Source of the DNA: Ascidia mentula
Lineage: Eukaryota; Chordata; Ascidiacea; Phlebobranchia; Ascidiidae
Direction: 5' to 3'
DNA: 64,000 bases
NCBI GenBank assembly: GCA_947561715.1
Contig: OX387202.1
Location: 20,659,001-20,723,000, forward strand
Shown here: positions 1 to 64,000 of the stretch, piece after piece
How positions within the stretch are numbered: the stretch's first letter is position 1
Layout of the letters: every line of letters starts with the position of its first letter
The notes under the pieces: generated by a model
What the model saw: only the letters and a program-made list of their open reading frames with translations
What the model was told of the DNA's origin: nothing
The model's database searches: none
Translations under genes and position numbers: made by a program

Positions 1-3000
1 GTGAGTCACCAACGTCGGTGGTTCGTTCTGAAACCAAACGCGATCGAATATTTCAAGAACAGCAACCGCGATGCCCAGAAGATCGGGTCGATGGGACTCA
101 ACAGTCTCTGTGTTGTCACCTCACCGGACGAGAACGTCTTTGTAAGTCCCTGGTGTATGTAGGAGTAAAAGTGAGCTTTCGTGTGTTTACTAGAGATGAA
201 CACTTGTTAATCGAACCTCGCTGTGAGATCCTGTATAGCTGGACGATTCCGTCTTACCATGTAAAACACGTAACACTTAAAATCATAAAACGAATGTAAT
301 AAAGTTTAATAATATGTATGTTGCCTACACAAAAAGCACTTGTTTAAACAGGATCAGTCTGGTATAATACAAGGGAAATATACGTTTATTCCCGTTAAGC
401 ATGTCATTTTTTGTGTAATATTACTGAACATTGACCGGCAGCTGTAGTTTGGATCCACACTTTCTATACTAGAAGTTACGCCACCTCTATTTCACTACAG
501 ACGCAGACAGGTTTGTGGGAGATTGTGGTGTACGGGAGGAAGCACACCCTCCGACTCAGCACGGAGGTAGAGGAAGACGCGAACATCTGGAGCAGTGAGA
601 TCCAGGCTATGATAGATGGACAACCTCTGATTATCACCAAAACAAAGATCCTAATGGACAAGATCAAGGTACAGAAGTGTAGAATTGAAACTGAGCTTAT
701 TGCTTGGAGTAATCTGCTTTCAGGGCAACTGCTTCGATCTAATATGTCGGTGATGTGTCTGGTGATTATCTTGCCACTTAAGTAGCCAGGCGAAAAGCTT
801 ATTGCATTGAAATTACCTGCTTAAAAAACACATCAGGAAATATTATTACAATGTTGTTAACAAAACGACTCTGCCCAAAGCATTTCATTATTTCACTTAT
901 ATTTAGCATGTTGCCCATAGTGTATGAAAATATGACTAAAAATTTGTGTATGTTGCAACAGCGTTCAGATGACAATGAAAAGGAGATCGACTTAATCTAC
1001 AAAAGGAACCCAATCTTCAGGCAATCAAGCGAACCTTTAAGATCCCCTTTGCTATCCCTTCCATACGAACAGGTGACCCAGCAATTATTACAACTATCCG
1101 TCCCAGAATCCAATGCTAACTTAAACTTAATAGTGCTGCAAGTATCCACGTGGTTGTCATAAAACCATGATGGCGTCAACATCATCTTACCCGAACTATC
1201 TGTGACGTAACATTGCTCACATTGTTGTGTTGCTTACGAACCAAGTTGATTATTCAAAAAAAAATATGAAAGTATTGGTTTCGCTACTTAGAAAAAAAAG
1301 GCATAGAAATCATAATCAACCGATGTTTGCTCACAGGTGCCCTCTCGTGACGACCACTACACGTTGAGGGACGAGGCTGTGAGGATTTTTAACGTCCTCC
1401 TTCAAATGGAAGAACGGACTTTTCAGAACATTGAGGAGGAAGCGAAATCACTCCAGGTAAAAAAACTGAAAAAATTGTTTTTAAATTTTGCTTTTTGATA
1501 TTTCTCGAATTCCCGCCTGTAATTGAGTTTCCTCCCCTATATATTTGCACATGTTATGACGTTTGTCAGGTAATTGTGGATCTTCCTTTGCAATGAGTGG
1601 GGAACGATGTTCACATATCACAATTTATATCAAAGTTTTACTTGACGTCAATCAGCATTCAAAACAGACAATCAAAAAGCATTGCGACACCGTCCAGCCA
1701 ACAAACTATCTATCTGTTCGTTCTAGGCGATCATGCGAGTGTGCCACGGCTCCAAGCTATTCCAGGACGAGCTTTATCTCCAATTAATCAAACAAACCGC
1801 CATCTACACCCTCCAACTCACCACAGACGAGCAAATGTGTGACCAGCTTCATGTGACGTCATGTCCGCATTACTGGCATCTCATAGCTTGTATGTGTTGC
1901 GCGTACCACCCATCACGTCCTGTGCTGTCTTACCTGAAGCTGCATCTAAAGAGGTATGACGTCACCAAAGTGTGTAAATAACTTGGTTATCCAATGTAGA
2001 GTTCGCGGAACCCTTAACACGAAAGGTTTACTAAATTTGGGGGTTCTTGGTTAAGTTAAACAATCGTTCTAGGTTTCGCAGACGAAAATTTTGTGAATAT
2101 CTGATCTGAGCGCTAATTCTAAAACATCTCTAACCCCACTTTTGTTGGTAAACCAGAATTTATTGCTTGCCTCAATGCTTTGTATTTCCAGTGAATTTGA
2201 AACGAAATGCTCGTTTAATGAGAGATAAGCCAAGAAATATCTTAAGCTTTCACGCCCACCGACGATTTTGCCGGGCAAAACTGGTGGGGCGTGCGCCACT
2301 GAGAAGCACTTGCTACTAAGCAGTAGTTTTGCATTACAGCGGGTCGGGTTATCTTACCTCACGCTGTTGACTGCACACAAATGTGCCATAAGATGCCTGG
2401 GAATCTGTACAGTAATGATTATTCGGGGATCCTTTTCACCGTTTGTTTATTAACATCCGTTATCAGGGTACAAGAGCGATTTCCTGGTACTCTTGGTGGA
2501 GCTTATGCCGAGTTCGGTGAAAATGCGCTGAGTCAGCAGACGTCACGTCGACGTGAGATGGTTCCTTCCATTGCTGAGATTTGTGCTGTGCTGGAGATGA
2601 GGGACCTGGTCACTGTGATTAACTGCTATGGTGGCGCAACATGCGAAATCTACATCAACTCTTTCACCACTGCTGGAAAGGCAAGTAGAGCATTGCTGCA
2701 AATTGTAATGTCGAACACTCGGAAGTATTTCTTGTATAATTTTGAATTGTATTTTCTTCTGATGATCTGGTTTTGTTGGTTGGTGGGAAACATGCTTCTT
2801 TTTCAATATTTGTTATTAAATTATGTTCTGCATTTTTATGTGTTCAGAAGCGTTTCGTTGTTTTAGTTACAAAATATTTTTTCTTTAAATTAGAGGAGTT
2901 ACTTTAGACAGTTTACGTCCAACTTTGGTGTTCAGGTTGTCCAGAAACTCCAGCATGGAATGAACGTGGAAGGGAATAAGAACACGTTCGCATTATTCGA

Positions 3001-5706
3001 ACACAAGGGCGATGTTGACAGAGCGATTGAACCAAACACTTTCCTCGCTGATATCGTTGTAAAGTTCGAACAGTAAGTTGCCGTTCGAACTTTTTTACTT
3101 GATTTGAGAAGTCTAGTTACAAATTCGTTGCAAGTAATTGGTCACACAGCTCAAAGAAGAAAATAAAAATATTATCGTACAAAAGTAGATTTTCGCATCA
3201 TGTAATTTAACCCTTTCTCATGTAACGCGAAACATTCGAATTTAAACAGAACAAACTCGGAATCACAAACGAATCCGGATAGTGGCGGTAAGGATTCGGA
3301 ATGGGTATTCTACTTCAAACTTTACTGTGTGTTCGATCCGATTGATGCACGGGAAGACTCAATCGAATATCACTTCGTTTACGAAGACGTGAGTCGGGAG
3401 TTTCTCTGTTTCCATTCAGTGATTTTAGTTTTTTTGATTGAAAACTTGCCTCGGTTGATTCTGTCGTCATGGTAACCTAGCATCCAACGCGGATTTCACG
3501 GAGCCGTAGAATTCCTTACATGAGCTACTGGACACCTTAAATCGTCTGGGTTCTTTCTCAACTCAAATAACTTTGGCGAAAAAATTTCGGGAAACACTGA
3601 CCTTGAGTGCTTGACTTAAAATAAATATTTACTCATTTTTGTATTTTGTATTTTCTAAACGCAGGAGTTTCCAATGCAGAAAATAAATTTCATACAACCT
3701 CTAGCTTTCTTAAAAACATTAACTCAGAACTTCCCTAATGTTGCAGGTCCACGAACAAGTGATACAGGGACTTTACCCTCTATCTGATGACGTATTGAAA
3801 GATATCGCAGCTTTAAGGTTGCAATTCGCTGAAGGAAATTACCATCAAATCAATATTGAGTAAGTTTGTTTAAGTGGAGCCGAAACTTTATCTTCATTGC
3901 TTCGTTCCGTTTAACCAACAAAAAGCATAAAAATATAAAAATGCCAATGGATTTTCAAGACTTCTTTTGCGAATATAAAACATGGATTTCATTTTCCAGT
4001 GCTGACATCGGCAAATATTATCCAATCAACAAGTTGATGGCCGCTTACGAGATCACAAACGAAAACGAAGACTTCTACTTCAAACGAACCGATTCTTTCT
4101 CGAATGAATTAAATGCAAACTCAATGCCAGCCAAGAAACGTTCTGTGAGTAAAGGTTTTTATTCGGTCTCAATTTGATTTTTTCGATAATTAAGACGTTC
4201 TCATAAATTACGTAAAATTTCAAACTCGCCACGTAGATCTCCCCCTCTTCGAACACATCCTTTCATACCATGCTAGTTATCCGTTCCCATGGGGGCCTGA
4301 CTCGATAAACTGTGGTTTTATCGGTGCCTGTGCCATTTTATTCCGCATATTTATTGTTCGCACGCGTTCAAGTCGTTTTTGTTCAAAAGAAAATTGAGTT
4401 ATATTTGGACGTTGGCATCAACCGCGCATGAATCGTATTCCACAACTAATCGTCATTCTTTAAATCAGCTCGTATATTGATAGTTAGTAAAATAACAAAG
4501 GATTTTGATTCGGGACGAAGCGAATAGAGGCCGAAACGTTAAAATTGAACAAATCGTTTTTGTCAACGAAGAGTTTCGTCAGATTTTAATTCTTTCAGGG
4601 GTCGAGTCTTTTCAACACGTTCCGGAAGAGAGGGATGAAGAAGGTGAAGGAGGAAGGTGAGAGCGGTGAGATGAAGAGGACTCTCTTCCTGGAGGAACTG
4701 CAGGATGTCAAATCAAACGTCCTGGATAGATGGAGGAGATTGAGAGGAATGCCGCAAGAAGACGCCGTGGTCAGTATCACAATAATCTCACTAAACAATA
4801 AGACTGGAGTTTTGTGTTATTGGATGTCGGTGCATCTCTGCCCGTGGTTGATATTTATTGGCATTGTATTTGGGTGCTTGATGTTTAAATATTATTCGCA
4901 TAATTTTATGTTCAGCATATTTCGCGTTCTCTTCATTCCGTCTAATTCATTTTATCTCAACAATTTGTTTCAGGCTGAATATGTTAACCTTGCACGTCGG
5001 TGGCCCGGATACGGATCCTACTTGTTTAAAGTTGAAAATCACGACGCGCAGTTCGGTCAAACCCTTCTCACTCTGGCGATATCGGCGCAGGGAGCAACTG
5101 TGTTCAAACGAGGTCACTCACAGTCCCTGGATCATTTCTCATATGAAAAGTAAGTTTGATCGAACACAATGGTTCGTTTTCAACGCGGGAAGACACGAAA
5201 CTTGTGGGAGTTATTGGCTCTCAACGTTTCTGCTTATCGGTCTTATGAATATAATGCAGTTTATTTTACGAAACATAAACTTACCATAACCATAGTAGTG
5301 GGGTAACGTGGAGTCCATATTTCCCTGCAGTTTATTTGGCGCCAGAAAACAAAATTGTTGGTGAACTACGGCCCAAATGTTTGATTCGGTCAAATGCCCA
5401 CTTACAAATAAAGTTTTCAAATAGAGTCTCGGGTTTGCTGCGGCCGGTTTCGAATTCGGCTCTGACGTTTGAAAAGTCTCAGAACCACTGTTCCAAACAA
5501 TTAAACAAGATTTTGCAGCTACATTCCTTGAGTTGAACATGTTATTGTGTCTTCCTCTCAGGATCCAGTCTTTCGGAGCGGGATCTGCGAATGTTTTCAG
5601 ACTTCAGACCGAGTCAAGAGGGGACATTTCCTTCACCGCACAAGTTAACGAGATTGTGAAACTCATGCGAGCTTACGTCACCGCCCTCTTCCGCCGAAAG
5701 CATTGA
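1..5706 (+). CDS. MYO10: Myosin-X C-terminal tail (copy A), 3' part of gene; 5' end outside window
   Basis: Thirteen exons splice into one open frame of 668 codons: <1-141, 501-668, 962-1072, 1337-1456, 1727-1953, 2467-2680, 2936-3072, 3250-3388, 3747-3859, 4000-4144, 4599-4769, 4974-5149, 5562-5706 (TGA). In order they give the end of the third PH domain ([14 protein letters not shown], then [13 protein letters not shown]), the MyTH4 domain ([31 protein letters not shown]) and a full FERM domain ([42 protein letters not shown]), ending RRKH. Phases agree at every junction. In this family the tail binds PIP3, microtubules, integrins and other cargo in filopodia. One donor is GC rather than GT (2680/2681). 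This is the only copy here whose FERM region is complete. The first exon is cut by the window edge; its full form is at 45055-45258. Confidence 0.93.
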
Positions 5707-8085
5707 AAGTTGACACCGAGCACTTTTATTGCGTTCAGATTTTAACGAAACTTTAGTATTTGTCGTTCTAGCCACAAACTTGAATGTTAAGATCGGGGGT
5801 TTTCCACAGGGTCACCATATGGACCACAGCGATCTATATCAATGGCTTTCACATTACCACACAATATTACCTTCGCCGATGCATGTTTTTGTGACATTAC
5901 TCAGCAAAAACTTTCGTCGGTTGGGAGGATCCACAGAATTAACCAGGGTGTCGTTGGACCCGAACGAGCTCGCGAGATGTTCCAAGTCTTTCACGCCCCA
6001 ATAAGGTTTATTTACAGGATCATGTATCTTATAGTTTCGGCATATACGCTTACACCCACTCTCAATACTCCGCTCCAGTGTTTAAACCTTGCAGTTACGA
6101 TTTTTATTTGTTTTGCCACTTTCACATGTTTTTTTCGCTAGTCATATTCTTTCTTGTCGTGAAGCACTTCGTGATCTTTTCTGTCTATTTTGTTTTCGGG
6201 AAACCAAATTCCATAACCATAGAAATCACAACCAGCGATAAAGTTGTCAGTCCCACTCATGGCATTTTAACTTGTGATTTGTAATTTCAATATTATTTCA
6301 CAATTATTTCGCCCCAATCATGACCCACACCCAAAACATGTGTGTCTGCTTAATTTTAACATCTAAATAACGTCATCAATACGACGACGTCACCACGTAA
6401 CATGAAATATTCCAACCGCTTTCGTACCTATTGTTGTTAACTCTTTTAACCTTAGACTGCCTATCTTTTAACATTGTTATCTGTCTAATATTATTTATTG
6501 TACATTTGCATCAATTTATTGCATGTTCGATTTGGTTGTTTTATAAACACAGTTCCTTGTATGTCTGCGGCAAGCCAGTTGAGGCCTGTGATGTCACAAT
6601 TGCTTATTGTTACGTTCCAATTACTGCTATTGTTTCACTGTCGCTCGGTTTTGAAAAAGAAACAAACCCTGAATTGGGATCGAAAAGAAATTCGTATTTT
6701 GAGATCTTGTCGGAAAATTCTGGTTTTTAACATGGCCTGAAACTGACGTCATGACCCTTGGTGTTTGGTGACTGGAAATTCTATTTATTGAGTAATTTAT
6801 TTCGAGTTCAGGAATCAATTCTACAAAACTTCACTCTCTCCATGCCATCTACATTCTGCCATGGAATGCAACCGGCAGACGCATCAGACGCGTCTGTGTC
6901 CTCGACAAACTGCTGTGTTACGTTTGGTTATTACACAAGAGTGTATAAGGTCTAACCTTGGGAGGTGACAAGAAAATGATTTGTAAAGGAAAGTCAAAGC
7001 TAGTATGCTACTCATGCCGAAGCAAACGCTTCAAACACCACTGTGTTCATCATCAGTGTCAAGTAAGAATGAGTTGCAGCAAGGTGTGTGCAGAGGTAGG
7101 CTGGTAACTGAACAGACAAAAACAACGACACAAATGAAACACGTGACAGACGCCACTCGAAGGCCCACGGCCGTGACGTCATCATTTGGGCTGCAATGAG
7201 GACCTGTGTGTTGACAAGAAACCTTGCTACACAATTTACCCTCACATAAAACCTTTCCCATAAGTCGGTGAAATTGCGCCGCGATATCCGCACATTTCTG
7301 TAAATATTAGTGGTGAATTGGCGTGACTGCATTTTTGGGGTTTATCAGAGAAAGCCAAATGAACTGAATCAAATTTACTGACATCCTCGAATCAGAAATC
7401 AACCGTCAAATCTGATGGATCAATGTTTATATTTACATGGATTATCAACATAAAGCATGGAAACGGTTGCATGCGATATTACAACAACGACATGATATAC
7501 AAGGAATGATAAAACGGAATATGTTGCCAATATCTAATTGACACGTTGACATAATTCTATGGAAGAAGTGGCATCCGAAACACACAAAATGTAATAATAA
7601 GTAGTGTCGACGTCATAATTGCAATTATTATGTTGTGTTTTGAAGGGACAGAGGACAAAGGACATATAGGACAGAGACTTTTTGTACGCGTGGTTTGTAA
7701 CGTGTTATTGTTAATCCTCGTGCGCTTGTTTATTATGTATTAAACTGATCGTTGACTTTGGGTTTGATAGCAGCCTTTTTATCAGGAGTCAGATATACGG
7801 CAGTGTTATTATTTGTGTAGACGTTTTAAGTAACGCCCTACAAATACCATGATAATAACAAACATGCAGAAAGGTGAAGTTTTCGCTACTAACACAAAAA
7901 TTGTAAGGATTTGTGGAATAAATTCGGTTTGGTATAATTGCTTTCCTGTTATTTACGATTTAAAGCCTTTATCAAAACTGGTGAAAGTATTTACAATGTC
8001 TGTCAATAATTGTAAATCAACACAACGTTACCATGGTAACTAACGACGCAATGTTAATTTTCGTCACTTTAAACCTCCCCAACAT
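5707..8085. other. Convergent spacer between MYO10 and ficolin-like gene
   Basis: No credible gene was seen. Open frames here are short, lie in several frames and are not kept between the three copies (6816-8033, 25657-27069, 50425-51846). It must hold the 3' untranslated regions of both convergent genes, but I could not fix a polyadenylation site for MYO10. The minus-strand lectin stop codon at 8086-8088 overlaps an AATAAA hexamer that is lost in the paralogue. Confidence 0.6.
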
Positions 8086-11000
8086 TTATTCGCATTTCAC
8101 TTTCATCTTAGAACTCATTATTCCGCCAAATGAGTTTTTCCAATAATACCAACTCATAGTGTTGTGAGCAGTAGAAGTTCTCGACCACGGACCATTGAGG
8201 CGGGAATATGAACAATCACGATGCCACCAAGCTCCACGACCCACAGCACAATAACCTCCTGACCACCTGCAATTATAATTAAGTCGGTTGTCAACAACTC
8301 TGTGTTACAACTTATTTAAACTCAGTTAAAACTTGTGTTTAACTAAAACTTTAACGCAACCGCCTGTTTCAGAGCAATTGATTTTTACAATTGTTGATTT
8401 AGGGTAGGCGGTTAACTTTGTCAACGAAAATCAACTATTTGAGGAAATGCATTTCATCTTTTTTAAAACAACTCGATTTACTTCGTTAGTAAAACAGAAA
8501 TATAATCAGACACGTTGTATCATTATTACTCACGTATCACGGTCTCTGTTGCGTGTTGAAAATCTCATCCCGTTTAGACTGCCTGACAAATCAACCATGG
8601 AATCTCCTATGTTCCCCGAATATCCGGATATAGTAATTGTGTAAGAACTTCCTTCATCGCCAATGCTGAAAGTACTGAAAACAACAATGTCATAATGTTT
8701 AATTTAATGCAAAGTAATTTAAATAACAACGGACAATTTGTTGTTTTAAATCAATCCGCTTACATTGGTTTGTTGCTCATGGAAATGATTGTTAAACATA
8801 AAACCCTTTATGACGTAATAAACGACATGTGTCATACATTGTGTTGTGTTGTGTGGGATAATTATTTGTCAACTAAGCAATAAACACAGAGTGGGATTGG
8901 AAGTTTTCAGAAGGAAACCCAGTTATTTTTCAACTTTAAGTTCACAAACGACTGGAGGATTACAAGGAGGCTTTATTGTAGCTGAAGAACAAAGCGGATA
9001 ATTCTAACTTTCCAGTCAAGATGCAACGTTTTGGCAAAGGTCAGTACTTGGCACTCAAGATTTTACCACAAGGACTTGGGCAACAACGACCGCATAAACT
9101 CGTCTGGGCAACAGATTTTCCTTAACCTTTTTTAAGTGGTTCTTAACCTTTTTTATCTCATTTCCTACTTCCAGTGTAAACGGAATCCTTATTTCCCACT
9201 GGTATTTACATTTTTTAACTAAGAATTTAATTATTGTATTTTCGTTATATCTGTTATACTTTTTTAACTTTTTCTGCCGCATGGCATTACCAATTACCAA
9301 TAAGTGTACAACACACAGTGAATACAGATCATTATATTTCGTTTACAACTACTTTTGTGTATTTCGGTGCCGACCAATTATCCACCTACAACCCTAAAAT
9401 TTCCCACCGGATAAGAACCACTGGCCAAGGAATTAACTCTGCAGGCCAATGCACCCATTTTCTTGCATAGAGACCCAACAATATCCAATCAACCACGCAA
9501 CGACCAGCAGCTAACCCAGGGGTGGGCAAAGAGAACACAGAGTGTTTACACTATACAACTTATACACTGACAATCAAGTTGCGCCAGCGTCTTACACGTC
9601 GCGATTACGGGATATTTGTTGCCTCATTCAAAACATTGGGAGCCGAGGATGTTGGGCAGAAAATCGAAATTTCAAACACTGGATTATGCATGTGTGTTAG
9701 ATGGAGAAAATAATAACCATTTGATCCCATATATCGATGTGGGACACAGCACTAATATTCACTGGATTGTTGCCATCAATTGTCAAACGGTTTGGCCGTG
9801 GTTAATTTCGCTTGAACTGTCTTCCAGATGCCTATACGTTTCAGGAGATTTGGAATCAAGGAAAACAAAATTTTGTGCAGCCACATTCTCTAAGCGCAAA
9901 AAGGTGGCGTTCGACCCAATCCGAGCCCCACTGAGCTCGGTCCCGGCAATCCGCGACCAAGCGATCGCGCAAACCTCAAGAGCGGTGATGTGGGGTCGTT
10001 ACGAGTTGATTACCAACCCTATGTGTGTGCGGTATCTAAACTTTTTGTTTTCATAATTATTCCGAACCGAGTAAATGCATTGAAACACAGCAAGAATATT
10101 CTGTGTTGCTTCAAACTTAAAACACGAATTTTGTGAATCTGACGTAATAAGGGGGGTATTTCCCTAATGTCTTTTTAGATTTTGTTAGTTATGACGACAT
10201 GATAGCATCGGGTAAATTATCGTTGGAACAAAGGCATTAAATTGAAAACGTTAAATACGTCATAGTCTTACCTATACTCGGCAAAACCTTGACCTCCGGA
10301 AAAATCCTGAAGGTCAACACGAAGGCGACATCTAGTGGACGCATTGGTGATTTGATGCAGTTTCTCCAAACCTGATAAAATTTGTTGGTTGTAATAATAT
10401 TGCTGAAAACACTGGAATTTAAATTGGATTAACTGATACTGTTATATTGACTCTAGTATTGTTACGTAGTTTGCTTGAAACGTGTTGTTTAGTTCCCCTG
10501 TATATAAACTGGGTGTGTACAAGTTATAACAATGTGTTCAGTAAAACAAACCTGGAACTCCTGTTGCTGCCACAGACATATTGCAATTTAAAATGTACCG
10601 CTCTTCTGGCATAAAATATACGTGCTGTATTTTACGACGTTTCGTCTGCCATTCAGCGAGACTTCATCAGGTATTGATATCGCAATTTCAAAGTAAACTG
10701 CACTAAAACATTCAGGGGCACACAAAAAAAAGACAGGTTGGCACCGCTTGTCAGATCACGTGACAGAGGCAAAACACGAAACACTGCGGGAGGCGCAACA
10801 GTTACAACAAATTGTTATAAACTGCCGGAAAGTAAACACAGTGTTCTTTGTCGTTGACGCATCCACTGTTTTTGTGAACGTGAAACGACTCAAGAAAGAG
10901 CCGCTTGGTGTGGTCCAACTCCTTTTCCAGAACTTGGAAAGGGTTTTATCGAAGGCAACTTCGTGTCGCAATGTCACTGCATGCTTGGCCAACGCAGTCT

Positions 11001-13816
11001 TGCTGGCATCTTTCGATGCGACATCACGGCGATGCTCTTTCAGTCGCGTCTTAAAGGCCCTTCCGGTTTCGCCAATGTAAATACCAGCGCAATATTTGCA
11101 TGGTATTAAATAGACCATTCCCTTTGGCTCGGAAGCCTCCGTAGCAATGGGTCGTGAAATTAGATTGCCTAGCGTTGTATGGGGCTTAGTATAGATTTTA
11201 ATGCCTAATCCGACATCAATCTTCGCAATGTTTCGTTAAGGCCAGGGTTGAAGGGAATAACAACTGCTCCGCTAGTGGGCGTTTCATCCTTACGGGTTAT
11301 TGCCAGTATATTTTGAGCGTGCCATAACAGTGGTGATTGATAGGGATACCGGTACATTGGTGAACAATGACACCACATCAAAGGATACCATGCTGTCATG
11401 TTGCTCCACTCGTAAGCTCCGTACCTCGACTGCAAACTCGAGTGAGTTTTTCACATGGTGCGGACTATTGCCCAACAAAAGGAGAGATTATTTTAGCATT
11501 CTTGAGTCGCTTCACATTCACAAAAACATCGGATGCGTCAACGACAAAGAACAATGTGTTTACTTTCCGGCAGTTTATAACAATTTGTTGTAACTATTGC
11601 GCCTCCCGCAGTGTTTCGTGTTTTGCCTCTGTCACGTGATTTGACAAGCGGTGTCAACCTGTCCCTTTTTCTTTTTGTGGTCCTGAATGTTTTAGTGTAG
11701 TTTACTTTGAAATTGCGGCATCAATACCTGATGAAGCCTCGCTGAATGGCAGACGAAACGTCGTAAAAATACAGCACGTATATTTTATGCCAGAAGAGCG
11801 GTACATTTTAAACTAAAACAAACCATTATTCAAAGTTTTGCAACATTTGTACTTAGTTAAGGAATGCTTTATTGGAATACAAACCCATCCAAAATTCTGT
11901 TGATAGATCCCCAAACCCGTTCTTGTAATCCACCCAATCTCTATCGAAACTAACAGATCCATCATAACGACGCTGGAACACCTGGTATTTATCAAGTAAA
12001 ACGCTTGACACTGATTTTCGGCGAATTGGTCTAAAAAAGTTAGATGACCTCCATGTCAATATATGACTTTTCACTTTCGTGTGTAATTTCCTGACCTTTA
12101 GAAACAACACAATCTCGGGCGTATTGTTAAGTATTGTAGCGTGAAATCGTAAATTACATGGCGTGCATAATCACCTCGCTTACCCAACTAAGCGCTGGTG
12201 CCAGGGATTGCCCACCCCTGTGTTAGTGATATTAACCACAGTATGAATACCTGCCAGCCATCTTCACAGTAAACTTCTTCTCCAGATCTGAGACTTTGGC
12301 GACCTTGAAATGGGGAAGTTTTGCAAGATTCGGGATGCACAAATTCGTGAAGATTTTCCAGTCCTACAGAAATACTGTGATGAATTTTGGTTGGTTTCAA
12401 TCAACGGACGCATGAAATGGGTTGAGGTTTTAATATAAGGAGGTTGTTGTTATCTGTTTCCTGCTTTATGTTGATATGCCGACACATGTGGAGTCAACAA
12501 ATTTACGATGATTTTGCTAAAAATGTTTTTAAAATTTTGATAAATGTAATAAATTAGTGGCGGCTAACCAGAAGTGAAATGCTTAATGTAGGATTATCCC
12601 CATTGTGCGGTTATCTGCTGAAACTTCTGACTAATGATTAAGTACGATGATTCGAGATATACTTTGTCCCAATATATTCTGTGCCACATGAATGTTTTAC
12701 TTTTCGCATTGCGATTCAATCCCATGTATGGGTTTTGAATTTTGGAAAACATTTATATCTTGTTTTTTTTTTTTTTTTTTTCACCGCACCGGGATTTGAA
12801 CCCAGGATGTCCTGGGCACGAATACCGATCAGGTTTTCTTCTTGGTATATGTGGGTCGGGCGCTTGACCAATGCTGCCAATCACCCGCCGCACATTTATA
12901 TCTTGTTGTTGCACATAATCATACTTTAATGCTCCCTAGCGTCGTTGGTGGCTATGAGTAACTTGGTTTCTGTGTGTTGCGTGAATTTGTGAGTGACCGA
13001 GGTTTATTCGAGGTCGAAAAGTGTTACCAGTATTCAATACAGGTTAGATACAAGTTTTAAACTTGTCACGAGTATAATTATTAGGTGATTGGCAAGTACG
13101 CCGATAACCACACCACTAGGGGCAGAAAGGACTCCTGACGGGTATAGATTCTAGAATTTGTTAACTTGACACAAACGTGAGAAATCAATTTAAATAAAAC
13201 TAAACTCAACTGTTGGAAGCGTTACTCAGTTGACCTTGCAGTTGATCCACTCTGTTCGACAACTCTGTGAATATAATGTTCGATGTGTGAGTTGACATTG
13301 CATGTTAAGTGCATGAACTTAACTGTTAGATGTGTGGTTCTGCTCACTCTGCAATTGATCCACTTTGTTCGACAACTCTGTGAATAAAATCTTCGATGAA
13401 TTTACTTTAATATGATTTTATGAGAGTTCAACGTGTAGGGGATTTGTTGTACTGTTGTGTTTGTATCAAATATCTATCTGTACTGCTTGGTTTGTTAAAG
13501 TTTCCTATCCAATAATAAATTTTGTCGAAAAGTGTTTAGAGAAGAATCTTATACCTGTAACAAGTCTCATCAAATCTTCTTTGCCAGCCACAGGTCCTTG
13601 GTCTCCCTTTTCACCTCGGTGACCTTGAGGTCCACGTGGTCCCATCTTTCCTGGTCTTCCAGTCTCTCCTCTGGCACCTTTCAAGCCGGAATGTTCTATC
13701 TCTAATCCTTGTTCTTGTCCGTCACAAATGGAAACAACTCTGCATACTTGTTGTTGTTGGTGAGTTATGACAAGATGGCCGACCAACAAAACTCCAAACA
13801 AAATAAATTTCAACAT
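8086..13816 (-). CDS. Ficolin-like secreted lectin (collagen + fibrinogen-related domain)
   Basis: Minus-strand exons: 13816-13555 (ATG), two 30-base micro-exons 13377-13348 and 13264-13235, then 12363-12251, 11981-11885, 10371-10272, 8674-8534, 8266-8086 (TAA). The frame joins in phase throughout, giving 317 residues (297 without the micro-exons), close to the usual ficolin length. Residues 1-18 form a signal peptide ([16 protein letters not shown]). Cys25 and Cys31 resemble the N-terminal cysteines that link ficolin chains. About ten Gly-X-Y triplets span residues 44-75, then a short coiled neck, then a 210-residue fibrinogen-related domain ([34 protein letters not shown]). Ficolins bind acetylated sugars and trigger complement through MASPs; this role is inferred. 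The domain start (ESCKTSPF to EDGWQ) is shorter and less typical than in the paralogue at 51903-57776. A Penelope-like element sits in the intron between the second and third domain exons. Confidence 0.85.
8534..8674 (-). other. Fibrinogen-domain exon, sequence-divergent between paralogues
   Basis: This exon encodes the GYSGN(I)GDSM to [14 protein letters not shown] region, where known fibrinogen-related domains place calcium-site and ligand-pocket residues. The counterpart (52351-52494) is one codon longer and differs at about ten residues, although the long intron upstream is almost identical in the two copies. Confidence 0.8.
10640..10670 (-). ncRNA. Hammerhead-ribozyme-like motif in left arm of Penelope-like element
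   Basis: On the minus strand CTGATGA (10670-10664) is followed by a stem whose ends pair GTCT with AGAC, then GAAAC. This is the conserved hammerhead core with stem II. Penelope-like elements are known to carry hammerheads. Stems I and III were not resolved by eye. Confidence 0.5.
11728..11758 (+). ncRNA. Hammerhead-ribozyme-like motif in right arm of Penelope-like element
   Basis: CTGATGA (11728-11734) and GAAAC (from 11755) flank a 20-base hairpin region. It is the inverted partner of the motif at 10640-10670, with one change weakening the outer stem (GCCT instead of GTCT). Confidence 0.45.
12763..12893 (-). repeat. tRNA-derived SINE
   Basis: Read on the minus strand, a tRNA-like head has an A-box-like stretch (TTGGCAGCATTGGTCAAGC) and a B box (GGGTTCAAATCCC), followed by a run of A (the T run at 12763-12781). 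The cloverleaf is too degenerate and the spacing too long for a working tRNA. The same family occurs at 37675-37774. Confidence 0.75.
13235..13264 (-). other. Candidate 30-base micro-exon of ficolin-like gene (coiled neck)
   Basis: It is bounded by an acceptor (ATTCACAG) and a weak donor (GTCAAC) and encodes [10 protein letters not shown] in phase 1-1, so it can be included or skipped without shifting the frame. The leucine/valine spacing fits a coiled coil, as in the neck between collagen and fibrinogen domains. It duplicates the unit at 13348-13377. Confidence 0.5.
13348..13377 (-). other. Candidate 30-base micro-exon of ficolin-like gene (coiled neck)
   Basis: Acceptor TTATTCACAG, donor GTGAGC, 30 bases in phase 1-1, encoding [10 protein letters not shown]. 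It is nearly identical to 13235-13264, suggesting exon duplication lengthening a trimerising neck. Confidence 0.55.
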
Positions 13817-13824
13817 TTTCAAAC

Positions 13825-14008
13825 AAGCTAGACTTTGAAAATCTGTAAATAGTTGCTCAGTCATCACATGGAAATTAACAAAGTAAACGCCAACGTTAAA
13901 TTTGCACCAAAATTACCTAATTAACAACTACACTGAAAATATGGAAGATTCACTGAAACCTGCTGGCGAAAATCAATACACATTTATGCTGCGTAGATGA
14001 AACAAACT
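13825..14008. repeat. Direct repeat left of the 14 kb insertion
   Basis: About 184 bases just upstream of the ficolin-like start codon, repeated in direct orientation at 14851-15032. It probably contains the original promoter or 5' leader of the ficolin-like gene. Confidence 0.8.
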
Positions 14009-14057
14009 TGGTAATGTAAGGCTCTTCTGGCAAAAAGAAAAACTTGTTAGGACGACG

Positions 14058-14088
14058 TTTCAGTCGTTATTCAACTGACCTTCATCAG
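14058..14088 (-). ncRNA. Hammerhead-like motif, left arm
   Basis: Minus strand: CTGATGA, a 20-base hairpin that pairs with single-base bulges (GTT/AAC inside GTC/GAC), then GAAAC. Confidence 0.45.
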
Positions 14089-14512
14089 GACAAGTGAAGT
14101 AAACGCCAACACAGCGATAAATAGAAACGCGTGAAAAACGGGGAGGGGAGCACAAAGAATTGAAAATGGGCGCCAACAAGGAACGGTGCCGGGGTCTAAA
14201 GCACAGTTCCCTGAGGTACGCAGGACCATCAGCACAGAGTGCGTGTCGCGCAGACCGTTTATCAAATTACGATAAACGGGTGGAAAGAAGGTTTCCCTCT
14301 TATCATTCAGTGCAGATTTATGTGCATTTTATCCACAGACTCAATAAACATTCTCTTGTACCTGTCCTTTTCCCGGTCCAGAATTATTGTACCTTCAAAA
14401 TTGACTGTGTGTGCTGTTTCTGCCACATAATGCGTTTTTTCGCTTCTTTCCCCCTTTGTACCTTTTTCACGCGTTTCTGTTTATCACCGTGTTGGCGCTT
14501 ACTTTACTTGTC

Positions 14513-14543
14513 CTGATGAAGGTCAGTTGAATAACGACTGAAA
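14513..14543 (+). ncRNA. Hammerhead-like motif, right arm
   Basis: Plus-strand partner of the motif at 14058-14088: CTGATGA at 14513-14519 and GAAAC from 14540. Confidence 0.45.
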
Positions 14544-14594
14544 CGTCGTCCAAACAAGTTTTTCTTTTTGCCAGAAGAGCCTTACATTACCATG

Positions 14595-14790
14595 TACACG
14601 CACTATTTCGACCTGTAAGGTCTCATCAGTGCAGTTGTTGAGTGGCACTGTGCTAGCTGGTAGACTAGCGGTCACACAGATTTCCACTTTGTGGTACCTT
14701 TCGGTCAACGTCGATCTGTTGGGTGCCCTATACTAGGTACCGAACAACAGAGACGAACCACTGTGGAGCGCACTATGGCCAAACGGATCT
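14595..14790 (-). repeat. Short interspersed repeat with hammerhead-like core
   Basis: On the minus strand this starts with GCGCTCCACAGTGGTTCG and ends with the hammerhead-like core at 14606-14629. Related copies on the plus strand lie at about 31763-31960 and 63251-63448, downstream of both USB1 copies. It may be a retrozyme-like or SINE-like unit; no protein is recognisable. Confidence 0.6.
14606..14629 (-). ncRNA. Strong hammerhead-ribozyme-like core
   Basis: On the minus strand CTGATGA is followed by GACCT-TAC-AGGTC, a perfect 5-bp stem II with a three-base loop, then GAAA. This is the best match to the hammerhead core in the window. Confidence 0.6.
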
Positions 14791-14850
14791 GCTCTCCAAT
14801 ATTATGGCTTTTTTTTGCACATACAATGTAAATGATGAATGTGGACTCTG

Positions 14851-15032
14851 AAGCTAGACTTTGAAAATCTGTAAATATTTGCTCAGTCATCACATGGAAA
14901 TTAACAAAGTAAACGCCAACGTTAAATTGCACCAAAATTACCTAATTAACAACTACATTGAAAATATGGAAGATTCACTGAGACCTGCTAGCGAAAATCA
15001 ATACACATTTATGCTGCGTGGATGAAACAAAC
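14851..15032. repeat. Direct repeat right of the 14 kb insertion
   Basis: Copy of 13825-14008 with few changes. The two repeats bracket the Penelope-like fragment and the short hammerhead repeat. Confidence 0.8.
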
Positions 15033-16008
15033 ATGAAAATAATGCAAATAATAAATGTGGAGTTTAAAGGAAAGTCGCGCATAATCCAACCTTAAACTGT
15101 TGACCAATGTTACGTTACTTAATGTAAAATTTTCAGTGCGGCCAGCAATTATGCAAGGAAGTGCTCAGTGCGTGAGTTTGTTGATTGTTAATTGCGCATA
15201 ACTGCATTGTCCCGTCTAGTGAGGTCTCAACAACATCAGCAAACGAATGCAATGAAAAGAATGCTGTTGTTATGTACATCGTTGCCAAATACACCACAAA
15301 ACTTTGTTAGGACAAACTGATTTGTCAATTGTTGCGATACAGAAGTCACTTTTCCTTGGTTTCTTACGTCACCCATTGTAAAAAGCCACCTGCCACAAGT
15401 CACGTAATGCTTCAGTGATCGCAATGCGTCGACCTAGACACGCGGGGATCACGCATTCATCACGTGGACCGCTTGGTCTTTCAACAAAATTTGACGTACT
15501 TCTACGTCAATTAACATTGTGGGCTAAGTTTCTTTTGTAGATACAAGTCAGCCGCACAGAAAGTGTTGAGAATATTTGTTTATGATCAAAGTTGTTTTTT
15601 GATAATAAAGGAACAAACATATCCTTGTAAACGAGTTTTGCAGGCGAGTTAACCATCGCAAATTACATCTGGCATCTCTACTTGGTTTAAACTTCACCTT
15701 CAACTCTATCAGTTATAACTTGTCCAAGCACAAGTGACATTAAACCACGGTCAGCTGCAATACAAGCTTGATCTGAACTGGATAACGTTACGTTTCCAAC
15801 CACACAGACCCGAGCAAACTCCAAGCAGTAATCACGACGCAACTGTGACTTGCTTAAAACCTCCTTCAAGTTGCCGGAGACCTTTGAATTTCCGAGGACC
15901 GAATAACGTCACTGATACGAAAACACGGCGTATCAAAATACATCTATGCAAAGGAAGTCGGTTCAAATACCTAAGTGCGTGCGCTCGTTTGCAAGAGTTC
16001 GTAATACC
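15033..16008. other. Unassigned intergenic sequence
   Basis: No gene could be supported. A minus-strand open frame at 15687-15869 reads like protein (RRDYCLEFARVCVVGN) but has no convincing splice acceptor or start. Confidence 0.4.
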
Positions 16009-18579
16009 TGCATTTATTCTGGCTTTGAATTCTCGCTCCCTTTAATCGGTGCAATTTGGGTTGGTTATGGAACAAGACGCAGTTAAACTCAGTGCAATTT
16101 AAGCTGTTCTATCTGAATACTAATGGTTGACACAGAATTGAGATGAAATAAATATGTTGGATGACTTGGACGGTGGCAAAAGCCGCTTAAATATACAAGT
16201 TTTACATGTGTTGCGACTTATATGCCAATTATGAGCCTCAATCCGGTAATTAACAATATTATTTATGATCGATGGGAAATCCTATTTGATTAACGAATTT
16301 GACATAAGATCGCACGTGAGTTCTAATTGTTGTGTTTTCCTAACCTGACTTTAATTGAAACTTGATGCAAACATTCCAACAATATTCATTTAAAATGAAC
16401 AATTTTGGACACGAAATTAACATGCGCAATTATACCAACGCCAAACTGAGTGAATTTACGCCCAAACGCACAGACAAAATTGAACAGAACCAAATCACAA
16501 AACCGATGAACTGAGATGAGCACAGTACAGCAGCGCTGCCCTGCCTCGGTCCTCAGCTAAACGCACACGGAAAGTTACAAAGAAAGGTCGGTTACTGAAA
16601 GACGATGAAGGACAGTCACATGGGAAAACTTAAAGTCTCAAAGCGACCAAGTCACTTGAGATTAATATGACGCAAAACAGCTGTTAAACCATATCACACA
16701 AAAGCCAAAAAAAGACACAAATCACGTGAATGGTCAGCTGTTGCTATCGCTAAATTTTGAAATGAAACCCGTTTGCCAAGACGATCTAAAAATACCAATT
16801 ACTCAACCCAGTGGACTGAGACGCCAAAATGACAACTGGCCATGCAACCTTAAGTCCATTAATGCAACCGTTGACATGTAATGCAAAATCACGTTACAAC
16901 ATGTACATATTCAAATGAAATATTACACACAAATATTTTCGTATCTTGCTCCTGGTTTTCAGGTGAATTTCTTTTCTCACTTTAATAAAACCAGGCGGAT
17001 GACGGATCGCTAATATTAAAGAACTTATGCGTGTTTCTTTTCCTAATCCTATGCTTTCAAACAAACTCTTACAAACGCAACTATTCAGATACCAAAAAAT
17101 AAACCTTTTAATGCTTTGTCTAATATTAATATAATGACTACAATCGCTCAACATCCTATAGAACGTTGGCAACACAATTGACGTCACGACACAAACCTGC
17201 AAAAAAGTGGGGAAATGCTTCGTTGGCGCTGAGCGTGAAGTCAATTCAAGTTTGTAGTGAGGCGTGAAGGAATGTGGTTGTGGGGCAAATGGAGTTGCAC
17301 TGGTTTCACTAAATGGGCGCCTGACTTTATTAAACGGACTAATGTTAAAAACGACAATAAAACGTACATACAATTCCAGTAGTAATACATGCTTTCGCAT
17401 AGCAAGGCAGGATCGCCCCACTTGGGGGGCAGTGAAAGCGTGATATTACTTCTGCGTTGTCTGATTACTGTGGTGGAGATCCTCTACGCATGTGAAGGTC
17501 GCCTGACAATCCAGCTCGGCTGCAATGCCTTGGCTGCGAACCCTGTGAACTTTACAATTCCAGTAAACGCCCGACACTAAAAACAACCGTACAGCTCAAC
17601 GCCCATCTCAAGACTAACGGGTCATACACACAGCACTTCTTGCACCGGCTAATCAACCAATCAACTGTATGTTTAGGCAGGGGAAGATACAGGTTCAATC
17701 GATGGTCTCAAAGTGGTTGATGCTTTATTAAGTTGCGCAGTCAAACTTGAGACAAGCAAAACACTCGTTCATGAGGCGGCAACCGCAACACGAGAAAGGC
17801 AATGGCGCGCTTCGATGCACAGGCGAACACTGTGGTCGCCATCATCTAAATTTTACTTTTCACCCCACCTAAAAGATGTGCACAGAGGTAACAAGTTGCC
17901 AAACACTCTTTCCCACTGGTTGATTTGGTCACACACACATATATATATATCAATGGATTGGTTATTGTTGTATCTGCTTTGGTGATGCTAGCTGGAGCAC
18001 AGGAAGGCGCATCTTACCGATATTTTGTTTTTTCAGAGTATGACGTTTATCAGATTACCAACAGTCCGAAGTAGTTTTGCCTGTATTGATGATCACTTAC
18101 CATTGCTTCCAGAATAATGAACACAACATTACGGCAAACAACCATATTTGAGGGTTTTGGGATAAAATGGCCTCCAATTTAACATATTTAGGTTTAAGTC
18201 CGTCACCACTAGTTACTTGGAGATTTGATGTAATGTAAATCGTCCCCTACTGTGTGAATTTGCCCTCCCTTGCGGCATAACGATAAGAATCCAACTTCAT
18301 GCTCCGGGAACCGTTGCTTGTGGACAATATCAGCATCAGCACTCGCAGGACAAAGCACAGCCTGCTGTTCCTTCATGAAGTCGATATTGAGTTGATTTAT
18401 TAGCGAAAGATAATTGTAGACCCAACCGCTACCTTTCGGTTAAAAGATTGAACACGAATTTAAACAACAAAACGAAGTTCTCCATGTAAGCGAAAAGTTC
18501 AATAAATACTGCAAGTATATCAACCTGCGCTGCTCTGGAGGGACCGACAAATCTGTCCCATCTTTTCAAATATAAAATA
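16009..18579. repeat. 2.57 kb tandem duplication, unit 1
   Basis: Direct tandem repeat with the unit at 18580-21120, differing at scattered single bases and small indels (a few percent or less). Both units begin near TGCATTT and end at AAATATAAAATAT. No transposase, reverse transcriptase or known protein was recognised. A 175-codon minus-strand frame (16894-17421) is present in both units, but most base differences within it change the amino acid, so I do not call a gene. Confidence 0.9.
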
Positions 18580-21120
18580 TGCATTTTTTCTGGCTTTGAA
18601 TTCTCGCTCCCTTTAATCGGTGCGTTTGGGTTGGTTACGGAACAAGACGCAGTTAAACTCAGTGCAATTTAAGCTGTTCTATCTGAATACTAATGGTTGA
18701 CACTGAATTGAGATGAAATAAATATGTTGGATGACTTGGACGGTGGCAAAAGCCGCTTAAATATACAAGTTTTACATGTGTTGCGACCTATATGCCAATT
18801 ATGAGCCTCAATCCGGTACTTAACAATATTATTTATGATCGATGGGAAATCCTATTTGATTAACGAATTTGACATAAGATCGCACGTGAGTTCTAATTGT
18901 TGTGTTTTCCTAAGCTGACTTTAATTGAAACTTGATGCAAACATTCCAACAATATTTATTTAAAATGAACAATTTTGGACACTAAATTAACATGCGCAAT
19001 TATACCAACGCCAAACTGAGTGAATTTACGCCCAAACGCACAGACAAAATTAAACAGAACCAAATCACAAAACCGATGAACTGAGATGAGCACAGTACAG
19101 CTGCGCTGCCCTGCCTCGGTCCTCAGCTAAACGCACACGGAAAGTTACAAAGAAAGGTCGGTTACTGAAAGACGATGAAGGACAGTCACATGGGAAAACT
19201 TAAAGTCTCAAAGCGACCAAGTCACTTGAGATTAATATGACGCAAAACAGCTGTTAAACCATATCACACAAAAGCCAAAAAAAGACACAAATCACATGAA
19301 TGGTCAGCTGTTGCTATCGCTAAATTTTGAAATGAAACCCGCTTGCCAAGACGATCTAAAAATACCAATTACCCAACCCAGTGGACTGAGACGCCAAAAT
19401 GACAACTGGCCATGCAACCTTAAGTCCATTAATGCAACCGTTGACATGTAATGTAAAATCACGTTACAACATGTACATATTCAAATGAAATATTACACAC
19501 AAATATTTTCGTATCTTGCTCCTGGTTTTCAGGTGAATTTCTTTTCTCACTTTAACAAAACCAGGCGGATGACGGATCGCTAATATTAAAGAACTTATGC
19601 GTGTTTCTTTTCCTAATCCTATGCTTTCAAACAAACTCTTACAAACGCAACTATTCAGATACCAAAAAATAAACCTTTTAATGCTTTGTCTTATATTAAT
19701 ATAATGACTACAATCGCTCAACATCCTATAGAACGTTGGCAACACAATTGACGTCACGACACAAAACTGCAAAAAAGTGGGGAAATGCTTCGTTGGCGCT
19801 GAGCGTGAAGTCAATACAAGTTTGTAGTGAGGCGTGAAGGAATGTGGTTGTGGGGCAAATGGAGTTGCACTGGTTTCACTAAATGGGCGCCTGACTTTAT
19901 TAAACGGACTAATGTTAAAAACGACAATAAAACGTACATACAATTCCAGTAGTAATACATGCTTTTGCATAGCAAGGCAGGATCGCCCCACTTGGAGGGC
20001 AGTGAAAGCGTGATATTACTTCTGCGTTGTCTGATTACTGTGGTGGAGATCCTCTACGTATGTGAAGGTCGCCTGACAATCCAGCTCGGCTGCAATGCCT
20101 TGGCTGCGAAGCCTGTGAACTTTACAATTCCAGTAAACGCCCGACACTAAAAACAACCGTACAGCTCAACGCCCATCTCAAGACTAACGGGTCATACACA
20201 CAACACTTCTTGCACCGGTTAATCAACCAACCAACTGTATGTTTAGGCAGGGGAAGATACAGGTTCAATCGATGGTCTCAAAGTGGTTGATGCTTTATTA
20301 AGTTGCGCAGTCAAACTTGAGACAAGCAAAACACTCGTTCATGAGGCGGCAACCGCAACACGAGAAAGGCAATGACGCGCTTCGATGCACAGGCGAACAC
20401 TGTGGTCGCCATCATCTAAATTTTACTTTTCGCCCCACCTAAAAGATGTGCACAGAGGTAACAAGTTGTCAAACACTCTTTCCCACTGGTTGATTTGGTC
20501 ACACACACATATATATATCAATGGATTGGTTATTGTTGTATCTGCTTTGGTGATGCTAGCTGGAGCACAGGAAGGCGCATCTTACCGATATTTTGTCTTT
20601 TCAGAGTATGACGTTCATCAGATTACCAACAGTTCGAAGTAGTTTTGCCTGTATTGATGATCACTTACCATTGCTTCCAGAATAATGAACACAACATTAC
20701 GGCAAACAACCATATTTGAGGGTTTTGGGATAAAATGGCCTCCAATTTAACATATTCAGGTTTAAGTCCGTCACCACCACTTACTTGGATATTTGATGTG
20801 ATGCAAATCGTCTCCTACTGAGTGAATTTGCCCTCCCTTGGGGCGTAACGTTAATAATTGTGGACAATATCAGCATCAGCACTCGCAGGACAAAGCACAG
20901 CCTGTTGTTCCTTCATGAAGTCGATATTGAGTTGATTTATTAGCGAAAGATAATTGTAGACCCAACTGCTACCTTTCGGTTAAAAGATTGAACACGAATT
21001 TAAACAACAAAACGAAGTTCTCCATGTAAGCGAAAAGTTCAATAAATACTGCAAGTATATCAACCTGCGCTGCTCTGGAGGGACCGACAAATCTGTCCCA
21101 TCTTTTCAAATATAAAATAT
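18580..21120. repeat. 2.57 kb tandem duplication, unit 2
   Basis: Second unit of the tandem pair. It lacks about 30 bases relative to unit 1 near 20850. The head-to-tail junction is at 18579/18580. Confidence 0.9.
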
Positions 21121-21243
21121 AAAAAAATATGATTTAACATTCCAAAAGACTTTAATTTGGGCCTCATCGGAGTTCCAACTAAACTACGTTATTTTGCATT
21201 TCAGGCATTTCGCATGCTGTCCATAAAACAACTGGCTGGAACA

Positions 21244-22523
21244 CTAGTGCACTGGCCCAACATCGATAAAGACATTTTGAACATGTGTCTTAAGAGCTGT
21301 ACATCTTAAGCCAAACATAAAAACATGATGCCGAATGCTCCCGTACATCCATGGTTGTTGACCGAGAAGCCATGGAATTAAGGTCTCATGAATCCGTCCT
21401 TTAAATGTCAGATGTATAAAATTCCAAATAAGGTCACTTTCAACTCTTAGATTGTGCAATTTCTTTGAAATTCTGTTCATATTAGTTAAGACTGCATCGC
21501 CCGTGATGAGATTCACCTTTTGCTTCCTGCTATACAAAGCTGATATAAACCTACTTTCTTCAGAGCATGCAGGGTCACTTAAATAATCTGAATCGACTTT
21601 TAATTTTGCCTGCATTAGTTTCAGCTTTTGGTACTTGTTAAGGGAGTTACTTTCTTTGACAACTTCCAAAAGAGACTTTGTGACTACAGTGCACTCTGGT
21701 GCCTCGTTAGGTTTAGTTGTTGAATTTTGGGCTGCAAGGGCCTCTGTTATAACTGCAGAGGACACTCTATTCGCCTTTAAATCCACAATTTCTTTGTTCT
21801 TTTCCCGGTTTGTTTTTTGTATTGAGACTGAGGCATGTCGATTCTTTCCAGCAGATGAAATTCTTGTTCCTTGTGACTCAACCCCAGTTTTTGATTTCAT
21901 CCAAACCCTGTTTTTTGTCAAACTCAACTTCTCAATAGTTTTGTTTGTTTTCACCATAAACATCTTATGCTTGGGGCAGTTTCCTCTCATGCATAATCTG
22001 CATCCTTGTTTTGTTGACTTGGTTGGGGCAGAAGAGGAACGTTTTGATGATTCTCCACCAGTTTCTCGAATTAATTTAGCTTTTTGAAGCATGCTGTCGA
22101 CACTTTCAATTTCTTTTTGAAGCTTTACATTTTTTTCAACTGTTGGTTCTTCTTCTGTGGTTAGTTGACTTTGCTTGCTGTTATGTATTTCTTTTACCCA
22201 TGGCTGTAGCAAGCTTTCTGAAACATAACACACGTTCATTTTTTCATGTTTATTTAACACAGTTTAAACATTTCAAATTCGCACTCAGTTGAAACCTTGT
22301 TATAACAAAGACCATAGAGTTTTTACCAAAATTTTTTGTAAGGTAATAATGAAGCAGAATATTAAAAAGTTGCACTCTTTCCTGCTCTAGACAAACACTT
22401 ACCATATTTTTCAGCGCGATATCTTTCCAAAGTCGTCCTTAGATCAAGAGTTCGATGAAGAGTTTCGAGAAACACTTTATTATACGAACATGGAATCGGA
22501 GAAAATTTTAAACTTTTCTTTCT
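21244..22523 (-). CDS. Two-exon gene of uncertain identity (possibly TEDC2-like)
   Basis: A 974-base exon (22217-21244, TAG) has a good acceptor (TTATGTTTCAG). It joins in frame to an upstream exon ending at 22403 (donor GTAAGT), open back to about 22523: VFLETLHRTLDLRTTLERYR then ESLLQPWVKEI. The deduced protein is over 350 residues, hydrophilic, with helical N-terminal segments (VDSMLQKAKLIRE), a Ser/Lys-rich middle and a CRLCMRGNCPKHK cysteine cluster. The layout, a short helical N-terminus with an LxxxLxxxL-type repeat then a basic linker, vaguely resembles tubulin epsilon and delta complex protein 2, but I cannot show homology. The start codon is not identified: no ATG suits the first exon, and a further 5' exon is likely. 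The C-terminal 40 residues may be intron read-through. Confidence 0.5.
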
Positions 22524-25500
22524 TCAACTCATTTTATCGCTGAAAAACTCCCCGCAGGGGAATAACCACAATCGTTAAAATATTGAATGGAATTATTTAT
22601 ATATTTATTTTATCTGAAATTCCACAAAGTTAATTTGTAGTATTGCACGCTCCAATGGTTTTATGGGCACCATCTGTAGTTGTATATGCACTCATCAGTA
22701 TTAAACACTATGGGATCCGTATCAGTATGAAATCCCCCAAATTAAGTTCTGAAGTGTTGCATCAAACTTTATATTATTCTTTGTTATTCTTTGTGTATCG
22801 TAATTAGGTCGCGTACATGCGCATATGTTATTTCGAGGTAATCGCTTTGCTACACCCACACATATGGGGAAAATCTCTGACATAACGCAAGTAAATGTGG
22901 ATCATTGTTAGGTAATGCCTAACCAGCATTTTAATGGTTACGTCATGTTATGCCAACCTCATATAATGTCGTGCGGATATAACTAAAAATTTTTATTGCG
23001 GGACTAACGGCTTCTTGCGGGACTAAGTACTCGAAATTGACTTAACATCGGACGTGGATAATCCTGAAATTCCTGTTGATGAAGTCTCGCCGCATGGCAG
23101 ACGAAACGTCGTAAAATACAGCACGTCTATGCCAGAAGATCAGCGGATAACCCTATTTGTTGTCTGTGATGTAGGATACGGTATAACAATGATTTTAAAT
23201 TTCCTGTTGTCATGTTTAATTCCAAAACGTAAACTTTTGTATAAATTGATCAACTTGTCAATAGGAAAACAACAGGATAATTACATTTATACAGAATGGT
23301 GTTTTCAGTGAGCAATCACAGGGCTATCGCGCTTGTCGCGACGCATTCACTCAATGCACACATCTCTTTCACTATACCGGACAACGAGTCCGAAGAGCAG
23401 CACATGACTGCTAGTCGCACGGCGCAACTGACGCCTCAACTTCGCAAGTGACCAGACGCCATACACTTGTTTACTGAGCCTGAAGTCATGCATTGCTCAT
23501 AACCTTTATGGTTTTATCGGTGCCCATGCCATTTAATTTCTTTGTATATTGTTCTTACGCGTAGTTGCTTTTACTGCAAAATAAACATGATTTGATTTAA
23601 TTTGATTAGTGGACTGTATCGAATGCCATTCCTGGAAATTACTAAAGACATGTTTGATATTTTTTCACTGTTGATTCGAACTTTTGACACATGACAATAC
23701 GCAAAGCTATTATTATTTGTAAATTATCCTCAGGTTTTTGTCCTTGTTGTTTGCGCTTAAATTAAATGTCACTTGCTTCATTGCAACAAAACCGAAGCTG
23801 TTTGTCACGTAAAAATTGAAATATACCAGACAAGTCATATTAACGCGCCAAACCTATGTAGAAACTTGGGCCTAGGAAATTTAAATTGTTTGTTCGAGTA
23901 TCTGTACAGATTACGACAACCTTTCAACGATCTCCATAAGTGTACGCTTAAATGCTACGATTGATGAAGATGTTCGGAATGATTCAACCTCAGCACGCTA
24001 ATCCATGACGCACGTACAACACCTTACAACCACCCGGCAAACATTTTCGAACCGGGGGACTCCTGCAGCAAAACTTTATATTATTCTTTGTTAATTGTGA
24101 CAAACTGTATTTCCGCCGCGTATACGTGCATAAGGTATTTCGAGGTAATCGCTTCGCTTCTCCCACACATATAGGTAAATCTCTGACATATGGAAATCAG
24201 CTTTGGGTTCAATAATCAAATCGACGTTTTAATAATCCTGTCCATATTAATATTTTTCCTCATTTCGACCACGATATAAATATCGCCACGACCATAAGCT
24301 AAGAGGGGAGCGAAAAGAGAATAAGCTAAGCGCAGACTATGACAGAGGGTAGACTTTGACAAGTGGGGAGAAGGCTGCATTGAGCGCCTACGTGTAGTGG
24401 TCTGAGGTATGTATTATTGTTCTAATTATAAGGTTGTAAAGGTAGTTCGTGGCAAATATTCTTTTGATAGTCATTGGAGTCGGGAGTGTTTTCTTTCCGC
24501 AAACGTGAGTCCCTGCAGTGTTGTTATGTTTCGCCCGTTCAGTTGCCTGCCTACCTCAGAGCTTTCTTGGTTGCAACTCTTTCTCAAGTTGCACTGATGA
24601 TGGAAACGTTTGCACATAATGTATAGCAGCATATTAGCTTTGGATTTCTTGTTTAATATTTTGAGGCTTTTCAGCATTAATACACATACTGAGTAACTTG
24701 CGTTTTTGCCAAAGAATGTAAATTCGGCTTGTCATACTTCGAAACATTTTAATATTTTGTTTAAACATTTGAAACCGCTTTCTAATCTTTTACATTTACA
24801 CACCGTCTTTCTGACGCCATCGCTGCTTATCTCGCTTGCGTTACGTCATTCAACTTGTGCTACTTCTTCTAAGTCTGCTTTGTCGCGTAATCGCAGCAAT
24901 TATATCTTTGTTTCTGCGTCATCTGTGATATCTTCCTATATATTTGCGACTCTTTCCACAAATAAACAGATCCTAACATTCGGTCCAACTCAGATCGCAA
25001 TGTGGTTTCTTGGGTTACAACATTTGGTCTCCTAGATCCTAACATGTGGTCTCATGGATCACAGAGATCGCAGTTTCGTCTCAGAGTCCATGCATTTGGT
25101 CTTAGAACTTAGTTAGATCCAAGAAATAAACACTGATGACGATACGAACCAACATGATGTCAGACCGAGACTTTCTTGGCAGACATGCTGATGGGTCGCG
25201 AAGGTGGGAACACTTTTCAAAAACATTTCCTGTGGCTTATGACCTATGAAGGCACACTAGTACTAAATATTCAAAAAAAAAAAAACAATAATTACAGCTG
25301 CATTGGACAAAACACAGCAAGATCTGAGGAGCCTTCAGGAGGATATTATGCCCTATAGGATAGCAGTAACAACTCCCAGGGAGCAACCAAAGCAACTTTC
25401 TCGATAAAAAAGGTTTTTACCATTGCACAGAAAAAGGCTTGGGGACAACATTGAATTGCAAATTGCATGAGGTTTTTGTGATTTACTTTTTCACAAACCA

Positions 25501-25656
25501 ATCGACACTTTTGAAGACTTTTTCACTAAAATAATCTCCGACCTGGGGGCAAAATACTTTTTTTGACCCGATTGCGTAGACAAGAGGCGGTCCTAACTCG
25601 ACAAGTCAAATCAAGGTCTACTTCTGTAATTCAATTTTTATCAAAATTCCCGTGAA
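22524..25656. other. Repeat-rich intergenic region
   Basis: No gene was recognised. It contains a pair of direct repeats (about 22757-22885 and 24068-24190), a Penelope-type end at 23060-23130, a short repeat shared with MYO10 introns (about 23509-23560; compare 4312-4345 and 47924-47960), and another possible hammerhead-like stretch at about 24565-24615 that lacks stem II. Confidence 0.5.
23076..23106 (+). ncRNA. Degenerate hammerhead-like motif at a Penelope-type end
   Basis: TTGATGA (first base changed from the consensus C), then GTCT...GCC GCAT GGC...AGAC, then GAAACGTC. It matches the arms of the 10588-11813 element, so it marks a solo Penelope-like end. Confidence 0.4.
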
Positions 25657-27069
25657 CAATTCTACAAAACTTCACTCTCTCCATGCCATCTACATTCTTC
25701 CATGGAATGCAACCGGCAGACGCATCAGACGCGTCTGTGTCCTCCACAAACTGCTGTGTTAAGTTTGTTTATTACACAAGAGTGTATAAGGTCTAACCTT
25801 GGGAGGCGACAAGAAAATGATTTGTAAAGGAAAGCCAAAGCTAGTATGCTACTCATGCCGAAGCAAACGTTTCCAACACCACTGTGTTCATCATCAGTGT
25901 CAAGTAAGAATGAGTTGCAGCAAGTGCGCAGAGGGAGGCAGGTAACTGAACAGACAAAAACAACAACACAAATAAAACACGTGACAGACGCCACTCGAAC
26001 GCCCACGGCCGTGACGTCATCATTTGGGTTTCAATAAGGACCTGGGTGTTGACAAGAAACCTTGTTACACAATTTACCCTCACATTAAACCTTTCCCATA
26101 AGTTGGTGAAATGGCGCCGAGATATCCGCGCATTTCTGTAAATATTTGCGGTGAATTGGCGTGACTGCATTTTTGGGGTTTATCAGAGAAAGCCAAACTG
26201 AACTGAATCAAATTTACTGACATCCTCGAATCAGAAATCAACTGTCAAATCTGATGGATCAATGTTTATGTTTACATGGATTATCAACATAAAGCATGGA
26301 AACGGTTGCATGCGATATTACAACAACGACATGATATACAAGGAATGATAAAACGGAATATGTTGTCAATATCTAATTGACACGTTGACATAATTCTATG
26401 GAAGAAGTGGCATCCGAAACACACAAAATGTAATAATAAGTAGTGTCTACGTCATAATTGCAATTATTATGTTGTGTTTTTCTGGCATCAACCGTTTTTT
26501 TCATTAACGTCGGATAATAATCACGCTGTAAACCAAGTTAAACTGATTTACGGCGAACGTGCTATTCGTTCGTTGACACTTCCAGCAACAAGCCGCCTTT
26601 TTAAATGAGTCACGTGGTAATCCGAACTTAAATAACCTGGTATTTTCTATATAGGCCACATGTCTTTTGCGTAAAAAAGATACGAAGGGACAGAGAACAA
26701 AGGACATATAGGACAGAGACTTTTTGTGCGCGTGGTTTGTAACGTGTTATTGTTAATCCTCGTGCGCTTGTTTATTATATATTAAACTGATCGATTGACT
26801 TTGTGTTTGATAGCAGCCCATTTATCAGGAGTCAGATATATGGCAGTGTTAGTATAGACGTTTTAAGTAACGCCCTACAAATACCATGATGATAACAAAC
26901 ATGCAAAATGGTGAAGTTTTCGCTACTAACATGGAAAATGTAAGGATTTGTGGAATAAATTCGGTTTGGAATAATTACTTTCCTGTTATTTACGATTTAA
27001 AGCCTTCATCAAAAGTGGTGAAAGTATTTACAATGTCTGTCAATAATTGTGAATCAACACAACGTTGCC
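25657..27069. repeat. Third copy of the MYO10 downstream spacer (block D)
   Basis: Corresponds to 6816-8033 and 50425-51846. It shares with the latter about 200 bases (about 26478-26685) missing from block A. It ends abruptly just before a 33-base stretch that is the reverse complement of 61542-61574. No coding function is inferred. Confidence 0.9.
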
Positions 27070-27884
27070 ACCTCACGGACGGGCGAAACGGGATTTCCCC
27101 GGTTCGTCGTGATATGGTTGAAATAGCATTTCAAACATGTTTGTTGGAAATATCATTCCTTCCGAACTAAAATAGTTATCAAGGCATTGTATAGAGGTAT
27201 GTTAAAAAGCAAGCAAAACATATTCCATCAACAAAACGTTTGTTTCGTGCACGACGTGCTTCGGCAATGCTACACACGTCCTAAACTATCAAAATTCTCG
27301 GTCTTTTGCCAAATCTACCAAAAAACAAAATGCTCTTAAGGCCCGTTTACACACGAACACAGTATGGCACGGTACAGCACAGTCTGGGACACACGGTGTT
27401 TACACTACTGGAATAATCGAGCACGACTATGGGGATTTCCCTGTAATGAACACGAAACCGACAAGTGAAAGTGACAAGTTACGTTGACAATTTTTTTAAG
27501 GATGTCAATCTTGCCTTGCATTTCTCGGCCCCGCCAGCGTTATTATAAGTACAAATTGAAGTTGTTGCTATTGGCTGTACGTATTCTTTAACAAAAAGCA
27601 TGTACTGTTTTACATAGTTAAGGCATGTACTGCTTTTACGTAATTTTTTGCGACGCAAGGTAACACTACAGTATGTTGAACCAAACAGCACAGATTATGA
27701 AAAAAAAGATGGTATAATTGAACCAAAGGTTTTTCACAGCAGCATCCCGCTTGGACGCCGTTCTACACACCGCTTTGTAATGCAGTTACGGCACCATTTC
27801 ACACGCTCAAAACAATCGCTCACATGTCAAACGCGGTCACATCACACAACCACAACTAAAATAATATATGTCCTCTCCTTTTAA

Positions 27885-29808
27885 CCCTTTAAGCGCCACG
27901 CCCTATAATCAGCAATTGAATATTTTTCATTGTTTAAGTTCAGGAAGCTATAACTTTTTATCTACAAACGCTAGACTAAAAATTAAAACACAAAAATCAT
28001 ATACAAATTCATACTCTACACAATCATCGCTTTTCCAGTTCAATAACTCCATGTTTTGGAGTAGTTATATCCAAAAATGTAACCACCCCTACTAAAATAG
28101 CTTCCAAGCCATAGGTACCCTGTTTAAAATTTCCATAACTCCCGAAATTGTGCGAATTTTAAAATAATTCGACTGTTGACTGAATAAGTGTGAACACCAA
28201 GACGCAATGAAGCGAAAAAGCTGGGTCGCTGCGGTCGCTGCATTTGATATTTTTGAGCGACGGTACTGTCTAGTAAACTGAAATTTTAGGGAGTTATTTT
28301 GGTATAACCTACTTATACTGTTAGTTATTGCTTGTAAAAGGGCTTGTAAACTTTATAACACAGATCAGGCGTTTGCTAACTCATAGCAGATGAATTTGAC
28401 AGCACTTCTAAAAGATTTTGTTTGTTTGTTTCTTTTTGTGTTCAACTGGTAGTGTATGTCAGCAAGTTGATGAAAAAGAAGGCATAACATCAATGTATAT
28501 TGATAATTGAATAGACAAGCCTTCTACCAGTGCATATAAACCTTTTCCACAACATAACAGAGACAATGTAGAAAAAAAACAAGGAAAAAAATCAGTTGTA
28601 TGAAATTGAAGCTACCCTAATTACTGGGTGACGCCCGCAGCCACACCCACAACTGTTGGATACTTGAACAAATTGCATGAATATGGTTCCATATATGATG
28701 CTTTGATAGCAAATTATACATCAGGGATGTTACAGAGGTGACTGTGACATGACCAAATCATCATCATTGAACTTTTTGTGGTTCTGTTTTGGATATACCC
28801 TTCCGAGAACAATTGGCGATTGTTATGCAAAGAAAAGAATATGAATAATTGAATATACAAGCCAACTACCAGTGTATAAGCCTTAGCCACAACATGACAG
28901 AGACACTCTAAAAAAAAGACAAGGAAAAAATCAGCTGTATGAAATTGAAGCGATCGTATTTACTGAGTCACGCCTTCAACGACACCCACAACCCTTTGAT
29001 TCTTGAACAAATTGCATGAATATGGTTCAATATATGATGCTTTGATAGCAAATTATGCATCAGGGATGTTACAGAGGTGACTGTGACATGACCAAATCAT
29101 CATCTTTGAACTTTTTGTGGATATGTTTTGGATATACCCTTCCGAAAACCATTGGCGATTGTTATGCTGAGGAAAGAATTTACTCAATTGTCTATTGTCC
29201 GGAAAGCAAAACCAGTGTTATGGAACCAGAATAAAAACCTGTAACTATAAGTAATGAAGGTGTTCTATTTTTTTGTAAATTGGTGTTTTTTATGCTTCGG
29301 CGAAAAAAAAAATTTTTTTTTGTTTATTTATTATAATTTTTTCTTTATTTTTTTTATACTGCACCCTCATAATGTTTATTTCATGTTATGTACATTTCTT
29401 CCTGCTATTTTGTTGTTTTGTACGCAAAAAATACAGCAATACCACCACAGTCAAAATTTGCATGCGCACATCTCGCCATTGTGACGTCATTGAGAGAAAC
29501 GGAAACCGCCGATCGAAAGCTGAGACCCTCGCGCACAATTCGTCTGTAGAACGTTTCGCGCTACTTCCAACGGGTAGTTGGCCATTTAATTGGACATGCA
29601 ATCAGACCACCTGCTGTGCTGGTTTGTTCATAATGATAATCATCATCAAATGAATGACTAATTAGTCAAAAAATTTCAATGCAAATGTATTTTTTTTTTT
29701 TTTCAATAAACTTCACGCTTCAAGTTGTCTGTTGCTGAAAACCTTATGTCTCCAGGCCAATCACAACGGAATTGATAATTAATCAAAAAAAGCACCTCGC
29801 TTAAAGGG
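27885..29808. mobile_element. piggyBac-like non-autonomous DNA transposon nested in the MITE
   Basis: 1924 bases bounded by CCCTTTAAGCG and CGCTTAAAGGG and flanked by TTAA at 27881-27884 and 29809-29812. The matching locus (61254-61257) has a single TTAA, i.e. an empty site. The TTAA target and CCC-starting termini are the piggyBac signature. No transposase frame survives. It contains a direct repeat pair of about 340 bases. Confidence 0.85.
28493..29180. repeat. Internal direct repeats of the piggyBac-like element
   Basis: Units of about 28493-28840 and 28841-29180 share long stretches (for example TTTGATAGCAAATTAT and GATGTTACAGAGGTGACTG), but are clearly more diverged than the large duplications. 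Confidence 0.8.
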
Positions 29809-30369
29809 TTAAGCAGTCGCCTTGCACTCTCGCATTAATGTGTGCCGAAATGTGCCCAACTGTGCCCGAATTTATGCTCGTCGAGCAAAAGCGAGCACAT
29901 CCCAGCTCAGACCGGCACATTCCATCCCAGCACAACTCAGCACGCGCGCGCAATAAAACAAACACGGAATCGTCTGTAGTGTAAACGGGCCTTTAGTGTG
30001 TAACAACGTTTTTGCGTAAACAAACTTAATATTAGAGTTATAATATTGCAAAGTCTTCGTGAAAACTAATGTTGAGTAGCCACGCATGAAACGGAGAAAT
30101 CCCGTCTACCGTTCGTAACACTGGGATGAAAATGTACGCACAGCGACACCACGTGGTCACTTTCCAGCATTACAAACGCGCCATTAAAGTAACTCGCCAA
30201 CGAAACAGTGATGTTTCCACTGCAGTCAGTACAGTTTAGCTGTTTAGTAATTGTAAGGGGAAACAAAGTTTGCCCCCTGTTGCATTTCATACCGATGTTG
30301 ACGTTTGCACGCTTCAATGGTTTTTCGGGTGCTTTCCCTCATATTTGATAAAACTGATTTCTGGTCAAA

Positions 30370-31301
30370 ATGGCGGCCTTGGCTTCGCTTTGTGACGCTT
30401 ACGGTAGTGATTCTGATTTTAGCGATAACGACGAGCAATTTACGCAAGTAGATCAAGCTAGCACCAAAGTGAATTTGCCTTTACAGCATGCTATTTCTTC
30501 ATTGTTTGGAGACACCAAGTCGTTGAAACCCCAGGAACACCGAGGTCGAATCCGGTCGTTCCCCCATGAGCGCGGGAATTGGGCAACGTATGTTTACATA
30601 CCTTACCCTAAAAAAAGTTTGGATGAATTTAAATTCAACGTTGAAAAAACACTCGAAAGCAGAGAAAAGGGTATTAAATTATCTGCTTAAATTATTGTGT
30701 ACAGTTTTAAATGTTTGTGAATTAATTGATAGAATCGACATGGCATCTTGTGGATGATTTCCATGTGAGTATTTCAAGGACTAATGTCATACCTCACCAC
30801 TGCATAGACCCTTTAGTGGAAAGTCTCAGACAAAATTTAAAACGGTTTCGAAGATTTTCAATCACATTATCATCTGATGATTTGAATATTTATGTGAACG
30901 ATGAAAAAACAAGATCATTTTGTGGGTTTAAGGTAAGGGTGAAACTTTTTTGACAGCATTTCTTGTCTTGATTTGGTATCAGATTGTTTGTTATTGTTTG
31001 CAAACAATTCCAGATTTCAGCGCAACCTGCAATTCAACAACTGAATAAAGTCGTTCAGATCGTGAATAAAGCTTTCATGGATTTTCATTGCAAGCCTTAC
31101 TACACAAACCCATCCTATCACATGAGTGTTGCTTGGTATCTCGACCAATTCACAGAAGAATCCAAATTATTTTCAAAACTTTCATCAAATTGGAACAAAA
31201 TAGAATTGGAGAACCCTGAACTTTTTACAATTGATGTGGATGAGGTTGTTTGTAAAAGTGGCAACAAAATGTTTTCATGTAAACTAAGTTCAATCAGTTG
31301 A
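30370..31301 (+). CDS. USB1: U6 snRNA phosphodiesterase USB1 (intact copy)
   Basis: Exons 30370-30670, 30733-30932 and 31014-31301 give a 262-residue protein; human USB1 has about 265. It has RIRSFPHERGNWATYVYIPY near residue 60 and the two HxS catalytic motifs of the 2H phosphoesterase superfamily, HVSIS (His111/Ser113) and HMSVA (His203/Ser205), ending VCKSGNKMFSCKL. In the family this nuclear 3'-5' exoribonuclease trims the oligo-U tail of U6 snRNA and leaves a cyclic phosphate end. The start ATG is in TCAAAATGGCGGCC, a good context that also resembles a YY1 site over the start. Junctions are canonical GT-AG and phases agree. All catalytic residues are present. Confidence 0.95.
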
Positions 31302-32728
31302 CATCCACAATACTCACATGGACATCTGTATTGCCACCATTTCATCGGACTTTTAGTGAGTTTTTCCACTTTTTGTGGTCGAGTTAAATTCTTGTTTAGC
31401 TCCAGATTTTAACTGCTACATTAATCTTATAATGTAACATTTTGTTTTTTTTATATAATTTCTGTTTAACTTTTATTGATGGTCTCATACAGGTTTCATC
31501 ACAAAAACCTGTCGTGAACATTTCTAAACATGAGAACCAGCGGTGTTTATAAACGTGATATCATGAATTGCTGAACAGCCGCAAAATGCAGGTTTTTAAT
31601 TTGAACTGTTTATTATCACGTTGAGTTTATGCCGACCTAAACTCCATACATGAAGTAAAAACTGTGTACAAATTCGTTCAAAACAAAATTGATTGTGAAG
31701 AAAAATGCATATGAGCCATAACGAACCATATGATTTGATACAGTTGGATACTAAGCAGTTGTTTGGGCATAATGCGCTCCACAGTGGTTCGTCTCTATTG
31801 TTTGATGCCCAGTTACGGGTACCCAACTGACTTACGTTGGAAATATCTGTTCCTGGCTAGTTTGCGAGCTAGTCCAGGGCCACAGTCACCAACTGCACTT
31901 ATGAGACCCCTACAAGACAAAACCATCCACAGTGTCCCCAGGTCTATTTCAATAAGGTTGGAATAGGAAAATTTTGGCTAAAAATATTTGTTTGTAAAAG
32001 AAACAGAAAACAACAACAGTTGAACTGAAAGAAAAAGTATTAAAATTGCAAACAGATGTTGAAGAAGCAAAAGTGAAGTAAATATCCTTGAACAATATAG
32101 CAGGAGAGAATGCATTTAAATATGTATGTTCGCAATTTTAATACTTTTTCTTTCAGTTCAACTGTTGTTGTTTTCTGTGTTTTTTAAAAACAAATATTTT
32201 GAGTAACATAAACTAAAGAAGAATGCACCGACCAAATTGCAATTGCCAAACACATGGGAGTATTGATTAAAAAAACTGATCTGGCATCTCACACAGAATA
32301 CCTGTGAGAACAACAAGCAGCTCATCAAAATAATCCCCACCGATAACTGAAAGTTTATCTTAAGGAAAATCAAGAATTAAATATTTTTAACAAATCAAAT
32401 CTGCATTTCCCTAACTCCAAAGAAACAACTTTCAACTTGCAAAATGTTTTCATGACAGAAAGTTTGACAAGACAAAACGGAAAATTATTCAACACTTGCT
32501 TGCAGCACAAAAAAAGACAAGCCTTTAAGTATATTTGGACAAACAATGGGACAATACTACTTCGTGAAAATGATGTAAGTAAGATCAGAGCCATAACTCA
32601 ACTGCTGATTTGAAACAACATTGAACTTCCATCTCTATAAAGCAAAGTATTGTATTTACATTTTTTTGTTATTTAATGTAAACAATGACTGTATTTTATA
32701 CAAATCTACTACACAACATGTGTGTTTC
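31302..32728. other. USB1 downstream region, repeat-bearing
   Basis: No gene. It contains a copy of the short hammerhead-type repeat (31763-31960, degenerate core CTTATGAGACCCC) and an imperfect inverted stretch around 32010-32180 (GAACTGAAAGAAAAAGTATT and its reverse complement). The region is repeated downstream of the second USB1 copy (62790-64000). Confidence 0.6.
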
Positions 32729-32750
32729 TTGTTTTCCCGCCATTATTCAG

Positions 32751-35714
32751 GGGTTCGTTGTGAAACCAAACGCGATCGAATATTTCAAGAACAGCAACCG
32801 CGATGCCCAGAAGATCGGGTCGATGGGACTCAACAGTCTCTGTGTTGTCACCTCACCGGACGAGAACGTCTTTGTAAGTCCCTGGTGTATGTAGGAGTAA
32901 AAGTGGGCTTTCGTGTGTTTACTAGAGATGAACACTTGTTAAATCGAACCTCGCTGTGAGATCCTGTATAGTTGGACGATTCCGTCTTACCATGTAAAAC
33001 ACGTAACACTTAAAATCATAAAACGAATGTAATAAAGTTTAATAATATGTATGTTGCCTACACAAAAAGCACTTGTTTAAACAGGATCAGTCTGGTATAA
33101 TACAAGGGAAATATACGTTGATTCCATTAAGCATGTGATTTTTTGTGTAATATTACTGAACATTGACCGGCAGCTGTAGTTTCGATCCACACTTTCTATA
33201 CTAGAAGTTACGCCACCTCTATTTCACTACAGACGCAGACAGGTTTGTTGGAGATTGTGGTGTACGGGAGGAAGCACACCCTCCGACTCAGCACGGAGGT
33301 AGAGGAAGACGCGAACATCTGGAGCAGTGAGATCCAGGCTATGATAGATGGACAACCTCTGATTATCACCAAAACAAAGATCCTAATGGACAAGATCAAG
33401 GTACAGAAGTGTAGAATTGAAACTGAGCTTGTTGCTTGGAGTAATCTGCTTACAGGGCAACTGCTTCGATCTAATATGTCGGTAATGTGTCTGGTGATAT
33501 CTTGCCACTTAGGTAGCCAGGCGAAAAGCTTCTTGCATTGAAATTACCTGCTTAAAAAACACATCAGGAAATATTATTACAATGTTGTTAACAAAACGAC
33601 TCTGCCCAAAGCATTTCATTATTTCACTTATATTTAGCATGTTGCCCATAGTGTATGAAAATATGACTAAAATTTGTGTATGTTGCAACAGCGTTCCGAT
33701 GACAATGAAAAGGAGATCGACTTAATCTATAAGAGGAACCCAATCTTCAGGCAATCAAGCGAACCTTTAAGATCCCCTTTGCTATCCCTTCCATACGAAC
33801 AGGTGACCCTGCAATTATTACAACTATCCGTCCCAGAATCCAATACTAACGCAAACTTATTAGTGCTGCAAGTATCCACGTGGTTGTCATAAAACCACGA
33901 TGACGTCAACATCATCTTACCCGAACTATCTGTGACGTAACATTGCTCATATTGTTGTGTTGCTAACGAACCAAGTTGATTTTTCCAAAAAAATTAAAAA
34001 ATTAATAGTTTCGCTACTTAGAAAAAAAAGGCATAGAAATCATAATCAACCGTTGTTCGCTCACAGGTGCCCTCTCGTGACGACCACTACACGTTGAGGG
34101 ACGAGGCTGTGAGGATTTTTAACGTCCTCCTTCAAATGGAAGAACGGACTTTCCAGAACATTGAGGAGGAAGCGAAATCACTCCAGGTAAAAATTGTTTT
34201 TAAATTTTGCTTTTTGATATTTCTCGAATTCCCGCCTGTAATTGAGTTTCCTCCCCTATATATTTGCACATGTTATGACGTTTGTCAGGTAATTGTGGAT
34301 CTTTCTTTGCAATGAGTGAGGAATGATGTTCACAGATCACATATTATATCAAAGTTTTAAAGTACTTGAAGTCAATAAGCATTCAAAACAGACAATCAAA
34401 AAGCATTGCGACACCGTCCAGCCAACAAACCATATATCTGTTCGTTCCAGGCGATGATGCGAGTGTGCCACGGCTCCAAGCTATTCCAGGACGAGCTTTA
34501 TCTCCAATTAATCAAACAAACCGCCATCTACACCCTCCAACTCACCACAGACGAGCAAATGTGTGACCAGCTTCATGTGACGTCATGTCCGCATTACTGG
34601 CATCTCATAGCTTGTATGTGTTGCGCGTACCACCCATCATGTCCCGTGCTGTCTTACCTGAAGCTGCATCTAAAGAGGTATGACGTCACCAAGTGTGTAA
34701 ATAACTTCGTTATCCAATGTAGAGTTCGCGGAACCCTTAACACAAACGGTTTACTAAATTTGGGGTTCTTGGTTAAGTTAAACAATATTTTAAGGTTTCG
34801 CAGACGAAAAGTTTGTGAATATCTGGTCTGAGCGCTAATTCTAAAACATCTCTAACCCCACTTTTGTTGGTATACCAGAATTTATTGCTTGCCTCAATGC
34901 TTTGTATTCCCAGTAAAGTTGAAACAAAATGCTCGTTTAATGAGAGATAAACCAAGAAATATCTTAAACCTTCACGTCCACCGACGATTTTGCCGGGCCA
35001 AACTGGTGGGGCGTGCGCCACTGAGAAGCACTTGCTACTAAGCAGTAGTTTTGCATTACAGCGGGTCGGGTTATCTTACCTCGCGCTGTTGACTGCACAC
35101 AAATGTGCCATAAGATGCCTGGGAATCTGTACAGTAATGATTATTCGGGGATCCTTTTCACCGTTTGTTTATTAACATCCGTTATCAGGGTACAAGAGCG
35201 ATTTCCTGGTACTCTTGGTGGAGCTTATGCTAAGTTCGGTGAAAATGCTGGTCACTGTGATTAACTGCTATGGTGGCGCAACATGCGAAATCTACATTAA
35301 CTCTTTCACCACTGCTGGAAAGGCAAGTAGAGCATTGCTGCAAATTGTAATGTCGAACACTCGGAAGTATTTCTTGTATAATTTTGAATTGTATTTTCTT
35401 CTGATGATCTGGTTTTGTTGGTTGGTGGCAAACATGCTTCTTTTTCAATATTTGTTATTAAATTATGTTCTGCATTTTTATGTGTTCAGAAGCGTTTCGT
35501 TGTTTTAGTTACAAAATGTTTTTACTTTAAATTAGAGGAGATACTTTAGACAGTTTACGTCCAACTTTGGTGTTCAGGTTGTCCAGAAACTCCAGCATGG
35601 AATGAACGTGGAAGGGAATAAGAACACGTTCGCATTATTCGAACACAAGGGCGATGTTGACAGAGCGATTGAACCAAACACTTTCCTCGCTGATATCGTT
35701 GCAAAGTTCGAACA
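32751..35714 (+). pseudogene. MYO10: Partial MYO10 tail copy (copy B), broken
   Basis: Contains PH3-MyTH4-FERM-start exons: 32751-32873 (truncated at its 5' side), 33233-33400, 33692-33802, 34067-34186, 34451-34677, 35189-35322, 35578-35714. The first exon begins at the splice acceptor of an unrelated MYO10 neck exon (GTTTTCCCGCCATTATTCAG, identical at 40043), fused in frame to the PH exon to give GFVVKPNA. The FERM-start exon has lost 80 bases (those at 2526-2605 of copy A), which shifts the frame. The rest of FERM is missing. It ends upstream of an orphan MyTH4 exon copy and cannot make a normal tail. Confidence 0.88.
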
Positions 35715-35983
35715 GTAAGTTGCCGTTCGAACTTTTTTACTTGATTTGAGAAGTCTAGTTACAAATTCGTTGCAAGCAATTGGTCACACAGCTCAAAGAA
35801 GAAAATAAAAATATTATCGTACAAAGTACATTTCGTAAATATTTAAAATATTTGAATTTTTTATCAAACATAGAAACTTGGGGTGTTTCAAAATCATGTC
35901 GTTTGCATCTGACTACCAAATGTTTTTAATTGCTTCCCCGCCAACATAAAATTTAACTCTTTCTCATGTAACGCGAAACATTC

Positions 35984-36303
35984 TATTACAATGTTGTTAA
36001 CAAAACGACTCTGCCCAAAGCATTTCATTCTTTCACTTATATTTAGCATGTTGGCCATAGTGTATGAAAATATGACTAAAAATTGTGTATGTTGCAACAG
36101 CGTTCAGATGACAATGAAAAGGAGATCGACTTAATCTACAAAAGGAACCCAATCTTCAGGCAATCAAGCGAGCCTTTAAGATCCCCTTTGCTATCCCTTG
36201 CATACGAACAGGTAACCCTGCAATTATTACAACTGTCCGTCCCAGAATCCAATACTAACGCAAACTTATCAGTGCTGCAAGTATCCACGTGGTTGTCATA
36301 AAA
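35984..36303 (+). repeat. Orphan duplicate of the MyTH4 first exon and its flanks
   Basis: The sequence jumps from FERM intron sequence (matching about 3210-3235) back to the intron before MyTH4 (matching about 847), repeating the exon [20 protein letters not shown] (36101-36211). Unrelated sequence follows from 36303. It is a rearrangement scar between copy B and the motor exons. Confidence 0.88.
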
Positions 36304-36667
36304 CGGGAAACGATTTTTCTTTTTAGCTCGGCACTTGTGGTGTTGTGTAAACAAACTGTCCAAATGTTTATGTAAATCTGTCTTGCGTCATTAAAGCTTT
36401 GAACAGTCCTGACCCGTGTTACTCAGCACTTGCGGATCTACGTAAGCATGAGTCAGCAATTCGTTCCCACAGTCACGCGTCAACATTTGAACAAGAATAA
36501 ATATCATATTCAGCTCAAACGCCAACGTTTTAAAGAGTTACACGTCTATATATTCATACTATGTTAATGAGAAGTTCCAAAAAATGCACACAATTTTCTT
36601 TGTATTACATCCTGTGCAACTATAGTCGAACCCATGAAATACTATATTCCTTGTCTCTGATTGGCAG

Positions 36668-39600
36668 GCCTGCGACTCACGTGACTCCCTTTCTATGGCG
36701 CTCTACTCCCAATTATTCCGTTGGATAATCTCGAAGGTGAATCACCGCATCAAGGGGCCGGACGACTTCCATTTCATCGGAATTCTCGATATTTTCGGTT
36801 TTGAGAACTTCTCGGTAACGAAGTTGCTTTGATTGTATGAAGAAAAAGTCCTTGTATAAAATGTTTTTATTGCAACCGAAGTTACGTCTGCCATCCGGCG
36901 AGGGTTGCCACAAGAACAGTTCCTTTAAACTAACAATACATGTCAGCTAGAGTTACACTGCAGTTGCTATAATTGCTCAAAAACCAGCAGCGTTTCTATC
37001 AATGTTGATTAAAGTCGAAATTACAAACGTTTTTTTTACATTTTTGAAGCCCAGAAACGTGGACATATAAGTTTGTTTTGCTAAAGGGTTGCTTGGTTAC
37101 AGTTATTTCTAATTCAAGATATACATTATTTGTTCTTGTTGCATCAATGTTTTGTGTGAGAAAGTACTGAAATCTTTGCAATCATTCAGTCACCTTCTAT
37201 CGCCGGGTCTACACGTGTTGTTTTCAGGTGAATCGTTTCGAGCAATTCTGCATCAACTTTGCAAACGAAAAACTACAGGAATTTTTTAACCGGCACATTT
37301 TCAGCTTGGAACAAATCGAATACAACAAGTGAGTCTTCGTAAAACATCACTTACTGCATTGGACAGCACAAATTAATGCAACAAAAAATGGAAACCATGC
37401 AATCTTCCCATTCCCCTCCACTTGTTATTTAGATTAATTAAGGACCTAAAAAACCTTTTCTGTATTTTTTTTTTTCTACATTTTTCACTTTTTCGCCTGT
37501 ATTTTATATCTTCGGTCGTGGTAATATCTGTGGGGAATAACCTTTCGCTTTATCTTAACATACCACGTTGGGACTCGAACCCATGCTATCCTGCACACGA
37601 ACCCTAGTAAATTTGTTAACTTATTTGTGTTTTTTTTGTGATTTCAATCCCAACCATTTTATAATCGTTTTTAACTACACCGGGATTCGAACCCAGGATA
37701 TCCTGGCCATGAATCCCGATCAGGTTCCTACTGGTATATGAGTCGGGCGCTTGACCAATGTTGCCACCATTTCACAATCTTCCACTTTACAGGGAAGGTA
37801 TAGACTGGTGCGACGTCCAGTGGTCAGATAACAGTGAGTGTCTCGACCTGGTGGAGAAAAACCTCGGTTTGATGTCACTTATTAACGAGGAGAGTAGATT
37901 TCCGAAAGGAACGGACAAATCCCTGCTGCAGAAACTCCACAACCAACATGCGGTAAGTAAAAACATATTATTCACCCTACTTTGTTACGTCACAACTTCC
38001 TCAACAATAAAGAACTAGTGTCCGCTTTGTTACGTCACAACTTTAACTCTGTTTTTTTTCGCAGAAAAATCCCTTCTATGTGAAACCTCGAGTGACTGGA
38101 AACCAGTTCGGGATTCGACATTACGCTGGGGAGGTAAGGGTTGAGGCTGGGTTGAGGTTGGGTTGAGGCTGGGTTGAAGTTGAAGTTGGATTAAGGCTAG
38201 GTTGAGATTGGGTATTCCCAAACCATTTTGCTTTATGCGTTCGTGGGTGATGGCTAACTTAATATTGCAGGTTCTCTACAATATCGATGGCTTCCTGGAG
38301 AAAAACCGCGATACATTTCGTGATGATTTACTCGGCTTGTTGAAGGATTCCAGGTATATATTTTAACTAATTTAATTATCTAAAAAAAACTCGTGACATT
38401 ATTTTTCATAGCTGTGATCTTATCTACGACATGTTTGAGAAAGTTCGGGGAACTTCGGAAGACTCCGGGAAAGGTCGGAAAAAGCAGTCAGCCGTAACAG
38501 CAAGTGGCCACTTTAAAGTAAGTTCTCTTTCTACAGTTGAAGTTAATTTGGATTTTCCATACATTTAACAATTTGACAGAAATCCCTCCACGCTTTAATG
38601 GAAAGACTTTCATCTGCAAGTCCGTTCTTCGTGAGATGCGTGAAACCAAATGTGGAGAAGGTGATTACTTGTAAAATGTTCACAATGTATAAAATGCATA
38701 TGTGGGTACCTAGTTACATAAATAATTAACTGTTGTTATTTTTCCTGTGTTGCGCAGGAACAAGGAAATTTAATGCACATAATATACGCAAATAAACATA
38801 AATATTAACAATCACAATCCCGTTCAAAAGCAACAAAAATATCAGCAGAAGTCGCCGCGATCAGAAAGTTTGTAACAAACTTTATTCACCACTAGGTGGC
38901 GGAGAACTTCAACCCCGGGGTCGTTCTAAACCAACTTCGTTATTCGGGAATGTTGGAAACTGTGAGAGTGAGGAAGGCTGGCTTTCCGGTCAGGCGGTTG
39001 TACAAAGACTTTCTTGACAGGTGGGTCACGTGACTATCTAGAACTGGTCTGTGATCCAGGTCTGTGATTGGTTGTTGCTTTCACGCGACATGGATCTAGT
39101 AATAACTAAAAATTCATGTGAATTTCCTCCACTTTCGACCATTTAAAATGTGCATGTTGGACCACAAATCATGCATTAAGTCACACCAGTCTCTGTCGCT
39201 TAACTGCTAAATGTTTTGACCATTAAGATACGGAATGATTTGCGCTCTGTCGTCATCCAACGAACCACGTGATCACAGCAAGGAAGTTTTGAACTTGGTT
39301 GACCCCGAAGGGACGAATTGGAGACTCGGAAATACAAAGGTGGGATTTGAACAAGATCCATTCTTCACAGGTGTAAAGTATTTGCCGTCTTGGTTTAAGT
39401 CGCGAACTGCTGGCAGATCTTTCACTCAAGGGTCTTATGCGAAAACCCTGCGTAACCGCGCAATTGCCTCGAACAATGTTTACATTCTGTGTTATTTTTA
39501 TTGATAAGAAATAATGACGTAACGTTGGATGTTTTAACTCTGCAGGCGTTCATGAAGGTATTCTCGAACAAAAGTTGGAAAAGGCGCGATTTGAAAAGGT

Positions 39601-42600
39601 GTCACGTGCCGCTGTTATCATCCAATCAGTGATGAGAGCTGTAGCGGCGCGAAAATACTTTCTTCGCCTGAAGAAGAACATCGTACACACACAACGATTC
39701 GTGCGAGTAAGCAATTTGTATGATTTCTGTGGGTTCAAGTATCGCGATCGAATGCATGCCAATATTATGGAACAACAACGACACCAAGTGGCGTAAAATA
39801 TTACTTGGCCTAACGCGAAACACAGTGAGGTTTTTTTAATTGTCTGGGAGTCCCCAAAGTAAAAGAAGTAAATACCAACGTTTCTTACTATGGTTAACGT
39901 TATCAATTTATTTGTTCTGTTCTCGTATGCCTGTCGCACAAAAAGTTTACAGACAAATTCAGTGCCTTCATATCTTTTGTGAAACCCTAGTTTTTTGGGG
40001 GTCTGCATAAAAACTTGTTTATTATTTTCCCGCCATTATTCAGGGGTTTGTTGCGCGGAGGAAGTTCAAACGAGTTCACAAGGCGATCATCACAATGCAG
40101 AAATTCGAGAGAGGAAGGAAAGCAAGAAAATTATTCAAACTTCTTCTCGCAGAAAAACGAGAGAGGGAGAGAAAAAGGGCGGAGGCGACGATCGTCTTCC
40201 AGAAATACACGAGAGGGCGGGCAGCCCGGAAGATGTTTAAGGTAGGATGTTGCTGTTTTTGGATGGTTTCAATACATAAATTGTTGGTAGTTTAATACAG
40301 GAGTACACAACCCATGTGTGTCATATTAGTTGTCACATGCCAAACATTTGCGTGACCTCTTTTCAGTGATTGATGCTTGCTGGCAAGGAAACTTGACGCA
40401 ACATTGTTGGACAAACATACTATCAATAAACACACTTGGAGTTTACGATTTTCTACTTAAAATACTAAATACACCCAAAGCACTGTCACTTTGTGTAAAA
40501 AGTCATTGTGTGCATTTGATGATACGATTTCCATGGCAACCTTTATGTTTACACCTTCCCATTGTTTAGATCCTGCTTGAGAAACACAGACAACTCAAGG
40601 CTCTTAAGGAACAAATGGAAAGGGAGAGGAAACAGAGGGAGGAACAGGTTTGTCCATCCCTTACTTTCCTTTTACCCGCTTTATAAATTTAAAGGTCACA
40701 ATAAGATTGTGTAAGAATCCTGGAACAGAACGGTTTCCTCCACTTTTATGAATTTCCACATAAATTGTTTGGCTAATATTTAAAGTTTGACTTTGTGTTT
40801 GCAATAAGTTTGTTGAGGTTTCAAAAGTTGGGCGAATTGTTCTCAAAAATTAGGTTTTTTGAATAAACTAAGACAAGAAAATGGTTTCTGTAGGCGCGCT
40901 TAGAACGGGAAAGACTCGCGAGGGAGGAAGAAGAAAAAAGGCGAAGAGAGAAACAGGAACAAGAGGTGGTAAAAAAAACCCTAAAATTTTGTGATTTCCT
41001 TGCATAGAAGGAAAAGTTACCTTTCCTGTGTTGATTGTTTGAAGAAACCCAGACACCAAATTGCTTTAAATCTCAACAATCTGATTCTTGCAGTGGAAAT
41101 ACTGCAAAGATTTATTTTAGCAATTGGTTGACATGTTTGTACAAGTAACACGAAAAGTGCAATACTTTCTGTGTGTAATCATTCCCACAATACTTGGTCA
41201 CTCTCTGATTATCTGGTAAAATTTCCCTTTTCCAGATGGCGAGAGAGGCTGAAATGGCCAGGGAAGCGACGGAGAACGGATTGGAGGAGGACGCTGAGGG
41301 TCTTCCTTCATCCCCACCGCCCCCACCTTGTGAAAAAATGTACAGCCCCCGCAAATCCATGGATGGCGAACACGTGGGTGCTTGTGTGTGCTACGTATAC
41401 GTTTTTGTGAAACAAATCTTGTTTTTTTTGAACAAAATACTTGCTTTTTGGGTTGGTTACTTTCTAACACTTGGAACTTTTAATTCAGTTGTTTCTTGGT
41501 TTCCGCCAGCAAGAGATTCAAATCATATTTCTATTGTAAAAAAACAACTCGCCTATCTCTTCGGGCAGGAATCGGCTCTTGCGTCACTCGACGCCGTCAT
41601 AGATTCCGCTGACGTAGACAGTGCTTACTCAACCGTAAACAAGAGGATGCTCTCATCCGGTGGAGAGGAGGAGCTTGATGATGCGGAACGGGAGGAGATG
41701 GAGAGGATCTTCCAACTTGAACTTGAGATCGCGCAGATGCATCGACGAAGCGAGGCCAGGGAGAGTCTTGCGCTGGAAGTGGTGAGAATAAGTGTTGTGA
41801 TGTCATAATATGATTCAGAATACTGGAAGGTATTTAAGAACAATCTAAGTTGGCAAAAAAATAATCTGGTATTTTTACAAAAAAAGAATTTTTGTTTGTT
41901 TTGCTGACTCTAATAATTTTTAATCAGGATCAACCTGAAGCAACCGATGAATTTGTAACGAACGTGGGTGAGGAATATTACCCCGACGAGAAGGCAGACG
42001 AAAACAGAGGAATGGACATTCTACAGGTTACAAATATAAGTTGTTTGCGTGCAAACAACACTGTGAATGTTACTAGGATTTTATTTTGTCCATACTAACA
42101 ATTCAATCCGCCTCAATTGCCTAATGGTGGTTGCTATTTTTAAATTCACTAACAAATGATTTTACGTAACCCGAGATCATTCTTATCAGTTGTAATTCCG
42201 ATAATCAATCCGATGACGTCATCCTCGTGACGTAGCAAGTCAGCTTGTATTAGGTCTGAAATCATCTTAAAATAATTTACTGTTTAAATTATAATTGGTC
42301 TATAGTTTAATGGCGTTTACTGATTGATTTTGAATTGCCCCCGAGTGCGTAATATTGTGATTTATGCAACGCATAAGCGAGTTACTCGCAACCACAAAGC
42401 AAAGTTCGGAGTGCTGGTGATACTATGGACAAAAAAGACGATTTTTTTAAACATTTTGTTGCTCCAGGATTTGGGTTTTGAAGATTTTGAAAGCCAAGTG
42501 GACGCAATGATGCATAACACATCGTATGACGTCGATCAAATGAATGTACGATATTTGTTTTTGTTTTAAGCTGATTTGCACGTTGTTTTGTAACAGTTAC

Positions 42601-45600
42601 CTGAGTGGCGACGAGTCACATTGTAAGTTTCCGAGACGGGGAAGAGGTTGTGGTTATATTGTTTATGTTTGCAGGGAAGTATTCTTGCACTGGGTGACAA
42701 TTAGTAAACAACAATATGGCAGTCGTTTTATTTATGCTAAGAGCAAACGATTTGATATTATTTTATTAACACGTAACTCTGCAGTTGCCCGTGTGCGTTT
42801 TTCTTTTGCTACAAACAGACCAGGGTTTTGATTCTTGATTATTTAAAGTTAATCTTTATCGTTTCTCAACTAACAACAAGTGTAAAAGGTTAATTTCAAC
42901 CTTACATGGAAAAAGTTAGTAAACAAATATTTCCCCGACCCACAGAACACACAGGATGGAATTGTTCCAGATGACGAGGAGAATTACGAAGCGGAAGACA
43001 TTAAAACGTCTGATATGGACGACGGTAAGTGTTTAAACGCTTTGTTTTAAAATTTCGCAGTTTTGACACGGGGTGCTATTACTTCTATGGCAAAGTAGTG
43101 ACGACATCATGTGATTTGTCGTGACGTCATCAATGTTTTTGTATTGAAATGATGCATGGGGGTTGAACTATTGCTGGTGTTTTCAATCAAACTTGTTGAT
43201 AATTAAACATTATTCATGGGTGTTTACCCACTATAGAGAGTTATTACACTGATTCGTCGTTTGATGACGTCGATGATGACGACATGAGTGACGATGGAAC
43301 GTCCACTAGTGGCGGTATGGAGGTCGCAGAGAAGTGGAGTCCCAACGTATACTTTCATTCCTACCTCGACGTGAAGGTTAGACGGAATAATATGTTGGAC
43401 TGAGATTTCCACCTTCGTGGTTCCCAGTCTTCACAACTCGCATTCGTCCAATATGTTCTCACGGCGCACTGAAATTTCGTGACGTTTTAAGGATGTAATA
43501 GTAATACAGTTGTTGATATTGATCAGTTCGCTTGTTACGTATCACATTGATCAGTGCAACAACTAAATGGCTCAGTTTGTTATGGAAATAAAATTCACCT
43601 CCACGTAAGTTGGCCAACAACATTTAAGCAAAAAACTTGCAAACGTCACACCAACCTCTGCCACTGTGAAGATTGGTTGATATTTGAAAACACATCATTG
43701 CACAACCTTACAACCTGTTATAGGGTGGCCTCATGAGCCAGTGGAAGAGACGGTGGTGCGTCCTGAGTAACAGCACTTTCATGATCTTCAGAAGCAAACA
43801 GGATAGTTTAAAGTGCGGCTGGCTGTTTAAGAAAGCTGACAGTGGCAAAGGAACTCTGAGAGGAACTCTCCCAAGGAAGAATTGGCAGAAAAGGTTGGTG
43901 GTCGGCGATGTATTTCATATTATATTTCCGTTGTTAGTTCTACGTAGCAGTTGTAAGTTACACGAAGCTTGAACACTAAACAAGGTACAACAACAAAACA
44001 CTAAACAAGGTACAATAACAAATAACCAAATCCAGATGGTTCACGCTGCGCAACCAGGAGTTGAAGTTTTACGATAACGACGAAGAGAACGCCAAGTGTC
44101 GGGGGACGATCGACCTCAGTCAAATCTCCGACGTAACTGACGTCACAGAGAAAGAGAATGGCATTGACATCATTATGACGTCATCAAAAGTGCACCACCT
44201 TTCGGCGGAATCGAGCGAGGAGGCGGGGGAATGGTACAGGTGAGTTTAAACCAGAATCGCCAACGTTTGGGAAAAAGTCTTTGGATGCAGTGCGGACTTT
44301 CACTGAAAATACTGTGAAATGTTATTGAGTGGAACTTTTTTTCCGCAGCATGTTGATGAAGATTGTATCGAGCACGGAGAAAGAGATAGCAAACATGGAA
44401 AGCGAGTTCGCGAACCCGAAGAACGCTCTGATGACGGTCGACGGTCAAACCGTTACCCAGGCAACCGCAATATCTGTGTCAGGTGACTCTCGTGTATTTT
44501 AGCAAGTTGTCAGTTTCTCTTGAGGGAGAGGACGTTACAATATAAATAGGCTTTAGGGGTTCTGGCACTGATTTTAATCTCAGGAATCGGATACATTATG
44601 GATGCTTCATTAGAACCAATTACTCCTATCGTGGCATCGTGGCGACAAGATGTGAATAATATTAAGTGGTTTGTGACTGCAGGAAAGTCGAACACGTTCA
44701 CTGTGACGACATCGCAACGTGTTTACACATTCGCGAGTGATTCGGGGGAGGAAATGCATCACTGGATCACTTTACTCAATGAGAGCAAGAACACAGCAAG
44801 TTCAGGCGACTCGGTACGTGTTAAACAGACAGAAACCAAACCCCATTTGACTTCAGGTTTTTAAATGATTGCTTCACAATTGGTCACACATCGAAACGAC
44901 AAAGTGTGTTTTTAGAAAAATTACACAATAAGTTTTGTCAAGAAAATAAAAGTCAGTAACACTTTCTTTTATAACTAATGTCGTATTTTTTCTTTGTGGT
45001 AAGAGAACTCTTCAGGCTCGCCCACAATCTAAAATATTGTTGAAACACTTTCAGGCTGGCCAGGATTCTTTCATGCAGCAAGGTTGGTTGCTTAAAACAT
45101 CTTACGAGAAGCAGAAAGTGAGTCACCAACGTCGGTGGTTCGTTCTGAAACCAAACGCGATCAAATATTTCAAGAACAGCAACCGCGATGCCCAGAAGAT
45201 CGGGTCGATGGGACTCAACAGTCTCTGTGTTGTCACCTCACCGGACGAGAACGTCTTTGTAAGTCCCTGGTGTATGTAGGAGTAAAAGTGAGCTTTCGTG
45301 TGTTTACTAGAGATGAACACTTGTTAATCGAACCTCGCTGTGAGATCCTGTATAGCTGGACGATTCCGTCTTACCATGTAAAACACGTAACAATTAAAAT
45401 CATAAAACGAATGTAATAAAGTTTAATAATATGTATGTTGCCTACACAAAAAGCACTTGTTTAAACAGGATCAGTCTGGTATAACACAAGGGAAATATAC
45501 GTTGATCCCTTTAAGCATGTGATTTTTTGTGTAATATTACTGAACATTGACCGTCAGCTGTAGTTTCGATCCACACTTTCTACACTAGAAGTTACGCCAC

Positions 45601-48600
45601 CTCTATTTCACTACAGACGCAGACAGGTTTGTGGGAGATTGTGGTGTACGGGAGGAAGCACACCCTCCGACTCAGCACGGAGGTAGAGGAAGACGCGAAC
45701 ATCTGGAGCAGTGAGATCCAGGCTATGATAGATGGACAACCTCTGATTATCACCAAAACAAAGATCCTAATGGACAAGATCAAGGTACAGAAGTGTAGAA
45801 TTGAAACTGAACTTATTGCTTGGAGTAATCTGCTTACAGGGCAACTATTTCGATCTAATATGTCGGTAATGTGTCTGGTGATTATCTTGCCACTTAGGTA
45901 GCCAGGCGAAAACCTCATTGCTTTGAAATTACCTGCTTAAAAAGCACATCAGGAATATTATTACAATGTTGTTAACAAATCGACTCTGCCCAAAGCATTT
46001 CATTCTTTCACTTATATTTAGCATGTTGCCCATAGTGTATGAAAATATGGCTAAAAATTTGTGTATGTTGCAACAGCGTTCAGACGACAATGAAAAGGAG
46101 ATCGACTTGATCTACAAGAGGAACCCAATCTTCAGGCAATCAAGCGAGCCTTTAAGATCCCCTTTGCTATTCCTTCCATACGAACAGGTGACCCAGCAAT
46201 TATTACAACTATCCGTCCCAGAATCCAATACTAACGCAAACTTAATAGTGCTGCAAGTATCCACGTGGTTGTCATAAAACCACGATGACGTCAACATCAT
46301 CTTACCCGAACTATCTGTGACGTAACATTGCTCATATTGTTGTGTTGCTAACGAACCAAGTTGATTATTCCAAAAAAATTAAAAAATTAGTAGTTTCGCT
46401 ACTTAGAAAAAAGGGCATAGAAATCATAATCAACCGTTGTTCGCTCACAGGTGCCCTCTCGTGACGACCACTACACGTTGAGGGACGAGGCTGTGAGGAT
46501 TTTAACGTCCTCCTTCAAATGGATGAACGGACTTTTCAGAACATAGAGGAGGAAGCGAAATCACTCCAGGTGAAAAAAATAAAAAAAAATCGTTTTTAAA
46601 TTTTGCTTTTTGATATTTCTCGAATTCCCGCCTGTAATTGAGTTTCCTCCCCTATATATTTGCACATGTTATGACGTTTGTCAGGTAATTGTGGATCTTT
46701 CTTTGCAATGAGTGGGGAATGATGTTCACAGATCACAATTTATATCAAAGTTTTACTTGACGTCAATCAGCATTCAAAACAGACAATCAAAAAGCATTGC
46801 GACACCGCCCAGCCAACAAACCATCTATCTGTTCGTTCCAGGCGATCATGCGAGTGTGCCACGGCTCCAAGCTATTCCAGGACGAGCTTTACCTCCAATT
46901 AATCAAACAAACCGCCATCTACACCCTCCAACTCACCACAGACGAGCAAATGTGTGACCAGCTTCATGTGACGTCATGTCCGCATTACTGGCATCTCATA
47001 GCTTGTATGTGTTGCGCGTACCACCCATCACGTCCCGTGCTGTCTTACCTGAAGCTGCATCTGAAGAGGTATGACGTCACTAAGTGTGTAAATAACTTCG
47101 TTATCCAATGTAGAGTTCGCGGAACCCTTGACACAACAAAGGTTTACTAAATTTGGGGGTTCTTGGTTAAGATAAACAATCTTTATAGGTTTCGCAGACG
47201 AAAAGTTTGTGAATATCTGGTCTGAGCGCTAATTCTAAAACATCTCTAACCCCACTTTTGTTGGTAAACCAGAATTTATTGCTTGCCTCAATGCTTTGTA
47301 TTCCCAGTAAATTTGAAACAAAATGCTCGTTTAATGAGAGATAAGCCAACAAATATCTTAAACCTTAACGTCCACCGACGATTTTGCCGGGCCAAAGCAC
47401 TTGCTACTAAGCAGTAGTTTTGCATTACAGCGGTTCGGCTTATCATACCTCGCGCTGTTGACTATACACTTGAAATGTGCCTAAGATACCTGGGAATCTG
47501 TACAGTAATGATTATTCGGGGATCCCTTTTCACCGTTTGTTGATTGACATCCGTTATCAGGGTACAAGAGCGATTTCCTGTCACTCTTGGTGGAGCTTAT
47601 GCTGAGTTCGGTGAAAATGCGCTGAGTCAGCAGAGGTCACGTCAACGTGAGATGGTTCCTTCCATTGCTGAGATTTGTGCTGTGCTGAAGATGAGGGACC
47701 TGGTCACTGTGATTAACTGCTATGGTGGCGCAACATGCGAAATCTACATCAACTTTGGCAAACGGTTTTTATTCGGTCTCAATTTGATTTTTTCGGTAAT
47801 TAAGACGTTCTCATAAATTACGTTAAATTCCAAACTCGCCACGTAGATCTGCCCCACTTCGAACACATCCTTTCATCCCATGCTAGTTATCCGATCCCAT
47901 GGGGGCCTGACTCGATAAACTGTGGTTTTATCGGTGCCTGTGCCATTTTATTCCGCATATTTATTGTTCGCACGCGTTAAATTCGTTTTTGTTCAAAACA
48001 AAATTAAGTTATATTTGGACGTTGGCACCAACCGCGCATGAATCGTATTCCACAACTAATCGTCATTCTTTAAATCAGCTCGTATATTGATAGTTAGTAA
48101 AACAACAAAGAATTTTAATTTGTGGACGAAGCGAATAGAGGCCGAAACGTTAAAATTTAACAAATCGTTTTTGTCAACGAAGAGTTTCGTCAGATTTTAA
48201 TTCTTTCAGGGGTCGAGTCTTTTTAACACGTTCCGGAAGAGAGGGATAAAGAAGGTGAAGGAGGAAGGTGAGAGCGGTGAGATGAAGAGGACTCTCTTCC
48301 TGGAGGAACTGCAGGATGTCAAATCAAACGTCCTGGATAGATGGAGGAGATTGAGAGGAATGCCGCAAGAAGACGCCGTGGTCAGTATCACAATAATCTC
48401 ACTAAACAATAAGACTGGAGTTTTGTGTTATTGGATGTCGGTGCATCTCTGCCCGTGGTTGATATTTATTGGCATTGTATTTGGCTGCTTGATGTTTAAA
48501 TATTATTCGCATAATTTTATGTTCAGCATATTTCGCGTTCTCTTCATTCCGTCTAATTCATTTTATCTCAACAATTTGTTTCAGGCTGAATATGTTAACC

Positions 48601-49320
48601 TTGCACGTCGATGGCCCGGATACGGATCCTACTTGTTTAAAGTTGAAAATCACGACGCGCAGTTCGGTCAAACCCTTCTCACTCTGGCGATATCGGCGCA
48701 GGGAGCAACTGTGTTCAAACGAGGTCACTCACAGTCCCTGGATCATTTCTCATATGAAAAGTAAGTTTGATCGAACACAATGGTTCGTTTTCAACGCGGG
48801 AAGACACGAAACTTGTTGGAGTTATTGGCTCTCAACGTTTCTGCTTGTAGGTCTTATGAATATAATGCAGTTTATTTTACGAAACATAAACTTACCATAA
48901 CCATAGTAGTGGGGTAACGTGGAGTCCATATTTCCCTGCAGTTTATTTGGCGTCAGAAAACAAAATTGTTGGTGAACTACGGCCCAAATGTTTGATTCGG
49001 TCAAATGCCCACTTACAAATAAAGTTTTCAAATAGAGTCTCGGGTTTGCTGCGGCCGGTTTCGAATTCGGCTCTGACGTTTGAAAAGTCTCAGAACCACT
49101 GTTCCAAACAATTTGACAAGATTTTGCAGCTACATTCCTTGAGTTGAACATGTTATTGTGTCTTCCTCTCAGGATCCAGTCTTTCGGAGCGGGATCTGCG
49201 AATGTTTTCAGACTTCAGACCGAGTCAAGAGGGGACATTTCCTTCACCGCAGAACAAGTTAATGAGATTGTGAAACTCATGCGAGCTTACGTCACCGCCC
49301 TCTTCCGCCGAAAGCATTGA
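36668..49320 (+). CDS. MYO10: Myosin-X, longest copy (copy C): mid-motor to C-terminus, internally broken
   Basis: Motor exons: 36668-36814 (switch II, DIFGFE), 37228-37328, 37793-37952, 38065-38133, 38271-38353, 38412-38517, 38580-38660, 38896-39020, 39228-39339. Neck: 39546-39706 and 40044-40241, three IQ motifs. Charged single-helix/coiled-coil: 40570-40647, 40894-40965, 41236-41373, 41569-41781. Acidic linker: 41928-42026, 42468-42545, 42946-43024, 43237-43376. Split PH1/PH2: 43724-43893, 44036-44239, 44349-44482, 44584-44813. PH3: 45055-45258, 45617-45784. MyTH4: 46077-46187, 46451-46569, 46842-47068. FERM: 47561-about 47754, 48210-48380, 48585-48760, 49173-49320. This is the filopodial, PIP3-binding motor. 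The ATP-binding half of the motor is absent. Frames fail at the motor/neck junction (39339/39546) and in 46451-46569 (one base short), and about 1.5 kb of FERM is deleted. Confidence 0.9.
37540..37790 (-). repeat. tRNA-derived SINE copies in a MYO10 intron
   Basis: The minus strand of 37675-37774 has the same tRNA-like head as 12763-12893 (GGGTTCGAATCCCGG B box; AACATTGGTCAAGCGCCCGA). A more degenerate second B box (GGGTTCGAGTCCC) lies at about 37570-37590. They sit between motor exons and end just before the acceptor at 37793. Confidence 0.7.
38134..38216. repeat. Short GGTTGAGGCTG-type minisatellite in a MYO10 intron
   Basis: Imperfect tandem copies of GGTTGAGGCTG / GGTTGAGGTTG start directly after the exon donor at 38133. 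Confidence 0.8.
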
Positions 49321-52300
49321 AAGTTGACACCGAGCAATTTTATTGCGTTCAGATTTTAACGAAACTTTAGTATTTGTCGTTCTAGCCACAAACTTGAATG
49401 TTAAAATCAGGGGTTTTCCACAGGGTCACCATATGAACCACAGCGATCTATATCAATGGCTTCCACATTACCACACAATATTACCTTCGCCGATGCATGT
49501 TTTTGTGACATTACTCAGCAAAAACTTTCGTCGGTTGGGAGGATTCACAGAGTTAACCAGGGTGTCGTTGTACCCGAACGAGCTCGCGAAATGTTCCAAG
49601 TCTTTCACGTCCAGTAAGGTTTATTTACAGGATCATGTATCTTATAGTTTCGGCATACACGCTTACACCCACTCTCAATACTCCGCTCCAGTGTTTAAAC
49701 CTTGCAGTTACGATTTTCATTTGTTTTGCCACTTTCACATGTTTTTTACGCTAGTCATATTCTTTCTTGTCCTGAAGCACTTGGTGATCTTTTCTGTCTA
49801 TTTTGTTTTCGGGAAACCAAATTCCATAACCATAGAAATCACAACCAGCGATAAAGTTGTCAGTCCCACTCATGGCTGTTCAACTTGTGATTTGTAATTT
49901 CAATATTATTTCACAATTTTTTGCCGCAATCATGAACCACACCCAAAACATGTGTTTCCGCCTAATTTTAACATCTAAATAACGTCATCAATACGACGAC
50001 GTCACCACGTAACATGAAATATTCCAACCGCTTTCGTACCGATTGTTGTTAACTCTTTTATCCTTAGACTGCCTATCTTTTAACATTGTTATCTGTCTAA
50101 TATTATTTATTGTACATTTGCATCAATTTATTGCTTCTTCGATTTGGTTGTTTTATAAACACAGTTCCTTGTATGTCTGCGGCAAGCCAGTTGATGCCTG
50201 TGATGTCACAATTGCTTATTGTTACGTTCCAATTACTGCTATTGTTTCACTGTCGCTCGGTTTTAAAAAAGAAACAAACCCTGAATTGGGATCGAAAAGA
50301 AATTCGTATTTTGAGATCTTGTCGAAAAATTCTGGTTTTTAACATGGCCTGAAACTGACGTCATGATCCTTGGTGTTTGGTGGCTGGAAATTCTATTTAT
50401 CGAGTAATTTATTTCGAGTTCAGGAATCAATTCTACAAAACTTCACTCTCTCCATGCAATCTACATTCTGCCATGGAATGCAACCGGCAGACGCATCAGA
50501 CGCGTCTGTGTCCTCCACAAACTGCTGTGTTAAGTTAGGTTATTACACAAGAGTGTATAAGGTCTAACCTTGGGAGGTGACAAGAAAATGATTTGTAAAT
50601 TAAAGCCAAAGCTAGTATGCTACTCATGCCGAAGCAAACGTTTCAAACACCACTGTGTTCATCATCAGTGTCAAGTAAGAATGAGTTGCAGCAAGGTGTG
50701 TGCAGAGGGAGGCAGGTAACTGAACAGACAAAAACAACAACACAAATGGAACACGTGACAGACGCCACTCGAAGACCCACGGCCGTTACGTCATCATTTG
50801 GGCTGCAATGAGGACCTGGGTGTTGACAAGAAACCTTGTTACACAATTTACCCTCACATAAAACCTTTCCCATAAGTCGGAGAAATGGCGCCGCGATATC
50901 CGCGCATTTCTGCAAATGTTAGCGGTGAATTGGCGTGAATGCATTTTTGGGGTTTATCAGAGAAAGTCGAACTGAACTGAATCAAATTTTCTGACATCTT
51001 CCAATCAGAAATCAACTGTCAAATCTGATGGATCAATGTTTATATTTACATGGATTATCAACATAAAGCATGGAAACGGTTGCATGTGATTTTGCAACAA
51101 CGACATGATATACAAGGAATGATAAAGCGGAATATGTTGTCAATATCTAATTGACACGTTGACATAATTCTATGGAAGAAGTGGCATCCGAAACGCACAA
51201 AATGTAATAATATGTAGTGTCGACGTCATATTTGCAATTATTATGTTGTGTTTTTCAGGCATCAACCGTTTTTTTATTAACGTCGGATAATAATCACGCT
51301 GTAAACCAAGTTTAACTCATTTACGGCGAACGTGCTATTCGTTCGTTGACACTTCCAGCAACAAGCCGCCTTTTCAAATGTGTCACGTGGTAATCCGAAC
51401 TCAAATAACCCGGTATGCATTTTCTATATAGGTCACATGTCTTTTGCGTAAAAAAGATACGAAGGGACAGAGGACAAAGGACATATAGGACAGAGACTTT
51501 TTGTACGCGTGGTTTGTAACGTGTTATTGTTAGTCCTCGTGCGCTTGTTTATTATGTATTAAACTGATCGTTGACTTTGGGTTTGATAGCAGCCTTTTTA
51601 TCAGGAGTCAGATATACGGCAGTGTTATTATTTGTGTAGACGTTTTAAGTAACGCCCTACAAATACCATGATAATAACAAACATGCAGAAAGGTGAAGTT
51701 CGCTTTTAACACAAAAATTGTAAGGATTTGTGGAATAAATTCGGTTCGGTATAATTGCTTTCCTGTTATTTACGATTTAAAGCCTTTATCAAAACAGGTG
51801 AAAGTATTTACAATGTCTGTCAATAATTGTAAATCAACACAACGTTGCCATGGTAACTAACGACGCAATGTTAATTTTCGTCACTTTAAACCTCCCCAAC
51901 AATTATTCGCATTTCACTTTCATCTTAGAACTCATAATTCCGCCATGTGAGTTTTTCCAATAATACCAACTCATAGTGTTGCTACCAGTAGAAGTTCTCG
52001 ACCACGGACCATTGAGGCGGGCATTTGAACATCTACGATACCACCAAGCTCCACCATGGTTTGCAGCACAATTTCCTGGATACCTGCAATTATAATTAAG
52101 TCGGTTGTCAACAACTCTGTGTTACAACTTATTTAAACTCAGTTAAAATTTGTGTTTAACTAAAACTTTAACGCAACCCCCTGTTTCAGAGCAATTGATT
52201 TTTACAATTGTTGATTTAGGGTGGGCGGTTAACTTTGTCAACGAAAATCAACTATTTGAAGAAATGCTTTTTATGTTTTTTGACTCAACTCGATTTACTT

Positions 52301-54503
52301 CGTTAGTAAAACAGAAATATAATCAGACACGTTGTATCATTATTACTCACGTATCATGGTCTCTGCTGCGTGTTGAAAATCCTATCCCGTTTAGACTGTG
52401 GGACCAACCATCAGCCATGGAATCTGATATGTTCCCCGAATATCCGGATATAGTAATTGTGTAAGAACTTCCTTCATCGCCAATGCTGAAAGTACTGAAA
52501 AGAACAATGTCATAATGTTTAATTTAATGCAAAGTAATTTAAATAACAACGGATAATTTGTTGTTTTAAATCAATCCGCTTACATTGGTTTGTTGCTCAT
52601 GGAAATTATTGTTCAACATAAAACCCTTTATGACGTAATAAACGACATGTGTCATACATTGTGTTGTGTTGTGTGGGATAATTATTTGTCAACTAAGCAA
52701 TAAACACAGAGTGGGATTGGAAGTTTTCAGAAGGAAACCCAGTTATTTTTCAACTTTAAGTTCACAAACGACTGGAGGATTACAAGGAGGCTTTATTGTA
52801 GCTGAAGAACAAAGCGGATAATTCTAACTTTCCAGTCAAGATGCAACGTTTTGGCAAAGGTCAGTACTTGGCACTCAAGATTTTACCACAAGGACTTGGG
52901 CAACAACGACCGCATAAACTCGTCTGGGCAACAGATTTTCCTTAACCTTTTTTAAGTGGTTCTTAACCTTTTTTATCTCATTTCCTACTTCCAGTGTAAA
53001 CGGAATCCTTATTTCCCACTGGTATTTACATTTTTTAACTAAGAATTTAATTATTGTATTTTCGTTATATCTGTTATACTTTTTTAACTTTTTCTACCGC
53101 ATGGCATTACCAATTACCAATAAGTGTACAACACACAGTGAATACAGATCATTATATTTCGTTTACAACTACTTTTGTGTATTTCGGTGCCGACCAATTA
53201 TCCACCTACAACCCTAAAATTTCCCACCGGATAAGAACCACTGGCCAAGGAATTAACTCTGCAGGCCAATGCACCCATTTTCTTGCATAGAGACCCAACA
53301 ATATCCAATCAACCACGCAACGACCAGCAGCTAACCCAGGGGTGGGCAAAGAGAACACAGAGTGTTTACACTATACAACTTATACACTGACAATCAAGTT
53401 GTGTCAGCGTCTCACACGTCGCGATTACGGGATTTTTGTTGCCTCATTCGAAACATTGGGAGCCGAGCATGTTGGGCAGAAAATCGAAATTTCAAACCAT
53501 GGATTATGCATGGGTGTTAGATGGAGAATATAATAATCTTTTCATCCCATATATCTATGCGGGACACAGCACTAATATTCACTGAATTGCTGCCATCAAT
53601 TGTCAAACGGTTTGACCGTGGTTAATTTCGCTTGAACTGCGCAAAAAGGTGACGTTCGACCCAATCCGAGCCCCACTGAGCTCAGTCCCGGCAATCCGCG
53701 ACCAAGCGATCGCGCAAACCTCAAGACCGGTGATGTGGGGTCGTTACGAGTTGATTACAATCCCTATGTGTGTGCGGTATCTAAATTTTTTGTTTCATAA
53801 TTATTCCGAACCGAGTAAATACATTGAAACACAGCAAGAATATTCTGTGTTGCTTCAAACTTCAAACACGAATTTTGTGAATCTGACGTAATAAGGGGGG
53901 TATTTCCCTAATGACTTTTAAGATTTTGTTAGTTATGACGACATGGCAGCATCGGGTAAATTATCGTTGGAACAATGGCATTAATTTGAAAACGTTAAAT
54001 ACGTTATAGTCTTACCTATACTCGGCAAAACCTTGACCTCCGGAAAAATCCTGAAGGTCAACACGAAGGCGACATCTAGTGGACGCACTGGTGATTTGAT
54101 GCAGTTTCTCCAAACCTGTTAAATTTGTTGGTTGTAATAATATTGCTGAAAACACTGGAATTTAAATTGGATTAACTGATACTGTTATATTGGCACTAGG
54201 ATTGTTACGAAGCTTGCTTGAAACGTTTTGCTTGGTAGGCCTGTATATTTAACTCGGTGTGCGCAAGTTGTAACACTCAGTAAATGTTCAGTTGATGCAT
54301 TAAATTTAAAACCAACTATTATTCAAAATTTCACAGCAGTTGTAAGTTTGTATTTAAACTTGTAAGACGTTTAGTTAAGGATTGCTTTATTGGAATACAA
54401 ACCCATCCAAAATTCTTTTGTTAGATCCCCAAACCCATTTTTGTAATCCACCCAATCTCTATCGAAACTCAAAGATCCATCATAACGACGCTGGAACACC
54501 TGG
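45118..54503. repeat. Segmental duplication, block C
   Basis: Partner of 1-11985. Compared with block A it lacks FERM exons (about 1.5 kb) and the Penelope-like insertion, and retains about 200 bases near 51258-51464. Identity is high in noncoding sequence and drops in the two last lectin exons. Confidence 0.9.
49321..51902. other. Convergent spacer between MYO10 and the LCCL/EGF/fibrinogen gene
   Basis: Copy of 5707-8085. No gene is supported; the short open frames are not consistently kept among the three copies. Confidence 0.6.
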
Positions 54504-57500
54504 TATTTATCATAACCAAGGTAAGGTGTTCAGACAATTACTTGTCATGTAAACGACCACCGAACGCTTCCCAACCATTAAACTTAGGATACAGTTTCAG
54601 CCTCGAGAGGCAAACTTACCAGCCAAGCTCCACCATCCATGTCGCAAAATCCCTGGAAAGTCAGAGGAGAAGTTAAATTGTAGACTCCGCTTACGTTAAG
54701 GCCGTTTTGTAACGCGTCCTTGCAGGTTGGAAACGAGCCTATGTTTCGAACACCATGAACATTGTTAATAAATTGCATTTCTTTCATCCAAAGGAGAAAT
54801 TAAACACAATACTAAAAAATCTTACCTATATCGCAATGTGATCCGCTGTACCCGTGGGCACATGAACAATTGTAGGAGGTTTTTGTATCCATGCAAGTTC
54901 CATTGTTCTGGCAAATACCAGGATTTTGTGCACAGAAATCTGGATCTAAAAAGGAATCAAGTTTCATGATCTGAATTTGCATTCTTACTTCCAGGGAAGA
55001 GTTGACTTCACGGCCCTACACACACTACGGTGATAGATTGTTTAAAAGTGGGTTTTATTTAGTCCGTATTTCAATGATATTTACAGTCAGGCACGCGAGG
55101 CATTTTCGTTTAGCTGGTTGTCATGTAGGACAGCATGTGGCATCCTCAAATTAATGACATTAAATTTTCTCTTTTTTTCTACTGACCGGTTACAAATGCA
55201 TCACGGACTCAAACCGGTTCGCGGCCCGGAGGTTGGAATCCCTGTATTTGTATATTGTAAAAACGACGTCAAACTTACAACAATCAATGCCATCTCCGGT
55301 GTAGTTTGCGTTGCAAGAACATTGAAAACTGCCGACGGTGTTGATGCAAGTTGCATGTTGATGACAGTTGTGCATTACATTCGCGCATTCGTTTATATCT
55401 GAATATGATAATTACGATCAATTTCAGTGGACTGTCACATACTGAGTGGCATTTAGCTCCGAAGTAAACGCGAGGCATGAACTTCATTAAGAACAGCACC
55501 TTCAACACTGCTATAAGTGAAAGTTCGTAAGGCCGAAAATTCAGAACTATCAAATATTCTGCTGCTTAAACATGAAAAACAATACAACATGAAATAAGTA
55601 ACAGTTTCTTCCTGTTGGTTGACGTCAGCTAAGAATATATAGTCGCCAGAATCAATATGAGTTGTAGCGTATTATTTTTAGGCAGAATTTACCTGGCATT
55701 TTCAAGTCTTTTGCATAAACATTGTTAATAAATTGCATTCCTTTCATCCAAACAAGAAATCAAACACAAAACTACAAAATCTTACCTTTTTCGCAATGTG
55801 ATCCGCTGTACCCGTGGGCACATGAACAATTGTAGGAGGTTTTTGTATCCATGCAAGTTCCATTGTTCTGGCAAATACCAGGATTTTGTGCACAGAAATC
55901 TGGATCTAAAAAGGAATCAAGTTTCATGATCTGAATTTGCATTCTTACTCCAAGGAAAGAGTTGACTTCACAGCCCTACAGCACACTATAGTGTAATAGG
56001 TTGCGTAAAAAGTAGTTTATTTTGTCTGTAATTCGATTATAACCACAGTTAGAATGTGGCATTCCTCAAAACATGCCATTATTTTTCGATTTTCTACTGA
56101 CTGGTTACAAATGCATCACGGACTCTAACCGGTTCGTGGCCTGGAGGTTGGAATCCCTGTATTTGTATATTGTAAAAACGACGTCAAACTTACAACAATC
56201 AATGCCATCTCCGGTGTAGTTTGCGTTGCAAGAACATTGAAAACTGCCGACGGTGTTGATGCAAGTTGCATGTTGATGACAGTTGTGCATTACATTCGCG
56301 CATTCGTTTATATCTGAATATGATAATTACGATCAATTTCAGTGGACTGTCACATACTGAGTGGCATTTAGCTCCGAAGTAAACGCGAGGCATGAACTTC
56401 ATTAAGAACAGCACCTTCAACACGGCTATAAGTGAAATTTCGTAAGGCCGAAAATTCAGAACTATCAAATATTCTGCTGCTTAAACAGGAAAAACATTAC
56501 AACATGAAATAATTAACAGTTTCTTCCTGTTGGTTGACGTCAGCTAAGAAAAGATTGGCGCCAGAATCAATGTGAGTTGTAGCGTATTATTTTTAAAGCG
56601 TAATTTGCACTTTCAAATCGTTTACGATTTACTTGGCACATTTCTCTTAGTGCCAAATATTCCAGCTTTCAGGGCAATTTCTTACCTATTTCACAGTCTG
56701 ACCCGATCAACCCGGGGTTGCAAGAACAATGTTGGTCGTTAGCTCCAGACAAACATTCACCGTTGTTAGAACAAGTTCTCAAACAATCTTCATCTGAAAT
56801 ATTGGAAAACAAGCGTTATTTCGTTTATCACTTCTTTTCACTTTCAATCCCTGTTTATCTGTTAGAAGGCTTTTTGTTAACTTACGAGTGAACGAAAAGT
56901 ATTGACTTGATGAACCACACGATTTGCTGGTTACACCACCCTTGGTCGAACCAATAAATGAGCGTCTTCCGTTTCTAGAATAAAACGTCACGTATCCTCC
57001 ACTTCCTGAAAATATTCATGATTGATTCAAACAAACCACAAAGTGTTAATTACACCAACTTACGCGACAAGATACCAGCGTGAATGGCAGAGGCACAAAC
57101 CGAGGAATTCTTGTTGTACGAATTTGTTCCACAGACGTAGTTGGACGAACAACCAGGTGGACAAAATACATCAGTTACAGAAAACTCACTGTTTCCTGTC
57201 GTGCTACATTTCACTATATTTACATAAATAGTAATTACTTATTCTAACCAAAAGCTACCCGGAGTATAGCTTACTTTCAAATGTGTACGACCATTTTGCA
57301 AACGAACAAGATTTGCTTCTCACTCCGTTCCTGTCCAATCCTTTATATTCATGTATTGGATCACTTTTGTATACTTCAAAGTAGCCTCCATCATCTAAAA
57401 TATTGGGTTTGAGTTCATACCAAAGAAAATCCGGTAAACATGCCAGGGTACTGTCACTGTAACTTACTGTCCATCAGTCCTGCATGCATTGCAGCCAGAC

Positions 57501-57776
57501 AAAGGGGACCAGAGGCGTAATCATCACTTCCACACAAATCCGAATATTGTCTCAAGCAGTTGGGTGGGCAGATTACTTTTGAAATTGAGTGATTTAAATC
57601 TGATAACTTTGTGTCACACGTTGCTGTGGAAACGAAATATTTAGTGGACTTATAAGCAGTATATAAAAATTTTATTTGGTAAATTTGAAACGCAGCTTAC
57701 CTATCAACGAATTGCATTGATTCTTGCATTGCAGATAACAAAGCAGGAAAGCTTGCAAATAATACTTTAACATCAT
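51903..57776 (-). CDS. Secreted LCCL-LCCL-EGF-fibrinogen-related domain protein
   Basis: Fifteen minus-strand exons: 57776-57701 (ATG), 57623-57468, 57394-57275, 57213-57064, 57005-56886, 56793-56686, 56313-56194, 55905-55786, 55398-55279, 54945-54826, 54738-54620, 54499-54403, 54115-54016, 52494-52351, 52083-51903 (TAA). They give 616 residues. Layout: signal peptide 1-25 ([16 protein letters not shown]); two LCCL domains about 30-207 (CPPNC...CLAAMHAG and CPPGC...CASAIHAG); five EGF modules 208-403, two with the calcium-type start DINEC; fibrinogen-related domain 404-616 ([38 protein letters not shown]). Every exon up to the fibrinogen domain is phase 1-1, as expected from exon shuffling. 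It is probably an extracellular recognition or adhesion protein; ligand unknown. The last four exons are paralogous to those of the ficolin-like gene. Confidence 0.88.
54762..56549. repeat. Tandem duplication of an EGF + calcium-EGF exon pair
   Basis: About 54762-55636 and 55723-56549 match over exons and introns. Each carries one EGF exon (54826-54945; 55786-55905) and one DINEC-type exon (55279-55398; 56194-56313). The proteins encoded by the paired exons are nearly identical, so the duplication is recent and adds two modules in frame. Confidence 0.9.
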
Positions 57777-60734
57777 TGCTACATAAAATGAAAGAACATA
57801 CGCTACAAGTAAACAAGTAATTTAAAGGTTTAAACCAAATTAAAAATCGCAATAATAATAGTTTTATCTCGTATATCTTTCCGAAAATCGGTTTGCGATA
57901 TTTTTTTATCACAAAAATATTCCTTTGTCATAAAAAGCTCTGTACACTGAATTCAAAGCTTCGTATCAACTGCAAAACCACAACCTTCTGATATCTGTTC
58001 ATTTGTTTCAATAAGCTCTAATTTACAATTGTTTATAAAGATGACGAAACGACGAAATTTCGGGTTCAATTAACTGCAACTTAAATTGTTAATGACCATC
58101 ACCCATTCGGGACAGACGCTGTGTGCAATCAATTACTTTGCTTCTCGCGACGTACATTTCATGACGCTTATTTCAAATTGATGAAGTTTGCTAATTATAA
58201 GCATATATTGAAAAGGTTTAATGTCCCACAATTCATCAATCAGTCTTATGCTATCTCCCCTATTAATCGTCTAAATTTAAATCATTTCTTCCCCATCAAC
58301 GAATTACATTCATTTTGGTGCTGTGACAAAAACTAAATGTGTTGCAAACGCGCATCTTTTGAAAGGTTTCTGCGCCATCGTTTTCTCGACTAAATTCACA
58401 CATTGCTGGTCCTGTGCCGGTACCTTTCCTCTTTAAACTTTGACATTTTTGCCCACAAGAAATTCATTCTCGCAACCGGAATCCCTGTGGAAGTCCGACT
58501 TATGGCCCCACCCTCTTAAAACTCGACACCTCCAAAAGGCCCAGCCTGCGGGGGTGTCGCAGTTCTTCCAAACTCCCACAATCTTCGAATTCTTAATTCC
58601 GTTTCTGACTCTGACGGTCGCACCATTGTGGCCGAAACACTACATACGCACCATCTGGCTCAAATCACTGTACATTCTCAATTAAATTTATTTATTTAAT
58701 AAAACATTGAATTCCATGTGAGTGCAGTAACTATTATGAGTGATGTAATTTATTAGGAAACCATTAAATCATGTTACTTTTGATTTCACAATGTGTTCAA
58801 TCGAACCTTCTCTATAAATCATAGATGTTGTTTGTACACGGCAACATTATAACGTGTTCATTATTTGACTGATCGCTAACCCCACGCGTCACACTGCGTT
58901 TCCCGTGTTTTCATCGCAAATGCGTTCCGAAATTCCACTAATACCTTCACCCATCACACAGAACATAACACACTCTTGCATTCAACAGATTAGCGGAATG
59001 CGACAGCAAGACACCGGAACTGGAGAGGTTACCAATTCAACCAGAAACACAACGTACGCACAACCACCTATTTAAGCTGAACAAAATATCACGTTCACCA
59101 AATTGTTTTGCGAAATCATGTGACGCAAAACGATTGTTCCATTCAACGATAAATGTGATGCAAGCGCGCCTAAACACCTCTCAGAACATCACCCTGAATA
59201 TAGAACACAACATACAATTACTTTAGACATTTTACAATTTAAATCCGACAACATTGTATCACGCGATGATGCGTTTAAAGAAGTAAAAGCTTTAATTGCT
59301 TCAAAATCTTTTGAAAGGTTTCTGCGCCATCGTTTTCTCGACTAAATTCACACATTGCCGACCGATTAACTGCATTGCATTCATTTCGGTACTGCGAGTA
59401 AACCTTCAGGATTTGAATAATTTGCAAGTAATACTTTAATAATAAAACCTAGCTTCGATTAGAAAAAGGAATTCTGTCTCTCCATGGATATTTCCAACCC
59501 AATAACCATATTACCAAAGTGATGGTATGTTACGTTGTAATCACATCGCATGCGTTTTGCAATAAAATTTCATCCAACCCCTCAATTAGAAATCAACGAA
59601 TCTCCGTAAATCAACTTATTCCTCTATTTATAAAAAGCTCTGTACACTGAGTTCAAAGCTTCGTATCTACTGGAAAAACCACAACCTACTGATATCTGTT
59701 CATTTGTTTCAATAAACTTTAACCGTTAATTGCAATTGTTTGTGAAGATGACGAAACGACGAAACTATTTTCAGAAGGCATGATGATTTTTGGTTTAATT
59801 AACTCCAACTGAAATTATTAATGATCATCACCCATTCGGGACAGACGCTGTGTGCATAGCCATTATTTCAATCAATTATTTTGGTTTACGTGACGTACAT
59901 TTGATGACGTATATTTCAAACGGATGAAGGTTGCCAAATATAAGTATATATTGAATAGGTTTAATGTCCCACAATTCATCATTCAGTCATATGCTATCTC
60001 ACCCAATATTCGTCCAAATTTAAACAATTTCTTCCCCATCAACGAATTGCATTCATTTTGATGCTGCGACAAAAACTAAATGTCTTGCACTCTGAAACGC
60101 GCTCTGAAACTCCACTTATACTTTTACACAGCACACAGAACATAACACACTCTTGCATTCAACAGATCAGCGGAACGCGACAGCAAGACACCGGAACCGA
60201 AGAGGCTTCTTCTTAAACCAGAAACACAATGTACTTCCACCACCTTTAAGCTGAACAAAAATAGCAATATTAATAGTTTTATCTCATATATATTTCCGAA
60301 AATGAGTTTGCGATGTATTTTTTTCTCAAAAATATTCCTCTGTTTATTAAAAGCTCTGTACACTGAGTTCAAAGCTTCGTATCTACTGGCAAAACCTCAA
60401 CCTACTGATATCCGTTCATTTGTTTCAATAAACTTTAACCGTTAATTGCAATTGTTTATGAAGATGACGAAACGACGAAACCATTTTCAAAAGGCGTAAT
60501 GAATTTTATTTAATTAACTCTTATCGAAATTGTTAATGATCATCACCCATTCGGGTCAGGCGCTGTGTGCATAACCACTAGTTCAATCAATTAATTTGGT
60601 TTTCGTGACGTATATTTAATGACGTATATTTGAACGCATATTTTAAACGGATGAATGTTGCTAAATATAAGCATATATTGAATATAGGTTAATCCCACAA
60701 TTCATCATTCAGTCTTATGCTATCTCCCCTATTA
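57777..60734. repeat. Upstream region with three diverged copies of a ~450-base repeat
   Basis: Related units lie at about 57841-58340, 59630-60082 and 60252-60730, each with AAAAGCTCTGTACACTGA, then GATGACGAAACGACGAAA, then CATCACCCATTCGGG. A second pair shares TCTTTTGAAAGGTTTCTGCG (58355 and 59308), and a third shares ACAGCAAGACACCGGAAC (59003 and 60180). No coding sequence was recognised. The first unit abuts the start exon of the LCCL/EGF gene, so the promoter may lie within it. Confidence 0.7.
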
Positions 60735-61437
60735 AGGCCCGTTTACACACGAACACAGTCTGGCACGGCACAGCACAGTCTGGGACACACGGTGTTTACA
60801 CTACTGAAATAATCGAGCACGACTACGGGGATTTCCCTGTAATGAACACGAAACCGACAAGTGAAAGTGACAAGTTACGTTGATAATTTTTTTAAGGATG
60901 TCAATCTTGCCTTGCATTTCTCAGCCCCGCCAGCGTTATTATAAGTACAAATTGAAGTTGTTGCTATTGGCTGTACGTATTCTTCAACAAAAAGCATGTA
61001 CTGTTTTACATAGTTTTACGTAATTTTTACGACGCAAGGTAACACTACAGTATGTTGAACCAAACAGCACAGATTATGAAAACAAAGATGGTATAATTGA
61101 ACCAATGGTTTTTTACAGCAGCATCCCGCTTAGACGCCGTTCTACACACCGCTTTGTAATGCAGTTACGGCACCATTTCTCAAAACAATCGCTCACATGT
61201 CAAACGCGGTCACATCACACAACCACCACTAAAATAATATATGTCCTCTCCTTTTAAGCAGTCGCCTTGCACTCTCGCATTAATGTGTGCCGAAATGTGC
61301 CCAACTGTGCCCGAATTTATGCTCGTCGAGCAAAAGCGAGCACATCCTAGCACAGACCGGCACATCCCATCCCAGCACAACTCAGCATGCGCGCACAATA
61401 AAACAAACACGGAATCGTCTGTATTGTAAACGGGACT
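60735..61437. mobile_element. Harbinger-like MITE, empty of the nested element
   Basis: A 703-base element with AGGCCCGTTTACAC termini (the right end has one changed base), flanked by TTA on both sides. It has the single TTAA at 61254-61257 where the sister copy carries the piggyBac-like insertion. No protein. Confidence 0.75.
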
Positions 61438-61857
61438 TTAGTGTGTAACAACGTTTTTGCGTAAACAAACTTAATATTAGAGTTATAATATTGCAAAGTC
61501 TTCGTGAAAACTAATGTTGAGTAGCCACGCATGAAACGGAGAAATCCCGTTTCGCCCATCCGTGAGGTGGTTTAAGTGTCTCCCGTTCGTAACACTGGGA
61601 TGAAAATGTACGCACAGCGGCACCACGTGGTCACTTTCTAGCATTACAAACGCGCCATTAAAGTAACTCGCCAACGAACAGTGATGTTTCCACTGCAGTC
61701 AGTACAGTTTAGCTGTTTAGTAATTGTAAGGGGAAACAAAGTTTGCCCCCTGTTGCATTTCATACCGATGTTGACGTTTGCACACTTCAATGGTTTTTCG
61801 GGTGCTTTCCCTCATATTTGATTAAAGGTGCCGGTTTTAAACTGATTTCTGGTCAAA

Positions 61858-62789
61858 ATGGCGGCCTTTGCTTCGCTTTGTGACGCTTACGGCAGTGATT
61901 CTGATTTTAGCGATAACGACGAGCAATTTACGCAAGTAGATCAAGCTGGCACCAAAGTAAATTTGCCTTTACCGCAAGCTATTTCTTCATTGTTTGGAGA
62001 CACCAAGTCGTTGAAACCCCAGGAACACCGAAGTCGAATCCGGTCGTTCCCCCACGAGCACGGAAATTGGGCAACGTATGTTTACATACCTTACCCTAAA
62101 AAAAGTTTGGATGAATTTAAATTCAACGTTGAAAAAACACTCGAAAGCAGAGAAAAGGGTATTAAATTATCTGCTTAAATTATTGTGTACAGTTTTAAAT
62201 GTTTGGGAATTAATTGATAGAATCGACATGGCATCTTGTGGATGATTTCCATGTGAGTATTTCAAGGACTAATGTCATACCTCACCACTGCATAGACCCT
62301 TGAGTGGAAAGTCTCAGACAAAATTTAAAACGGTTTCGAAGATTTTCAATCACATTATCATCTGATGATTTGAATATTTATGTGAACGATGAAAAAACAA
62401 GATCATTTTGTGGGTTTAAGGTAAGGGTGAAACTTTTTTGACAGCATTTCTTGTCTTGATTTGGTATCAGATTGTTTGTTATTGTTTGCAAACAATTCCA
62501 GATTTCAGCGCAACCTGCAATTCAACAACTGAATAAAGTCGTTCAGATCGTGAATAAAGCTTTCATGGATTTTCATTGCAAGCCTTACTACACAAACCCA
62601 TCCTATCACATGAGTGTTGCTTGGTATCTCGACCAATTCACAGAAGAATCCAAATTATTTTCAAAACTTTCATCAAATTGGAACAAAATAGAATTGGAGA
62701 ACCCTGAACTTTTTGCAATTGATGTGGATGAGGTTGTTTGTAAAAGTGGCAACAAAATGTTTTCATGTAAACTAAGTTCCATCAGTTGA
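61858..62789 (+). pseudogene. USB1: USB1 second copy with premature stop
   Basis: Same exon structure as the intact copy: 61858-62158, 62221-62420, 62502-62789, with splice sites kept. Codon 128 reads TGA (62301-62303) where the other copy has TTA (Leu). The product would keep the first HxS motif (HVSIS) but lose the second (HMSVA), so it should be inactive. Other changes are few (for example HERGNW becomes HEHGNW). Either this is a young pseudogene or null allele, or the stop is a sequence error. Confidence 0.88.
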
Positions 62790-64000
62790 CATCCACAATA
62801 CTCACATGGACATCGGTATTGCCAACATTTCGTCGGACTTTAGTGAGTTTTTCCACTTTTTGTGGTCGAGTTAAATTCTTGTTTAGCTCCAGATTTAAAC
62901 TGCTACATTAATCTTATAATGTAACATTTTGTTTTTTTTTATATAATTTCTGTTTAACTTTTATTGTTTGTCTTATACAGGTTTCATCACAAAAACCTGT
63001 TGTGAACATTTCTAAACATGAGAACCAGCGGTGTTTATAAACGTGATATCATGAATTGCTGAACAGCCGCAAAATGCAGGTTTTTAATTTGAACTGTTTA
63101 TTATCACGTTGAGTTTATGCCGACCTAAACTCCATACATGAAGTAAAAACTGTGTACAAATTCGTTAAAAACAAAATTGATTGTAAAGAAAAATGCATAT
63201 GAGCCATAACGAACCATATGATTTGATACAGTTGGATACTAAGCAGTTGTTTGGGCATAATGCGCTCCACAGTGGTTCGTCTCTATTGTTTGATGCCCAG
63301 TTACGGGTACCCAACTGACTTACGTTGGAAATATCTGTTCCTGGCTAGTTTGCGAGCTAGTCCAGGGCCACAGTCACCAACTGCACTTATGAGACCCCTA
63401 CAAGACAAAACCATCCACAGTGTCCCCAGGTCTATTTCAATAAGGTTGGAATAGGAAAATTTTGGCTAAAAATATTTGTTTGTAAAAGAAACAGAAAACA
63501 ACAACAGTTGAACTGAAAGAAAATGTATTAAAATTGCAAACAGATGTTGAAGAAGCAAAAGTGAAGTAAATATCCTTGAACAATATAGCAGGAGAGAATG
63601 CATTTAAATATGTATGTTCGCAATTTTAATACTTTTTCTTTCAGTTCAACTGTTGTTGTTTTCTGTTTTTTTTTTGCAAACAAATATTTTGAGTAACATA
63701 AACTAAAGAAGAATGCACCGACCAAATTGCAATTGCCAAACACATGGGAGTATTGATTCAAAAAACTGATCTGGCATCTCACACAGAATACCTGTGAGAA
63801 CAACAAGCAGCTCATCAAAATAATCCCCACTGATAACTGAAAGTTTATCTTAAGGAAAATCAAGAATTAAATATTTTTAACAAATCAAATCTGCATTTCC
63901 CTAACTCCAAAGAAACAACTTTCAACCTGCAAAATGTTTTCATGACAGAAAGTTTGACAAGACAAAACCGAAAATTATTCAACACTTGCTTGCAGCACAA
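62790..64000. repeat. Duplicate of the USB1 downstream region
   Basis: Matches 31302-32510 almost base for base, including the short repeat at 63251-63448. No gene is visible; the window ends inside the copy. Confidence 0.9.

Follow-up and report, generated by a model that had tools for sequence, protein, structure and literature searches.

A putative germline lectin family in Ascidia mentula with a hypervariable fibrinogen-domain head on either of two stems

In a gene family of the ascidian Ascidia mentula, the last two exons of the fibrinogen domain are hypervariable. This finding is new, was absent from the original prediction made for this DNA, and is stronger than what that prediction contained. 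The two genes described here appear to be members of one large germline family of putative secreted lectins. Each would consist of a hypervariable head, encoded by fibrinogen exons 2-5, carried either on a conserved ficolin-like stem of collagen and coiled coil or on two LCCL domains followed by a variable number of EGF domains. We consider it likely, from the sequence evidence below, that this is a germline lectin family in which the head may sit on either stem, the LCCL kind was made by recombination, the pocket is under selection and the proteins recognize microbial sugars.

Gene models

The window, meaning the whole 64,000-nucleotide stretch of DNA that was analyzed, is part of Ascidia mentula chromosome 6. 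Two genes in it are intact by sequence. The collagen-type gene encodes a predicted protein of 333 aa with the order signal peptide, collagen, coil, fibrinogen domain. The LCCL-type gene encodes one of 616 aa with a signal peptide, two LCCL domains, five EGF domains and a fibrinogen domain. In both genes the exon borders are GT/AG, the phases are consistent and the translation is free of internal stops, and both are predicted to be spliced as modelled. The features are listed below; exons are from the gene models, with further evidence in brackets.

Collagen-type gene
13555..13816, minus strand: signal peptide (by eye) and collagen-like exon, with PGKMGP (Pfam)
13324..13377, minus strand: coiled-coil neck exon 1 (coil by eye)
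13211..13264, minus strand: coiled-coil neck exon 2 (coil by eye)
12251..12363, minus strand: fibrinogen exon 1, A type (exon-type comparison)
11982..11993, minus strand: 12 nt of intron still matching the LCCL-type gene, the joint lying just beyond (from self-comparison and multi-copy alignment)
11885..11981, minus strand: fibrinogen exon 2, the first shared exon, acceptor at 11981
10587..11812, no strand assigned: insert in the intron between fibrinogen exons 2 and 3 (from self-comparison)
10272..10371, minus strand: fibrinogen exon 3
8534..8674, minus strand: fibrinogen exon 4, hypervariable loop and calcium site (variability, residue mapping)
8086..8266, minus strand: fibrinogen exon 5 with stop, hypervariable ligand-pocket exon (variability)

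LCCL-type gene
57701..57776, minus strand: signal peptide exon (by eye) with start codon
57275..57623, minus strand: LCCL domain 1, two exons, 57468-57623 and 57275-57394 (Pfam)
56886..57213, minus strand: LCCL domain 2, two exons, 57064-57213 and 56886-57005 (Pfam)
56686..56793, minus strand: EGF exon 1 (Pfam)
56194..56313, minus strand: EGF exon 2, calcium-binding type (Pfam)
55786..55905, minus strand: EGF exon 3 (Pfam)
55279..55398, minus strand: EGF exon 4, calcium-binding type (Pfam)
54826..54945, minus strand: EGF exon 5 (Pfam)
54620..54738, minus strand: fibrinogen exon 1, B type (exon-type comparison)
54500..54619, minus strand: 120-bp phase-0 intron containing the joint (gene model, multi-copy alignment)
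54403..54499, minus strand: fibrinogen exon 2, acceptor at 54499
54016..54115, minus strand: fibrinogen exon 3
52351..52494, minus strand: fibrinogen exon 4, hypervariable loop (variability)
51903..52083, minus strand: fibrinogen exon 5 with stop, hypervariable (variability)

Pfam profiles matched Fibrinogen_C in the collagen-type protein, along with a collagen match that fell short of the curated cut-off (E 5.6e-5), and LCCL twice, EGF five times and Fibrinogen_C in the LCCL-type protein. With 11 consecutive G-X-Y triplets, the collagen-type gene shows the ficolin order of signal peptide (by eye), collagen and fibrinogen domain, and PGKMGP in its collagen is a candidate MASP-binding motif. 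The original prediction set a collagen stem in one gene against EGF and LCCL domains upstream in the other. Both stems were found, with five EGF exons rather than one. It had also called the N-terminal modules unrelated; the stems do differ, but the N-terminal halves are partly related: each has a divergent copy of fibrinogen exon 1 at its end.

Duplication and the joint between stem and head

As had been proposed, the last four fibrinogen exons of both genes lie in one duplicated block. Self-comparison of the window gave a colinear repeat (7642-9819/51461-53639, 96.3%; 9894-10531/53639-54275, 94.4%; 11853-11994/54371-54512, 95.1%) that extends downstream of both genes (4151-7641/47760-51254, 96.9%) and on to the window start (1-2660/45118-47754, 95.1%). 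At its other end the repeat stops at 11994/54512, 12 nt outside the same phase-0 acceptor in both genes, in agreement with the original statement that similarity ends just outside 11981/54499. GATAAATACCAGGTGTTCCAGCG occurs twice in the window and in none of 100 shuffles. The insert in the collagen-type gene, with inverted arms of 0.31 kb and a weak GIY-YIG open reading frame, is absent from the LCCL-type gene. No known RNA element was found in the window, where Rfam gave 0 matches at gathering score.

A genome search returned at least 84 copies of fibrinogen exon 2, the first shared exon, and most of the listed copies are on contig C70. Among the matches listed, the nearest upstream module within 9 kb was collagen for 38/84 and LCCL for 24/84, with none found for 22/84; the 24 LCCL cases are spread over five contigs, and one of them has both modules upstream. 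The copies analyzed further were best matches or chosen from lists and are not a random sample. Across the 37/37 exon-2 copies examined for the joint (17 LCCL-type and 20 others), the last 12 intron bases are alike between types (95%) and the 13 before them are not (24%). The same joint is present in 17/17 LCCL-type copies examined, on four contigs. A local segmental duplication had been suggested as the source of the new combination, and these counts of LCCL modules, contigs and joints argue against it. False duplicates, stitched from haplotypes or collapsed repeats during assembly, might be suspected given that many copies are 92-99% alike and that ascidian genomes are polymorphic. We regard such an artefact as extremely improbable, since stem, insert, EGF number and pocket vary from copy to copy, and the assembly is a single deposited haplotype from HiFi data at 74x with QV 64.9 (PMC11109543).

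The view that the gene is recombinant stands; its joint falls within the intron that separates fibrinogen exon 1 from exon 2. In the window LCCL gene the fibrinogen domain is chimeric, exon 1 being of B type and exons 2-5 of the collagen-gene type. Its exon 1 is 62-70% identical to three B genes vs 21-37% to three A genes, whereas its exons 2+3 are 71-94% identical to A and 52-55% to B. The quartet of the window LCCL gene, the window collagen gene, L118 and L102 gave conflicting trees (997 and 988 of 1000 bootstraps); of three quartets, only one gave a clean signal in both segments. For exons 2+3 a second was split 632 to 368, and in the third, exon 1 of the window LCCL gene grouped with L102 in 845/1000, which is compatible with a position outside the sampled B genes but does not tie it specially to the B-type LCCL gene.

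A diverged LCCL-LCCL-EGF-fibrinogen gene has fibrinogen exons of its own that are uniform in type, and this tells against the claim that the N-terminal half was newly swapped in. Together with the chimeric domain, it suggests that what was replaced in the LCCL-type gene was probably the head and not the LCCL stem, and that the LCCL-LCCL-EGF-fibrinogen order would be older than the joint. In our model, exons 2-5 of a collagen-type gene were probably transferred to an LCCL-EGF-fibrinogen gene of the other type through recombination within the phase-0 intron that follows exon 1; the joint and the chimerism are read directly from the sequence, and the direction we infer. Duplication would afterwards have multiplied both kinds. 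It is possible, though rather doubtful, that these are instead old whole-gene paralogues, each long equipped with its own fibrinogen domain, in which gene conversion homogenized exons 2-5 without any single exon-shuffling event and was halted by divergent sequence upstream of exon 2. Exon 1 and the intron beyond the 12 shared bases are wholly different, as at a conversion boundary, and the mosaic pattern described below points to exchange. However, the LCCL gene matches collagen-type genes in exons 2+3 and not the diverged LCCL genes; therefore at least one full replacement would be needed, and conversion and recombination would then differ in mechanism only.

Hypervariability of the ligand pocket

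For exons 2-5, pN/pS is 0.31, 0.22, 0.90 and 1.47. Exon 5 has 14 variable columns with a pN of 0.53, and its conserved columns have a pN of 0.012 and a pS of 0.073. Within the variable columns, which were chosen for variability, pN/pS reaches 2.3 in exon 5 and 1.4 in exon 4. Each copy carries a distinct pocket combination at the 14 positions (34/34). The pN/pS and combination counts leave out, for all exons, L3237 and L3265, whose head exons equal those of L3155, and C69_19445, whose exon 4 is damaged. A second cluster gave a pN/pS of 1.64 over 15 last exons, with largely corresponding variable places. All four bases are used in the variable codons, and their base composition has no adenine-only signature.

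Some features of the array could be expected of decaying tandem duplicates, in which case the array would be young, amplified and under relaxed constraint and most of its copies non-functional: tandem copies carry inserts, and a few have stops or damage (C69_19445 also has a TAA in its collagen exon, and the exon-2 match C70:20547720 has a TAG). Decay is nonetheless very unlikely, given that 37/37 exon-5, 37/37 exon-2 and 29/29 exon-3 copies examined are open, that pN falls well below pS in the conserved exon-5 columns, and that changes cluster in few columns and recur at largely corresponding places in the second cluster.

The variable positions coincide in part with the ligand site. Using ligand-site residues from PMC3908420, we found 4/6 mappable residues variable (p 0.009), or 3/5 without Lys381 (p 0.04); the Tyr431/Ala432 loop could not be aligned. 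The equivalents of His415 and Trp443 fall on non-variable positions. Among the pocket residues conserved in FIBCD1, TL5A, L- and M-ficolin (PMC3908420), the one equivalent to Tyr405 is hypervariable here and the one equivalent to His415 is Ser in 29/34 and His in 0/34, and the collagen-type gene lacks the conserved acetyl-binding S1 pocket residues of ficolins at these two places. The calcium site is kept (Asp393 equivalent in 34/34, Asp395 equivalent in 33/34), as is the pocket disulfide (Cys401 and Cys414 equivalents in 34/34). Codon statistics, position mapping and conservation suggest that selection has diversified the ligand pocket while preserving the fold, the pocket disulfide and the calcium aspartates.

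In the copies examined, heads are mosaics and show little or no sorting by stem. Over the shared part of 14 copies, divergence was 0.0420 within and 0.0428 between types (p 0.29), and whole exon-5 codons showed some sorting by stem (same-type nearest neighbour 0.794 vs 0.628, p 0.02). Three genes marked '?' or 'COL?' were counted as non-LCCL in the stem-sorting, linkage and joint analyses. The exon 4 loop and the exon 5 pocket are uncorrelated (Mantel r 0.014, p 0.41), and some blocks within exon 5 are weakly correlated (r 0.16, p 0.0015; r 0.10, p 0.039). Recombination among heads is not free: 15/190 pairs of variable columns show association at p <=0.01, and in most of these pairs the columns lie close together. 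The mosaic pattern points to exchange between genes, which would have produced the mosaic head exons.

We also considered whether the window pair is special and rejected this, as each gene has closer relatives among the 14 copies. In the shared part the two are not mutual closest relatives: the window LCCL gene differs by 3.3% from another LCCL gene and by 3.7% from the window collagen gene, its second closest, and four copies are closer to the window collagen gene than the neighbouring LCCL gene is.

Relation to known systems and proposed function

Like the collagen-type gene, vertebrate and ascidian ficolins combine a signal peptide, collagen, a neck and a fibrinogen-domain lectin head; unlike them, the family here has dozens of copies and a second stem type, in which LCCL and EGF domains matched by Pfam take the place of the collagen stem. 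LCCL modules occur on secreted adhesive proteins such as cochlin, Factor C and apicomplexan CCp, which the LCCL-type gene resembles in this respect. We know of no LCCL protein that joins LCCL-LCCL-EGF to a fibrinogen domain. In the open-licence literature, we found no description of a protein with LCCL and fibrinogen domains, judged by titles and abstracts, or of a hypervariable ascidian ficolin-like family, judged by search listings. FIBCD1 and tachylectin-5A share the same domain by sequence, with their calcium aspartates and pocket disulfide retained here, but they have a conserved acetyl pocket and other stems.

Snail FREPs (Biomphalaria) likewise form large diversified fibrinogen-domain families, some with EGF. 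They carry IgSF domains and a relatively conserved fibrinogen domain (PMC7588048), whereas in this family it is the fibrinogen pocket that varies, and Pfam gave no Ig match at E 0.1 for either window protein. Sea urchin Sp185/333 is also a clustered, rapidly diversified innate family; it is a different protein and is reported to be diversified through presence or absence of sequence elements and not pocket codons. Kinship with Ciona v-Themis, with variability serving gamete self-recognition and self-sterility rather than immunity, would accord with the highly polymorphic fibrinogen-like genes of that ascidian (PMC8849226). We judge this reading unlikely. That paper describes three allelic v-Themis pairs in the egg coat, within s-Themis introns, against at least 84 copies here. 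The s-Themis host is PKD1-like, and 0/11 PKD_channel matches lie on C70, a partial test because the channel domain is missing from one s-Themis.

The likeliest function seems to be soluble recognition of varied microbial sugars. The stem would set the outcome after binding, with the collagen form leading, for example, to complement activation and the LCCL-EGF form to attachment to surface or matrix. Going further, we tentatively suggest, at somewhat short of even confidence, that Ascidia mentula may hold a germline repertoire of well over 100 secreted lectins with a recombination-spread hypervariable pocket and exchangeable stems of collagen or LCCL-EGF. If so, it would be a fibrinogen-domain counterpart of the variable and constant parts of antibodies in a chordate without antibodies, and a concrete candidate for how such an animal distinguishes many microbes, or self. 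The idea is directly testable, as the mapped variable positions number only a few and the heads, being small domains, are suited to expression and glycan screening. RNA data for the sequenced specimen (RNA-seq run ERR10378036) are listed in Table 1 of PMC11109543.

A family of genes with a common fibrinogen cassette

Both lectin genes in the window, read from the sequence, lie on the minus strand and have GT/AG introns and open reading frames.

8086-13816, minus strand: collagen-type gene, 8 exons, 333 aa (sequence model)
51903-57776, minus strand: LCCL-type gene, 15 exons, 616 aa (sequence model)

In the collagen-type gene, a signal peptide precedes 11 G-X-Y triplets, after which come two coiled-coil exons and five fibrinogen exons. 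In the LCCL-type gene, the signal peptide is followed by two LCCL domains, each split over two exons, and then by five EGF and five fibrinogen exons; Pfam recovers LCCL x2, EGF x5, and Fibrinogen_C from its protein. Signal peptides and coils of both genes were assigned by eye. As originally predicted, the last four fibrinogen exons are common to both genes: in a self-comparison of the window, aligned blocks from fibrinogen exon 2 onward are 94-97% identical. These blocks extend downstream past both genes to the window start, with additional sequence at ~10532-11852 and 2661-4150 in the collagen-type locus. Similarity also ends where it was expected to, just outside the exon-2 acceptor, with the upstream stop 12 nt into the intron. 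Within this cassette of exons 2-5, exons 4 and 5 are more divergent than the blocks as a whole: exon 4 shows 11 mismatches plus 3 gap positions over 144, and exon 5 shows 21 mismatches plus 6 gap positions, compared with 1 mismatch in 100 in exon 3.

We queried the genome (195.8 Mb in total; described in PMC11109543 as a one-haplotype HiFi assembly at 74x, QV 64.9) with exons 2-3, the collagen exon, and the first LCCL exon, an approach that yields lower-bound counts. There are at least 84 exon-2 matches. For the 84 listed, the nearest same-strand module within 9 kb upstream is a collagen exon in 38, an LCCL exon in 24, and neither in 22; one of the 24 LCCL-linked matches listed has a collagen exon too. 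Among the matches listed, LCCL-linked copies occur on C1, C52, C69, C70, and C71, and C70, the contig that holds the window (at 20659001-20723000), carries the majority of these listed exon-2 copies, many at 19.5-21.0 Mb. By sequence, then, the window genes belong to a family dozens strong and are not an isolated pair. Locus L033 has 3 EGF exons and L031 has 7, and L041 and L042 together hold 12 consecutively in a stretch that stops short of their upstream end. Three LCCL-type loci on C70 (L061-L063 and L067-L069; 3.155, 3.237, and 3.265 Mb) have identical exon-4 and exon-5 proteins and are probably recent duplicates.

We compared the joint between stem and cassette in 37 exon-2 copies, 17 LCCL-type (four contigs), 17 collagen-type, and 3 unsure. 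In 37/37 copies, the last 12 intron bases before exon 2 average 95% identity between types, and the preceding 13 bases fall to 24% between types versus 91% and 96% within types. This pattern indicates that the joint is common to these copies and is not the product of the window's duplication. The proposal that a local segmental duplication made the domain combination therefore finds no support, as the same joint recurs in all 37 copies, with LCCL-type ones on four contigs.

Several further features mark these loci. Between fibrinogen exons 2 and 3, the collagen-type gene carries an insert (10587-11812) whose inverted arms measure ~0.31 kb (94%) and which contains an ORF weakly matching GIY-YIG, below cut-off; the insert is perhaps a Penelope-like element. 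Exon 2-3 spacing is 1-1.5 kb in many collagen-type copies versus 0.2-0.3 kb in most LCCL-type copies. The LCCL-type gene contains a tandem duplication of an EGF exon pair (54754-56595, 91-95%). In its intron between fibrinogen exons 3 and 4, the stretch 53520-52471 has no Rfam match and an among-copy diversity of mostly 0.5-3%, with one 100-bp part at 5-6%; the upstream part of this intron is more diverse, at 3-6%.

A chimeric fibrinogen domain

Fibrinogen domains come in an A type, as in the window collagen gene, L102, and L119, and a different B type. In L100, a diverged LCCL gene on C71, a signal peptide and two LCCL domains precede an EGF exon and a B-type fibrinogen domain; L101, which lies 1.2 kb downstream of an LCCL exon, also has a B-type domain. 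B-type heads occur also in a second cluster (C70:16.87-17.98 Mb, ~60 last exons by our count), where the single gene read, L118, joins a B-type head to a collagen stem. In the window LCCL gene, exon 1 shares 62-70% identity with three B genes and 21-37% with three A genes. Exons 2 and 3 together share 94% with the window collagen gene, 86% with L119, 71% with the compared part of L102, and 52-55% with the B genes.

In a quartet of the two window genes, L118, and L102, exon 1 pairs the LCCL gene with the B gene (997/1000 bootstraps), and exons 2 and 3 pair it with the collagen gene (988/1000). A second quartet gives the B gene in 1000/1000 for exon 1 and 632 versus 368 for exons 2 and 3, a segment in which all but one of the four genes are A type. 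A third places the window LCCL gene with L102 in 845/1000 for exon 1 and 1000/1000 for exons 2 and 3; the former value sets its exon 1 outside the two sampled B genes and does not link it particularly to the B-type LCCL gene. These comparisons show the window LCCL gene to have a chimeric fibrinogen domain, with the crossover in the 120-bp phase-0 intron between exons 1 and 2. An LCCL-EGF-fibrinogen gene probably came first and then gained exons 2-5 of a collagen-type gene. The suggestion that the N-terminal half was swapped is thus right in that the gene is recombinant, but the replaced part appears to be exons 2-5 and not the LCCL stem.

Hypervariable positions in the ligand pocket

For each of exons 4 and 5, we took 37 copies (10 LCCL-type, 24 collagen-type, 3 unsure). 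Exon 5 is open in 37/37; exon 4 passed a simple open-frame test in 37/37, yet the C69_19445 copy is plainly damaged, and this gene and two duplicates were left out before pN/pS was calculated. This ratio is 0.31 in exon 2 (n=34), 0.22 in exon 3 (n=26), 0.90 in exon 4 (n=34), and 1.47 in exon 5 (n=34). In the last of these, 14 columns (entropy >=1.5 bits) have pN 0.53 and pS 0.23, against 0.012 and 0.073 in 43 conserved columns; six exon-4 columns form a loop, variable in length too (pN 0.43, pS 0.30). As the entropy threshold was chosen after the data were seen, pN of the variable sets is partly selected, with whole-exon ratios unaffected. Flanks of 25 bases around exons 3-5 differ by 2.0-7.5%. 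Per 50 bp along the cassette, diversity reaches 9.8-17% in five steps inside exons 4 and 5 and is 0.5-7.8% elsewhere (14 long copies).

Heads were aligned with MAFFT to FIBCD1, a known acetyl-binding lectin, using an eight-residue ligand list drawn from PMC3908420. Four of six mappable residues (Lys381, Glu398, Tyr405, Asn413) fall on variable columns, which make up 15/82 mapped columns (hypergeometric p 0.009). Lys381 is listed because its equivalent in tachylectin-5A (TL5A) binds ligand, no contact being seen in FIBCD1 (PMC3908420); without it, the count is 3/5 (p 0.04). Equivalents of His415 and Trp443 are non-variable, and Tyr431 and Ala432 are unmappable and lie in a loop of differing length, with variable columns 34 and 38 adjoining the loop. 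Tyr405, His415, Tyr431, and Ala432 are described as conserved across FIBCD1, TL5A, and L- and M-ficolin (PMC3908420). The calcium aspartates are kept in 34/34 and 33/34 copies and both pocket cysteines in 34/34.

Last exons sampled from 15 of the ~60 B-type genes (C70:17 Mb) have a pN/pS of 1.64 when every column is counted and 2.46 at the variable ones; their flanks differ by 11-14%. By eye, the variable columns largely match the A-type ones (e.g., equivalents of Phe404, Tyr405, Asn413, and Thr416), with some mismatches (Arg412, variable in B only, and Asn418, in A only). Variability of the same pocket in two clusters argues for selection on it.

Heads sort little, if at all, by stem type

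All 34 exon-5 pocket combinations are distinct. Eleven pairs with a common exon-4 loop differ at 9-14 of 14 pocket positions, and six of these pairs cross stem type. At variable positions, same-stem nearest neighbors are no commoner than chance (exon 4 p 0.67, exon 5 p 0.51); over whole codons, there is some stem effect in exon 5 (p 0.02) and none in exon 4 (p 0.28). Mean divergence across the 2.3 kb cassette is 0.0420 within versus 0.0428 between types (p 0.29; 14 copies, 3 LCCL-type), and the copy closest to either window gene switches along it. This mismatch of heads and stems agrees with recombination or conversion between genes of different stem type. A similar pattern would result if all cassettes shared a recent origin and then changed rapidly in place.

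Possible functions

Signal peptides assigned by eye imply that both proteins would be secreted. The collagen stem carries PGKMGP, matching the motif through which ficolins bind MASP. Ascidian ficolins are assigned to the complement lectin pathway in a review (PMC5465252). The collagen form would be expected to feed complement, and the LCCL-EGF form to hold the same heads in a matrix or on a surface. The main functional alternative is gamete recognition, as described for v-Themis, Ciona egg-coat proteins (PMC8849226); in a partial test of a v-Themis-like setting, 0/11 PKD_channel matches lay on C70. Titles and abstracts of open-licence literature yielded neither a described protein joining LCCL, EGF, and fibrinogen domains nor a hypervariable ascidian ficolin-like family, which is weak evidence of absence. 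The component parts are of known kinds; the variable pocket, family size, and two exchangeable stems are new to us.

Other repeats in the window and genome

Self-comparison also revealed a 2.5 kb block in three copies (1-2526, 32752-35248, and 45137-47620), the middle one with a plus-strand ORF encoding a MyTH4 domain (34379-34828). A 2.3 kb tandem duplication (16009-18290/18580-20858, 98% identical) contains a 183 aa ORF with no Pfam match. Elsewhere, LCCL exons form dense arrays of one per 0.5-1 kb at C72:5.12-5.18 Mb and C69:1.89-1.91 Mb, which account for the majority of LCCL matches listed.
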